Source: Diphasiastrum complanatum
Taxonomy: Eukaryota; Streptophyta; Lycopodiopsida; Lycopodiales; Lycopodiaceae
Direction: 5' to 3'
Length of the DNA: 64,000 nt
Assembly: GCA_029204225.1 (NCBI GenBank)
Contig: CM055092.1
Span: 70,442,838-70,506,837, forward strand
Part shown: positions 1 to 64,000 of the stretch, in pieces
Numbering within the stretch: position 1 is the first letter of the stretch
Layout: each line of letters starts with the position of its first letter
Notes under the pieces: generated by a model
Told to the model about the DNA's origin: nothing
The model's input: only the letters and a program-made list of their open reading frames with translations
The model's database searches: none
Translations under genes and position numbers: made by a program

Positions 1-189
1 GGTTTCTGCCTGTGTCCCTCCAGACGTGTGCTCAAAAGCTAACAAAGCTTTGTGGCTCGAACAGTTTGTTTTTTCAGCTCCCTCTCAAAACATGGTAGCT
101 TTACGACTCCCAGACTTGTCCTCATTGAGTGATCATAATTGACATAAATCACATTAGATAGCTAAAACTTGATGTCTATCGATGTAAAT

Positions 190-1225
190 AGCCTCATTTT
201 GGTGCCTCTATCACTCGGGAAAGCCAACATTTGATGCCTAACATGTGATTTTGTTGCTTGTTACTTGACATGGCTCATGAAGTGATCATACTCAACCAGT
301 CTCAAGAATAGTATATCGAGATTGGGTAGAAGACAACTACAAGATATCAACCCCATATATATATGGTAGATGATAACAACTGACCTTTATACATATTGAA
401 GTTGGATGTGAAGGCATTTGAGTTGAAAAAATGTCTACGTACAAAGATCCAAAAGCAAAGAAGAAACAAGAGTTGATCAAGGACACCTTGAAATCCTCAA
501 TGACGTACTCTTTTGACCTTATAGAATCAAATTCATAAGCAATTTATACAAATCCCAATGTTCATGAGTTTGAGAAAATTGAAGAGGGCTAGCCATGTAA
601 ATGATGCACATAGGCACAAATATCACATGATTACAGTTGGCCTTGTCATAGATAATGAATAGGGATTTAGACCTATCATGAATTTAGACAATCTAGACGT
701 CTAGAACTGCCATAGATCACCATTTTGTTTATGACAAAGTTCTAACAGTATGAGCTTCACTTTGTTTGTCCGTTGTCAGTACTTTTCCAATCAGCTATCT
801 CAATCTCGACTTCAAGTCATTGAGATAGTTTGAATTTGGCACCTATCACTCAAGATTGCTCAAATTCGATGCGTAACATGTGATTTTGGTGTTTATCACT
901 CGACATGGCTCATCTAGCTGATCAGACTCAACCAATATCAAGTCTGGTATATTAAGATTTGTCGACTTTGACCCCTTGACGATGGAGTTGACGCTATCAC
1001 AGGAGATAACTCAAATTTGATGTCCACCGTCAGAGATAGGTCAATTTCAGTCTTTCTAACTTGAGATTGCCCATTGGGTAATTAAATTAGAGGAATCTCA
1101 ACTTCAGGACATTCAGAATTAGCTCAAATTTGATGTCCCTCGTTCGAGGCGTAAGTTATGATTTTCTCTTTAGCAGTCGACGTAGTTGATGAAGGGATCA
1201 AAATTGGCCAGCCTCAAACTTAGGA
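190..1225. repeat. Diverged direct repeats, about 130 bp units
   Basis: Three related stretches lie near 199-325, 836-965 and 1123-1220. Each carries the same run of phrases: a 'cacctatcactc' motif, 'aaatttgatgcctaacatgtgatttt', then a 'cgacatggctcat' motif followed by an 'actcaaccag' motif. They are in direct orientation but unevenly spaced and well diverged. No coding potential is visible. The first 190 bases hold nothing I recognise. This may be an old tandem array or the non-coding part of a decayed element. Confidence 0.55.
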
Positions 1226-1849
1226 CATACATAATTGATTATTTTTTATTCCTTATCAATGGAAGTGACCCCTATTGTTATGTACCACAACGGTACACCT
1301 TCAGTGACGACCTCACAAGGGGCATGATGCAGGTCACGTTATCGACATGTTGTGGTGCCACGCATCACCCTCCTAGGAGGTCACGTGTCGCCGGTAGAAT
1401 CGTGCTTGATGGGACCCACTATGCTATGCCTATATAATAGTGGGGCTTGCCCTATGCCATTCACTCAATCTACCCGGGAGGTGGTGGATGGAGAGCACAT
1501 GCATTAGCTAGGACATATCTCCAAGCTAAGAGATGTGTGCTAGGGAGAGTTAAGGGCGATGGTTGGTGGTATGGGATGCCAGTTATCGCAGGAGACTTGA
1601 CTAGGCATGAAGATGTCAGTAGCTCCAGTGCATGGGGGTGGGTCAGTTGTGACCCTATGGATGGGTGGATACGGTGCGTCGATACATCTTGTATCTCTTA
1701 CAGATGTCTGGGCAAATCCTTCTCGTGTAGCATACACCTTACCATCTCAACAATGGTGCAGTTCTTTTGCTCTGCCACCCTGTTCTGCTAGGGTGTGTAG
1801 GGTTCCTTAAATTTTCTCTTGATTCCATTCAGGCTACAGATTCCATTCC
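1226..1849. other. Non-coding stretch, no recognised gene
   Basis: This stretch holds short overlapping open frames on both strands with no family resemblance. A TATATAA string lies near 1431, but nothing downstream reads as a gene. It could be flanking DNA or the LTR of the adjacent copia remnant. I found no matching second LTR. Confidence 0.3.
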
Positions 1850-3312
1850 ATTCAGATGCTTCTTGAATGATCGTCTAGGATACAAAGGAGTCGCCGATAG
1901 ATGCTACATCCATTGGGCCACATAGGTCGGAATGCACAAGTTCAAGTAGGTTCGTCATTTGATTTGACAGATTTTTGCACAATGGAAGCTTGTGCTACTT
2001 CTCATACACCCAGAATTCACATCTCTCTATGCATTCCCTCAGATTGTAGTCATAATCTTCAAGCTTAGTCTCCTTGGTGAACCTTTGTAGACTTCTCTCT
2101 CCGAGATGACCCATCCGTTTGTGCCATAGATTGTTCTTGCACTTGGATTCCAGATTGATGTAGGTTGACGATCTTTCAACTATCCCTCCTTGTAACTGGT
2201 ACAATCCGATTGACCCCATTCTGAATTCTATCACAATTACTCCCTTTCATCTGTAATCATGCATCCCTGTCTCTCAAAGGAAACTTCCATACCTTTGTCT
2301 GGGAGTGAACCGACTAAAATCAAATTCTTTGCCAGGTTCGGTAAATGGAGGACTTTTTAAATTATCAGTTCCCTTCTGTTTCCTATCCATACAGCTACTG
2401 TTCCAGCGCCCACCACGTTCGCTCTGGTCCGATCTCCACGGTGATCTCCCTCTTTCTGGTTACCAACTCACGGGTGATGAAATCTTTTCATTCCAAAGTC
2501 ATATGGAAAGTCGCTCCGGAGTCCACGTACCAACAGATGTCAACTGACTCCGCATCCTGCAATTCTCCTCCGCTCAATTTCACCATGCTTTTGATGTTGT
2601 CTTCAGATGAACAAACCGAGTCACTACTTTGCTACTTGATCAGGACCATCAGCCCATAGACTTTTGGCAGCTCTTCTGCCTCCTCCTCTTCTTTGACCAA
2701 ATTAGCTTGTGAGGTCTCTCCTTTCTTCTGATCCTCCTTTTTCTTTCGACAATTCCGGATGAAGTGTGCAATCTGATCACAATAAAAGCACCTTTTTTCA
2801 CCCCTCACCTTCTTGCTTTCTCTCCAAGCTTGTGATTAGCGTGTATACCAGTTGCCTTTTGTCTAGGATTGCGCCTGCCACTTCCAATTGCCTCCAGATG
2901 GCTTTGATCCTGTCAATATGGGCCGTCATCGGATCTCCCTCTATCATCTTGAGTGCATTCAATTGCCTCTACAGTGTCAATATGCTTGAGAACTCTACTA
3001 CCTCATATGTTTCTTTAGCAATTCCCATACTCCTTTGGCTGTCTCTGTATCCCGGACTTGCGAAACGATCGTGTCTCCCAATGCCATGCACAGCACCATG
3101 TACACCTTCGTCTCCTTCTGATTCACGATCTCAACCGGAGCCGCACTCTTTGCACATCCTTCCTCGTCAAGTTTGATGATTTTAGACCCATCAATCACTC
3201 CCCACAGCCCTTTCTCTCTCAGTATAATCTTTAGCCTCCAACTCTATGCCAAGTAATTTGAGTCATCCAGCCTTTCTATCATCTTGAAGTCGAACCCGTT
3301 GTCTGCTGCCAT
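1850..3312 (-). pseudogene. Ty1/copia retrotransposon remnant: gag, protease, start of integrase
   Basis: On the minus strand this reads as the front of a copia polyprotein. The gag start ATG is at 3312 (MAADNGFDF). An in-frame TAG follows about 23 codons later, where a Trp would be expected. Gag then continues through 3198-2998. A CCHC zinc knuckle (CFYCDQIAHFIRNC) lies at about 2790-2749, and the aspartic protease motif WYVDSGATFHMT at about 2538-2500. The GAG-pre-integrase motif LWHKRMGHLGERS follows near 2140-2090. The integrase start LLELVHSDLCGPMDV is near 1920-1875, after which the similarity stops. Frameshifts and stops make it non-functional. Reverse transcriptase and RNase H are absent. 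No LTR pair was recognised, though the leader and LTR could lie in 3313-3850. Confidence 0.85.
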
Positions 3313-4010
3313 CTTCCAATGATCGGCCTTTGGATCCTTTGAAATTACTTTTTCTTTTTCCTAACATGACTGTCGCCGTGTGTGGTCTCCTTTAGCATGA
3401 TTGATCGTCCTCTAAACGGTCCTCAATTTCACACATTTGACAAATCCTAGATCTATCGTGCGCGTGAGCCCATAATCTTTGATGAAACAATTATGCTCCT
3501 GCAATAGATTACTTGACAAGTATGCTAGCAAGAACTAAAGCAAAAAGATCAAACACAATTTGCAATGATCAATTCACAAGTTACAAAAAGACAAAAAACA
3601 TTCACAAAATCGCGTCTTCATTTCCATATGTCTACTTGCCAAGAAAATCCTAACCTAGGGTTTTCGATTCACATGACAAGAAAACCGTTTTTAACTATCT
3701 ATCACTAACTACTGCCGTTATGCTCCATCGTGGATTGTAATCTCTCTGCAGAGAATTCTATCACTTGTGAATTTTTCATAATGTGTGCTTAGGTTTTTTT
3801 ACAATGTCTAAATCCCCCCCCACCCCCCCCATCCCCCCCCCGTCGCCCTAGCTCGCATGCACACGCCAATTCTCGAGAAAACCTGCAAAGTATAGGCATG
3901 AAACCGACATAATTTCTCAAAGACCAGTATGATAACATTTTGATGACTTTTTAGATTACCACAGAAACCCTTTTATGAGTAATAGTCTTAAAAGAATCGA
4001 GAATCTTTAG
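3313..4010. other. Non-coding, probable leader/LTR side of the copia remnant, with C-runs
   Basis: No ORF of interest. Runs of C (three blocks of 7-10, broken by single A or AT) occupy about 3814-3842. The position, 5' of the gag start of the minus-strand copia remnant, suggests leader and LTR sequence, but no tRNA primer-binding site was found to confirm it. Confidence 0.35.
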
Positions 4011-4035
4011 AATTGCAGCCCTTTTTTAGGATAAC

Positions 4036-4734
4036 TCAAAAAGAGTTTGCCATCAATGGCACAAGTTCTCTCTCTCGCCCTTCCATGAAGCAGTCGGGGT
4101 ACCTGAAGGCTAAAGGGTAAAAAGCACTGAAACCACTTTCTTGAGGTGCTGGCACGGGCCACGTCAGTGGACAGAGGACGAGAGGTATTGCATTGGTGCA
4201 CAGTTGCAAGTAGGCATGAGGCGGATGCTCCACTAGGTAATTGAAAATTTCATAATTGCCAATGGCTAGAGAGAGAGAGAGAGAGTTAGAGAGAGAAATA
4301 TTTTGGGGCTTTTGGTAAATTGGAAATGACTCCCGCCCTATTCTCAGCTTGTGCTTGGTGCGCTTCTTCTTCTTCTCTATCTTCAGAGTGATTTGGTGAT
4401 GACGGGCTTGCCTCCAACAGATAGGCCAGCTGTATACGGCTTCGACCATCTGGATCATGCTTTCGCCCTTGGATTGAACTATGGATTCTAAGGGACACTT
4501 CCCTGGAAGCAGGAGCCATTATTTGTTCTACTATTTGAGAGTCTACTGGGGGCAGAGCGTTTCCAGGATCCGTTGAAGATGTAGAGTAAAAAGCTCCGGA
4601 TTTGGCTGCCATGGCTGAAGGAGGAAGAGTAGGCGGCACCAGATCTGCAAGTGCGAGCAGCTGAGATGGATTAGCGATGCACCGCTCTGAATGCTGCCAT
4701 TGTTATTGCGAGAAACATCAAACTCTAACAGCAA
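4036..4734 (-). other. Overlapping unidentified ORFs
   Basis: Three overlapping minus-strand frames of 63-140 codons are open here. One is rich in Ser, Pro, Glu and Lys (KIEKKKKRTKHK). A short (GA)n tract sits at about 4268-4285. I do not recognise a family, and the overlap in several frames argues that at most one is real. They could be the first exon of an unknown gene or chance ORFs in GC-richer DNA. Confidence 0.2.
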
Positions 4735-5173
4735 AACTGATTATCCTTTTATAGTTTAGGGCATAAGCCTGTGTTTTGCATTGCAGCGGGATTGCTCCGG
4801 ATGCTATTCCATTACTGCTTTGTTCAAGTGGGCACAACTATGTAGCATTCATTACAGCTGTCCTTAAGAGTTGTTTTTAATCTTTCTGACAAGATAAACT
4901 TACATCTGGTGTCTGATATGACGTGCAGGGATGTGCAGGGATGCTATGCCTTGCTTCTTCTAGTATCTACTCCTGGACGCATATGTCCAAGGGCTGTGTC
5001 TTGTGCAAATATTCTTGCAGTGATCAGTTTAGTTTGATCAATTGCTCAACTCAAGCTAGGCGGTATTCAGGAAGCTCTTGGATCCAAAAATCAAATCTTT
5101 TCATACGATGTTGTCATTTTGTCAGAGTATTTCACCCTTAGGTCCTACACTAATATGTGTACTATGAACGTAG

Positions 5174-5733
5174 TATACGTTTCGTGTGGTGGCAAAGCAG
5201 CTCATCAGTTTTGGCCCTGGAGAAGAGTGTGACAGTCTCATGAAGGAGTACTAACATCTGTTGGACGGCATATTTTCTCTTCCGCTTTAAATTCCTGGCT
5301 CCACTTACGCGAAGGCACTGCAGGTACATAATAAATCCAGTGCCGGATCCCTCTTTATACATTTCATAAAATATCTTAATTAGTACTTCACAAAAGTGCT
5401 TCCCCATTCCATCTTAATGATGACCACAAGATAGACTAAAGATAGAGGGGCCTGTCAATTGAGAATCGCTTGCGTCTGCAGGCTCGGGGGAGCATTTTAA
5501 AGAGACTCACCTAAGTGATTGATTCAAGAAAAAGCCTTGAAGAATACAATCACAAGGACTTACTCGCAACTGTGTTCAGTTTTGAGATGCGGCATGAGGA
5601 TAGGATGACTAACGAGCAGATCATGGATTACTTTCTTGGATTGCTCTGGGGTGGACATGTTTCCACAACAACAGCTGTTCTTTTCGCGATCACATTCTTG
5701 ACCGACAGTCCAAAGGCTTTAAACCAGCTGAGA
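5174..5733 (+). pseudogene. Cytochrome P450 pseudogene, middle exons (5' half of a split gene)
   Basis: Two exons resemble clan-85 P450s (the CYP85/90/716 type, membrane-bound monooxygenases). Exon 5174-5333 reads VVAKQLISFGPGEECDSLMKEY, then a stop, then a FSLPL...GSTYAKALQ stretch with a second stop, and ends at CAG|gtacat. Exon 5482-5733 follows cttgcgtctgcag. It has one in-frame TAA, then carries the I-helix: MTNEQIMDYFLGLLWGG followed by HVSTTTA, where the oxygen-binding A/G-G-x-D/E-T-T motif is expected. Similarity ends at ALNQLR (about 5733). The rest of the protein (K helix, PERF, haem loop) is missing here. A matching set of exactly those exons lies on the minus strand at 33.37-34.21 kb. 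Three stop codons show it is dead. Confidence 0.85.
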
Positions 5734-5898
5734 ATAAGTCCTTTCTCTCTATTAATGAATTACTAGAGAAGTCCGAAGTTCGCTTTCCTCGAAGATGGGG
5801 CACCTTGAGAGTACAGGCTTGATTTACAGTTTCCAGAATAAGCTGGAACGACTGCTTATGCTGATGTCGAGCATTGCAGGAAGAAAACTTGTCTATTG
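5734..5898. other. Breakpoint filler between P450 half and LTR fragment
   Basis: About 165 bases that match neither the P450 reading frame nor the copia LTR. They lie exactly between the broken end of the P450 and the cut end of the LTR fragment, so they are probably filler added at an inversion breakpoint, or a small unrelated insertion. Confidence 0.4.
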
Positions 5899-6172
5899 CT
5901 CGCTTACTAGCAGACTTGTGGATCACTATGAATCCTGATCACAGGACTCGTCTCGCACGTAGGCGGACTTCTTGTCTGTATTTTGTCTTGATTGCTTACT
6001 AGTATCAGACTACTTCATCTGTGTATGTTCTGTCAGGTGTCATCCAGTAAGTATATAGTTGCTCTATGTAACTTTAATATTAGAGTGATTAAGCATCTAG
6101 AACTAATCAGGAAATTACAAGAGTGGCGGATTAGCCATGACCCAGAGTGAAACTGCTGACGTCATGCCATCA
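5899..6172 (-). repeat. Copia LTR fragment, 5' part (minus orientation)
   Basis: The reverse complement aligns with the LTR at 38046-38733, from its first bases (TGATGGCATGACGTCA, here ending at 6172) to LTR position about 38326. The remaining LTR bases, from 38335 on, are those present as the truncated 5' LTR at 34214-34593. The two pieces add up to one LTR, lacking about 8 bp. Divergence from the 3' LTR copy is modest. Confidence 0.85.
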
Positions 6173-6488
6173 AATCATATATCTGTACTTTAATTGTGCG
6201 ACAACCGTAAGTAAACTTGTGTAGATGCTTTCAACAAATGTGAGGAAAATGGAAATATATACAGTAAGAGCTTTGTAACCCACACTAGAGCAAAGATGAA
6301 GATCCTAAATGCTTCGGAGGTGAAACCACTGCCTTGAATCAAAGTCTCATGTTCAAGATTTCACAAGTACATTTATTAGATAACTCTTCTCTCTACTCAT
6401 TTCAACAAAGCCCTCCATCCTCCAAAAATACATCCTCCATCCATAGTGCTCACACAAATTGGATCATCCTTTTTTAGCATGTACTACC

Positions 6489-6893
6489 TTTAATGAATTT
6501 TAGGGCATTTTGAGTTTTTTTTGACACATTCTGGACCACTATGCTCTAGAATGTACTGTCCAGAATGCACAATACATTCCGACCCATTTTGGTCATGCTC
6601 CAATAACAAAGTGTTCCCAAATCCATACTCAAGTGGGATGGAGCATGCAGGCTAGATTTTCTCTGTGTCCAATTTTAGGGAATTTTGAAATTTTTTTGAC
6701 ACGTTCTGGACCACTATGCTCTAGAGGGTACTGTCTAGAATGCACAATACATTCTGACATATTTTAGTCATGCTCCAAATTTCCAATTCTAGGCCATTTT
6801 GAAATTATTTTTACATGTTCAGGACCACTATGCTCCAAAATGTACTGTCCATAATGCACAATACATTCTAACCCATTTTGGTCATGCTCCAAA
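6489..6893. repeat. Three tandem copies of a ~110 bp repeat
   Basis: Copies begin near 6489, 6671 and 6786. Each contains a 'ttagggcattttga' motif, then 'ccactatgctctaga', a 'gtactgtccagaatgcac' motif and 'ttttggtcatgctcc'. The first two are separated by extra sequence. No coding potential. The 6173-6488 interval before it holds nothing recognised. Confidence 0.75.
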
Positions 6894-6922
6894 AATAGAG
6901 TGATCCGAAATCTACACTCAAG

Positions 6923-8097
6923 GCCCATGCTAGCATTAAGTGCCATACTATAACATCATATATTGGACATGTTATATATAGCACCATACTTCTACACCTT
7001 CCTTGAGTGATTAAATACCAAAATTATCTTCATGCACACTATCTTGACAAAAGCATTTCTTCAAGGAATTCAACCACTGAAACTCTTCCTGATTCCTGTA
7101 GACAAATCTAGCTTATTTGGTACCTAATATAGCTTGAAAAGAAAAATCTAGAAGCTTATGTGGCATTAATATGATATATCTACTTTGAGGAGATATCGCC
7201 AAGATTTTGTCTTCTGATTATCGAGTGCTTTCCGCAAGAACAATCGAGAAGTTATTGATAAACGCACCATCAAACCATTAGCTCCCTCCAAGGACTACAC
7301 TCAGCTACAAGACTTCCACCACCTACGACAATGACCCCGTGCAATAATGACAATAATAACTTTCACAAGAAAGACCAGCTGCTCTCAGAATTTCCCATGC
7401 TTGTAGGCTAACCGAAATGCTAGTAGTTTTCAGGTGCGTAATGATGGATTTTGGTAACCAATCTTTTTCACCCTTCCGATATTGATGTTAGATGAGATTC
7501 ACTAGTTTATTGAAAGTGGCATGAGGACACCATGAAAATCTACAGAAAGATAAGCTTATAAAATATATTTTCGGTTGGTTCACAACCATTATAGAGGAAC
7601 GGTGGGACATTTATAGTCAGCAATAACGGTGATGTCTATTCTGTATTTCTTGCTAATCTTCTTCAAGTTCATTATTTGATGATATTCTACTGCTGGCATT
7701 TCAAAATCTCAAAACGTAATTCTTCTGCATAAGATCATAAAAAACGATGATGATTTTCTTCCATTCTGACCACATGCAGACTGGAAAGGTAGTCTTATGA
7801 TCAGACATAACCTATGATTGTTAATGTGCATTCACATAACTATGATTCATTCCCATCAAGAGACATGAAATCCAACGATACATATGATACCTTATCACGA
7901 ACCCAAATAATTTGTATTTGATTGCTCTCTAGCTCTAATCCATATATCAACATGACACATATTGGACCAAACAGAAATGACTTTTTGTTCGATGAGTAAA
8001 TGGAAAAGAAGCTCACCTGCGCGATGCTGGATATCCACGATGGATCGTGGAAACAATATGCCTTATTGCAAAGGTAACAAGTTCTAGACTGAATTAT
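6923..8097. repeat. Segment C: paralogue of 39.2-40.6 kb and 51.1-53.7 kb
   Basis: From 'gacccatgctagcattaag' to 'gttctagactgaatta' this matches segment A (from about 39227) and segment B (from about 51073). C retains about 130 bp at 7216-7345 that A and B lack. At 8006-8012 the C copy reads continuously through the point where A carries a solo LTR and B a gag-only copia element, so C is an empty insertion site. C abuts a CACTA transposase fragment on its right. I recognise no protein in it. Confidence 0.8.
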
Positions 8098-9070
8098 CTG
8101 TTGCAAGACCAAATCTCACATTTCTTGACTCGTTGGCAAAGCTTGGATACTCTTTGTTGATGTGTTTCCATGCAGGTGAATCTGAAGGTACCCTCATCAT
8201 CCCATCCATAGAGGTATGGTGTGCATGCCAGTCCATAAGTTGTGCAAGAGATTCACAACAAAATAAACGTTGCAATCGTGAAATTACTAGAAAATGTCGT
8301 AAAACTTTGCACGTAATGGTTGCCCCTTGCAAATCATCTCTATATCGAGAAGTATCACAAATGGGACATTTCTTGAGTGATTCATACCTTCCTCAATATA
8401 AAATACAATCTTTTGGACATGCATGATAGTGCTTGTAGTCCATCCCGATGTTAGACAACATCTTTTGTGCCTCATCTCTTGTCTCAGGCATGACATTCCC
8501 TTCTGGGAAAATTTTGTTTTTCAATAGTCTGTACATGACAAAAGAAGTCATTGTAAAAAAAAATATCACTCGATGTCCAAATTGTAAATTTTACTTCAAA
8601 GCAAAACTGACAAGTAGATGAAAAAAATTTTACTCAAATAATAATGTGAGGCTTTGGTCACTCCATCTATATTTGGCTTGAAGATTTAATAGAAGTAGAG
8701 AACTCACCAAACGAGATGTCTTTGCTCTAGGATACAATGCGGTCTTTCATTCTTCTCGCAAGTTTCTTTCTTCTTTAGACAAAAGTGTCTCCTCATCTTG
8801 TTCATTGTGTCTAGCTGCAATATTGTTCTTGTACATATCATCCAACACGTCTCCCATGACTTCAAATTCATCATTCATTGGAAGCTCATTTTCATCGTTG
8901 GAACTTGTTTGCGAAGAAGTAGATCTAGATGAGCTAGATTCAAATGCATTAGTCTCTTGATTAATGCACTCATCAATTTCCATCATCTCTTTTAAGACTT
9001 GACGTAGACGACGAGGTATGTGGACCGTTGTATTGCATTCGTCGTCTACGTCGACCATTACGAGGATTAT
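8098..9070 (-). pseudogene. CACTA (En/Spm) transposase TNP2, N-terminal part, broken
   Basis: The minus strand resembles the TNP2-type transposase (Transposase_21 family) that cuts and moves CACTA elements. The upstream part, about 9070-8620, has an acidic Ser-rich stretch, then KTALYPRAKTS and LLLNLQAKYRWSDQSLTLLFE. This is the usual 'LYNLKA..GWSDKSF' region. The conserved core follows: DYKHYHACPKDCILY, a TGA stop, then KKCPICDTSRYRDD, KVLRHFLVISRLQRLF, then DSPAWKHINKEYPSFA and NVRFGLAT. The usual continuation (GFNPF and the catalytic region) is cut off where segment C begins. Stops and loss of the C-terminus make it inactive. Its orientation matches the SET-domain ORF upstream. Confidence 0.85.
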
Positions 9071-9129
9071 TGTCTCCAACACTAAATGAGGATGAAGAAT
9101 CCTATATATCAAAATAGCAAGAAGTAGGT

Positions 9130-9200
9130 TGAAACAATACTTGATAAACATTTCCTCCCAATACTTGATAGATCTAAATGTTGCATATGAATATAAATTA
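9130..9200 (-). repeat. Partial duplicate of the SET-domain ORF's 3' end
   Basis: The minus strand reads YATFRSIKYWEEMFIKYCFN, a diverged copy of YATRSIRFGEELFIKNSFN at the end of the SET-domain ORF (9473-9530). The DNA also aligns ('gatgaacagttcctcccc' against 'gataaacatttcctccca'). It lies directly upstream of the transposase coding region. It indicates an internal duplication of SET sequence within or next to the CACTA element. Confidence 0.65.
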
Positions 9201-9429
9201 CCTCTTAGTTTAAGAAGTATGAACATACCAATGTATCTATTAGACAGATTTGTCTTTTCAGCTTGTTAACATTCAAGAAATCAAAGGTGAATAATACTCC
9301 TAACATTTAATCTAGGCAAATGACGAATAATGCTCCTAACATTTGACATATTTAATGACACAAACCAAATACAATCAGGATGCATGGATTATACATCTCT
9401 ACATATCAACAAAATTCAAATCTTCACAT

Positions 9430-10338
9430 TTAACTTATTGTCTTTTGCAAACATTTGGGTAGAGGACGGTTGAAACTATTCTTGATGAACAGTTCCTCCC
9501 CAAACCTGATAGATCTAGTGGCATAGACCATTACATAAGTGCCCTTTACATTCCTAGTAAAATATTCTGCTTTTCCATTGGTGCGTTCTTCAAAATCACA
9601 ATTCGTCACATTGCTACAATTTATATATGTAGCGATGTTTCCATGCACATCTGGACGTCCATCAATGTATGTACAATTTGCCCTTGAGATGTTGCCTCCT
9701 TGCATGCGTTGCTCCTCTAAAGAACAAGCATTTGAATTCAAGCCATATACTTGCATCCTCCATTGGTGACGACACAAATCGTGCCAATCACCCCAATTGT
9801 ATTGAGGTCCTGCATATGGCATCAATGTCACAACAGTATTTAAAGGGACCTCAATACTACTCAATGCAAAAAGGCCCAAACCAGCATCAGGAAGGTGTTC
9901 ACTAGGCATGATCATGTACATTCGACCCCAATGCGTAAATGGTGTTCCATTTAATGGTAGTGGTGATTGGAGTGGCCAACACGAATATCTACTTCTAATA
10001 AAAGTTTTTACTAATGGTTGCAAGCTAGGTGGAAGAGGAAGTTCAGACAAAGAACCTAGAATGTCTTTTGACACATCAACAGTGCATAGTATTTTGCAAT
10101 TATCTTTCAAACTAGTCATCATACATCCAAGACGTGTTCTCTTTTTTAAAGGGGTGGTCAAGTTTGTGGAATCCACATGGAGTATCGTGGAGGACTCATG
10201 TGCAACATCTAGGATAGGTGTGGTTGGGTGGTAAGAACGTTCTAGAGATTTGGAGACATGGATTGAATCACAAGCCATTGACGAACTAATTATATCATGC
10301 AAGGGGTCATCATCAATAAGAGCATCATCTAGGGCCAA
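9430..10338 (-). CDS. SET-domain protein, possibly transposon-borne
   Basis: An uninterrupted frame of about 300 codons stays open to about 10410; no clear ATG is present, so a first exon is probably missing. The first ~110 residues are unremarkable (acidic, Ser-rich). The second half resembles a SET domain, the lysine methyltransferase fold. It has DAGLGLFALSSIEVPLNTVV (the GxG S-adenosylmethionine loop region). Next comes GNIATYINCSNVTNCDF, in place of the usual GNxxRFINHSCxPN. It ends with YATRSIRFGEELFIKNSFN (the usual 'A.RdI..GEEL..DY'). The asparagine-histidine motif and final Tyr are altered, so catalysis is doubtful. No zinc-binding post-SET cysteines follow. The gene runs in the same direction as the TNP2 remains and a fragment of its tail is repeated next to them. 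It was probably captured by, or belongs to, the CACTA element. Confidence 0.6.
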   Translation of the reverse strand: MALDDALIDDDPLHDIISSSMACDSIHVSKSLERSYHPTTPILDVAHESSTILHVDSTNLTTPLKKRTRLGCMMTSLKDNCKILCTVDVSKDILGSLSELPLPPSLQPLVKTFIRSRYSCWPLQSPLPLNGTPFTHWGRMYMIMPSEHLPDAGLGLFALSSIEVPLNTVVTLMPYAGPQYNWGDWHDLCRHQWRMQVYGLNSNACSLEEQRMQGGNISRANCTYIDGRPDVHGNIATYINCSNVTNCDFEERTNGKAEYFTRNVKGTYVMVYATRSIRFGEELFIKNSFNRPLPKCLQKTIS

Positions 10339-10467
10339 TGATGATCCAAAATCAATATTCGTGTGATTTATCCAGTCAATAATATTCTTGATCTCTCTTG
10401 CAACTCTTTTTCTTCAAACCAACTTATGGTCCTTCTTCTACAAAAGTTGAAAATGTTAGATGTATTA

Positions 10468-10470
<3 letters not shown>

Positions 10471-10524
<54 letters not shown>
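10471..10524. repeat. (CT)n microsatellite
   Basis: An almost pure CT run of about 27 units just upstream of the SET-domain ORF, followed by CA-rich sequence (10591-10620). The long Leu-Ser or Arg-Glu frames across it are artefacts of the dinucleotide. Confidence 0.95.
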
Positions 10525-10527
<3 letters not shown>

Positions 10528-10866
10528 CGCTCTCTCAAGCATGAAACATAAATTAATATATAACACAAACCTTAAACCAGTAGCATGAAACACACACACA
10601 AACACACACACCCACCCACACTGACCCTAAACACACATGAAGAGAAAAACAGAGAGAACATCATAGAGTGCTAATCAAAACTCCCGAACCACACGAATAT
10701 ATCCTACTACAGAATGTCACCACATGCTCTCTCCCTGCGACTTTTGGGCCTTTTTGTGGAACTCATCTTCCAACAAAAAACATTTGAACCACGCCTTTAA
10801 CGGAAAAAAACAAGGGCTACGCACCTTCCTAGAATTGGGAGTGTTGCTTACCTTTAACTCTTTCAT

Positions 10867-10867
<1 letters not shown>

Positions 10868-10951
<84 letters not shown>
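10868..10951. repeat. (CT)n microsatellite
   Basis: About 41 CT units. The ~80 bp before it ('tttaacggaa', 'cttcctagaattggga', 'ctctttcatg') are related to 17598-17685, which also precedes a (CT)n run. This suggests a repeat family carrying the microsatellite. Confidence 0.95.
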
Positions 10952-10953
<2 letters not shown>

Positions 10954-11011
10954 CGTGAATGAGTCTATTATGGGCGATCGAATATGGAAATCAAAATTAA
11001 TTACATCTGAT

Positions 11012-11170
11012 CATCTATTTGGATTTTTTTTTTTTAGAAGTAAGTGAGAGATTAACTTCATCTAATCATTCTATTTGGATTTTTCCTTTTAGAAGAAAGT
11101 GAGAGATTAACTTCATCTAAATATTATATTTGGATTTTTCCTTTTAGAAGCAAGTGAGAGATTAACTTCA
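11012..11170. repeat. Three tandem ~58 bp repeats
   Basis: The unit is 'tatttggatttttccttttag' followed by 'aagtgagagattaactt' and 'catctaatcattc'. It occurs three times in a row with few differences; the first copy has a poly-T run in place of 'ttcctttt'. It is non-coding. Confidence 0.85.
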
Positions 11171-13080
11171 AAGTATCGTGACACTCATCCTATCGCTCAA
11201 TATTTATTGGCCAAAGTATACTTGAAGTGTCCTAAGGGTCAAAAGATTAAAGCATTTCCAAAAAACACTGTAAAGAGTTTAGCTCTCATACTCTTGGATG
11301 CTCTGTGTGCACTCCATTGGCCCAAATATGATCGTTGACAATCCTCCTTGTCCAAATCCTAAGGCCTTTGCATTGTGTGCATGTACATGGTATCCTCTCA
11401 TTATATTCTGGTTGAAACTGGTCCAATAATCCAATTGCAAATTGCACAAATTCTTTCAGTGTCATTCAAGTGAAAATTGACAAATTCTAACATGTGACGA
11501 ATTGTAACATGTTACAAAAATTGACAAAATAGTCTTTGTACATTTAGTGCATTTTCAACCTTCATTTGTGATGGAGTGGTGTCTTGGCTTTCCAAAGAGC
11601 AATATACTATATCCAAAGAGCAAATCAGATTACATCATTATTACAAATAAAAAAATTATGGCATAAATCAATATATATACATGTGATGGATCAATAGGCG
11701 GTCTACATCGACTGATGGAAGAGCTTGAAGATGAACCAATCAATAGTTTTGATTGCTCCTTTTTTCTATGATAGAGCTCAATTCTTTATTCTTTCTCTAA
11801 ATCACATGGAGGTACGATAATTTTCCTAAAATTCATAATTCCAATCAAATGTCATTGTAAGAATAAATTTGCGAGAAAAATTATACACTCATATTCAAAT
11901 AACAAATAAAGTGCAATTGATGTCAATATCAGTAACAATATATACCTGCTGTTGCGATCATGAGATGAATCATTATCTGACGATGATGACATCATCGATG
12001 ACATACACACACTGTAGCCAGCTACTCTATACCACATCATAAGTAGTCAATATGAGACCATATGTTCTGAACAAATATAATAAAATTTGTTAAAGACATG
12101 CCAACATCTAATCCATGTATATTCTACTTATGCTTAATGTAAATCTAATATTCTAGTAACATTGTTATCAAGAAAATTGCTTGGGTGGGGCAACACATGA
12201 CGAGCAATAAAAATGAGGTTCATACTGACAATTGTTAGACATTAGTAGATAGTGCGTGTAGGCCTATCTCAACTAATTTAAAAACCACATAGCAGTCAGT
12301 GTTCGAAGCTCTCAGTTTAAACTCTTGTCTAAGATGAGTGATGATCTCACTCGATCTTTCTTTCAAGATGGAATGATCAAAATCAAACAATCAGTCATAT
12401 ACTCAATTGATTCATTGCCCACTCAATCACTCATTTGAGTTGCTTTTATGCAAGAAATCACATACTAGATAACACACCATTGATCAACATCTTTATTACA
12501 ATGCTAAATGATATTTCAAGTAATTACTATGATTTTATATAAGGTTATATAGGTCACACACCAACAATCAAAAAGATTTATCATATAGTCCACATATCAC
12601 TAAGGTCCTCAATATAACATAAATGCTTTTGATCATGAATCTAAATGATCCCATGCAACCATTCAAGAGGCCACATGACAAAAACAAAAAAAAAAAAAAT
12701 TTGACCATGTAATTATGTCATCAAATTATATCAAATCTATGACACCTAGATTATTAATAAACTAAATGTTTTATGACATCACTGATTTGACATAATATTG
12801 TGTCATAAAATCTTAAAAAACTTGTCAAATTACTTGTTTAATAATAATTGTACTATTTCTTATCTCATGATTTTCTCTTGTATGTCAAATCTCAAGAAAA
12901 ATAAAATTTATAACAATATAAAACTAGTTTTAACAATTAAATACTACCATAATGATCTTTGAATTGATTTTTTTACATTCCATCATATTAAAAAATATAT
13001 TTAATGTAAAATCCTACAATAAAATATTCTCATAAAATCTAGAAAAGATTATGAGAATATTGAATGACATTTGAAGCATG
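11171..13080. other. AT-rich intergenic DNA
   Basis: About 1.9 kb of AT-rich sequence with no frame that looks coding on either strand, and no repeat I could pair within the window. Confidence 0.6.
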
Positions 13081-13125
13081 CCAGCCCATGTGAGGGACCC
13101 TCTCACGTGCCAAGAGAGAAAAAAA

Positions 13126-13160
13126 AATGCGTGGATATCGCGTGGATAATCCACGCGAAA
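13126..13160. repeat. Palindromic TGGATAATCCA motif, upstream copies
   Basis: Contains 'gcgtggatatcgcg' and the palindrome 'cgcgtggataatccacgcg' (TGGATAATCCA core), about 350 bp before the ATG of the 13500-14556 gene. The same motif recurs many times downstream of the gene (15274-15790). Confidence 0.8.
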
Positions 13161-13499
13161 CTTGAATGCCAATAAAATGGCATTTGCGTGAGCATTCTTG
13201 CCCCTCTTCTTTTGCTTTCAAGTTTTATAGGTTTTCTAATCTAGTGTTTAGTGCTCTTGCTTGCTATTGCTCTTCTAAGCTCTATAGATCTTGTTTGCTT
13301 GCTTGCTTGCTTTTGGTTGCTCTTCATTGCTAGTGATATTGCTTTTGCTTTTGCTTGCTCTATTGATCTTCTTTGTTCTTGCTTACTATTAATCTATTGC
13401 TTTCTATTCATTGCTTACTCTTCTAATCTAAAAGTCTTCAATACTCTTTCACTCCCATTCTCCACTACTTTCTAGCTTTTAAAGTTTTTCTTTGATACA

Positions 13500-14556
13500 A
13501 TGTCTTCAAGTGGTAGGTCAAGTGGAAGGTCAAGTGGGAGACTATCTAGGAGAAGAGCTCGTCAGGAGCCCGAAGAATATAATCAAGAGTGGTTTGAGAA
13601 TCTATCTCCTCAACATAGAGATAGAATAAAAAATCTTGTGTTATATTCTTCAGGCGAGAGAAGAGCTTCCGAAGGAGCCCCTTCCCAAGAATCGTGTAGT
13701 GTGTATTATGATCTTCATCCACGTAGTGGAGTTATAAAAAATACGCGTGGCAATGTAGTTCATGCCCGTTTGCATGATTTAGTTGTTTTATATTTTGGTA
13801 AAGATTACATGATCGATTGGTCCTCCCAATCGCTTGACGACAAAAATAAAATAATAGAGACTTTGTATTTTGAATTCCCTTAATCCAATGCTTTTAGTAG
13901 GACTTGGGCCTTGAATACAATGTGCCTTTGGATTCGAAACAAAAGGCAATTGATGAGAAGAGCCGTGAGGAATCCCAAGTATCCCACGAAGCCTGGATGG
14001 TGCTCCAAAAGGGATGGGAGGAAGGTGAAAGGGGAATTGTTGCAAAACAATCCCCAAAAGTATGAACTACAATGTATGGCTACTGTCGAGAAGCTCTTAA
14101 AACATGGCCAAAGTCACTTGGGATCGGGAGGAAGGGGCAATCTAGAGGCCCAATTTGTAAGTGCATTATTTTTTAATACGATTCTATTTTTGTAGTGAGA
14201 TTGTTAATGTTTTTATTGCTAAACTATGTTTTTTTGTTGAATGTAGCTTAGTGATTTTGGAAGACACATGACCGCCGCGGAGTACAAGCAAGGTTACGAT
14301 CGTGGATATGCCAGCCTTAAGGCTTTTATGGAATCCCATGGATTGTTTCCAATCGTAAACTCTTAGCCTTTATTGTTTTGTGATTGTTTACTTTGTGGTT
14401 TGCAAGTAAGTTTAATCTAAATTTAATTAAATCTTTGATTCTATTTTGTAGAGAGGCTCTACAACTTCAAGTGTTTGTGATGTGGAAGAGAATGTGGAAG
14501 AGAACGTGGAAGAGTATGTGAATGAGAGAGAAGGGGTTGAATGTAAGACCTTGTAG
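13500..14556 (+). pseudogene. Three-exon gene, Ptta/En-Spm-like accessory transposon protein (one stop)
   Basis: Exons 13500-14156, 14247-14354 and 14452-14556 are all in phase 0, with introns gtaagt...gtag and gtaaac...gtag. The frame begins MSSSGRSSGRSSGR, a basic Ser/Arg/Gly-rich start, and holds one TAA at 13881-13883. Without that stop it would give about 290 residues. Around the stop it reads SSQSLDDKNKIIETLYFEFP, then FSRTWALNTMCLWIRNKRQ. This recalls the 'W..v....K..i...l...F......K.fR..LK' pattern of plant Ptta/En-Spm accessory proteins. Exon 2 has FGRHMTAAEYKQGYDRGYASL; exon 3 is acidic with VEENVEENVEEY repeats. The palindrome arrays on both sides suggest a DNA-transposon ORF whose product binds subterminal repeats. 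The family assignment is inference; the exon structure is well supported. Confidence 0.55.
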
Positions 14557-15273
14557 AAGGCAATGTAGGAAGAGAGAATTTATTCTCTCATCAATGTACT
14601 TGTTTTTAATTCAATCAATATAATGTTTTGGCATCACATCATATTTGCAAAAATTTTGAATGCATATATTTTTAATCCATGAATGCAAATGTATAGTCTA
14701 TTGAATGCACATCTATTGATGTATTCAAGGCAATGTATAGTCTATATAATGCACATCTATGCAATGCAAATGTATCCATTGATGAATTCAATGCAATGTA
14801 TCTATTTCAGCACATGATTTGCATGCTAGAATGCACAATAAAAAGTAATGGAAATAGATAACACATTAAGTTATCAACTAAATATCAAATGAATCAAAAT
14901 AAATGTGAATTTACCTTTACTATTGTATCTCCATTGTTTTGCAATCTTTGCTTTTCCTTTTGCATGCACTTGATCTTTGAATCCTTTGCAATGAAAGCTC
15001 ATTTTTCATTTTTCATATGCAAACCTACATCACAAACAAAAAAGATCTTAAAACTAATGATCACAAAACACATACTATTAACATCCATCAATGAACTTAA
15101 AATCCTAAACAATATCAATCTTCTCACTCACATTCATCCTCATCTCATTCTCACTCCCATCTATACTCTCTTTTTCTCTCTCTCACACAACACAAAAATA
15201 AAAAGTAGCCTCTACTTTTGGAGCGAATCACATTTTGGTTCGCACCAAACGTTTTTTTTTTGGACAAAAAATT
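14557..15273. other. AT-rich 3' flank
   Basis: Non-coding. A short pattern of 'atgcacatctat', 'gcaatgtatag' and 'aatgcaaatgta' recurs at 14660-14800, giving a loose AT-rich repeat. No gene seen. Confidence 0.5.
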
Positions 15274-15790
15274 TTGCGTGGATAATCCATGCAAATTCCA
15301 GAAACCTTTTTGTGTGGATACCGCGTGGATATAAATAAAAAATTATCCACGTGGTATCCACGGCCTCAACTCTCTGGATTTTGCATGGATAAAGTGAATT
15401 TTGCATGGATAATCCACACATGGATAATTATCCATGCAGTATCCACGCGAAGCCGAGCCTTTTTTATTTAAGTTTTTACTATGGCGTGGATTATCCACAC
15501 GAAATTAGAATTCCTATTTCCGGCTCTGGGTGTCGGAGGTTTGCCCGACTGCCGGTAGTTAGACTTGGTGTGGATAATCCACATGTGGATAATCTACGCA
15601 TTTTGAATTTCACGACATCCGGCCGATCTGCTACCGGAAAAGACATTTGCGTGGAACATCCACGCGTGGATAATCCACGAGCTTGTATCCACGCGTATAT
15701 CCATGCCAATCCCTGGCTGTATCCACGCGAATTTTTTTGCCTGCACGTCCTCCTTTGTATTGTGCGTTGATATTTGCGTGGATATTTGCT
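15274..15790. repeat. Array of palindromic TGGATAATCCA / GTGGATA motifs
   Basis: About 500 bp packed with the inverted motif TGGATAATCCA and half sites (GTGGATA, TATCCAC). Full or near-full palindromes lie near 15279, 15395, 15485 (variant centre TTA), 15570, 15590 and 15670, with half sites between. Spacing is irregular and spacers differ, which excludes a CRISPR array. Subterminal arrays of short inverted motifs are typical of plant DNA transposons such as CACTA, where the accessory protein binds them. No terminal inverted repeat was identified. Confidence 0.75.
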
Positions 15791-15895
15791 ATATGTGTTC
15801 TTGTGAGGCTGGGGAGGAGTCTAAATAGGTCTACCAATCTATTATTAGTAAGTAGAATAACGGATTCAGGTCAAAAGATAGAGTTTTAGTCAAAC

Positions 15896-16985
15896 CAATG
15901 CCAAATTATCGATAGGAAAAGCAAGATCTTTGCACTCAGCAAGAGACATGGATACTTATATAGATTGGCACATTGTTATTCTGATACTATTCAGCCTTGA
16001 AAACCTTTGTTCTTTTCAATAAAGCAGTTACAATGGCATCATCTTTTAGGACACTTGAATCATACATTTGTTTGATACATTTTTAATAAATTCCTAGCAC
16101 ATGATATCGACTATCCAACCGACAAAGTTGAACTCCTTGTCTGTCATAGCTGCATCCTTGGAAAGCCGACTAGGATCCCCTTTAGATCAAGTCATAGGCA
16201 TGCAACAAAAGATTTGCTAGATGTTGTTCATTCAAATATATGTGGTCCAACGCAAACTTTGTCATTGCTTGATGCAAAGTATTTTATTACCTTTATTGAT
16301 GAATATTCTAGAAGAACAGTTGTTTATTTCATTAAGCAAAAATCAGAGGCTTTCAACAAGTTTTGATAATTCAAAGAGAAAATCAATCTGGCAAAAGAAT
16401 TAAAGCACTGAGGTCTAACAATGGGGGAGAATACATCTATTCCGAATTCAGTCGAATGGTCTTGCTGAGAGAAAGAACAGAACCTTAGTCGAATCGACAA
16501 AGTGCATGCTAGCACATGTGACACTTTTGAAGTCCTTTTGGGCTAAAGCAGTTTCAACTGCAGCTTACATTCAGAGTATTAAAGTCCTCTCAGACAAAAC
16601 ACCATTTGAAATTTGGACAAGCTCCAAATCTTCTTTAGCGAACTTACGAGTTTTTGGATGTATCGCTTATGAACAAATACCGCATGATCTCAAGGAGAAG
16701 CTCGCCTTCCAAAGTACCAAATCAATTTTTATCAGCTCCACTACTTCAGATCAAGCTTATAAGCTGTATGATTCTATCAAGTTGAAGAAATTTACTAGTC
16801 GGGATGTCGTCTTCATCAAAGATTAGTTTATCGACCTCAAAGGTAAGGGCAAAGCTCATATAGTCGAACTTTCTAGTACGAACATTGACTATTCCTATTG
16901 AAGGGACTTCGTCCACTTTAGTGACTTCGGCCACTTCGGCTACTTCGGAGACTTCGGGCAATTTGGTCATGTCGTTGAATGACAA
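15896..16985 (+). pseudogene. Ty1/copia integrase remnant
   Basis: The pre-integrase region (QWHHLLGHLNHTF; CHSCILGKPTRIPF) is followed by integrase core motifs DLLDVVHSNICGPTQ and YFITFIDEYSRRTVVYF. Then comes LRSNNGGEY, where the catalytic Asp of 'RSDNGGEY' is Asn. After YSEF the sequence jumps to NGLAERKNRTLVES, skipping about 25 residues before the catalytic Glu, so a small deletion is present. The frame continues through FWAKAVSTAAYIQ and LRVFGCIAYEQIP to a stop at about 16826. At 16914-16967 a 9-bp repeat (gacttcggc-like, about five units) has expanded. Stops, a frameshift and the D-to-N change mark a dead copy. No reverse transcriptase follows. Confidence 0.85.
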
Positions 16986-17134
16986 TTAATTGTTCCACTC
17001 ATTTTGAAGCTAAAGACTTGCCCTAACCCTATAGCAAGTAAATTTCCAAGAAGTACTAACTAGATGTATGCCAGCTCACTAAAGCCCATTGGCCATTATG
17101 ATCTACGACCTAGTTAGTTGTCCTACTATTGGAC

Positions 17135-17450
17135 ATTGTTGAATTTGCTTGGTATAAATAGCTATTCATATGTATATCAGTTTAATTTCAATTGAAGCAA
17201 GCATTGAAGTTATTTGTAGCAGGTTTCTCAAGCTTTCAAGCTTTAACACTCTTGAGCATTATAGCTTAGTTCTTTAGAGTTCATTTAGAGTTTTGCTATC
17301 AATGCTTACTGCTTTTATCAGCAGAAGCGTAATTCAGACAGAGATATCAGCTGCTAGTTTTATAAGTATCTTGTTCTCTTTTAGAGAAATAGAACAACTT
17401 TTTCTATCATACTCAATTCTTAGATTTTTAAGAACATGATCTGGTATTGG
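17135..17450 (+). other. Possible LTR with TATA box
   Basis: A TATAAATA box at about 17150 is followed by transcript-leader-like sequence and 'ctggtattggatatgtg' at 17442. This would fit an LTR belonging to the copia remnant just upstream, but no partner copy exists in the window. Weak evidence. Confidence 0.25.
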
Positions 17451-17837
17451 ATATGTGACTCCTGGTCAGAATTCGGTATATCGAGTAGAGGCACCTCTTG
17501 GTTCTCTTTACACTAGAATTTTAGTGAGTTTAAACACTTCTAAGGAACTTGTGTCAACTCTATATCTCACCATGAATAGTTTATCTTCCTATATTAGAAC
17601 CTTGTCTTTAACGGAAGAAAACTAATGGCTATACACCTTTCTAGAATGGGAAATTTAATGACTATTCAAATCTTTCATGCTTTGCCACCTACACACAATT
17701 CTAAAATAACACATACTATCTCTCTCTCTCACACACACATTCTAACATCATTCCTTATTGCAATCATGATTCTTTCATTATCATCACATTCATCATTCTG
17801 ACATCTAAATCTCTATATTTTAACAATTAACAATTAA

Positions 17838-17841
<4 letters not shown>

Positions 17842-17921
<80 letters not shown>
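17842..17921. repeat. (CT)n microsatellite
   Basis: About 40 CT units, shortly after sequence at 17598-17685 that is related to the block before the 10868 microsatellite. Confidence 0.95.
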
Positions 17922-17925
<4 letters not shown>

Positions 17926-17942
17926 TTTACATCTTTCCTTCT

Positions 17943-18245
17943 AAGGTAAGGAGTTTGGGTTATTGAGTTGAGCATTTAGGATAAGAGGTTTGGGGTTTAG
18001 GATCGAGGATAAGTGGTCTAGGGATCTAGGATAAGGGATCTAAGAAAATTTTGGGATTTAGAGTCAATAGTTTGGGGTTTAGTATGCAGGGTACGGACTG
18101 TGGTAATTAGCATTTAGGGTTTTGGCTAAGGGTTAGGGCTTGGGATTTAGAGTCAATAGTTTGGGGTTTAGTATGTAGGGTAAGGATTGTGGTAATTAGC
18201 GTTTAGGGTTTCGGATAAGGGATTTGGGGTTTATGGTTTAGGGAC
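17943..18245. repeat. Degenerate interstitial telomere-like repeats
   Basis: Rich in GGTTTAG, TTTAGGG and variants (GGTTTGGGG, GGATTTAG), the plant telomere type, but degenerate. It includes a direct duplication of about 75 bp: 18056-18125 and 18140-18215 both read 'gatttagagtcaatag' then 'tttggggtttagtatg' then 'gtggtaattagc'. No gene follows; 18246-19420 is AT-rich and empty as far as I can see. Confidence 0.6.
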
Positions 18246-19421
18246 GCCTAATGAGAAATTTAGAGAATGGCATGCTTATGGGCACAAATGATTAGAATTG
18301 TGCTTCCAAAGGTGCCATGGATATTATCTAAGAGGGAAGAGATTATTGTAAAGAAGGCAATAGCTTCTTTTGAATTCCAGCAAGACAAATGTGATGTTTA
18401 AAGGTTGATTTCATGTGGCTTTTTTGGCTAACCAATCCTTTTTTTGTGTCAAAAATCATGTGGTACAATTATCCACATTTTATTTAAATTTATGTTATTC
18501 ATTTAAAATGGAATGGCCATATTTAAAATATTGTCAATGAGTTTTCTAATTCAATTAATGCATTCTCTCCTAGCACTTTTATTTGTTGTACATTCATGCA
18601 AAAGAGCATCAAAGACTTGTCATCCAACCAAGACACCTCATTCATTTTCTTCCCTACCTGTGGAGTAGCTTTTCCACCAACAACTTGGTTGTTGCTCTTA
18701 TCCATGTCATTGAAATCAAATTAAGAGCATCTATACTCATTTGTGGTCCTTAATCATATCTATTTAAGGTCATTTGTTTTAATCATGTCAAAGCATTTTA
18801 TTAGAATTTAGAAGTGTAATTCACAAGCCTGTATGAAAAAAAAAATTTATACATGCCACCTTCCTAGAGTTTCTTAGTGTACAATTACTAGTTTTCCAAC
18901 TTTGTGTGTGCATTCACACCCGCCCCCTCCATGTACCACATTTAGATTCATCCGTCCTTGCACATTTTCCCCTCTGATTTCAATGATAGCCACACATTAA
19001 GTAGTGACTCTCGTCTTGATGACCAACATCTCTAAGAAGAGGTTCACCTTCATATTGGAGGCCTGTATCTCCTTTGCCTCCCATCTCCATCCCCTTTTCC
19101 TCAACACATATGCAGTGCTTCTTGTCGTTAACTTTCATTTCAGTGCATCAATGATAATGAGGGTTTGAAATTTGCACCTAAATACAACACGACATGTAGG
19201 GCATGAACCACATCAAATGAGCATAACAATTTTATTTAAGCCTTTAAGAAATCGGAGTGCTTGCCGCTTAAGTTTTCTAAAACAGCACTACTCAACATAA
19301 ACCAACTCACTTTAGATTGACAATCTGCATATTCTTCAATCTCGCAATACTTAACATCGCCCTCAATGATCATTTTTGAACCGTGAAGACAGTACATGAA
19401 CATTCATTTGCAAGGACAACT

Positions 19422-19479
<58 letters not shown>
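19422..19479. repeat. (GA)n microsatellite
   Basis: About 28 GA units with one AAGA interruption. Frames through it are artefacts. Confidence 0.95.
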
Positions 19480-19483
<4 letters not shown>

Positions 19484-20022
19484 ACTGCGATGGCGGATCA
19501 TCTGCCGCCCAGATTGGAAGGATGCGTAGAAGGCATTTAAATCCACTTGATGTAGAAATTTGGCAGCATTCTGATCAACAAGCAAGCATCCAGTCACTCT
19601 CAATATGATTTCCTATACTTTGTGGAGTCTAAATCACATTAGTATTAGTAATGAAGCAATATAATTATTTATAAGAATACATGACAGCTTCTAGTAGAAC
19701 ATGCTACTAAACTATCTCACATCAATCGTAGCCATGGCTTAGTTAATCTAGCGCTTGCGGCTTCGTCCAATATTGATTGGAACTTGGAAAGTAGGATTTG
19801 GAAATAGCTGCTACAACCTTTTGCAAATGATGAGATCACAGACTCTCATCTCTTTGAATATGAGCCAGTTGAGTAGAATTGCCATATTCAAAGATTAGGA
19901 ATAGACATAAGAAAAACCATCAGATTGAATGATGAATGTGCAATCATGGTTAAGTAAAAGCTTCAACTTAGGAACACTATAATATACCTGATTCAGCGTG
20001 CTGTGTTCTTTGAAGCTTTCTT

Positions 20023-20280
20023 CTAAAAGTGCAAACTGCTCCTTTGAGAGGCATGCTTTTTCCGTGCATTGCATCCCTCTTCATCACTTGCTCCCCTAGA
20101 GTTGATCTCACAAGTCTGATCATCTAGTTCTTGTGTCTTTTCCATGTCCCTCTCCCTCTTTGCATAGTTACTCTCTGCTATCCGAATTTCGTCCATCTGA
20201 AAAGGTGAGCGGGTACTACGGAGAGCAATCATTTGGATCTTCCGACTGCGAGCTCCTCTTGCCTTCTATATCTAGGATCA
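20023..20280 (-). other. Charged, helix-forming ORF fragment
   Basis: The minus frame reads RSPFQMDEIRIAESNYAK and continues with RERDMEKTQELDDQT, a charged, probably helical stretch. Upstream at 20254 an 'atatag|aaggcaag' junction could be a 3' splice site. It may be one exon of an unknown gene. The rest of 19480-20666 holds nothing recognised. Confidence 0.25.
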
Positions 20281-20666
20281 AAAGGAAGCATATTCAGCAT
20301 ATATATACTCAAGCATGAAAACAGATATATCTATATATCCTGATATTCAGATATAAGATTACATTTGACAGTGAACCAGTCGCATGATAAATGAAAAATG
20401 CAAGCTAGAGTTCTATGCCACCCACTGTCTAGAATCAGCTAAATCTCTCTCCTACTTCACGACCTTCTCACTAGGTATGGCTCAACTCAATGTATAAAGC
20501 TCTTATGCTGCTTATAACATAGCAATGGGAAAGTAAGGTCCTCCTGCCTGCATCCTCAAAAGAATCAAGTCCTTGGAATAGGATCGACCCATCCAATGTA
20601 TGTGTTTACAATCTACAATGTTGTCTAGAAATCAGAGGCATGCAGCTATTAGCTTACCAGCAAAAT

Positions 20667-21422
20667 TGTAGTGGGTTTCTTTCCTTGCCTAACCTGAATC
20701 CAAGATCTAGTCAACCTAGCATCAAAGAGACGGAGTTAGTTGTCACGCGGAGGTTCGTTCCCATGAGAGCGATAGCATAGTTCAGATTTCAACATGAATG
20801 GAGGATCTAACACTAACATCCATTAACACTAAGCATTAACACTAGATCCATTAACCCTACTTCCATTAGCCCTAAATCCACAACAATGATAGAAGCTTAC
20901 TCTTCTCTCTCTCCCTTTCTCTCTCACAAAAAGCATAAGAAATAGCAATCCCAATAATGATCAAGTCCAACAATTAGCAAAATCCAAAGAAAGCATGAGA
21001 AATGGAGGAAAAGAGAGGAGGAGCAAGGACATTCATCAATCCATTTCTAAAGAGAACCAATCTGCTTTATTGAAATGAGGAAATGAACATCAGGAGCAAC
21101 TCGAGTTGGTCTCTTTTTATAGTAGAGAGGAAGAACCTGGCCTCTGAATCCTATTGGTCCAGTCTTGCCTCTCTTTTTATTCAAAATTAAAAAAGTGTGG
21201 AAACCATCAAAATTGGAGGGAAAACCAACTTTATTCACTAACTTGACATTTAGGCCCTGCGACATTTAAAGTCCCGCAAAAAGGCCTAAAGTCCTCTTAT
21301 TAACATTCTAATTAATCAAATAACTATATGATCATTGGGTTGGACTTACACACATGGGGTGCCAAATCCCTCACTTATTAACTAGGGTTAGGGTTGCCTT
21401 GAGATCCACAAACCCTCCAACA
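20667..21422 (-). repeat. Ty3/gypsy LTR 1 (3' LTR)
   Basis: Begins tgtagtgggtttctttcc and ends ccctccaaca on the plus strand. It aligns with 29583-30328, with an extra ~25 bp ('taacactagatccat' region near 20830) and scattered substitutions. It contains a short CT-rich block at about 20905. Confidence 0.9.
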
Positions 21423-21436
21423 GTATCCCCCACCAA
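21423..21436 (-). promoter_or_regulatory. Polypurine tract of the gypsy element
   Basis: The plus-strand gtatcccccacc next to the 3' LTR is purine-rich on the coding strand (GGTGGGGGATAC), the expected plus-strand primer site. The same sequence sits beside LTR 2 at 30329. Confidence 0.7.
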
Positions 21437-21479
21437 AACTGGTGGCGGTCCCACAACACCTACAATATGCAGTTATTGG

Positions 21480-24418
21480 GAAATTTTATTGGCTTCGCAC
21501 TGAATCTTAATTAAATGATACTGCACCTTCTCCATTAAGTCAAGGCGTGCAGTATTGAAATCCAAATTATGTGGGAGAAAACAACGGTGGGCTCCGGCAA
21601 TCCACTTGGAAGTTTTCCATGAGGTAAAGCGGGATTCCCAAGAGCCTCCCATCATAGTTGCACGGAAATACAGTCGACCAATCGGTAGTCGATCTTTGAT
21701 TTGCTCTGAGGCCATTTACTTATTTGAATCAAATGCCAGAGTAGGAAGGCAATCGTCCCATTTTGTTGCCACTGACGCCAACAGAGTTAGATCTTTTGCA
21801 AACATTGTCGATTGTCGCACCATTGGATCCGGAGAGTGGACATACTCTCTCTGATATGCCTGTAAGGCCCGGTGGAAATCCATTGAAATATTCCAGCTGT
21901 AAGGCTGGTGGATGATTGGCCAATTTGGCATATGGATGTTGATTTTATCCATAGCCAATTCCAAATCTTTTCATTTTTGTCTTCGCGGCATTGGCACGTA
22001 ATAAGGATCTACCCGCAACTGGTGAGGGCTAGCGACGTAACTCCTAATTGATTTCGGAGTTTTCTCAAAAACCGTGATTCTCCATGTCGGCTGCTCTCCC
22101 AATGCAGGTATTTTGTCCAATTCTTTGCCGACCTCGATCTCAGAGGTCTTAAATTTGAGAACCCATCTACCATGCGAGGACTCTTGTGGATGCTGCTTTA
22201 AGAAGGTCTGGATATGGTCCTCGACGCTGATGGGCCTTCTGAATAAATGGCTTGTCCTTGATGAGGATGGACCCGCTTGTACTGCCGGTATAGTTGGCGG
22301 TTGATCTGCTAGATCTGGAGCTCCCCCCTAGTTCATGCTCGAATCAACCCTTGTATTCATCTGTGCAGCATGACCGGGACGGGGATTTGTGGTCCGGCTT
22401 CCAACACTTGAGCGGCGGCTTTTTCATAGGCGTCGATGGTCTCTTTTGCCTTTTCCAACTCGGTTGAAGCTGCTCCTTTGAACCTATCAAAGCGACCTTG
22501 GAATCCTTGAAGGGCCACTTTGTATGTTTCCACTTTCTTGAACAAATATGCAATTTCCATCGGTGTGACCAGATGATCGAGTATTTGTGTTTGCAGATAT
22601 GCATCACGCTCAAGGGTGGTCACATCCAATTCACCTTGAAGCCATGTGCGATCTTGTTCGGCCATTTCTAAATGCCCCTTCAGCAGCTGCACCTGTTACT
22701 TGGCATCTTGCACTGACTTATCTATCTGATCTTGTGCTGTTGTCAGGGCATTTTGCAGGGTGCTGATGTAGGTTTCCAAGCAATCAGCTTGTTGCTAGGC
22801 CAATGTCTTTTCGCTTTCAGCCTTTTCTTCATGTTGCTTGGCTATCTTCACCTCGAGATTAGCTGGACAATTTTTTGGCTGATTAGAGTGTTTTCAGATC
22901 CTAAAATAGCATAGATTGGATCACTTGTCGAAGGCTTGAAACTAACCCGAGAGCATCACTAGAATCGACAGTAGTGGAGGTGACAGCAGCAGGAGACCCT
23001 AATGGTACTGTCCGTGGTAGGCATGGAATAGGTGCCAAAGTCTCTTCTTCTTCAAAAATATCCTCGTCTTCAAACCCTTCAGGCACTATGGTGTCGAACT
23101 GCTTTGGTGACTTGACAGCTATGTCGACCCGAAGTGTGGCTGGGCTACCCTGCGTGGGTTCCTGACTGGCATCTTCGACACCAACAGTAGCTTCATGGAT
23201 ATGCCCGAATCCTCTTCTAGGGGATTGGGGTTCAAAGGGTGCTGGGCTCTGGGGCATCTCAAAGATTTCAGTGGCCCCAAGGGGGTCGGGACCATCGAAC
23301 ATATCCATGAAGAACTGTGTGTTGGGTGAGGTTGTTTCGGTGTGCGGGGGTGTGGCGGCATGGGTAGCTGTGATGGGAATGGTAGGCCCAATGGTCACAG
23401 ACTGTCCTTGTCTGTGAGCAAAGACGAGGGAAGCAACAGAGGTGAGGGGAATGGGAAGTTCAGTGCGAACAGCGGAAGGGGGTGGAAGCGCAGCTGACGA
23501 GGTATGCCTAGTACAATGTCGTGACGCGGAAGGCGAGTCAGGAATTACGATCTCGCTGCATGGACGATGACGACTATGAGAACTTGAGGCCTGGTGAAAT
23601 GACTCGGCTGGTGCTTCTTCATAAACCGAAAGCACAGAATCCAGGTGGAAGCCATGAATTTTGTTTTCTAAGTGAGAAGCAGCTAAGAGGGACAATAGAG
23701 AGCCAGCGGTGAACTACTGCTTTGTATTGGCCTTAATAGCTCAGTTGAGCTCACCAGAAACAGTCTTGAACCAGTTATATGGTTCAAGAGGGGCTTTGGC
23801 CACCTTGATGTTGGACTCCACTATCGTGTGAAGGATTTGAGATGTGATGCGATCTTTCCTGAGGTTGCCAACCATCAGGAAATGATTCAACAATTGGACA
23901 GCGGCATGGATGGAAGGCTCAGTGATGGCTTCCAGAAGGTAACCATCATTAGTCCAATGCAGATTGTTGGTGAGGGCAATGTATGGCTTGATGGCATGTT
24001 TGGCGTGCTTGTGATTGGGTGAGGCGTGCATACCGGATGAGATTCCTATAGCTGCAAGTGCGGCCTCAGTGACGCGCACCTTGTGTGTGGCTCCTTGGAA
24101 GGTGATGCAAAACTTGGATTTCTCTTCCTTCCACGTACTGAAGGCAAGAGTGATGAAATCCATATTGATGCATCCCGAAATGGCTCTCTCATGAATACCC
24201 ATTGCAGTAAGTAGAGGCTCCGCAAGGGTCATCCACTGAGTGACCATGCTTGTGCTAGGAAGATTCATGATGTCCGTTGCAGATGGGACATCACGATGGA
24301 TAGTATAGCACAGAGACTGGGAAGTATCGGTAGAAGACATGATGATCATAAAGGAACTATAACCGCGTGAGAATGCATCAGAAGGCAATGCAGGAAATTT
24401 GGAAGGCTTTGGTCGCAA
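21480..24418 (-). pseudogene. Extra 3' ORF of the gypsy element, copy 1
   Basis: Between integrase and the 3' LTR lies about 2.9 kb of sense-strand coding sequence, reconstructible because copy 2 (30335-33308) is mutated at other places. Four parts follow in order. First is a ~200-residue N-terminal domain (MSSTDTSQS..., MDFITLAFSTWKEEKSKF, VRVTEAALAAIGISSG, EPSIHAAVQLLNHFLMVG). Second is a Pro/Ser-rich stretch with an acidic FEDEDIFEEEETLAPIP. Third is a long coiled coil, and fourth a C-terminal domain with VDPYYVPMPRRQK and WDDCLPTLAF. No signal peptide or membrane segment was seen, so it is not an obvious envelope. The N-terminal part is reminiscent of the plant transposon/mobile-type domains found in some Ty3 elements (inference). 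Stops include a TGA at 23741 where copy 2 has CGA, and a break in the coiled coil. Confidence 0.65.
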
Positions 24419-24429
24419 GAAAAATTCGC

Positions 24430-25160
24430 AAGAGCTTCGCTAGCACAAGTGAGGAATGAATCGAATTCAGCCAACTTATAGGTGAATATGGTGGGTCCAT
24501 CACACTGAATAGTAGTTGGGCTGATCATTTATGAACAAAAATTTGCAAGCATGTACAATACTGTAAAAATAGGCTATAAAAATCTCGGCGAAGGTTTCTA
24601 GGGATCTGAACCTATCAGGCGAACGTTTTACAGGGCTGGCGAAGGATGAACCTTTGCCCAGGAGGGTCCTTCGCCCATGTACTGTCATAAATGCTTTTTT
24701 CCACAATCTGAACCTATGGACAACCTAATTTTGACATTTTAAGATCATCTAGTAGGTTGGTGAAGGTTCATAATGATGTTATGATGCTCAGCGAAGGTTT
24801 CCAAAATGGCATATCACTGAACATTCACCTGACTCAAAAATTGAATTTTCTCTTGTCAGAAACCTTTGCCCACCTCAATTTAGATAAATCAAGGGTGGAT
24901 GTACAGTCTAAAATCTCAGCGAAGGTTTCTGATACTGTTTTGGCCAAATCGGCCCAAAACAGTGGTTTTCTAAGTCACTTTCCATAAAAATATTGTGCTT
25001 ATGTTTCCTTATGTTGATGACTTCTTGACTTTTGCTCATCAGTCTTTCCTTATTTTTTTTCATTTTTATTTTTTTTCAACTGTCTTTTTCCAAAAAAAGT
25101 CAACAAATTAAATATTGAGAACAAATAAATGAAAACAAATAAAATGAAAAAATATATTGA
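24430..25160 (-). other. Non-coding spacer with GGCGAAGGTT-like motifs
   Basis: The spacer between integrase and the extra ORF. It carries about six copies or variants of GGCGAAGGTT (near 24592, 24617, 24639, 24761, 24790, 24922) in the same orientation. The same motif is frequent in the 5' leader of the element (28600-29240). Otherwise AT-rich and non-coding. Confidence 0.6.
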
Positions 25161-25162
25161 GA

Positions 25163-26245
25163 TCAAGCTTGCTGAATTGGCGGAGCAGGCTGCCGAAACT
25201 TGCGTAATCGGTTGCCATTTACCAGAGTATCAAATCGTTTCCCATCCAAGTGCTCAAGAATTATTGTGCCATAGTTCAGGATTTCCTTCACTTTATATGG
25301 GCCTTCCCCAGTAAACTTTAACTTACCCTTGATCAGCTTGGTTTTGTACATCAATGCAAGATCTCCTGCTTCCAGATCTTTCTTATGCAATCACCGATCG
25401 TGCCATGCCTTGCGGCGGGCTTTCTCTGCTGCTAAGGCATGAACTGCCATCAATCAGGTTTCACATAATTTGTGCAATGCATCATGGCGAATTTGTAAAG
25501 ACTGATCATCATTTAATCGTTCCGTTGCTGCTATGCATAAAGATGGGATTAAAAATTCAATTGGCATAACAAGATCTTGACCATAAACCAGTTGAAAAGG
25601 TGTTTGATTTGTACTATTTTTGTAAGCGGGTCTGAATGCCCATAATGCTGCATACAGTTTATGTTCCCAATCAGACTGACTCGCTTCAACTGTCTTTGTC
25701 ATAATGGTGCAAAGAACCTTATTTGAAGATTTAGCTTGGCCATTCCCTCTAGGATAATAGGGAGTACTAAATCTGTGTATAACAAAAAAGTCTTTGAATA
25801 AACACTTTATTGTTTGATTAACAAAGTGTGTGCCCCGATCACTGACAATTTTGATCGGACATCCAAATCTGACTAAAATATTTTCATATAGAAACTTAGC
25901 TGTAGATTTCGCATCAGCTACTTTGACAGCTTTGGCTTCAACCCACTTGGTCATATAATCAGTTGCGACGATAATGTATCGAGCCTGAGATCCTTGAGCA
26001 GCGGGATGAATATGACCAACATAATCCAATCCCGATTTTTCAAATGGTGCTTGCGATAAAACCAGATGTAAGGGTTCATAATTCTGTCGAGTAGGCCGTC
26101 GTGCTCGCTGGCAGACATCACATGTCTGAATAAAATTTTCTGTGTCCTTATGAAGCGTAGGCCACCAACAACCGGATTGCAAAAGTTTGCGAACAGTAAT
26201 ATTTGTAGAGAAGTGTCCTCCACCCATGCCATCATGTGAAAACAT
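25163..26245 (-). pseudogene. Ty3/gypsy integrase
   Basis: The zinc-binding segment ends in CWWPTLHKDTENFIQTCDVC, and catalytic-core motifs FEKSGLDYVG (first Asp) and VSDRGTHFVN (second Asp) follow. At the third position it reads GNGQAKSSNK where GNGQAESSNK is expected, so the catalytic Glu is Lys. The C-terminal domain at 25390-25163 has KTKLIKGKLKFTGEGPYKV and GNRLRKFR. The frame is broken near 25400-25454 between core and tail. It inserts retrotransposon cDNA into the genome in active elements. This copy should be inactive given E-to-K and the frame break. Confidence 0.9.
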
Positions 26246-26247
26246 GA

Positions 26248-26521
26248 TTAGATCTGGGAGTCATTCGGTTGTCCTAGCATTAGGTACTCAACAATATATG
26301 ACGCCCACTCAGGTACTACTTCAATATAAAACAACGCAACATCTGGCAGTTCATCATCCACTTCAGTATTAACTGGTGCGGATTCAATTCGTGAAACGTG
26401 ATTGGCTAGATAATGTTGCTTCCCCTTTCTGACCACAATTCAAAAGTCAAATTTAGTCAATAGTAATAACCATCTTGCAATACGTCCAGTATTACACATC
26501 TTATTTACCAAGTAAAGTAAC
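26248..26521 (-). pseudogene. RNase H C-terminal remnant
   Basis: Reads LVNKMCNTGRIARWLLLLTK, then a stop, then VVRKGKQHYLANHVSRIES and VDDELPDVALFYIEVVPEWA. This is the end of gypsy RNase H and the linker to integrase. The upstream reverse transcriptase and most of RNase H are missing. The sequence changes at about 26522 into an inverted gag segment. Confidence 0.8.
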
Positions 26522-27262
26522 GGAGCTATGGTAATGATCAGGAAGGTGGATCTTCAGAACAGTATGCCATTTATGCTGCCGCTCAACAACAAGCCTCGAG
26601 AAATTGGGCCAGAGCACCACTTGGATGCTTTGCTTGTGGAGAAAATCACAGAGTTGTAGAATGCCCAAATAAAGAAAAATTTGTACCATTCTGTAGTGAC
26701 TGTGGATATGGGCATTGCTATAAAGACTGTCCAACAAGACCGAAGCCACCGCCAACTACAGTACCTGTAAATTTGATAACAATCAAGCAAGGATCAGTAG
26801 CTCATAATAAACCAAGTGCACCCTTGATGGTGGTCACCAGAGCAAAAGAGCAAAAAGAACCATTAGTGGATTCAGTACCTGCTGATTCTATACCATTGAA
26901 CGATACACCAATAGCATCAGAAGTTTATCCAAATCTTAATGCAGAAAAACGAAGATATCAGGATATGAGACAGTGGATTAAGCATCTGCAAGAAGACGAT
27001 GAACTTGAAGCTGCTAAAGTAACAACTGAAGTTCGGTCTTCACCATTGCAGCCTTCAAGAAATTTACGTACAGATATGAATGATCAATTACATCATCACG
27101 AACAACCCTTCAAGATGACGGAACCGGAAGCAACGCATACAGAATTACTCATAAATATTTTGTCTAGCAAGACCAATATTTCATTGGGAGAGCTCCTAAA
27201 GTTGGTGCCAAAAGCAAAAGAAGTCTTAGCGCAAAAGTTAGCTCAAGAAGAATCAGAAGACC
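26522..27262 (+). pseudogene. Inverted gag-3'/pre-protease segment inside the gypsy element
   Basis: On the plus strand, opposite to the rest of the element, the frame reads YGNDQEGGSSEQYAIY. Two zinc-knuckle-like motifs follow (CFACGENHRVVEC, CSDCGYGHCYKDC), then MVVTRAKEQ and LLKLVPKAKEVLAQKL, typical of the gag-protease linker. Turning it round joins ...MEPEPYG of the minus-strand gag to NDQEGGSSEQ in frame. It is therefore an inverted part of the same gene. The open frame extends past the junction into antisense gag to 27351. Confidence 0.8.
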
Positions 27263-28361
27263 GTAAGGTTCTGGTTCCATCAAATTGGCAGGAGGAGCGG
27301 AGTGCTTTGGTGGGGCAAGCAAGGCTAGATGCTCCGGGTATCCAAGAGTAGATTGTCGTAGTATTCCTGCTGGATTGCCTCCATATTGTGGATCTCGGTA
27401 TCCCATCTGGGCATACTGTTGCTGAATCATCCGAGGGTTGAAGTTGCAAAAGGCAGTCTCATGGTCAGGTGAATTACACATATGGCAAACACTGATTCCC
27501 ATTCATTTTTTCAATTGAGGACACTTGTTCACTGTGTGATTTCTTGTACAAATAGAACAGACATTTTCCTTGGTAGGAAAAGTCTTTGCAAACTTCTCAG
27601 GTTTCTTGTTTGCTTCTCCGTGGAAATTTTCCAATGCTTTGATCTTCTCATCAAATTGCAACTGCAACTTTTCCATATGTTTCTGCTGGGTCTTCCCAAG
27701 TTTCTCGAACTCATTGAGCATCATTTCTGCAGTAGCATTGGCATTCGTTGATGCAATAGTGGTGGATGTTGTAGTAGTCTGCCCTGCTATATAAGGCAAC
27801 ATTCTGACATTCGGCTCATTATCTGAATCTTCGTCCTCCTTTCGAATTGCATCGTCCATCGCATTTTGCAAAAGTGCGTACTCATTATGGTGTTTCAGTT
27901 CACGTATGATCCGTTTAGGTAGACCTGAGAAAAACCACATAATCATGTCATTTTCATTAATCAGCTCAGGCTCACATGTAGATCTAAGATGTTTCACCCT
28001 TTCGATGTAATCTCGAACCATTTCCCACTTTCCAATTTTAATTTTACTTCTTCCATAAACTTCTGTGGTTTGAACCGTGTAATAAGGGCTCGTTTAACAG
28101 CCTCCCAATCTGTACGGTCAGTTTCATCTTGGTTATAGTACCAATCTTGTGCTGCACCTGTAAGGCCATAGGAAACAGCTTAGGTTTATCTTGAGGATAA
28201 ATCTCACCAAAGACCTCATAGGATTCAGCATAGATATGAAGAAATCGAACTGGATCTGTTAATCCATTATATTTGGGTAGATCCAATCGGGGTGCTCTTC
28301 TAACAATAATTGGATTGACCTCCTGTGGAGCACCTCCAGGAGCACGTCCAGAGGCAGCCAT
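27263..28361 (-). pseudogene. Ty3/gypsy gag
   Basis: Starts MAASGRAPGGAPQEVNPIIV, then PRLDLPKYNGLTDPVRFLH and the retrotransposon gag domain (AAQDWYYNQDETDRTDWEAV, ITRFKP). Next come YIERVKHLRSTCEPELI and MIMWFFSGLPKRIIRELKHH, a coiled stretch, and zinc knuckles CSICTRNHTVNKC and CHMCNSPDHETAFC. Gag forms the particle that packages element RNA in the cytoplasm. At least two frameshifts (near 28150 and 28035) and a TGA before MGISV disable it. The C-terminal part is inverted (26522-27262). Confidence 0.85.
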
Positions 28362-29558
28362 TTAGATCAAATTGATAATGTGATTGGATATAGATTTTTC
28401 CAAAAACTATCTCAGATTAGATCTACTAGCTCTATTCCACTTTTCAAGAATCTGATTCTATATGATGAAAACCTACCCAAAATTTGATCAATCAATACTT
28501 CTCAAGAATGATAAATCTCTCAGAGTCCAATTCAGAATATATCAGATCTGATCCAAATTTTGACAGAGACTTGATTTGGAAAATCAGAAACTAGAAATAG
28601 GGCTGGCGAAGGTTTTCTAGGCGAAGGTTAGCTCGGCGAAGGTTCAACAATGCTATTTTGGGATAAAAACTCTCTGAACACTTTTCTGGCAATTTCTTGG
28701 GAAATAACCTTCACCGATTTCTCAGATGGAAGATCTAACACAGATAAAACTATGGACAACCGGGTGAAGGTTTCTGACACAAGAAAATACAGTTTTTGTG
28801 ATCTGGCGAGGGTAAAAATCAAGATTTTTTGTGATCTGATCAAGATAAATCTTTGCCGAACTCAAAAATAGTATTTTTATATAAATAGAATGTTCTGAAA
28901 ACTCGGCGAAGGTTCTAGCAAAGGATCAAGAGTAATATTGGTAATTTTGCAAAAAAGTGACTTTTTTGACAAAAATATGACAATATGACAACTGATCCTC
29001 TGAAAACCTTTCTATTTTTGGTATTATTCTTTGTCGACTTGGCAGTAGATAGATCTGAATCACATCTGAGCACAGTGAATTGGGCAAAGATTCTTTTTCT
29101 GTATTTTTTAGGATTTTGATAATTTTTGGTGTTTTTTGGTGGTTTTTCTGATGTTTCTAGAAATCTGCCGGGAATTAATCTTTGCCCTTCAAATTGAGGG
29201 TTTTGTAACCAAAACCGAACGGGTATGCAACTCGGCGAAGATTTCTTAAAAGAGGGTAAAAAGTTCTAGGGTCTGATGACGATTTTTGCCTCTTTTTGAC
29301 CAAATTTGATAGATTTGACCGATTTTTGTTATTTTCTCTGATATCTCAAATCCAAATAGATCTTAAGATTAGTGATCTGAATAGATTTTCCTGTTTGATA
29401 ATCAGATTAGATTTCAAACAAGCAAATCCACTCAAAATCTAGCAAAATCAATCCAAACTATCCCTACAATGCAGTTTTAACGTTATTCATGCCACGACAA
29501 GATGCCTAATGCAAACTAACCATCAACCAAGCATGCTGCAGACTGAAAAATTGGCGTA
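28362..29558 (-). promoter_or_regulatory. Gypsy 5' untranslated leader with iterated GGCGAAGGTT
   Basis: About 1.2 kb between the primer-binding site and gag. GGCGAAGGTT or one-base variants occur near 28607, 28620, 28635, 28757, 28804, 28901 and 29232, with reverse forms near 28704. The motif also fills the spacer before the extra ORF. Its role is unknown; RNA packaging, recombination or protein binding are possible (inference). Confidence 0.5.
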
Positions 29559-29578
29559 GCTCCCCGGGAACGGCACCA
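29559..29578 (-). promoter_or_regulatory. Gypsy primer-binding site
   Basis: The coding strand reads TGGTGCCGTTCCCGGGGAGC four bases inside LTR 2. It resembles the tRNA-Asp-type PBS (TGGCGCCGTTGCCGGGGA) common in plant Ty3 elements, with two differences in the first 18 bases. Confidence 0.8.
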
Positions 29579-29582
29579 AAAT

Positions 29583-30328
29583 TGTAGTGGGTTTCTTTCC
29601 TTGCCTAACCTGAATCCAAGATCTAGTCAATCTAGCATCGAAGAGACGAAATTAGTTGTCACGCGGAGGTTCGTTCCCATGAGAGCGATAGTATAGTTCA
29701 GATTTCAACATGAATGGAGGATCTAACACTAACATCCATTAACACTAAGCATTAACCCTACTTCCATTCACCCTAAATCCACAACAATGATAGAAGCTTA
29801 CTCTTCTCTCTCTCCCTTTCTCTCTCACAAAAAGCATAAGAAATAGCAATCCCAATAATGATCAAGTCCAACAATTAGCAAAATCCAAAGAAAGCATGAG
29901 AAATGGAGGAAAAGAGAGGAGGAGCAAGGACATTCATCAATCCATTTCTAAAGAGAACCAATCTGCTTTATTGAAATGAGGAAATGAACATCAGGAGCAA
30001 CTCGAGTTGGTCCCTTTTTATAGTAGAGAAGAGGACCCTGGCCTCTGAATCCTATTGGTCCAGTCTGGCCTCTCTTTTTATTCAAATTTAAAAAAGTGTG
30101 GGAACCATCAAAATTGGAGGGAAACCCAACTTTATTCACTAACTTGACATTTAGGCCCTACGACATTAAAAGTCCCGCAAAAAGGCCTAAAGTCCTTTTA
30201 TTGACTTTTAACTAATCAATCAAATAACTATGTGGTCATCAGGTTGGACTTACATACGCATGGTGCCAAATCCCTCTCACTTATTAACTAGGTTTAGGGT
30301 TACCTTGGGATCCGCAAACCCTCCAACA
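29583..30328 (-). repeat. Ty3/gypsy LTR 2 (5' LTR of the inner element)
   Basis: Aligns over its length with LTR 1. On the left it meets the primer-binding site of the inner element, on the right the polypurine tract of the outer, truncated copy. It therefore serves as 5' LTR for one and 3' LTR for the other. Confidence 0.9.
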
Positions 30329-30334
30329 GTATCC

Positions 30335-33308
30335 CCCACCAAAACTGGTGGCGGTCCCACAACACCTGCAATATGCAATTATTGGGGACTTTTATTGGCT
30401 TCGCGCCGAATCTTGATTTAATGATATTGCACCTTCTCCATAAAGTCAAGGCGTGTAGTATTGAAATCCAAATTATGCGACAGGAAACAACGGTGGGCTT
30501 CGACAATCCACTTGGAAGTTGTCCATGAGGTGAAGCAGGATTCCCAAGAGCCTCCCATCATAGCCGCACGTAAATACAGTCGAGCAATCGACATCTGATC
30601 TTTGATTTGCTCTGAGGCCATCGGCTTATTTGGATCAAATGCCAGGGTAGGAAGGCAATCGTCCCATTTGGTTGCCACTGACGCCAACAGAGTTAGATCT
30701 TTTGCAAACATTGCCGATTGTTGCACCGTTGGATGCGGAGAGTGGACATACTCTCTCTGATATGCCTGTAAGGCCCAGTGGAAATCCACTGAAATATTTC
30801 AGTTGTAAGTCTGGTGGATGATTGGCCAATTGGGCATATGGATGTTGATTTTATCCATAGCCAATCCCAAATCTTTCCATTTTTGTCTTCGCGGCATTGG
30901 CACGTAATAAGGATCTACCCGCAACTGGCGAGGGCTGGCGACGTAACTCCTAATTGATTCCGGAGTTTTCTCGAAAACCGTGATTCTCCATGCCGGCTGC
31001 TCTCCCAATGCAGGTATTTTGTCCAATTCTTTGCCGGCCTCGATCTCAGAGGTCTTAAATTTGAGAAGCCATCCACCATGCGAGGACTCATGTGGATGCT
31101 GCTTTAAGAAGATCTGGATCTGGTCCTCGACGCTGATGGGCCTTCTGAATAACTGGCTTGTGCTTGATGAGGATGGACCCGCTTGTACTGCGGGTATAGT
31201 TGGCGGTTAATCTGCTAGATCTGGAGCTCTCCCCTGGTCCATGCTTGAATCAACCCTTGTATCCATCTGTACAGCTTCTTGGCGCGAATGGGATTATTGC
31301 GGCATGACCGGGATAGGGATTTGTGGTCCGTCTTCCAACACTTGAGCGGCGGCTTTTTCATAAGCGTTGATGGTCTCTTTTGCCTTTTCCAACTCGGTTG
31401 AAGCTGCTCCTTTGAACCTATCAAAGCTTTGGAATCCCTGAAGGGCCACTTTGTATGTTTCCACCTTCTTGAACAAATATGAAATCTCCGTTGGTGTGAC
31501 CAGATGATCGGGTATTTGTGTTTGCAGATATGCATCACGCTCAAGGGTCGTCGCATCCAATTCACCTTGAAGCCGTGTGCGATGTTTTTCGGCCATTTGT
31601 AATTTCCCCTTTAGTAGCTGCACCTGTTGCTTGGCATCTTGCATTGTCTTATCTCCCTGATCCTGTGCAGTTGTCAGGGCATTTTGCAGGGAGCTGATGT
31701 AGGTTTCCAAGCAATCAGCTTGTTGCTGGGCCAATGTCTTTTCGCTTTCAGCCTTTTCTTCATGTTGCTTGGCTATCTTCACCTCTCGATCCAGCTGGAC
31801 AATTTTTGGGCTGATCAGAGTGTTTTCAGATCCTAAAACAGAGATCCTCTGTTCCATTTTCTTTTGTTTATCCAGCATAGACTGGATGACCTACCCAAGG
31901 CTTGAAACTATCCCAAGAGCATCACCAGAATCGATAGTCGTGGAGGTGGCAGCAGCAGGAGACCCTGATCGTACTCTCCGTGGTAGGCGTGGAATAGGTG
32001 CCAAAGTCTCTTCTTCTTCAAAAATATCCTCGTCTTCAAACCTTTCAGGCACCATGGCGTCGAACTGCTTTGGTGACTTGACAGCTATGTTGACCTGAAG
32101 TGTGGCTGGGCTACCCTGCATGGGTGGTTGCTGACTGGCATCTTCGACACCAACAGTAGCTTCATGGATATGCTCGAATCCTCTTCTAGGGGATTGGTGT
32201 TCAAAGGGTGTTGGGCTCTGGGGCATCTCAAAGATTTCGGTGGCCCCAAGGGGGTCGGAATCATCGAACATATCCATGAAGAACTGTGTGTTGGGTGAGG
32301 TTGCTTCGGTGTGCGGGGGTGTGGCGGCCTGGGCAGTTGTGATGAGAATGGTAGGCCCAATGGTCACATACTGTCCTTGTCTGTGAGCAAAGGCGAGGGA
32401 CGCATCAGAGGTGAGGGGAATGGGAAGTTCAGTGCGAACAGCAGCAGGGGGTGGAAGCGCAGTTGACGAGGTATGCCTAGTACGATGTCATGACGCGGAA
32501 GACGAGTCAGGAATTACGATCTCGCTGCGTGGACGACGACGACTATGAGAACTTGAGGCCTGGTGAAATGACTCGGCTGGTGCTTCTTCGTAAACCGAAA
32601 GCACAAAATCCAGGTGGAAGCCATGGATTTTGCTTTCTAAGTGAGAAGCAGCTAAGAGGGACAATAGAGAGCCAGCGGCGAACTAATGCTTTGTATTGGC
32701 CTTAATAGCTCGGTTGAGCTCACCAGAAACAGTCTTGAACCAGTTATATGGTTCAAGAGGGGCTTTGGCCACCTTGATGTTGGACTCCACTATCGTGTGA
32801 AGGATTTGAGATGTGATGCGATCTTTCCTGAGGTTGCCAACCATCAGGAAATGATTCAACAATTGGGCAGCGGCGTGGATGGAAGGCTCAGTGATGGCTT
32901 CCAGAAGGTAACCATCATTAGTCCAATGCAAATCGCTGGTGAGGTCAATGTATGGCTTGATGGCCTGTTTGGCGTGCTTGTGATTGGGTGAGGCGTGCCT
33001 ACCAGATGAGATTCCTATAGCTGCAAGTGCGGCCTCAGTGACGCGCACCTTTGTGTGGCTCCTTGGAAGGTGATGTAATACCTGGATTTCTCTTCCTTCC
33101 ACGTACTGAAGGCAAGAGTGATGAAATCCATATTGATGTGTCCCGAAAAGGCTCTCTCATGAATACCCATTGCAGTAAGTAGAGGCTCCTCAAGGGTCAT
33201 CCACTGAGTGACCATGCTTGTGCTAAGAAGAATCATTATGTCCGTTGCAGATGGGACATCACGATGGATAGTATAGCGCGGAGACTGGGAAGTATCGGTA
33301 GAAGACAT
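30335..33308 (-). pseudogene. Extra 3' ORF of the gypsy element, copy 2
   Basis: A second copy of the long ORF, with MSSTDTSQS at 33308. The coiled coil (31878-31294) is intact here: heptad-rich sequence with QQQADCLETYISSLQNALTT and QLLKGKLQMAEKHRTRLQ, about 190 residues. Stops differ from copy 1 (TAG after VSSLG near 31894; a stop in the LAD/PPT linker near 31208). A TAG after AIKANTKH is shared with copy 1, where the preceding codon is CAG. Overall length is about 990 codons. Similarity to copy 1 extends about 60 bp upstream of the ATG and stops at a P450 exon. Confidence 0.65.
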
Positions 33309-33364
33309 GATGATCATAAACGAATTATAACTGCATGAGAATGTATCAGAAGGCAATGCAGGAG

Positions 33365-34213
33365 GAGTTTCTTCTGACCTGAATTTGGTCACAAGATGAT
33401 GAAGGAACACTACGATTTCTAGCTTTGCCAGCTCGTATCCTGCGCATTGTCTGGCCCTCCTCCAAATACCATAAAGTTGTTGATGGTCGGAGACATGGTC
33501 TGGTTCCATATGAAATACATGAGTCTATTAATAGTAAGCACATAGACTTATTGCAATTTGTATGATGCAATAGTAAGCACCTAGACTTATTGCAATTTGT
33601 AAGATGCAGCGAGCGAGCATACAGAAAGAATGAATGAAAGTTGACACGGTTAAAGAAACTGTGCCTGTTGAGTACCTTCCAACGCCATGGGTTGAACGCC
33701 AAAGGGTCTTCGTAGATGTCTCCATCAAGGTGCACCGCACGGGCGTAAGCGAACACAGTCCATCCTTTTGGGATAGTGTAGCCTGATGAGGAAATTCAGT
33801 ACAGTACGGCCTTTAGTATTATGTTCAAGAAATTAGTAGCACTCCAAGCAAGGAGTTAAGCCTTTAACCATTGATCAACGGACCGCACCCATCTAATTCT
33901 TCTGTTCTCGTAATTCATTTTGAGATTTCTCTTAGCACTTGAACTATCCGAACATACAAGTACCTTGATACTGAATGTCCTCTATTGGTGTGCGGTATAA
34001 TCCATGACTGACGTTTGTAAGTCTGAGCGTCTCATAGATAACCTGTAGAAGCAAAAGCAGGACGAAGAGTATGGAAAAGTAAGGCCTAGGCAATTGATCT
34101 CGGGGTTAAACTGGGAGAAAAAGATTTAATGCTGCAGGCTGCTTACGTGCAATGTAAAAGGCATGCTATTCTTGTAGTCATCCCATGACAGTCTTTCCCC
34201 CTTTCGGTTTCTT
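33365..34213 (-). pseudogene. Cytochrome P450 pseudogene, 3' half
   Basis: Four exons are visible. Exon 34213-34147 reads GERLSWDDYKNSMPFTLH. Exon 34042-33964 is the K helix, VIYETLRLTNVSHG with the ExxR pair. Exon 33782-33676 holds GWTVFAYARAVHLDGD and DPLAFNPWRWK (the PERF-equivalent). Exon ~33500-33365 has NNFMVFGGG, then ARQCAGYELAKLEIVVF, the haem-binding Cys loop. Splice sites GT/AG flank the first three. One base is lost between FGGG and ARQC (frameshift). The gene lacks everything before the I helix, exactly what lies at 5174-5733. Its end after VTKFRSEE is replaced by the gypsy element, and its start abuts a copia LTR piece. Family: clan 85, probably steroid/terpenoid oxidation (inference). 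Confidence 0.88.
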
Positions 34214-34593
34214 TCGTGAGAGAACTGTATTTCTCTCACGCCAACGCACTGTGTGGATATGCATGCAGTGCTTGAAGAATCAAAGAAATCAATAGATGAT
34301 CTTGTAGCCTTTGTGCACATCTGATCTTGAATGCAAATGTGTCTGCTATTATTCGTGTGTCTGATTTTCCCATTCATTTCAATTATGCACATTGGTTGAA
34401 TTTGTTGAATGTTGCATTAATTTATAAATGTAGATCAGCAGTGTCTGACTACATTTTGGAGGACTGTAGGAGTGATTTAGTTGGCAGTGTCTAGCAACCA
34501 CATTTGAACTCCATCTGAAACAAGTTGAATCGCGGTTGCTTCGCTTTCGTGAATATTTCACGACTGCAAACACATTTTTTCGCATCCTCATCA
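34214..34593 (+). repeat. Copia 5' LTR, 3' part only
   Basis: Aligns with 38335-38733 of the 3' LTR and ends ...cgcatcctcatca directly before the primer-binding site. The first ~289 bp of the LTR are missing here and are found reversed at 5899-6172. It begins in a 10-bp inverted repeat (cgtgagagaa/ttctctcacg). Confidence 0.9.
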
Positions 34594-34594
34594 T

Positions 34595-34606
34595 TGGTAT
34601 CAGGGC
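34595..34606 (+). promoter_or_regulatory. Copia primer-binding site
   Basis: TGGTATCAGGGC one base after the LTR is a near match to the initiator tRNA-Met site TGGTATCAGAGC used by plant copia elements. Confidence 0.85.
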
Positions 34607-34688
34607 CTTCCTACCTATCTTGTCATAATCTGACATAGCCAAGAAGCTATCAGATCCAGGAGGCCAAGCATTCAAACAAACAACATCA

Positions 34689-37600
34689 ATGAGGGAACAA
34701 ACTTTAGAAGCAATGACTTCAATTAGTAGCATGCAGAGCAAGATCTACACAATTCTTGATTCTTTAGGATCTAACTTTCTAGTCTGGAAAGTTAAGACAT
34801 CACTCATACTCAAGGGCGAAGGTTTATTCCCCTGGGTGGATGGCACAGAAGAGATGAACATCAGGCAAGGAGCTACGCAAGTGGAGGGAGAAAAATGACA
34901 AGGCATTAGCTTTTGCTATCATCTTCCATCGAAGATAGTCTCACACTTGACTTGGCTACACTCTCCAAAGCTAAGGAGATGTGGGATGCATTGCTCACTA
35001 GATTTCAAAAAAAATCAAGAAGTCAAATCATGATGCTGGAAGATCAGTTGACGAATTTACAGTGGGACGAGAAGGACCTCACTTCTTTCATAAGGAAAAC
35101 GAAGGATCTATTCCTATCACTACATAACTCTGGAGCAGAGAATGCAGTGTCAGCTGAGAAGCAGCTCACGTACCTGTTGAGAGCCTCACCCAGATCATTC
35201 CAGACGATGAGGACCCTGCTCGCGAAAGATCCTACCATGAACCTCGAAAAGGCGATTGTTGAGATCTGAGAGGAAGTCGAGGCCAGAGAACATCTTGATC
35301 ACAAGGATGGCTCTGACTAGGCCCTCTATGACAACAAAGAAAAATCCAAGAAACAATTTAAGCCTAAGAGGGAGTCAAATCAGAGGCAGCATCGTGATTA
35401 GCAAGTAGAGGGAACAACCAAAAGCAGCTGGAAGAGCAAAGGGAGGTCAAAGCAATAGGTGCAGACAAGAAGACTTGTGTGAGATGCAGAAGAGACAGAC
35501 ATACAGTAGATACATGCTGGCTCAATCCGAAGATTGAGTGTATTCACTGCCACAAGAAGGTCACGCAGCTGTGGATTGCCACCAAAACCTGAGAAACAAA
35601 TCAGTGCAGAACAAAGAGGAGAACAGTAACAGTTCATCCTATGTCAAGGAGCCCGAGAGCTCGAAAATGGGAGCAGAAAGAACGAACAGAAATTGTTCGA
35701 CTGCCTACATCTGTGAAGACGTGTGTGAAGTATCAACATCTGACACACATGAGGTGATTCTAGATTTAGGAGCCACCTCACACTTTGTGACATCAAGACG
35801 AATAATGTCTGATTTCATAAGTGCAGATCCTTCAAGATTCATAGTTATTGGAGAAGGATCTAAACATCAAGTGAACAGTATTGGTTCACTATGGCTCAAC
35901 ACCAACGACAAAGACAGATGACTCAAAGACGTTCTGTTCGTGCCTACACTGTAGCAAGAATAGTAGATGCAGGGATGCGTGTGACATTTTCTGACGAAGC
36001 ATGCAACATGATTGACGCCAGTACCAGCATTGATCACTCAAGGTAGAAGGAAAGGAAACCTATATCATCTAAAGGTATGCCTTTGCAGATCAGGTGCATT
36101 AGACTCATGATGACTCGCCAGACACTCTGTGGGCACAGAAGACTCTATCACATAAACTCAATGGCACTTTACCAAGCAAGCCATCATGGAGCGATAACAG
36201 GGGTCAACATCTCGAATGCAACCAGTTCGACCACCTGTGATGCATGTTTGAAAGGGCAAGATGTCATGCACTCCATTCATCAAAGACTCCTACAGAACGA
36301 CTAAGATTCTGGAGTTAGTGCATTCTGACATTTGCAGACCATTCAATGTGATCTTAGTAGGAGGTTCAAAATATTATTATAACCTTCATTGATGATTATA
36401 GCAAATTTTCCAGAGTGTACTTTATTCAGAATAAATCTAAAGCACTTGACAAATTCACAGAATATGTGAATTGGGCTGAAAGATGTACAGGCAGCAAAGT
36501 GAAGCAGATCAGGATAGATCGAGGTGGCGAATACACCTCAAATCATTTCACTGACTTTTGCAATGATTGTGGCATCCTTCACAGAAGGACTACAGTGTAC
36601 ACACCGCAACACAATGGTGTTGCGGAAAGAAAGAACATGACCCTGATGGAAGCAGCCAGATGTATGATGGCCTACTCGAAGGCTCCAAGGGTACTGTGGG
36701 CTGAAGCAGTTGCTACAGCCGCATACATCCAGAATAGGACAGGCAAGTCTGGTGTTCCTCACACGACACCACATGAGCTATGGTGGGGTAGAAAGCCCAA
36801 CCTGTCTCATGTCAGAATCTTTGGCTGTGCAACTTATGCACATATTCCAGATAAGCTTCAAAAGAAGCTTGATGAGAAAGCCAAGCAGGGATTTCTAGTA
36901 AGTTATGACAACAATTCGTCATACTACATAGTCTACATGCCAGAGAGAACACTGTGAAAACAGTGAGAGATGTTAGATTTGATGACAGCAGGACAATGGC
37001 CAATGACAATCCTGTCAGCTATGAAGTTTTGAAGAGACAATACTATGACCTACCACAAGTGACAGAGGGCAGTAGAGGACGAACACGAAAACGAAGATTT
37101 TTGAGTCGTTTCCCATTCGAGCGACAAATCTGAAGAAAAAAGATTTAAATCTATTACTATAGTTTCTGGGCATCTCTCAAGGACAACTGTAAAAGCGTCT
37201 TAGGAGGATGCACCATCACATCAGGAGCAGCAGTTCTCTGGGTCAGCAAAAAACGAAGAGCGCCAGTAAGATATGTGCCAGATAGCTCAGCTTCCATATC
37301 AGAAGAGTTCTGAGAATTCAGTGATGAACCAAAGACTTTCGAGGAAGCAATTGAAAGTCTTGAAAATGACAGATGGATCCAAGCCATGAATGAAGAGATG
37401 GAGTCCAGGAGGAAGAACTAGGTATGGACGTTGGAGCCATTACCACATAAGTGCAAGACTGTCAAATGCAAATGGGTTTTCAAGCTTAAATACGGACTAG
37501 ATGGGTATGTGACAAAATACAAGACAAGGCTTGTAGCGAAGGAATTCTCTCAGAGATATGATATTGACTACTCTGAAACCTTCTCTCCTGTTGTCAAACA

Positions 37601-37854
37601 TTCATCGCTACGTCTGTTATTTGCATATGCTGCAACTTATGACCTCAGGATCCACATTGTGGATGAGAAGACAACCTTCTTGCATGGCGAACTAGACAAA
37701 GAGGTCTATATGGATCAACTCCCATAATATGTCTCAAATTCACTTTCTGACTATGCATGCAGAATGCATAGAAGTATCTATGGTCTGAAACAATCAGCCC
37801 GACAATGGTACAAGAAGAAAGATCAAGCCCTAAAATCATTAGGATTCAAGCACA
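34689..37854 (+). pseudogene. Ty1/copia gag-pol, degraded
   Basis: Gag begins near 34689 (MREQTLEAM; SLGSNFLVWKVKTSLILKGE) and goes on at 34913-35269 (AKEMWDALLTRFQKKSRSQI). Two zinc knuckles follow: CVRCRRDRHTVDTC, and one starting CIHCHKK and ending GHAAVDC. The protease motif is DLGATSHFV, where DSGAT is expected. Pre-integrase at 36140-36270 has CDACLKGQD. Integrase (36310-36957) has VHSDICRP, RIDRGGEYTSNHF and HNGVAERKNMTLMEAARC. A 60-bp RNase H-like piece at 37191-37255 precedes reverse transcriptase (CKWVFKLKYGLDG; FSPVVKHSSLRLLF; VDEKTTFLHGELDKEVYMDQ; SIYGLKQSARQWYKK). The YVDD part and real RNase H are deleted at about 37855. Many stops and frameshifts. Confidence 0.88.
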
Positions 37855-38045
37855 ACCTAACGAAAAGACACAAACATGAAAGATTTGCGAACAAGAATCT
37901 TTTGCGGTACAACACAAAAAAGTCAGATGACGGAAACGAAACCAATGATGCGACACGAAAAATGTCATAAGACCTTTTCTGCCCTCACGCTCCAAAGAGT
38001 ACCAGCAAAGATCATGCAAGTACCCAGAAGTACAAATATCTAATC

Positions 38046-38733
38046 TGATGGCATGACGTCAGCAGATACACTCTAGGTCGTGGCTAATCCACCACTCTTG
38101 TAATTTCTTGGTTAGTTCTAGATGCTTAATCTTTCTAATCTTAAAGTTACATAGAGCGACTATATACTTATTGGATGACACTTAACACTTGACAGAACAG
38201 ACACAGATGAAGTACTCTGATGCTAGTAAGCAATCAAGACGAAATACAGACAAGAAGTCCACCTACGTCCTAGACGAGCTATGTGATCATCATCCATAGT
38301 GATCCACAAGTCTGCTAGTAAGCAAGACATCCACTCGTGAGAGAATTGTATTTCTCTCATGCCAACACACTGTGTGGATATGCATGCAATGCTTGAAGAA
38401 TCAAAGAAAATCAATAGATGATCTTGTAACCATTGTGCACATGTCTTCTTTTACGTTGTATGATCTTGAATGCAAATGTGTTTGCTGTTATTCGTGTGTC
38501 TGATTCTCCCATTCATTTCAATTCTGCACATTGGTTGAATTTGTTGAGTGCTGCATTAATTTATAAACGTAGATCAACGGTGTCTGACTACATTCTGGAG
38601 GACTATAGGAGTGATTCAGCTGGCAGTGTCCAGCGACCACATCTGAACTCCATCCGAAACTTGTTGAATCACGGTTGCTTCGCTTTCGTGACCCGTTTCG
38701 TGACTGCGAAAACATTTTTTCGCATCCACATCA
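38046..38733 (+). repeat. Copia 3' LTR (copy A)
   Basis: TGATGGCATGACGTCA to ...cgcatccacatca, with TGATG/CATCA inverted ends, 688 bp. It is the reference LTR for the fragments at 5899-6172 and 34214-34593 and for 49994-50588. The 3' flank (gtgtggtccaaacatgcc) is identical to that of 50588, so the two 3' LTRs are copies from segmental duplication, not separate insertions. Confidence 0.9.
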
Positions 38734-40162
38734 GTGTGGTCCAAACATGCCAATTATTGTGCTAATAAATGATATAATATCATCCAATGTGTTTGATTTT
38801 GTATATCATTTTCTAGAATGCAAGTATTTCCAAGATTATTAGCATCAACAACAAACGGGTTGGGGAAATACAATGTGATATGGAGAGGGTGATACATGGC
38901 CAATTAGTATGTAAAAGCCACCCTCTCATCTTAGAATTTATCCTCTGCTAAGATCTTGACTATGTAAGAAGTTAGAAAGGTTTGGGAAAGGCCAAGAAGT
39001 GTTACAATCAGATGTGTTTAAAAAAACTAGGAGAGTCCCATGACAACATCATCCAATGTGTTTGATTTTGTATATCATTTGCTTGAATGCAAGTAATTTC
39101 CACGATTTAAAGATGTGCCTTGATGAATGGCTGTATAGGCGATATAGATTATAGAATTTTATAAATTTCAAGAAGGAAATTCTATGTTGGATTGAACTTT
39201 GTCTTCTATGCTAAGAAAGACCCATGCTAGCATTAAGTGCCATACTATAACATCATATATTGGTACTTCTATATCTTCCTTGAGTGATTAAAGACCAGAA
39301 TTATCTTCATGCACACTATCTTGACAAAAGCATTTCTTGAAGGAATTCAACCACTAAAACTCTTCTTGATTCCTGTAGACAAATCTAGCTTATTTGGTGC
39401 CTAATATAGCCTCAAAAGAAAAATCTTGAAGCTTATGTGGCATTAAAATGATATATTTACTTTGAGAAGATATCTCCAAGATTTTGTCTTGCAATAATGA
39501 CAATAATAACTTTCGCAAGAAAGACCAGCTGCTCTCAGAATTTCCCATACTTGTGGGCTGACCGAAAGGCTAGTAGTTTTCAGGTGCGTAATGGTGGATT
39601 TTGCTAACCAACCTTTTTCACCCTTCTGATATTGATGTTAGATGAGATTCACTAGTTTATTGAAGGTGGCATGAGGACACCATGAAAATCTATAGAAAGA
39701 TAAGCTTATAAAATATATTTCCGGTTGGTTCACAACCATTATGGAGGAATGGTGGGACATTTATAGTCAGCAATAACGGTGATGCTTGTATTGTATTTCT
39801 TGCTAATTTTTTTCAAGTTCATTATTTGATGATATTCTACTGCTGCCATTTCAAAATCTCAAAACGTAACTCTTCTGCACAAGATCATAAAAAATGATGA
39901 TGATTTTCTTCCATTCTGACCACATGCAGAACAGAAAGGTAGTCTTATGATAAGACAAAACCTATGATTGCTAATGTGTATTCACATAACTACGACTCAT
40001 TCCCATCAAGATACATGAAATCCAATGAGACATATGATACCTTATCACGAACCTGAATAATTTATATTTGATTGCTCTCTAGCTCTACTCCATGTATCAA
40101 CATGATAGATATTGGACCAAACAGAAATGATTTTTTGTTCGATGAGTAAACTGGAATAGAAT

Positions 40163-40469
40163 TGTTAGCATGTGTGACCAAAACACAGCCTACGGATGTC
40201 AGAGGTGGCAGAGGTTGATATGTTTACGAAATTGGCTCCATATGCAGGATTCTAAAAGATTATGGGTTTTTCTCTTGTATGTTAGTCCAGCATGGCAATC
40301 CATGCAACCATTTTCTTGGCATGTACGCTCCCTTTCTATGCTATATAAGCACTCTACGTTGGCTGTCAATGTAGCGAATATCTCTCTATCTCTCTCTCTC
40401 TCTCTTTCTTTCTTTCTGCCTGCCTGCTCTCTCTTGGTTTTCCAGCAAGTGCTGTGAGATAACCCAACA
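40163..40469 (+). mobile_element. Solo LTR of a copia element, with TSD
   Basis: TGTTAGCATGTGTGACC to ...GATAACCCAACA, 307 bp, flanked on both sides by agaat (40158-40162 and 40470-40474), a 5-bp target-site duplication. It includes a CT-rich tract at 40381-40420 and a TATATAAG-like box near 40341. The same LTR bounds the element at 52018-53613. Confidence 0.9.
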
Positions 40470-40744
40470 AGAATTTCACGTGCGCGATGCTGGATATCCA
40501 CGATGGATCATGGAAACAATATGCTTTATTGCAATGGTAACAAGTTCTAGACTGAATTAAGTTGTGAAATTTCTGCATTTGGAATATGATGGAATAGGCT
40601 CCTACAGACTGCACGCCTCTTTTACGTTTATGTTTGAAGAATCAAAAAAATTTCTAACTCCGATATATATCTACCAGAAAGTGTTGAAAATCATCTGTGA
40701 AGTTTGTTTGTAATGAGCAATATTGAGAAATATGCCATTCCTCA

Positions 40745-41048
40745 TTAGAACTGATTTCCACTGAACGTTTGACCAAACTGCCAATTTAAAGGGGCAACAT
40801 CGTAAGACGTGATTTGCATTCCATCGGCTGTCGTGACTTGAAAGGATAAACTTTGGCCTACTAGTACAGTGTTACATTCCCAGTTCTGTCCCCAGTTTCG
40901 CTTCATGCTAATCCAGCCCGTTTTGCAACCTTTAACTGAAACAGCAGATATGTCGCCCACGCCACCCACATTACTGACCAGCACGAGATTAAACCAGGGG
41001 TTGCCGTGGATGGTGAAACGGATACCTCCTTGTTTTTGGCATGGCACT
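40745..41048 (-). pseudogene. Alpha-expansin exon 3, stranded by inversion (copy A)
   Basis: The minus strand after cttgtag encodes the expansin C-terminal (carbohydrate-binding) domain: [38 protein letters not shown] and [13 protein letters not shown]. It ends with TAA where copy B has Tyr then TGA. Exons 1-2 of the same copy lie at 42083-42681 on the opposite strand, so no normal transcript can join them. Confidence 0.93.
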
Positions 41049-41460
41049 CTACAAGCATCAATCATATATTTCAGACTTTTGACGTCAAAAGGTTATAATT
41101 GCTAAAATTTTAAGCTACTAATCTCTAGAAATGTGACCATCTTGGCATCATTTTTCCATGTCACCTTTGCCTTGACCATTTTTGTTTCGATTGGTGCAAA
41201 GGGTAGACTGGAATGTTAGAGTCCAATGCATGCTCTTAGTAGGCTTACCAATTCTTTGGCAAAGATCATTTGATATAAGTTGCAACATCCTTTTTTACCA
41301 GACAATGTTTTGCACATAATTTTTGTATGCATATAGCTCACAGTTGCAAACTTGAAAAAACATCTTGAATTGAACCTCATTTGAGCTATAAATGTCATGT
41401 TCCTTGAGCTGTAGAAAATATTAGGATAGAGGGGTAAAAATATTAGGATTTCTTTACGTC

Positions 41461-41570
41461 AGGTGGTGCATTTCTTTTCGTGCGTTCCGAGCACTCTCAT
41501 CCCTCGGGCTATGCCCTTGGGATCACGAGGGATTCACTTGCTAGAATGCCCTCAAATGAATGCACCACCT
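41461..41570. mobile_element. 110-bp foldback (MITE-like) element upstream of expansin
   Basis: Perfect 12-bp terminal inverted repeats (AGGTGGTGCATT ... AATGCACCACCT). The interior also pairs imperfectly over most of its length, so RNA or single-stranded DNA could form a long hairpin. It lies about 510 bp before the expansin ATG. Copy B has it at 55739-55849. No clear target-site duplication. A MITE or a hairpin RNA precursor are the two options. Confidence 0.6.
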
Positions 41571-42082
41571 ATTACATTAACACTTTTGGATTTGATGAAC
41601 AAAACTGATCCCCTCCATTTTCTTCAACAAAAGCAAAAAATAGAAAATAAAACCATATAATGAATAGTGTGGTGGATAAAAATTTTGAATCAATTTGGCG
41701 CCATTTCACCCGTCGCATGTCCACGTAATCAGCAGCAACCCTAAATTGAAGAAGACCATAATAATGATCCTCTTCTCTTTTTCTCATTCCCTGCTGCTCT
41801 CACTATTTTCGCGCATTACGATCCTCCTCCTCCGGCTACTCTTCTACTAAGAGCACCGATCTCAGAGGGTTCATTTACCTACTCTGCAATCAAGGTCAAC
41901 GCAGCATTGCAATAAGGTAAGGGCACCATCTTTGATGAACGTAGAGGCCTCACGCGCATCAGCGTATGAGCATTGCATTGCCATCCCTGCGGCATGTCTT
42001 ACTCGGTTTATTATAACTTAACAGTCGATATAGGTGACTCAGCCGGTGGGTACGTACCTGTGTATCTTTTTGTGGCAGGAGA

Positions 42083-42681
42083 ATGGATCGTTCCATGACA
42101 CTATCAGCTTCATTGGCGACGATGTTAATTCTAAGCTGTTACCAAGGTTCGCAAGCACAAGATTCATCTGAATCCTCTTGGAATGAAGCACATGCTACCT
42201 TCTATGGAGGCAGTGACGCAACAGGCACAATGGGTAAGTCACTCGCCTTACATGTGCAAGGAGAGAACACATTGTTTAGCAGCAACAATTATTTGAACTT
42301 TGAATTCCTTAATGACACTCTTCGAGTCATACTTCTCGTTGTAACCTCTCTGCTGTGATTAGATGGCGCATGCGGATATGGCAACCTCTACAGCCAGGGT
42401 TACGGTACAAATACAGCAGCACTCAGCACGGTATTGTTTAAGAATGGTGCAGCTTGCGGTGGATGCTACGAAATCAAGTGTTGGAACGATACCCAGTGGT
42501 GCAACCCTGGAAACCCATCTGTGTTTATTACGGCTACAAACTTATGCCCTCCAAACAACGCCCTTCCGAATGACAATGGAGGTTGGTGCAACGTTCCCAG
42601 AGAGCACTTTGATATGTCACAGCCGCCGTTCTCTCAAATCGCTTTTTGGCGTGCAGGCATTGTACCTGTTCTCTATCGAAG
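42083..42681 (+). pseudogene. Alpha-expansin exons 1-2 (copy A), separated from exon 3
   Basis: Exon 1 is 42083-42233 (signal peptide, [14 protein letters not shown]), ending ATGG|gtaagt. Exon 2 is 42363-42681 ([36 protein letters not shown]), ending CGAAG|gtagca. The residues are nearly identical to copy B, so the break is recent. A 5' untranslated exon may end at aataag|gtaagg (41918) with an acceptor at ggcag|gag (42079). The downstream exon needed to finish the protein is on the other strand at 40745-41048. Confidence 0.93.
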
Positions 42682-43032
42682 GTAGCAGCCTAAAAAGTCG
42701 TCTTTCCTTCGTAGATATACTCTGCGACTTGCCGAATGTTGCATATCTCATTTGAGGTCACCGAATTTTATTGTCAATATTAGCTAGCACTATATAATTT
42801 CAGTCACAATCTACGATTAACTTATCGCTATTGTAAGATACTGTAACCTATTCATGCACTTGGTTATTCTGATCTGTTCGACATAGCCTGGAACTAAAAT
42901 TTATTTGTAATCAATGATTGAGAACTGCTGCTAGTACGTTTCAGCATTCGCTATAATTGGGATATATGCATTCAAACGGATGCGTTCCTGCACTTCCTAT
43001 ATCATAATATTATATTGCTATATGATATTCAG

Positions 43033-43774
43033 TTGAATTGTTATTTCAAAACATAATAACTTGTTATGGTTGTCCATTCAATTTAGTAAGTGACAAAGTA
43101 ACTCATTTTATGAATGGGACTATACAAGTCCTAACGGAAAATATTATGATTAAGCATCGAAAGACCACACCTTACAATCTGAAAGTAAATAGTCTAATAG
43201 AACGAGCAAATGCTATGCTTTGTAAATTTTTGAATAAGATCACCAAAGCGCATTCGTCGGGCTAAGATAAAAAGTTATCCTCTGTTTTGTGGGGTTATCT
43301 GAATACATAGAATATAACAAGAACTCCATTTTATTTGGTATATGGTATATATTTGATCCTAGCTATAGAATTTGGAGTTCCAAGTTATAGAATTGAAGAT
43401 CAAGAAATAATATCGATAAAAGATAGTGTACAACATCAACTTTGAATTCTCGACAAATTAGAAGAAAGTTGTGAAAGTTGTGAAAGTTGTGGAAGAAAAT
43501 CTACAATTCGACAATTAAAAAGGTCGTACTTAAAAAGGAGAACTATACTTTATGGTACAATACTCGACAAATTAAATTTCTTGGAAAACTACATGCCAAA
43601 TGGATGGCACCTTATAAAGTTTTTGACAATGGATCATTTCAAGTAGCAGACTTGGAAGGAAATTTACAGCCTACCAGAGTCAATGGATTTAGGCTCATGA
43701 AATATTATTCATGGAAGGTTGAGTTTTATTGGTCTATTTATTTATTTGCACCATTATTGTTTGAATCTCACTAA
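43033..43774 (+). pseudogene. Ty3/gypsy integrase fragment (copy A)
   Basis: LFQNIITCYGCPFNLVSDKV and THFMNGTIQ cover the second catalytic Asp. VNSLIERANAMLCKF is at the third site, where NGQAERAN is usual. The C-terminal domain at 43540-43710 reads LGKLHAKWMAPYKVFDNGSF and TRVNGFRLMKYY. The first residues of the fragment (WKNDAKMV) have been carried off by the inversion and sit reversed at about 41140-41180. Confidence 0.85.
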
Positions 43775-44298
43775 GTTGTCATTGTTGAGAAATTTTCTAA
43801 ATATCTTAGCAATATTGCCAAATCTTACTTTATTAAAACTTTTTGCCACGTATATATATGACCATGTTTATTGGTATTAGTGTGTAGTTAAGATTGTGTA
43901 TGTAGAACGACAGTGCAACCTACGTTTGACACATGTACATGGTCAATTTGCATCACTGCCTATTGCATTGATCATGCATTTTCTTCCTCGCTTTTCTTTT
44001 AACACTGTTTATGTCATTTTACTTATACCTCGCAATGATTTTGTGTTTGTTCATCTTTTTACTTGCTTGCATGAATTGACTATTGTTATGGTCACTATTA
44101 AGGTCTTGCTTGCACTCAATTGTATTCACTAACGATCGTAATGCAAGATTATTATTTATTGTAAGTTGTTGCTTGCATCTGCTTCGTGCTGTTTTGTGAA
44201 TTTGCTTTTCAAGAAATAATGACGTCTACCAGCGATCATAAAGCAACACCAATGAATTGGAAAGTGCGCCGCCCAATTAAGATAGAATCAATTAGAAC

Positions 44299-44862
44299 AT
44301 GGCTGAGATATGCAAACTAGGAGATTTACTTAAAGTAAACTCGTCTTTTGTTCAAAAAAAACTAAGCACTCAATTTTTTGCTGGAATCCATCAAGTGGTT
44401 GAGGACAAGATCAAAGTAAGAATCGTAAATGCAGAAGTGTTGATAACAAAAGAAGTTTATGATGATGCTTTATGCTTGCCAAAGGATGGGACAACCCCAT
44501 CAATACCCATAGAAGAGATGGTGGATGAAGTGACTCTTTTCAAAGGGAGCCTTTTTACAATGACTAAGGGCTACAAGATCTCAATGATCGTTGATCGAAT
44601 ATTCCATAGTCTATGTCGTTTTTCCAATCAAGTTGTGTTTGCAATAGATTCGGATGCTACAAAAGCTGTAACAAACATTGGATACCTGGTTAATGTTCTC
44701 AAAGGTGAAAGAGTTAATTTTGCTTCCAAGGCCTTTCACATATTAAACATGAGAAGTTCGTTACGTTGGGAGCTCAGATCAGCCATGTGTGCTAGCATTC
44801 TAACTTGTTGAATGACATAGAGCTGCCCTTGATGCAAGAAAGAAGAATATTGCCTCCAGTTG
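44299..44862 (+). pseudogene. Extra ORF downstream of gypsy integrase
   Basis: An open frame of 170 codons begins MAEICKLGDLLKVNSSFVQK and includes VRIVNAEVLITKEVYDDALC and MVDEVTLFKGSLFTMTKGYK. Near 44751 the reading shifts by one base and continues HEKFVTLGAQISHVC, a stop, then HSNLLNDIELPLMQERRILP until the LTR at 44864. It stands where the 20.7-33.4 kb gypsy element has its extra 3' ORF, in the same sense as integrase. Its middle resembles that ORF in pattern (basic strand, 'vt.e....al.lp..g'), suggesting a related class of protein (inference). No function is known. Confidence 0.5.
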
Positions 44863-44863
44863 T

Positions 44864-45715
44864 TGTAGCGCACCAGCCTTAAACTCTTGCCATCCAAATC
44901 CACTTGACGTACAAGCAGCCAACTCGCCACAACGATCAGACTTAACCAACTTGAAATTCCGAAAACCAACATTGAGATCCAACTTGGCGCCATGCCAGAT
45001 CAAGGGTCCCGATGTGGGTGAGCTCCTTCCAAGCAAGCCACCCGACATACATCAAACTTAACCAACTTGAAGCTTTGTTACAAACGAGTAACATCCATTC
45101 CAAGCAAGCGGTCTGACTTACATCAGACTTAACCAACTGAAAGCTTCGTCACGAGCGCTGGAATCCAACCTGGCGCCACGCCAGACTGGACAGCCATAAA
45201 CAGGTAACTTCCACCCAAGCAAGCCATCCAACTCAGCCGACAGGTTAGAGCCCGTTCCCCAAGAGCTTAACCCATTCACGTTCATGCAAGGAACACTCAG
45301 AACCACAAGCCGCGACAGATATGGAGACAACCAGTTCCTGGACCAAATGGTCCCAACAGCATACCGCTGGCTCCACGGACCGAATGGTCCCGACGACATA
45401 CCGCTGGCGTCCCGGGATACGATCCTTAGCTATGCGCCAACTTAAAAATTTTGAAGCGGCCTTACAACTAGCGCTTTTACCGAACACTGAAACCCAGAAG
45501 GTAATTAGAGTCAGTTTGAGGAAAATCCCACTTTACATTTCAAGTGTGTGACCGACCCTAGTCTCTGGGGCACTAGCATGCCAAGGCGAGAGCCATGACA
45601 ACATTCCAGCAAGGGAGGCTGAGACTTGGTTGGAGCTCGCCCTGAGTCGCAACCCGCACTCCCCTATAGTATTGGTGGGATTCGGCACCCCCCCTCATAC
45701 CAAGCACTCTACCCA
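44864..45715 (-). repeat. LTR (left) of the non-coding element
   Basis: 852 bp, starting tgtagcgcac and ending ctctaccca on the plus strand. It lacks the ~38 bp that follow 'tgtagcaca' in the right LTR. Confidence 0.85.
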
Positions 45716-48346
45716 GGCTGGTAAAGCACATTTTTCTCTCTCTAGAATTTTCTCTTTCTAGAAAGTTATTTTCTCTCTCTAGATTTTATTGATCCCGAGG
45801 CTTCCTTTAATCATGCCTAGATCGTGTGAGGTGATCGCACATCGATCTGAGCTCTCTGGACTTCGCTAGAACCGATCAAAGATTTTCAGCCATAGGAACT
45901 TGCCGTCGGGAGTGGCGTCAGCGCCATTGGCGCCGGGAGCAGCAGGGGCGCTGCTGGCACCAGGGACAATGCTGGCGCCAGTGGCGCCGGAAGTAAAGCT
46001 TATGAAGATGGCTTTACAACATCCACCCCACCTTTAGAAAATATGATGTCCTCATCAGATGTCAGATTAAAGTAAAGGTGTCTCCCAATTAAAATAACTA
46101 TACATTTAAGCTACTTGGCACAGTACTCAATTTACTGGCCACTTTCTATTAACATTGAAGCTGGCACACCACAAGTCGGAGGCTCAGCTCTTTGTACTGA
46201 AAAATTACATAACTTGAAAATATCTCTTTGTCTGGGAAAAGCGTAGATTTGATATCGCTTTCATAAAACCCAAGAACCTTATTAACTGGTGACAGAGGCC
46301 TTTCTTTGAAATGTTCGCCCCTGTCGCTTCTGACTTTCGACTTTGGAACTCCTTTGAGCTCCTGATTTGTCCTTGATGCACTTTGTGTTGAGCTCCCTGA
46401 GCTCCAGATTTGATCAGTTTCGCACAGGTATCAAGGCTCCCTTAGCCAAAGGACTTATCGTTTGATTGCCCACTTTATGGTCCACTCCGTGCCTTGTTGC
46501 TTCTGCACCTTGATTTCTCTTCTTGTTCCAGCCTGATCTTGATACTTTTCCATCTTGGCTCTTTAAGGTAGGCAAAGATTGAGTACTCCACAATGCACCT
46601 CTCACTTAGCTTGAAGTAGCTCTTTGAATCAGCCCAAATGTAACCATTGACCTCGTGGAAAGCCAAAGGGTCGCACCAGTTTGATCCGCATCCGAACTAT
46701 CTCTTCGCGTTTGTTTGCAGCACCATGCCCGTCACGCAAAACTTGACTTTCACAATTCCATCACTGGTCAGTTGCCTCACAGTCAAAACAAGAAGTGTAC
46801 ATCGAGCTTGGCTTCAAGTAGCTCTCTTTGAATCAGACACATGCACCCAGAGTTTGCACTAGTCCGATCTCAACGCGAATTGTCCCTTAGTGTTCGTTCG
46901 AAATACCAAGTCTCTCATGCAAGACTCAACTTTCACAGTTCCTTCATTCATCAACTGCCTTACACGTAACACAAGCCAGCGTACTCATATGTTTCCTCAT
47001 CATTGCTGGTCCAGAGAAAGCCTATAACAAGCTTTCCTTTCCACAACAAAAACTTGTCAACTTATTAGGTCCAAAGTTCACCAGTGTCCTCGTGTGAGTA
47101 TGGCTAGGTCACCTTGAATTTTCCCCCGTTTTGATCAACTTTCATTCAAAATTTTCCCCAAGAGAGAGAGGTGTGTGTGATAGTTCCCCTCCACTTATAA
47201 AATCAGCTGATCGGACTTAGAGTAGAGTTTTTCGGACAAAAAGCCTTTCCAACACTTTGCTTCCCATCTGCTAGGATTATGGCTCGATCCAACTTGTTGC
47301 CAATCTCTGAAGAGGATCCTAGTCTTTCCCCTTTGAGGAAAAACCCAACTGATACTGGATATCACCCATGCTCAGTGAGTTTCAGTTCCGAAGGTGGTCG
47401 TCCCAAAATGAAGACCAACTGCTCCATAGAAGATCTCCCCTGAAATTGCCCTTTCCAACTTTTTGACTTCCTGCTTGCGTCTGGTGGGCGTTGTCGCAAA
47501 TGAAACTAACCCAAGAAACAGGCTAGCCATCTATCCTTTGCAAACATTAAGTCGTTTCGTTGTCGTTCACGTGCGAGTACTTGAACTGCAAATCCGCCCC
47601 ACAGATTTTGTAGTCCTCTTTGTTTGATGGTATCAGCCTTCAAAAGAAAGGTTCCTTCTCGAGCCATCAGATCCTTGTATCACAAGCAATCATGCAAACC
47701 AGGCAAAGCACGAGTACTAAGACTCACCACGAATACATACAATTAAGACACTCATGCAGGTTTACTAACAAGTAACAGAGACAAGATCCCCCTTTGAGAT
47801 GGTTCTGCCAACGGACCTTTGCCTGGCCACGCCCATACAAATTGATCACAAAATCAGCCCACATATGACACCCCTCCAACTATCTGTGCTTTCACCATTA
47901 AATAGCACATTTCCTCAGTCACGCCCCACCACTTTATGGTCGATAGCCCTTATAGTTAAACGATCGGCAACTATCCCGCACCGGCAGCTAACCACCCATG
48001 CTTTACACCCGAATTTGAGCAGCATCTTTGTATCAATGGTTAACCCGTACAGTTCGCATATGTCACCTTGCACCCCACAAGGCACAGACCGTGCTTTCAC
48101 CTACCTAGGCAACACTTTGCCTCATCTGTCCTACATGCAGATGGGGCCAGGCCCGAACAACGAGAACTGACCATGCTTACACCTCAAGGGCAGCACCTTG
48201 ACTCATCAAGTCCCCCGTTCTGCCAACCACCCCGACCGTGGACGCACCCGTGCTTACACTGTGGGCAGCACCTTGCACAACAGTTGTCTTGATGAACCCC
48301 AAACCATGGCCATTTCCGTGAGATCCGCATAGCTGACCGGCCAGTC

Positions 48347-48359
48347 GACTCTGATACCA
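48347..48359 (-). promoter_or_regulatory. Primer-binding site, tRNA-Met type
   Basis: The coding strand TGGTATCAGAGTC lies two bases from the inner end of the right LTR. Confidence 0.85.
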
Positions 48360-48361
48360 CA

Positions 48362-49272
48362 TGTAGCACAGGCATCCCAAAGGGAGTCGGGAACCACGAC
48401 TTAGCGTCCTAGCCTTCAACTCTTGCCATCCAAACCCACTTGATGTACAAGCAGCCAACTCGCCAACAACGATCAGACTTAACCAACTTGAAGTTCCGAA
48501 AACCAACATTGAGATCCAACTTGGCGCCATGCCAGATCGGGGGTCCCGATGTGGGTGACTTCCTTCCAAGCAAGCCGCCCGACATACATCAAACTTAACC
48601 AAATCGAAGCTTCGTTACAAACGAGTAACATCCATTCCAAGCAAGCGGTCTGACTTACATCAGACTAACCAACTGAAAGCTTCGTCACGAGCGCTGGAAG
48701 CCAACCTAGCGCCACGCCAGACTGGACAGCCATAAACAGGTAACTTCCACCCAAGCAAGCCATCCAACTCAGCCGATAGTTTAGAGCCCGTTACCCAAGA
48801 GCTTAACACATTCACGTTCATGCAAGGAACACTCAGAACCACAAGCCGCGACAGATATGGAGACAACCAGTTCCTGGACCAAATGGTCCCGACAGCACAC
48901 CGCTGGCGCCATGGACCGAATGGTCCCGACGGCATACCGCTGGTCTCCTGAGATACGACCCTCAGCTATGTGCCAGTCTAAAAATTTTGAAGCGGCCTTA
49001 CAACTGGCGCTTTTACCGAACACTAAAACCCAAAAGGTAATCAGAGTCAGTTTGAGGAAAATCCCAATTTATTGATAAATCTGAGAAGGTTACATTTCAA
49101 GTGTGTGACCGACCCTAGTCTCCGGGACGCTAGCATGCCAAGGCGAGAGCCATGACAACATTCCAGCAAGGGAGGCTGAGACTTGGTTGGAGCTCGCCCT
49201 GAGTTGCAACCCGCACTCCCCTATAGTATTGGTGGGATTCGGCAACCCCCCTCATACCAAGCACTCTACCCA
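48362..49272 (-). repeat. LTR (right) of the non-coding element
   Basis: 911 bp, the 5' LTR of this minus-strand element. It matches 44864-45715 throughout apart from the 38-bp indel, a ~16-bp indel near 49070 and scattered substitutions. Confidence 0.85.
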
Positions 49273-49277
49273 GGCTA

Positions 49278-49993
49278 AGCGTCTCAGGAGAATGCACCAT
49301 CACATCAGGAGCAGCAGTTCTCTGGGTCAGCAAAAGACAGACCGTTGTGGCCCAGTCATCCTGCGAGGCAGAGTACATTGCAGCAACAAAGATGGCCAAC
49401 GAGATAATATGGCTAAGGCAATTCCTAGACAAATTGGGCAAAACAAGGAACGAGCCTCTCGTCTTGCAGATGGACGAAAGATTGCAATACACCTGACGAA
49501 AGATCCCGTGTTGCATTCCTGAACGAAGCACATTGCGATCTAATTGAAAAGAATATGTTGCAGACCACCTTCATCAGAATGAAAGGCATGGTTAGTGACA
49601 TCTTCACCAAAGCCATGGACAAAGGACTTTTTGAGAGACAGAGGAGCAGTCTCGGGATCGTAAAGCTATCATGCTTTGAGAGGGATCTGAAGAAACAAAA
49701 TGTTTCTATTTATGAAGATTTGTTAGCTTTCAACCCTCTGCCTGATGAAGATGTTCATGAACACGAAAGTCAAGAGACACGAAGCATGAAAGTTTTGCAA
49801 ACACCTGACAAAAAGACACAAACACGAAAGATTTGCGAACAAGAATCTTTTGCGGTCCAACACAAGAAAGTCAGACGACGGAAACGAAATCAAAGATGCG
49901 ACATGAAAAACGTCGTAAAACCTTTCATGCCCTCACGCTCCAAAGAGTACCAGCAAAGATCATGCAAGTACCCAGAAGTATAGATATCTGATC
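49278..49993 (+). pseudogene. Copia RNase H C-terminus and 3' tail (copy B)
   Basis: The frame reads TSGAAVLWVSKRQTVVAQSS and CEAEYIAATKMANEIIWLRQ, the end of copia RNase H ('SSAEAEY'). It is interrupted at 49495, then continues with AFLNEAHCDLIEKN and VSDIFTKAMDKGLFERQRS, the usual polyprotein end. The 3' untranslated part is shared with copy A from 37855. Everything upstream (integrase, reverse transcriptase) is cut off at the LTR of the neighbouring element. Confidence 0.88.
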
Positions 49994-50588
49994 TGATGGC
50001 ATGACATCAGCAGATACACTCTAGGTCGTGGCTAATCCGCCACTCTTGTAATTTCCTGGTTAGTTCTAGATGCTTAATCACTCTAATCTTAAAGTTACAT
50101 AGAGTGACTATATACTTACTGGATGACACTTGACACTTGACAGAACATACACAGATGAAGTAGTTTGATGCTCGTAAGCAATCAAGATGAAATACAGACA
50201 AGAAGTTCGCCTACGTGCGAGACGAGCTCCGTGATCATGATCCATACTGATCTACAAGTCCGCTAGTAAGCGAGACATCCACTCGTGAGAGAATTGTATT
50301 TCTCTCACGCCAACACAGTGTGTGGATATGCATGCAGTGCTTGAAGAATCAAAGAAAGTCAATAGATGATCTTGTAGCCATTGTGCACATGTCTTCTTTT
50401 ACGTTGTATGATCTTGAATGCAAATGTGTTTGCTATTATTCGTGTGTCTGATTCTCCCATTCATTTCAATTCCGCACATTGATGTCCAACGACCACATCT
50501 GAACTCCATCCGAAACTCGTTGATTCATGGTTGCTTCGCTTTCGTGACTGTTTCGCGACCGTGAAAACATTTTTTCGCATCCACATCA
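49994..50588 (+). repeat. Copia 3' LTR (copy B)
   Basis: 595 bp, same ends as 38046-38733 but lacking about 90 bp around 50480. It is followed by the same flank as copy A. Confidence 0.88.
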
Positions 50589-52017
50589 GTGTGGTCCAAA
50601 CATGCCAATTATTGTGCTAATAAATGATATAATATCATCCAATGTGTTTGATTTTGTATATCATTTTCTTGAATGCAAGTATTTCCAAGATTATTAGCAT
50701 CAACAACAAATGGGTTGGGGAAATAAAATGTGATATGGGGAGGGTGATACATGGCCAATTAGTATGTAAAAGCCACCCTCTCATCTTAGAATTTATCTTC
50801 TGCTAAGATGTTGACTATGGAAGAAGCTAGAAAAGTTTGGGAAAGGCCAAGAAGTGTTACAATTAGATGTGTTTAAAAAAACGAGGATAGTTCCATGACA
50901 ACATCATCCAATGTGTTTGATTTTGTATATCATTTGCTTGAATGCAAGTAATTTCCAAGATTTAAAGATGTGTCTTGATGAATGGCTGTATAGGCGATAT
51001 AGATTATAGAATTTTATAGATTTCAAGAAGGAAATTCTATGTTGGATTGAACTTTGTCTTCTATGCTAAGAAAGACCCATGCTAGCATTAAGTGCCATAC
51101 TATAACATCATATATTGGTACTTCTATACCTTCCTTGAGTGATTAAAGACCAGAATTATCTTCATGCAGACTATCTTGACAAAAGCATTTCTTGAAGGAA
51201 TTCAACCACTAAAACTCTTCTTGATTCCTGTAGACAAATCTAGCTTATTTGGTGCCTAATATAGCATCAAAAGAAAAATCTTGAAGCTTATGTGGCATTA
51301 AAATGATATATTTACTTTGAGGAGATATCTCCAAGATTTTGTCTTGCAATAATGACAATAATAACTTTCGCAAGAAAGACGAGCTGCTCTCAAAATTTCC
51401 CATACTTGTGGGCTGACCGAAAGGCTAGTAGTTTTCAGGTGCGTAATGGTGGATTTTGCTAACCAACCTTTTTCACCCTTCTGATATTGATGTTAGATGA
51501 GATTCACTAGTTTATTGAAAGTGGCATGAGGACACCATGAAAATCTATAGAAAGATAAGCTTATAAAATATATTTCCGGTTGGTTCACAACCATTATGGC
51601 GGAATGGTGGGACATTTATAGTCAGCAATAACGGCAATGCTTGTATTGTATTTCTTGCTAGTTTTTTTCAAGTTCATTATTTGATGATATTTTACTGCTG
51701 GCATTTCAAAATCTCAAAATGTAACTCTTCTGCATAAGATCATAAAAAATGATGATGATTTTCTTCCATTCTGACCACATGCAGACTGGAAAGGTAGTCT
51801 TATGACAAGACAAAGCCTATGATTGCTAATGTGTATTCACATAACTACGACTCATTCCCATCAAGATACATAAAATCCAATGAGACATATGATACCTTAT
51901 CACGAACCTGAATAATTTATATTTGATTGCTCTCTAGCTCCACTCCATGTATCAACATGAAACATATTGGACCAAACAGAAATGATTTTCTGTTTGATGA
52001 GTAAACTGGAAAAGAAT

Positions 52018-52244
52018 TGTTAGCATGTGTGACCAAAACACAGCCTACGGATGTCAGAGGTGGCAGAGGTTGATATGTTTAGGAAATTGGCTCCATATGC
52101 AGGATACTAAAAGATTACGGGTTTTTCTCTTGTATGTTAGTCCAGCATGGCAATCCATGCAACCATTTTCTTGGCATGTACGCTCCCTTTCTATGTTATA
52201 TAAGCACTCTACGTTGGCTGTCAATGTAGCAACATTTCACGACA

Positions 52245-52283
<39 letters not shown>

Positions 52284-53613
52284 GCTCTCTCTTGGTTTTC
52301 CAACAAGTGCTGTGAGATAACCCACAAAGGTTATGGGCCCACACACATTCATCTTCTTGTGATTTCGGTTTTCTCTCTTCTGCTGTCCAGCGATGACACC
52401 ACCAACAGAGATATGGGATACAACATGCTTGCAATACTCCTCTTGTCTTCCTCTCATCTACTAACGTTCTCTCATCCCTTTGACAGACATCTCTGAGGCA
52501 CTATTTAGAAGATGGCATCAGTTGCTCAATGCCAAGCCATAGAGAAGTTCAATGGAGAGAACTTCCATCTATGGAAGCTTAAGATGGAGATGGTGCTGCA
52601 TGATCGTGATCTATGGGAGATTGTTTTAGGAGAGAAACAAACGCCAGAAGATCCTCAAGGAAGAGCAGCATGGGCAAAGGAAGACAACAAAGCCAAGGCC
52701 ATCCTCCTCCTGAGCATTAACGACACTGAATTAATGCATGTCTATTCTGCAGAGACAGCAAAGCAAATCTGGGATTTGCTGAAGGGGATGTACCAATCAT
52801 CTAATCATAAGCAACAAGTTGCATCTGAGAAGGAGTCTCACAATGCTGAAGATGTCAGAAAATGACTCTGAGTGATCATTTCCAAAAGCTGCAAACCACC
52901 ATAGAGAAACTTGTTGCCATCCAATGCAAGATTGATGAAGATGAGAAGATAGGTCTACTTCTTAATAGTTTGCCAGAATCCTATGCATCTCTGGCCTCTG
53001 TTCTTGTATGCACACCAGGAATGACAAGCATTCAAGCTGTCAAATCATTCCTCTTGCAAGAAGAACTGCGCAAGAAAGATGCAAACATGGGAACCAGAGT
53101 GAGTAGTGAACTTGCTCTCTTCTCAAAGGCAAGCAGAAGCATGGCAGATAAGGAGAAATGCACATATTGTGGCAAATTGGCCACAATCCAAAGAAATGCT
53201 GGAAAAAGGCCTATGATGATGCCCAGTCATATGAAGCTCATTTGGTTCAAGAAGAAGAAGAAACAATAGCATTATGATCTAGATTATCAATGTAGAACAA
53301 AGGCATGTGAATGTAGAAGGAGTGCAAGAGAGGAAGCTTAGTGCATTAAAAAGGATGACTTGAAGTTTCAATTGTACTTGTAAAGCATTTATGTGTGGGA
53401 GGTTCTAAGAGTGATAAAGCTACAAAATATGTTAGTGTTACAGTGTTTTGATCAAGTGACGGATTGTTGGCATGTGTGACCAAAACACAGGGAACCTGTC
53501 AATGTAGCAACATTTCACGACGTATCTCTCTCTCTCTCTCTTTCTTTATTTCTTTCTTTCTGCCTGCCTGCTCTCTCTTGGTTTTCCAGCAAGTGCTGTT
53601 AGATAACCCAACA
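52018..53613 (+). mobile_element. Gag-only Ty1/copia element
   Basis: 5' LTR 52018-52326 (309 bp) and a shortened 3' LTR 53465-53613 (149 bp) are flanked by agaat and agaag. Between them only gag is coded. It sits at the same position as the solo LTR in copy A and the empty site in segment C. The PBS downstream of the 5' LTR (aaggttatgggccc) is not of the usual TGGTATC type. Confidence 0.88.
52512..53268 (+). pseudogene. Copia gag
   Basis: MASVAQCQAIEKFNGENFHL then WKLKMEMVLHDRDLWE, ILLLSINDTELMHVYSAETA and KQIWDLLKGMYQ make up the copia-type gag (UBN2) domain. A one-base loss at about 52860 shifts the frame into MTLSDHFQKLQTTIEKLVAI and LLNSLPESYASLASVL. A CCHC knuckle (CTYCGK...GHNPKKC) near 53160-53195 needs another one-base shift. 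Protease and pol are absent, so the element depended on others to move. Confidence 0.88.
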
Positions 53614-53885
53614 AGAAGTTCACGTGCGCGATGCTGGATATCCACGATGGATCATGGAAACAATATGCTTTATTGCAATGGTAACAAGTTCTAGACTGAA
53701 TTAAGTTGTGAAATTTCTACATTTGGAATATTATGGAATAGGCTCCTACAGACTGCACGCCTCTTTTACGTTTATGTTTGAAGAATCAAAAAAATTTCTA
53801 ACACCGATATATGTCTACCAGAAAGTGTTGAAAATCATCTGTGAAGTTTGTTTGTAATGAGCAATATTGAGAAATATGCCATTCG

Positions 53886-55231
53886 TCAGTAGAACTGATT
53901 TCCACTGAAGGTTTGACCAAACTGCCAATTTAAAGGGGCAACATCGTAAGACGTGATTTGCATTCCATCGGCTGTCGTGACTTGAAAGGATAAACTTTGG
54001 CCTACTAGTACAGTGTTACATTCCCAGTTCTGTCCCCAGTTTCGCTTCATGCTAATCCAGCCCGTTTCGCAACCTTTAACTGAAACAGCAGATATGTCGC
54101 CCACGCCACCCACATTACTGACCAGCACCAGATTAAACCAGGGGTTACCGTTGATGGTGAAACGGATACCTCCTTGTTTTTGGCATGGCACTCTACAAGC
54201 ATCAATCATATATTTCAGACTTTTGACGTCAAAAGGTTATAATTGCTAAAATTTTAAGCTACTAATCTCTAAAAATGTGACTTTTAATGAATATCAAATA
54301 GCAATATAATATTATGATATAGGAAATGCAGGATCGCATCCGTTTGAATGCATATAATTATAGCGAATGCTGAAATGTACTAGCAGCAGTTCTCAATCAT
54401 TGATTACAAATAAATTTTAGTTCCAGGCTAGGTCGAACAGATCAGAATAACCAAGTGCATGAATAGGTTACAGTATCTTACAATAGCGATAAGTTAATCG
54501 TAGATTGTGACTGGAATTATATAGTGCTAGCTAATATTGACAATAATATTCGGTGACCTCAAATGAGATATGCAACATTCGGCAAGTCGCAGAGTATATC
54601 TACGAAGGAAAGACGACTTTTTAAGCTGCTACCTTCGATAGAGAACAGGTACAATGCCTGCACGCCAAAAAGCGATTTGAGAGAACGCCGGCTGTGACAT
54701 ATCAAAGTGCTCTCTGGGAACGTTGCACCAACCTCCATTGTCATTCGGAAGGGCGTTGTTTGGAGGGCATAAGTTTGTAGCCGTAATAAACACAGATGGG
54801 TTTCCAGGGTTGCACCACTGGGTATCGTTCCAACACTTGATTTCGTAGCATCCACCGCAAGCTGCACCATTCTTAAACAATACCGTGCTGAGTGCTGCTG
54901 TATTTGTACCGTAACCCTGGCTGTAGAGGTTGCCATATCCGCATGCGCCATCTAATCACAGCAGAGAGATTACAACGAGAAGTATGACTCGAAGAGTGTC
55001 ATTAAGGAATTCAAAGTTCAAAGAATTTTTACTGTTAAACAATGTGTGTTCTCCTTGCACAGGTAAGGCGAGTGACTTACCCATTGTGCCTGTTGCGTCA
55101 CTGCCTCCATAGAACGTAGCATGTGCTTCATTCCAAGAGGATTCAGATGAATCTTGTGCTTGCGAACCTTGGTAACAGCTTAGAATTAACATCGTCGCCA
55201 ATGAAGCTGATAGTGTCATGGAACGATCCAT
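53886..55231 (-). CDS. Alpha-expansin, intact three-exon gene
   Basis: Exons 55231-55081, 54951-54633 and 54192-53886 (151, 319 and 307 nt) join to 258 codons plus TGA, the usual length for the family. Introns of 129 and 440 bp have GT/AG ends. Residues 1-25 form a signal peptide ([14 protein letters not shown] core), as expected for a secreted wall protein. Next come [20 protein letters not shown], Cys-rich [11 protein letters not shown] and [16 protein letters not shown] with the HFD motif of the family-45-endoglucanase-like domain. The C-terminal domain is the cellulose-binding fold with conserved aromatics ([30 protein letters not shown]). Expansins loosen cellulose-matrix contacts at acid pH without hydrolysis. 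The start is the first ATG before the signal peptide; a 5'UTR intron is likely. Copy A is broken. Confidence 0.95.
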
Positions 55232-55738
55232 TCTCCTGCCACAAAAAGATACACAGGTACGTACCCACCGGCTGAGTCACCTATATCGACTGTTAAGTTC
55301 TAATAAACCGAGTAAGACATGCCGCAGGGATGGCAATGCAATGCTCATACGCTGATGCGCGTGAGGCCTCTACGTTCATCAAAGATGGTGCCCTTACCTT
55401 ATTGCAATGCTGCGTCTACCTTGATTGCAGAGTAGGTAAATGAACCCTCTGAGATCGGTGCTCTTAGTAGAAGAGTAGCCGGAGGAGGAGGATGGTAGTG
55501 CGGAAAAATAGTGAGAGCATCAGTGAATGAGAAAAAGAGAAGAGGATCATCATTATAGTCTTCTTCAATTTAGGGTTGCTGCTGATTACGTGGACATGCG
55601 ACGGGTGAAATGGCGCCAAATTAATTAAAAAAATTTAGCCACCAGACTATTCATTATATGGTTTTATTTTCTATTTTTTGCTTTTGTTGAAGAAAATGGA
55701 GGGGATCAGTTTTGTTCATCAAATCCAAAAGTGTGTAA

Positions 55739-55849
55739 CAGGTGGTGCATTCATTTGAGGGCATTCTAGCAAGTGAATCCCTGGTGATCCCAAGGGCATA
55801 GCCCGAGGGATGAGAGTGCTCGGAACGCACGAAAATAAATGCACCACCT
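55739..55849. mobile_element. Foldback (MITE-like) element, copy B
   Basis: Same as 41461-41570, with AGGTGGTGCATT ends and internal pairing, about 510 bp upstream of the expansin ATG on the minus strand. Confidence 0.6.
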
Positions 55850-56135
55850 GACGTAAAGAAATCCTAATATTTTTACCCCTCTATCCTAATATTTTTTACA
55901 GCTCAAGGAAAATGACATTTATATCTCAAATGAGGTTCAATTCAAGATGTTTTTTCAAGTTTGCAACTGTGAGCTATATGCATACGAAAATTATGTGCAA
56001 AACATTGTAGGGTAAAAAAGGATGTTGCAACTTATATCAAATGATCTTTGCCAAAGAATTAGTAAGCCTACTAAGAGCATGCATTGGACTCTAACATTCC
56101 AGTCTACCCCTTGCACCAATCGAAACAAAAATGGT

Positions 56136-56617
56136 CAAGGCAAAGGTGACATGGAAAAATGATGCCAAGATGGTTGTTGAATTGTTATTTCAAAACATAA
56201 TAACTCGTTATGGTTGTCCATTCAAGTTAGTAAGTGACAGAGTAACTCATTTTATGAATGGGACTATACAAGTCCTAACGGAAAATATTATGATTAAGCA
56301 TCGAAAGACCACACCTTACAATCTGAAAGTAAATAGTCTAATAGAACGAGCAAATGCTATGCTTTGTAAATTTTTTTGAATAAGATCACCAAAGCGCATT
56401 CGTCGGGCTAAGATAAAAAGTTATCCTCTGTTTTGTGGGGTTATCGCAATACATAGAATATAACAAGAACTCCATTTCATTTGATATATGGTATATATTT
56501 GATCCTAGCTATAGAATTTGGAGTTCCAATTTATAGAATTGAAGATCAAGAAATAATATCGATAAAAGATAGTGTACAACATCAACTTTGAATTCTCGAC
56601 AAATTAGAAGGAAGTTG
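56136..56617 (+). pseudogene. Ty3/gypsy integrase fragment (copy B)
   Basis: Reads VTWKNDAKMVVELLFQNIIT, then RYGCPFKLVSDRVTHFMN and VNSLIERANAMLCKF without a break at the point where copy A is inverted. A one-base gain in a T run near 56370 stops the frame. Similarity to copy A ends at about 56617. Confidence 0.85.
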
Positions 56618-57686
56618 TGAAAGCAAAACGGAAGAATGGAGGCTCATTCATGGAGTTTTATGGTGGAGACATAGAAAGGACAAAGTTGGAGGAGACAAGC
56701 AAGCAAATGGTCATTACTCACATTAATTGGTTGTTGTCCATATTAGGCCAATATGCATTTTAGACTCAGAGATAAACTTTATAAAAGTTATTTTAGTCAA
56801 AGTTTATTTGAACTACTTTGGAAAGTGTGGGAAATTAGGAGGTCGAGGTTGGACACATTCTAATTTAAATGTTAGATACATTGAATCTAGTATATTGTTG
56901 ATAAGGTTTTTCAACTAGAAGAGATTTGGAGGGAAACCAAACTCATTAATGAGACATGGATTTGCTATATATAGTTGTACACACATGGGAGGAGTTACAT
57001 TCTTTATCTCTTTTCTCATTCGTGCTCATACATGAGATCTCTTTGGGATTTCATACTCATAGGTGCACATTGGTGGTAATATCTCAACTTTTTGTGTGTA
57101 GAATCAAATTGTATGATGTTTGTTGCATTCACATGTGTGAAATACAGTAGGTTATTGGTTTTGTATGTAGAACAATAGTACTCTATCATTCATATCTTAT
57201 TTTTTCAAGATCTATTAGAGTTTGAATCTTCTATGTATTGATGGAGCTAGTTCTCTACATTGTCAATGGTGCTAGATGTGCTATATTTCATAACCAAAGA
57301 TTAAAGGGACATATTGAATCTTAATGATCTGAAATTCTTCATAGTGGCCTAGTCATTATAGATTCCTACAATATTGGCAAAAATATGTAGTATAAAAGAT
57401 ATACCATTCTCCCATGAGGAGATAAATCTTTTCTTTTGGATTACAAGTGTAAAATGGATAATGTTGAAGGTAAGGTGTGTGATATTCAGAGCTAACCACC
57501 ACAATGACAAGGCTGGTTATCCACAAATATTGGTTTAAATTGGCATCCAATAATACCATTGTGAAACGATATAGTTAAGAATTTAGTACGTCATCTTTTA
57601 GACAACTAGGATAAACAGTAAGCAACCTTTCTTATAGAGAAAAGCATACAGATTCAGCCATATAGAATAAAAAAAGGTTGATTGAT
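56618..57686. other. AT-rich stretch, no recognised gene
   Basis: Short open frames only. A TATATATAG near 56970 and downstream leader-like sequence could mark an LTR, but no partner copy is present. Confidence 0.35.
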
Positions 57687-58120
57687 CACTACAAGAATTG
57701 TTGCAATTTCTAACGGAATTTCTGACGTAAAATCTTGTTTAATTTTTTTTTAATTGATGAAGGTGTCAGAAAACGCATGGCAATAAAGTCATCAAAATCC
57801 GTCGCTTTTAAAATCTGTCAATATCCGTCGACGACAAGCCCAAACTAGCAACCGAATAAAAACAATTCTCAAAAAATGTCATATGGACATCGGATTCTGA
57901 CGGCCACGTGAGACGTCGGAATCCGACAAAAATTTGTTTTTCTTTCAGAATCCAACAAGTTTTTTTTTTCCTGTTGAAACCTGACCGATGGGACGTTTAA
58001 ATCTGTCCTATTTTTGTTTTCTTCGAAATTTAACAAGTTTTTTGTTTTTATTTTTTTGTCGAAATTCGACCGCTTTTAAATGTGTCGAGATTTTGACATT
58101 GTTGAAAAATAGAAAAAATT
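57687..58120. mobile_element. Possible CACTA element end
   Basis: CACTACAAGAATTGTTGC at 57687 resembles CACTA terminal repeats (CACTACAAGAAA). The next 400 bp carry short recurring inverted pieces (GTCGGAATCCGAC, CGGATTCTGACGG, AATCTGTC) like subterminal repeats. A matching far end was not found; ACTGTAGTG at 58459-58467 is a poor candidate without a 3-bp target duplication. Confidence 0.4.
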
Positions 58121-60020
58121 TATGATACGAACACTTACAAATCAATTCCATAATACGAACTCTTACTTCAGTGTGGATATTATGACAAGAACTGCAAATA
58201 CACTACGTATGCCATATAGTACTACATAGCAAGTAACCTCTTACAATCATTTCAAACACGTTGAATGAATATTTAGATCAACTATGATTCACAATATTAA
58301 TCAATTCACTAATACACTACAAACCCATTCGTTAACTGGTACGGAAACTAAAATAAATTGCAACCAAACATACTCCAATTGATAAGAAGTGCATACGGAA
58401 AATGAATGATTATGAAAAATGACATAGATGAAACAAACTAAAATTAGATAAACCCATACTGTAGTGCATTTTTCTGGTCAAAATTTCAAAATTTCAGCAA
58501 CTACAATCATTGATGCTGATTTTCTAGATAAAAAATGTGCTAGATGTATCTCATATGTGCAAAATCTGCTATTATGCCACTTTTTACTGATATACACACA
58601 CACACAAAATGTGGCTATGTTAAAGAGTAGCTATGAAATTCTATGGCATGTTCAAATGTCATAATCAATTTTCAAATGACAGTTATATCAGACAAATTAG
58701 AGCTATTTTTACTACGTTACTATTTTTAGTAAGTTTGTTAAATAGCAATAAGCTATTTTTAGCAACACTCATAAGTGACTTTGATGGATGATAATATCGA
58801 CAGTTGCTAAGTAGTTTTATTAAATGGCAATTTTTTGCCATATTGTAATGATGAAATGTACTTTATATCATGATTAATAAAAGATGCCCAGGTAACTTTA
58901 AGGCACTGACTTAAGTTTCAAGGAAAGGTCCAAAGGCTAAGGTCCCATGTTTGCCATCGCAAAACTGCTTGAAACTTCTGCCGTAGGCTAAAAGCAGTAT
59001 GCCGAGGCCAATTCTGATGTCAGAAGTTGAAAATAATGACCAGTACTTTTTCCCTTACCAGGCCACTTGCCACTTTCCCACCAATTTGAAAGCCAAATCA
59101 GCGTCGCCTTTCGAAATGCACTCAGTCGTCAACTCCCAACTACGTGCCCAGTGGAATGGTGAAATCACTTTTGGCGCACTCCGAACACTTTCTCCGCTGC
59201 AATCACTTTGTTTTGTTGTACTTACTTGCAGGTACATTCTGGGTGCCCTTTGTTTGGAGGTTATAGCCTTTTGTTTGGGTCGAAACGAGCAAAGGACCCA
59301 AAAATAGGGATTTTCGTTGTTTTTGACTTGTTTGTTCACCTTGAAGAAACTTCACTATTCACTTGTGAAGGGACCCAACTCCAATTTCAGTATGAAAATT
59401 TTTAATGAAGTTGAAGGCCAAAATACACTTCAATTCTTCAGGGCCCACTTCAGTTAAATCCAATGATAGGTTTCAATTACAGGTTGCAATTAATCCTGTC
59501 CGTCAATCATTGTGGAGATGATCTTGTGGACTTCCTTGCATCGGCGCATCAAACTACACTTTTGAAGCCGCTGGACACTTCAAAACACTAAGTTGTTGCC
59601 CCGTTCGTCGCGCGTGAACTCCACGCTCCTCTCTGTCTACAGCTGCACCTCCCCAAACTGGATTTTGCTTGATCAATTTCGTTTTTGGATCGATTTGAGC
59701 ACGATCTGAGGCCTGGAGCAGGGTTGCCCTACTGATACCAAGTTTGTAGAGTGTTCAATCATGAAATTCCGTGGAGACACGGTGATTTTAGCTCAACTTG
59801 ACAAAGTGGGTTTTTTCACCTTTTACCGCAAATCTGCTAGGTTAACTGTCTGGAGAGAAATCTCTGACATAAACCTCAGAGTCTCTCCATAGCTGGTTGA
59901 CAATGTAATTACTTCCTTCTTGTCCTTACGGCATCCAAAACAGTGCACAAACAGCGAAGAAATCACCAGTTATGTATAAAAAACCGTAACCCCAAACCCG
60001 GTTTTAATTTTCAGAATTAA
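58121..60020. other. No recognised gene
   Basis: AT-rich to 58990. Around 59000-59400 two overlapping frames of about 100 codons on opposite strands show no family resemblance. At 59731-59740 actgatacca (reverse of TGGTATCAGT) resembles a copia primer-binding site, but the expected LTR pair was not found. Confidence 0.35.
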
Positions 60021-60027
60021 TTTTTTT

Positions 60028-60942
60028 TTACAAGTCATTCATTCTCGAGCCCTTGGTAGTTTCCACCTCCATTGGATATAGTTCTTTGTATTTGTTGGCT
60101 GCCTCCACCATATCTTTTCTTTTTAACTCGAGGTAGGTAGTCGTGAATTTTTTAGGGCTATCAAAGACTACGGCAGGGTCATCTCCTTCTTGGAACATTA
60201 TTGGTCTTAGACACACATTTATTGATGATGGTGGTGGGCCATTGTGCATGCACACTACTTTATACAATTTCTCTACGAATGAGTAGTCTAGGGCTTGTTG
60301 GTTGGTGGAAAGGGAGGCTCTACATATATTCCTCGAATCTACCCTCTACATGTGTCTTCCCCAAACATAACCGACATCATCCGCTGAGTATCCATGAAGA
60401 TTGACATTTGTATCACCGTCGAAGTCCTCCAACACATCTTCGGAATCAGATTCTGATACAAGGTCCTCATAATTTGATATTCGCATGTCGGATATATCAA
60501 GCCTTGGTTGCATTGGTCGTTTGCCCGCGGTTCCAAGGCGCTTAGCTATCCTTCTTCCAACTACAATGTCATCTTCAACAAGATCTTCACTTGCACGTTT
60601 GGCAATTTTTTTTCTACGCACATGTTTCGTAGCAGGAACTAGAGTGGAAGAAAGTGCTAGTTAAGGCTCAGTGGTATCTTCAGCAGTCACGACAGTGGAT
60701 ATGTCCGCCACCACTCTCAAGATTCCTTGTTCTTCCTCTATTTCCTTTAACATGGTATGGACATTAGAAAGGGCAATCATGCCTTCAATAAGATTGCCTT
60801 TATAAATGTGCAAGACACCTTCTAAGTCGTAAATATCTAGTGTCTCAATGAAGTGAATAGTGTTCGCACATAAAAGAACCACATGGCGTTCTTCTCCGTG
60901 AGACCCCCTAGTCACGAAATTCCACCTTATCAACAAGGACAC
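60028..60942 (-). pseudogene. Unidentified single-frame pseudogene, two stops
   Basis: Three open pieces (60942-60661, 60621-60346, 60267-60028) are in one reading frame, parted only by TAA at 60661-60663 and TAG at 60346-60348. About 305 codons result. The N-terminal third reads ERHVVLLCANTIHFIETLDI and VHTMLKEIEEEQGILRVVAD. The middle is basic then acidic (RRKKIAKRASEDLVEDDIVV; SESDSEDVLEDFDGD). The end reads KLYKVVCMHNGPPPSS and TTTYLELKRKDMVEAANKYK. No ATG is clear at the start, so an upstream exon is likely. I do not recognise the family. Transposon origin is possible given the context. Confidence 0.5.
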
Positions 60943-61194
60943 CTTCAGGCATTAAAATGGCACGAATCAAGCCAATAATCTCAACATCACGCATTGTAAC
61001 CCCAGGCTTGCCCAATGAAACCTTTGAAACAACTCATGTGTAACCCGTTTGAACTTGGCTTTTGTTAAACTTTCCAAGCCCTTGTTAAGAAAACCGGGGA
61101 GGCCTCACCAACGGGCCTCAAAATAGTTTCTGCAACAGCGTAGAATGCCTACAATCACGCAAAGGAAGTTATAAGTAGTAAATCAGAATGTTTT

Positions 61195-61330
61195 TTTAAG
61201 TCCCTCACCCGTCCAGTCCACATTGCCCCCCATACGCCGCGTCGGGTGGGGAGGTATGATTTTTTTTTTTTTTTTGCAGTATAGCCTCTCCACCCACCGA
61301 TGCGAGTGGGGAAGGGATAAAAAAACATGG
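61195..61330. repeat. GC-rich imperfect palindromes with poly-T
   Basis: Two blocks of the type CCCACCCG.CGCG..GTGGGG (about 61220-61255 and 61295-61315) flank a T run. Similar blocks occur at 62090-62120 and 62210-62265. 61331-61840 is AT-rich with TATA-type repeats and no gene. Confidence 0.4.
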
Positions 61331-62079
61331 TTATTCTGTACATATATCATGGTTATAAAGAGCCTAATGTATAGAATATATCATATTTATATGCATATAT
61401 GTATATATAATATTTATAGTGTGTTTAATATAATGGTTATAATGAGTGTCTTTTCTATAGAATGGTTTATGGTCTATTTACTATAATGAGTCTATTTATT
61501 ATATGTAGTTTGGCATGTGTTTTCTTGTATTTGTTTGCTTAATATATTTTGTGTTTAAAAATATTTTTAGTCATTGAAAACTGCGGATAGGTTGGTCGTT
61601 TATATATTGATCAACACAGTAGATAAACATAGTAGTTAATTTTGAGATTGATGACCTGTACATAGCGGGACTTTGAGCAGATTGATGACATGTTCAAAAT
61701 GACACCATGATCTTTAGTGCCTGAGACTTCTTCTGTTAAGACTATGAACCATATTAAAGTAAGACTTCTTCTGTTTTACGCTTTCTATAGACATGCTTTT
61801 ATTGTAAATTTTTACTAGTTCTTTTTCAAAAAAATAACATAAACTCTAAGGCATTTTCCTTTTCATCCCTAAAACTTTGAAAGGGAGTTAAAACTAAATC
61901 CCCCACTCTAAATTAATGTTTTTAGGGGGACTTTAAGGTGTTTAGGACAATTTTTATGAAAGTTTTTAAAGGGGGTTTATGTGTATATTCGCTTTTAACT
62001 GATTTTATAAGGGATAGGGAAAAGGGAGATAATGACAAGGGGGGTTTTTTTGTTAAAAAAGTTATAAAACTTAATTCCC

Positions 62080-62270
62080 CACCCTGCCCACCCGTCGCGG
62101 CGGCTGGGGGGGGAGCGTTTTATGCGTTTTTTTAATAAAAAAAACTCTTATTCCTGCGGTGGGGTGGGGGGCTTTTAAAGCCTTTTTATATAAGAAAAAT
62201 TTTATTATTACCCCCCAACTTGCCGCGGCGGTGGGCAAGCACCCATCGCGAGGGGGAGGGATAATAAAAA
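62080..62270. repeat. GC-rich palindromic blocks and G/C homopolymers
   Basis: Contains 'cacccgtcgcggcggctggg', 'gcggtggggtggggggc' and 'gccgcggcggtgggc' within AT-rich DNA with poly-G and poly-T runs. Non-coding as far as I can see. Confidence 0.45.
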
Positions 62271-62449
62271 GATCACAACAATTGGCAAATTTGATAGAAA
62301 GTAGAAATGCAGTAAGAATTTCAAAAGCAATGTAAGAAAACTATAGTGGGGTGCCTACTTATGCTTATGGGACAATTCTAGGACACATGATCATCTCTCC
62401 TCCTTTCTTCATTCCAAGCATATTGTCATATCTATATATTACGAAATAG

Positions 62450-62840
62450 AGTCAAAAAATTTTAAAAGAATAAAAACAATATTCAAAACCAAAATAATTT
62501 GAAACAAAATAATAAATTTAAACAAATAGAATATAATGAAAACCAAATAAAATAAACCAAAGTAAAGGAAATAAAACAAAATGAATCCAACAAAAGTAAA
62601 ATACAATAAATCCAAAAAAAATAAAATATAAAAAACCCAAAAGAAATAAAATAAAAAATAAGATAAACCTAGATATAATAAACCCAAGCCGAATGTAAAA
62701 ATAAAAAATAAGATAACCTCAATTAAAAATGAAACAAAAAATAAGTTAAATCTAGATAAGACCAAATAAGATAAATCAATAAGTTAAACCCAAATAAGAC
62801 CACCTAGAAATAATTCCAAAAATGACCTCCTAAAAAACAA
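62450..62840. repeat. A-rich degenerate short-period repeat
   Basis: About 390 bp of variations on 'aaaataaaaccaaat' and 'aataagataaacctaga', giving a long hydrophobic frame on the minus strand that is only a reflection of T-rich codons. Confidence 0.75.
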
Positions 62841-62873
62841 GTCTAAAAAATAAAAAATCTAGCATCCACGAAG

Positions 62874-63023
62874 GATCTGGATCCAGATGAAATGAAAGGA
62901 ATAATGTCCTTTATTGATTATTTGCGGTTCATGAGCTAGAAGTTTCCAGAATACAAGGATTGCAATGATGCATGTGTGGTTGAAACCACGGAACTTGTCG
63001 AATATCTTTCCAAAGAAAATAAG
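62874..63023 (+). pseudogene. Coding-like fragment cut by a copia LTR
   Basis: The frame reads DLDPDEMKGIMSFIDYLRFM, then a TAG after one more residue, then KFPEYKDCNDACVVETTELV, with balanced composition unlike its surroundings. It ends exactly where the LTR begins (63025). Family not recognised. Confidence 0.35.
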
Positions 63024-63024
63024 T

Positions 63025-63312
63025 TGTTAGGATCAATGAGTTAGAATTAAAGTAGAATCACTGTGTTACTGTACTGTGGGTCCTATCAATTGATAAGGAT
63101 TAGTTGGCCTCGCCACAAGGCAAGTCGACAGGACACGCGTCCCGCCAATGACAACCTGGGTCATGCATGGGTTGTCTGAGTGAACAACTATATGTACAGT
63201 GTAATATCATTTTGAGAAATACAATTGCTATGTGAGCTTGCTGTGGAGAGTGTTTTTCTGTTTGTGTTACTATGTAGCATGATCTGTGTTCCTGTGCAAA
63301 GCAAATTCTAAG
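63025..63312 (+). repeat. Copia 5' LTR
   Basis: Starts TGTTAGGATCAATGAG and ends about ...aaattctaag, directly before a tRNA-Met-type primer-binding site. About 288 bp. The inverted ends (TGTTAG/CTAAGT) are imperfect. The rest of the element runs out of the window. Confidence 0.7.
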
Positions 63313-63313
63313 T

Positions 63314-63326
63314 TGGTATCAAAGCC
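63314..63326 (+). promoter_or_regulatory. Copia primer-binding site
   Basis: TGGTATCAAAGCC, close to TGGTATCAGAGC, one or two bases after the LTR. Confidence 0.75.
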
Positions 63327-64000
63327 ATACAGGGAGTGTACATAGTACAACATTGCCGTTGAAGTGAGCTTTGGGAGAACTATCTTCTGAGAGTTTGGGG
63401 TTTACGGCGGGTTGAATACGGAAAGAGAAGCATTGGTGCACGGTTTCTAGTTTATAGAGGCTTGCCAAGCTTAGCAGAGGGATTATTAGCCTGTGCAGAG
63501 CATTAGACAGGGAAAAATTTGGTGAAAATTTGACAATTTTGACAAATGGAACAATATGCTCACCCGCACTAAAAAACAGAGCAAAGCATTGGGAAGATAT
63601 CAACAAAAATTGTTGTTTCTTTTTCTGCCCCTGAATGGTCAGTCTGCTTGTTTCGGCTATCGTATTGTGTTACACCATTGTTGAATGTCACTAGTCATAA
63701 ACTTATGACGATCGACAATAGCCACAATATCGAACTAACTAGATCCTATCTTGATGTTGTGAAGTCTTTGGAGTCAGGTTCGGAAGGGCAAAAGTCTCAG
63801 AGAAGCGCTGATCCAAAGTTTTTAGGATCAGAGGAAGATTCAGAATCTGATCATACATATCGGCCTTTGTAATGACAGTTATAGTTCTTAAGTAATTAAT
63901 TTGTAATGAGGGTTATGCCAAAACAAAAATGACAAACTTTTTGTTGTCACCTTAGGTGGTAGGGGTTGTTACCGTCGTCGTTCGAATACATAGAATTATA
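63327..64000 (+). other. Leader/gag region of the right-hand copia element
   Basis: Follows the primer-binding site. An open frame of 74 codons at 63648-63872 (LTRSYLDVVKSLESGSEGQK, acidic end EEDSESDHTY) lies here, but does not show gag motifs. The element continues beyond the window. Confidence 0.3.

Follow-up and report, generated by a model that had tools for sequence, protein, structure and literature searches.

The passages on inversions in PMC10893937 describe that engineered plant inversions are formed mostly by classical non-homologous end joining, that spontaneous inversions can be formed in the same way, and that the junctions often carry deletions. In rice, the inversions of one study ranged in size from 100 bp to 129 kb (PMC10893937). 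A second point of comparison is provided by rearrangements at inverted repeats that form hairpins or cruciforms, as treated in parts of PMC10164571.

Here we describe a segment of 28,315 bp (5899..34213) within the 64,000-bp stretch of DNA that was analysed as a whole, hereafter the window (C1:70442838-70506837, in a genome of 1.74 Gb in 5176 contigs). The original prediction of an inversion of about 28 kb that split one P450 gene and one copia LTR is confirmed, since the un-inverted junctions were found in all ten of the other P450 loci and in all six LTR copies that were examined. Our alignments support a single inversion as the source of both splits, and we consider it very probable that the segment was freed by two double-strand breaks and rejoined in the reverse orientation by end joining. 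Because paralogs within this genome still carry the ancestral junctions, the breaks are legible without recourse to a second individual.

The divided P450 pseudogene

Within the stretch examined, the 5' part of the pseudogene occupies 5192..5898 (+ strand) and was recognised by its matches to PF00067 and to CYP90B1, which we take to be a clan 85 P450, by its stops and by paralog alignments. It comprises an exon at about 5192-5329 with two stops and the I-helix exon at 5484-5733 with one stop, both on the + strand. A sequence resembling a splice acceptor ends at about 5879, from which we infer that the following stretch (5734-5898, + strand) is made up of an intron and of 19 nt from the start of the exon after it. 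Homology to the paralogs L033 and L034 extends upstream on this side to about 4526. The 3' part of the same pseudogene (33365..34213, - strand) lacks 1 bp in the haem loop, and its 3' end is cut by a repeat at about 33363. With three stops and the haem-loop deletion, the window holds neither an open frame nor an intact haem-binding loop of a functional cytochrome P450.

In the profile search the left exon matched positions 227-300 of PF00067 and the right-hand exons matched positions 327-354 (E 0.045), 354-388 and 409-438 (E 0.0016), where two of the four matching pieces (327-354 and 409-438) lie below the curated cut-off. The short first right-hand exon, taken alone, gave no match. Read as a pseudogene, the pieces match the profile in order. 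Three of them cover residues 241-291, 322-348 (E 0.19) and 348-383 of CYP90B1, which are consecutive and non-overlapping. The plant enzyme CYP90B1 (PDB 6A15) was also the top solved-structure match for three separate P450 pieces of the window; unlike CYP90B1, the window P450 is a pseudogene, and it is placed here no finer than clan-85-like.

A genome search with 33650-34213 yielded 30 match rows and 19 first-look candidates. Twelve P450 loci were cut out, namely the window itself (L031), the contig at 18.01 Mb (L032) and ten others (L033-L042). The comparison leaves aside a further copy near 590712 of C4, as well as the weaker rows that fell on C7 (14438259), C8 and C19 or on two small contigs. 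Using local alignment and blastn, we found that 5897/5898 adjoins 34213 with 1-2 bp between them in each of the ten other loci; in L040-L042 the blastn match ended at 5891, and the local alignment reaches 5897/5898 there. Hence 5734-5898 is P450 sequence and the left break lies between 5898 and 5899. It had been predicted correctly that both the P450 and the LTR are split here, but the breakpoint had been put between 5733 and 5734, and the roughly 165 bp that follow (5734-5898) had been mistaken for filler.

Both halves of the pseudogene rank the paralogs identically (L033, L034, L035, L036, then L040-L042, then L037-L039), and the trees of the left and right halves have the same topology. The split uniting the window with L033 and L034 is modestly supported, with values of 83 (left) and 52 (right). 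Among the ten paralogs, the stop RLT*VID in the left half and the 1-bp haem-loop deletion in the right half are each shared with L033 and L034 only. Together with the common ranking, a lesion of this distribution in each half indicates that both halves come from one gene copy, for which the shared lesions are firmer ground than the tree support. The possibility of parts from clearly different genes is thus answered in the negative. It could still be argued that the P450 fragments are unrelated to each other, as are the LTR fragments, and that they are complementary in appearance only, given that each family is present in several or many copies in the genome. However, the P450 halves agree in ranking, topology and lesions and both breaks are exactly complementary, which leaves this explanation with a practically negligible probability.

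The divided LTR and its hairpins

The 5' portion of the LTR is located at 5899..6190 (- strand), its outer end having been lost earlier, at 6190. The 3' portion of the same LTR (34214..34594, + strand) is followed at about 34597 by a motif which we take to be like a primer-binding site, and by remains of retrotransposon coding sequence. Further downstream, at 36415-36954, the domain search found an SH3-like domain and an integrase match below the cut-off. Copia-type is used here as a putative label, for which integrase upstream of reverse transcriptase would be the defining order.

In a self-comparison of the window, the two portions (5899-6190, - strand, and 34214-34593, + strand) match adjoining parts of a copy at 38 kb, with exactly 8 bp missing between them, as had been predicted. 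The same 8 bp, ACATCCAC, stand between the LTR parts in six of six copies examined (L003-L007 and the 38-kb copy) and are lacking from the split LTR of the window. A 26-bp pattern across the intact LTR junction, with at most 3 mismatches, occurs 1013 times genome-wide (498+515), whereas the reversed control gave 0 matches.

In two of these copies, L005 and L006, the sequence outside the right breakpoint is joined to 5899 and continues in order to window positions 10938 and 12714, respectively; the match of L006 to the inverted interior stops at 12714. The LTR edge at 6190 is common to the window, L005 and L006, and the LTR homology in L003 and L004 extends further, so that a single copy was ancestral to L005, L006 and the window. 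By this comparison the outer end of the LTR was already lost before the inversion. The 12 kb that were read at L005 and L006 contained no P450, and the genome search gave no P450 row within 28 kb of them.

A hairpin with a perfect stem of 10 bp (34215..34240, + strand; fold z -3.91) has its foot 1 bp from the right junction. It is one of six hairpins in the 64-kb window with a stem of at least 10 and a loop of 3-12. Of the 64000 positions, 36 are as close (<=1 bp) to the foot of such a hairpin, which gives about 0.1% for two breaks, a value that is post hoc and uncorrected for other features. Single-stranded DNA folds of all four intact copies tested (L003, L004, L005 and L007) contain the hairpin with a stem of 8-10 bp and, directly before it, a second hairpin, which is weaker in L007 (z -3.25 to -5.14). 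The 8 lost LTR bases begin with two that, in L003, still belong to the end of the first hairpin; the remaining six make up the linker that separates the hairpins. Folding revealed no such structure at the P450 break site (z +1.75 in L033) or at the left junction of the window (z -0.20).

The LTR hairpin is kept with few changes at 34215-34240, 38336-38361 and 50284-50309 of the window and in L003-L008, L013 and L019, as found with a pattern that allowed 4 substitutions and would miss more diverged copies. Possibly it represents a retrotransposon element at the RNA or DNA level. As a post hoc conjecture, the two neighbouring hairpins might have helped the LTR to break. That the twin-hairpin linker of this LTR family, with its 1013 intact-junction copies by pattern, would be a preferential fragile site which seeds small inversions and truncations genome-wide seems rather unlikely to us.

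The junctions and an un-inverted relative

Based on the alignments to paralogs and LTR copies, the left inversion junction (between 5898 and 5899) joins P450 exon to LTR without microhomology, and the right one (between 34213 and 34214) joins P450 exon to LTR with 1 base that can be assigned to either side. Compared with the intact junctions, 0-1 bp of the P450 and 8-9 bp of the LTR were lost at the breakpoints, and the junction alignments contain no inserted sequence. The derived junctions reciprocally swap the ends of two ancestral junctions, as in an inversion with two breaks; the ancestral junctions were found at different loci. The interval and its surroundings contain many repeats, which might speak for homologous recombination between inverted repeats (NAHR). 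However, inverted homologous repeats are absent at both breakpoints, as 5700-6300 and 33300-34700 have no common match at E 1e-3 in the self-comparison of the window, and NAHR, which would be extremely improbable, was rejected on this ground. The small losses, a shared base of <=1 bp, the lack of an insert and the lack of a common repeat fit two double-strand breaks followed by end joining. One break would have occurred in an exon of the dead clan-85-like P450 and the other in the decayed copia-type LTR, for the most part within the linker that separates its two hairpins. The ends would then have been rejoined with the segment reversed, presumably by classical non-homologous end joining, and both junctions would stem from one event.

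A relative of the un-inverted arrangement is found at C1:18.129-18.149 Mb. There, the window stretches 6100-6950, 9089-12068, 14845-15679, 17289-17421, 22699-25426, 30960-32146 and 32150-34215 follow each other in this order on the + strand, and 34215 is followed by 5898 running back to 4526. From the order and strand of these stretches it follows that, with the P450 5' half taken as reference, the interior is oriented opposite to the window, as expected for an inversion; this applies to the sampled stretches, between which about 7 kb (1745 + 5147 bp) are unread. The interval is about 18 kb long at this locus versus 28 kb in the window, with parts missing. C1:18.129 Mb is absent among the exact matches listed for the 26-bp pattern of the intact LTR junction, and at the spacing predicted from 28 kb no LTR was found in a 4-kb stretch (L043), which holds other repeats. 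No single locus with both ancestral junctions was seen among the loci examined, the LTR join at C1:18.129 Mb being unread.

Related copies of the P450, the LTR and the interior are clustered at C1:18.0-18.7 Mb and C1:81.2-81.9 Mb, suggesting segmental duplication. Both these clusters and the lack of a locus with the two ancestral junctions could point to a multi-step or replication-based rearrangement within a segmental-duplication cluster, for instance by template switching between copies. We regard this as quite improbable, since the junctions are reciprocal and clean, with no duplication or insertion, and each P450 half carries a lesion common to L033 and L034 only.

Placement of the locus in the assembly also has to be considered. 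Window positions 1-43379 are 99.55% identical to C1:18046291-18002886 (- strand), 52 Mb apart. A 10-kb run of N lies directly before the window start, and another of the same length borders the end of the other copy. Within the first 36 kb the mismatches number 0-4 per 2 kb; beyond this they rise to 22, 25 and 15 per 2 kb and fall to 3 in the last 1.4 kb, where 200 N columns were left out of the count. The 43-kb overlap probably represents the unmerged overlapping ends of two contigs, with one locus placed twice; a recent duplication would be the alternative. The chromosomal position of the window is therefore doubtful. The second contig reproduces each inversion junction exactly over 201 bp, which offers weak independent support, as this contig probably contains the same locus.

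The gap beside the window start and the near-identical copy beside another gap mark a region that is hard to assemble, and a misjoin might have made both chimeric junctions. However, both junctions are exact in both contigs, though reads may be shared, and a misjoin would have had to create a reciprocal pair of junctions that lack no more than 8-9 bp and 0-1 bp. Thus, an assembly error appears very improbable to us.

Order of events and comparison with known inversions

The window shares the stops KEY*HLL and SLPL*IPG with L033, L036 and L034, the last of which differs in one residue; L035 and L037-L042 lack them. Moreover, blastn revealed that the repeat which cuts the P450 3' end is shared by the window, L033, L034 and L036. 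These three paralogs are un-inverted at the P450 and yet carry the lesions, which indicates that the death of the gene preceded the inversion. The inversion as the cause of the P450 death was ruled out, since the stops, the haem-loop deletion and the 3' truncation are common with un-inverted copies. In the trees of the P450 halves, the window's own branch measures 0.019 substitutions per site for the left half and 0.012 for the right; taking this branch length as an upper bound, the inversion would date to at most about 1-2% divergence. As far as can be read from the DNA, the inversion broke nothing that was still working, and no function is proposed for it.

The segment has further contents. 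An open frame of 302 aa at 9433-10338 (- strand) matches a SET domain, and the zinc-binding and core domains of an integrase from a second type of retrotransposon lie at 25457-26245 (- strand). Window positions 20658-24395 and 29574-33363 are direct copies of about 3.7 kb that are 92-94% alike, one of which ends where the P450 loses its 3' end.

Overall, we consider this a clean natural inversion, and the un-inverted junctions in the paralogs make its order relative to the gene death readable, with the death first. The position of the LTR break between two hairpins gives a testable idea on where retrotransposon-rich plant genomes break. In this position it resembles the hairpin and cruciform rearrangements at inverted repeats described in the relevant parts of PMC10164571. 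Compared with those systems, the stems in the window are about 10 bp and there is one event, for which a hairpin cause is a conjecture.

The window is like the plant inversions covered in the corresponding passages of PMC10893937 in its two breaks on one chromosome, its small junction deletions and its size, which is within the range of rice. It is thus an ordinary, known kind of rearrangement that is well preserved. In contrast to the inversions described in those passages, both ancestral junctions of the window survive in paralogs of the same genome.
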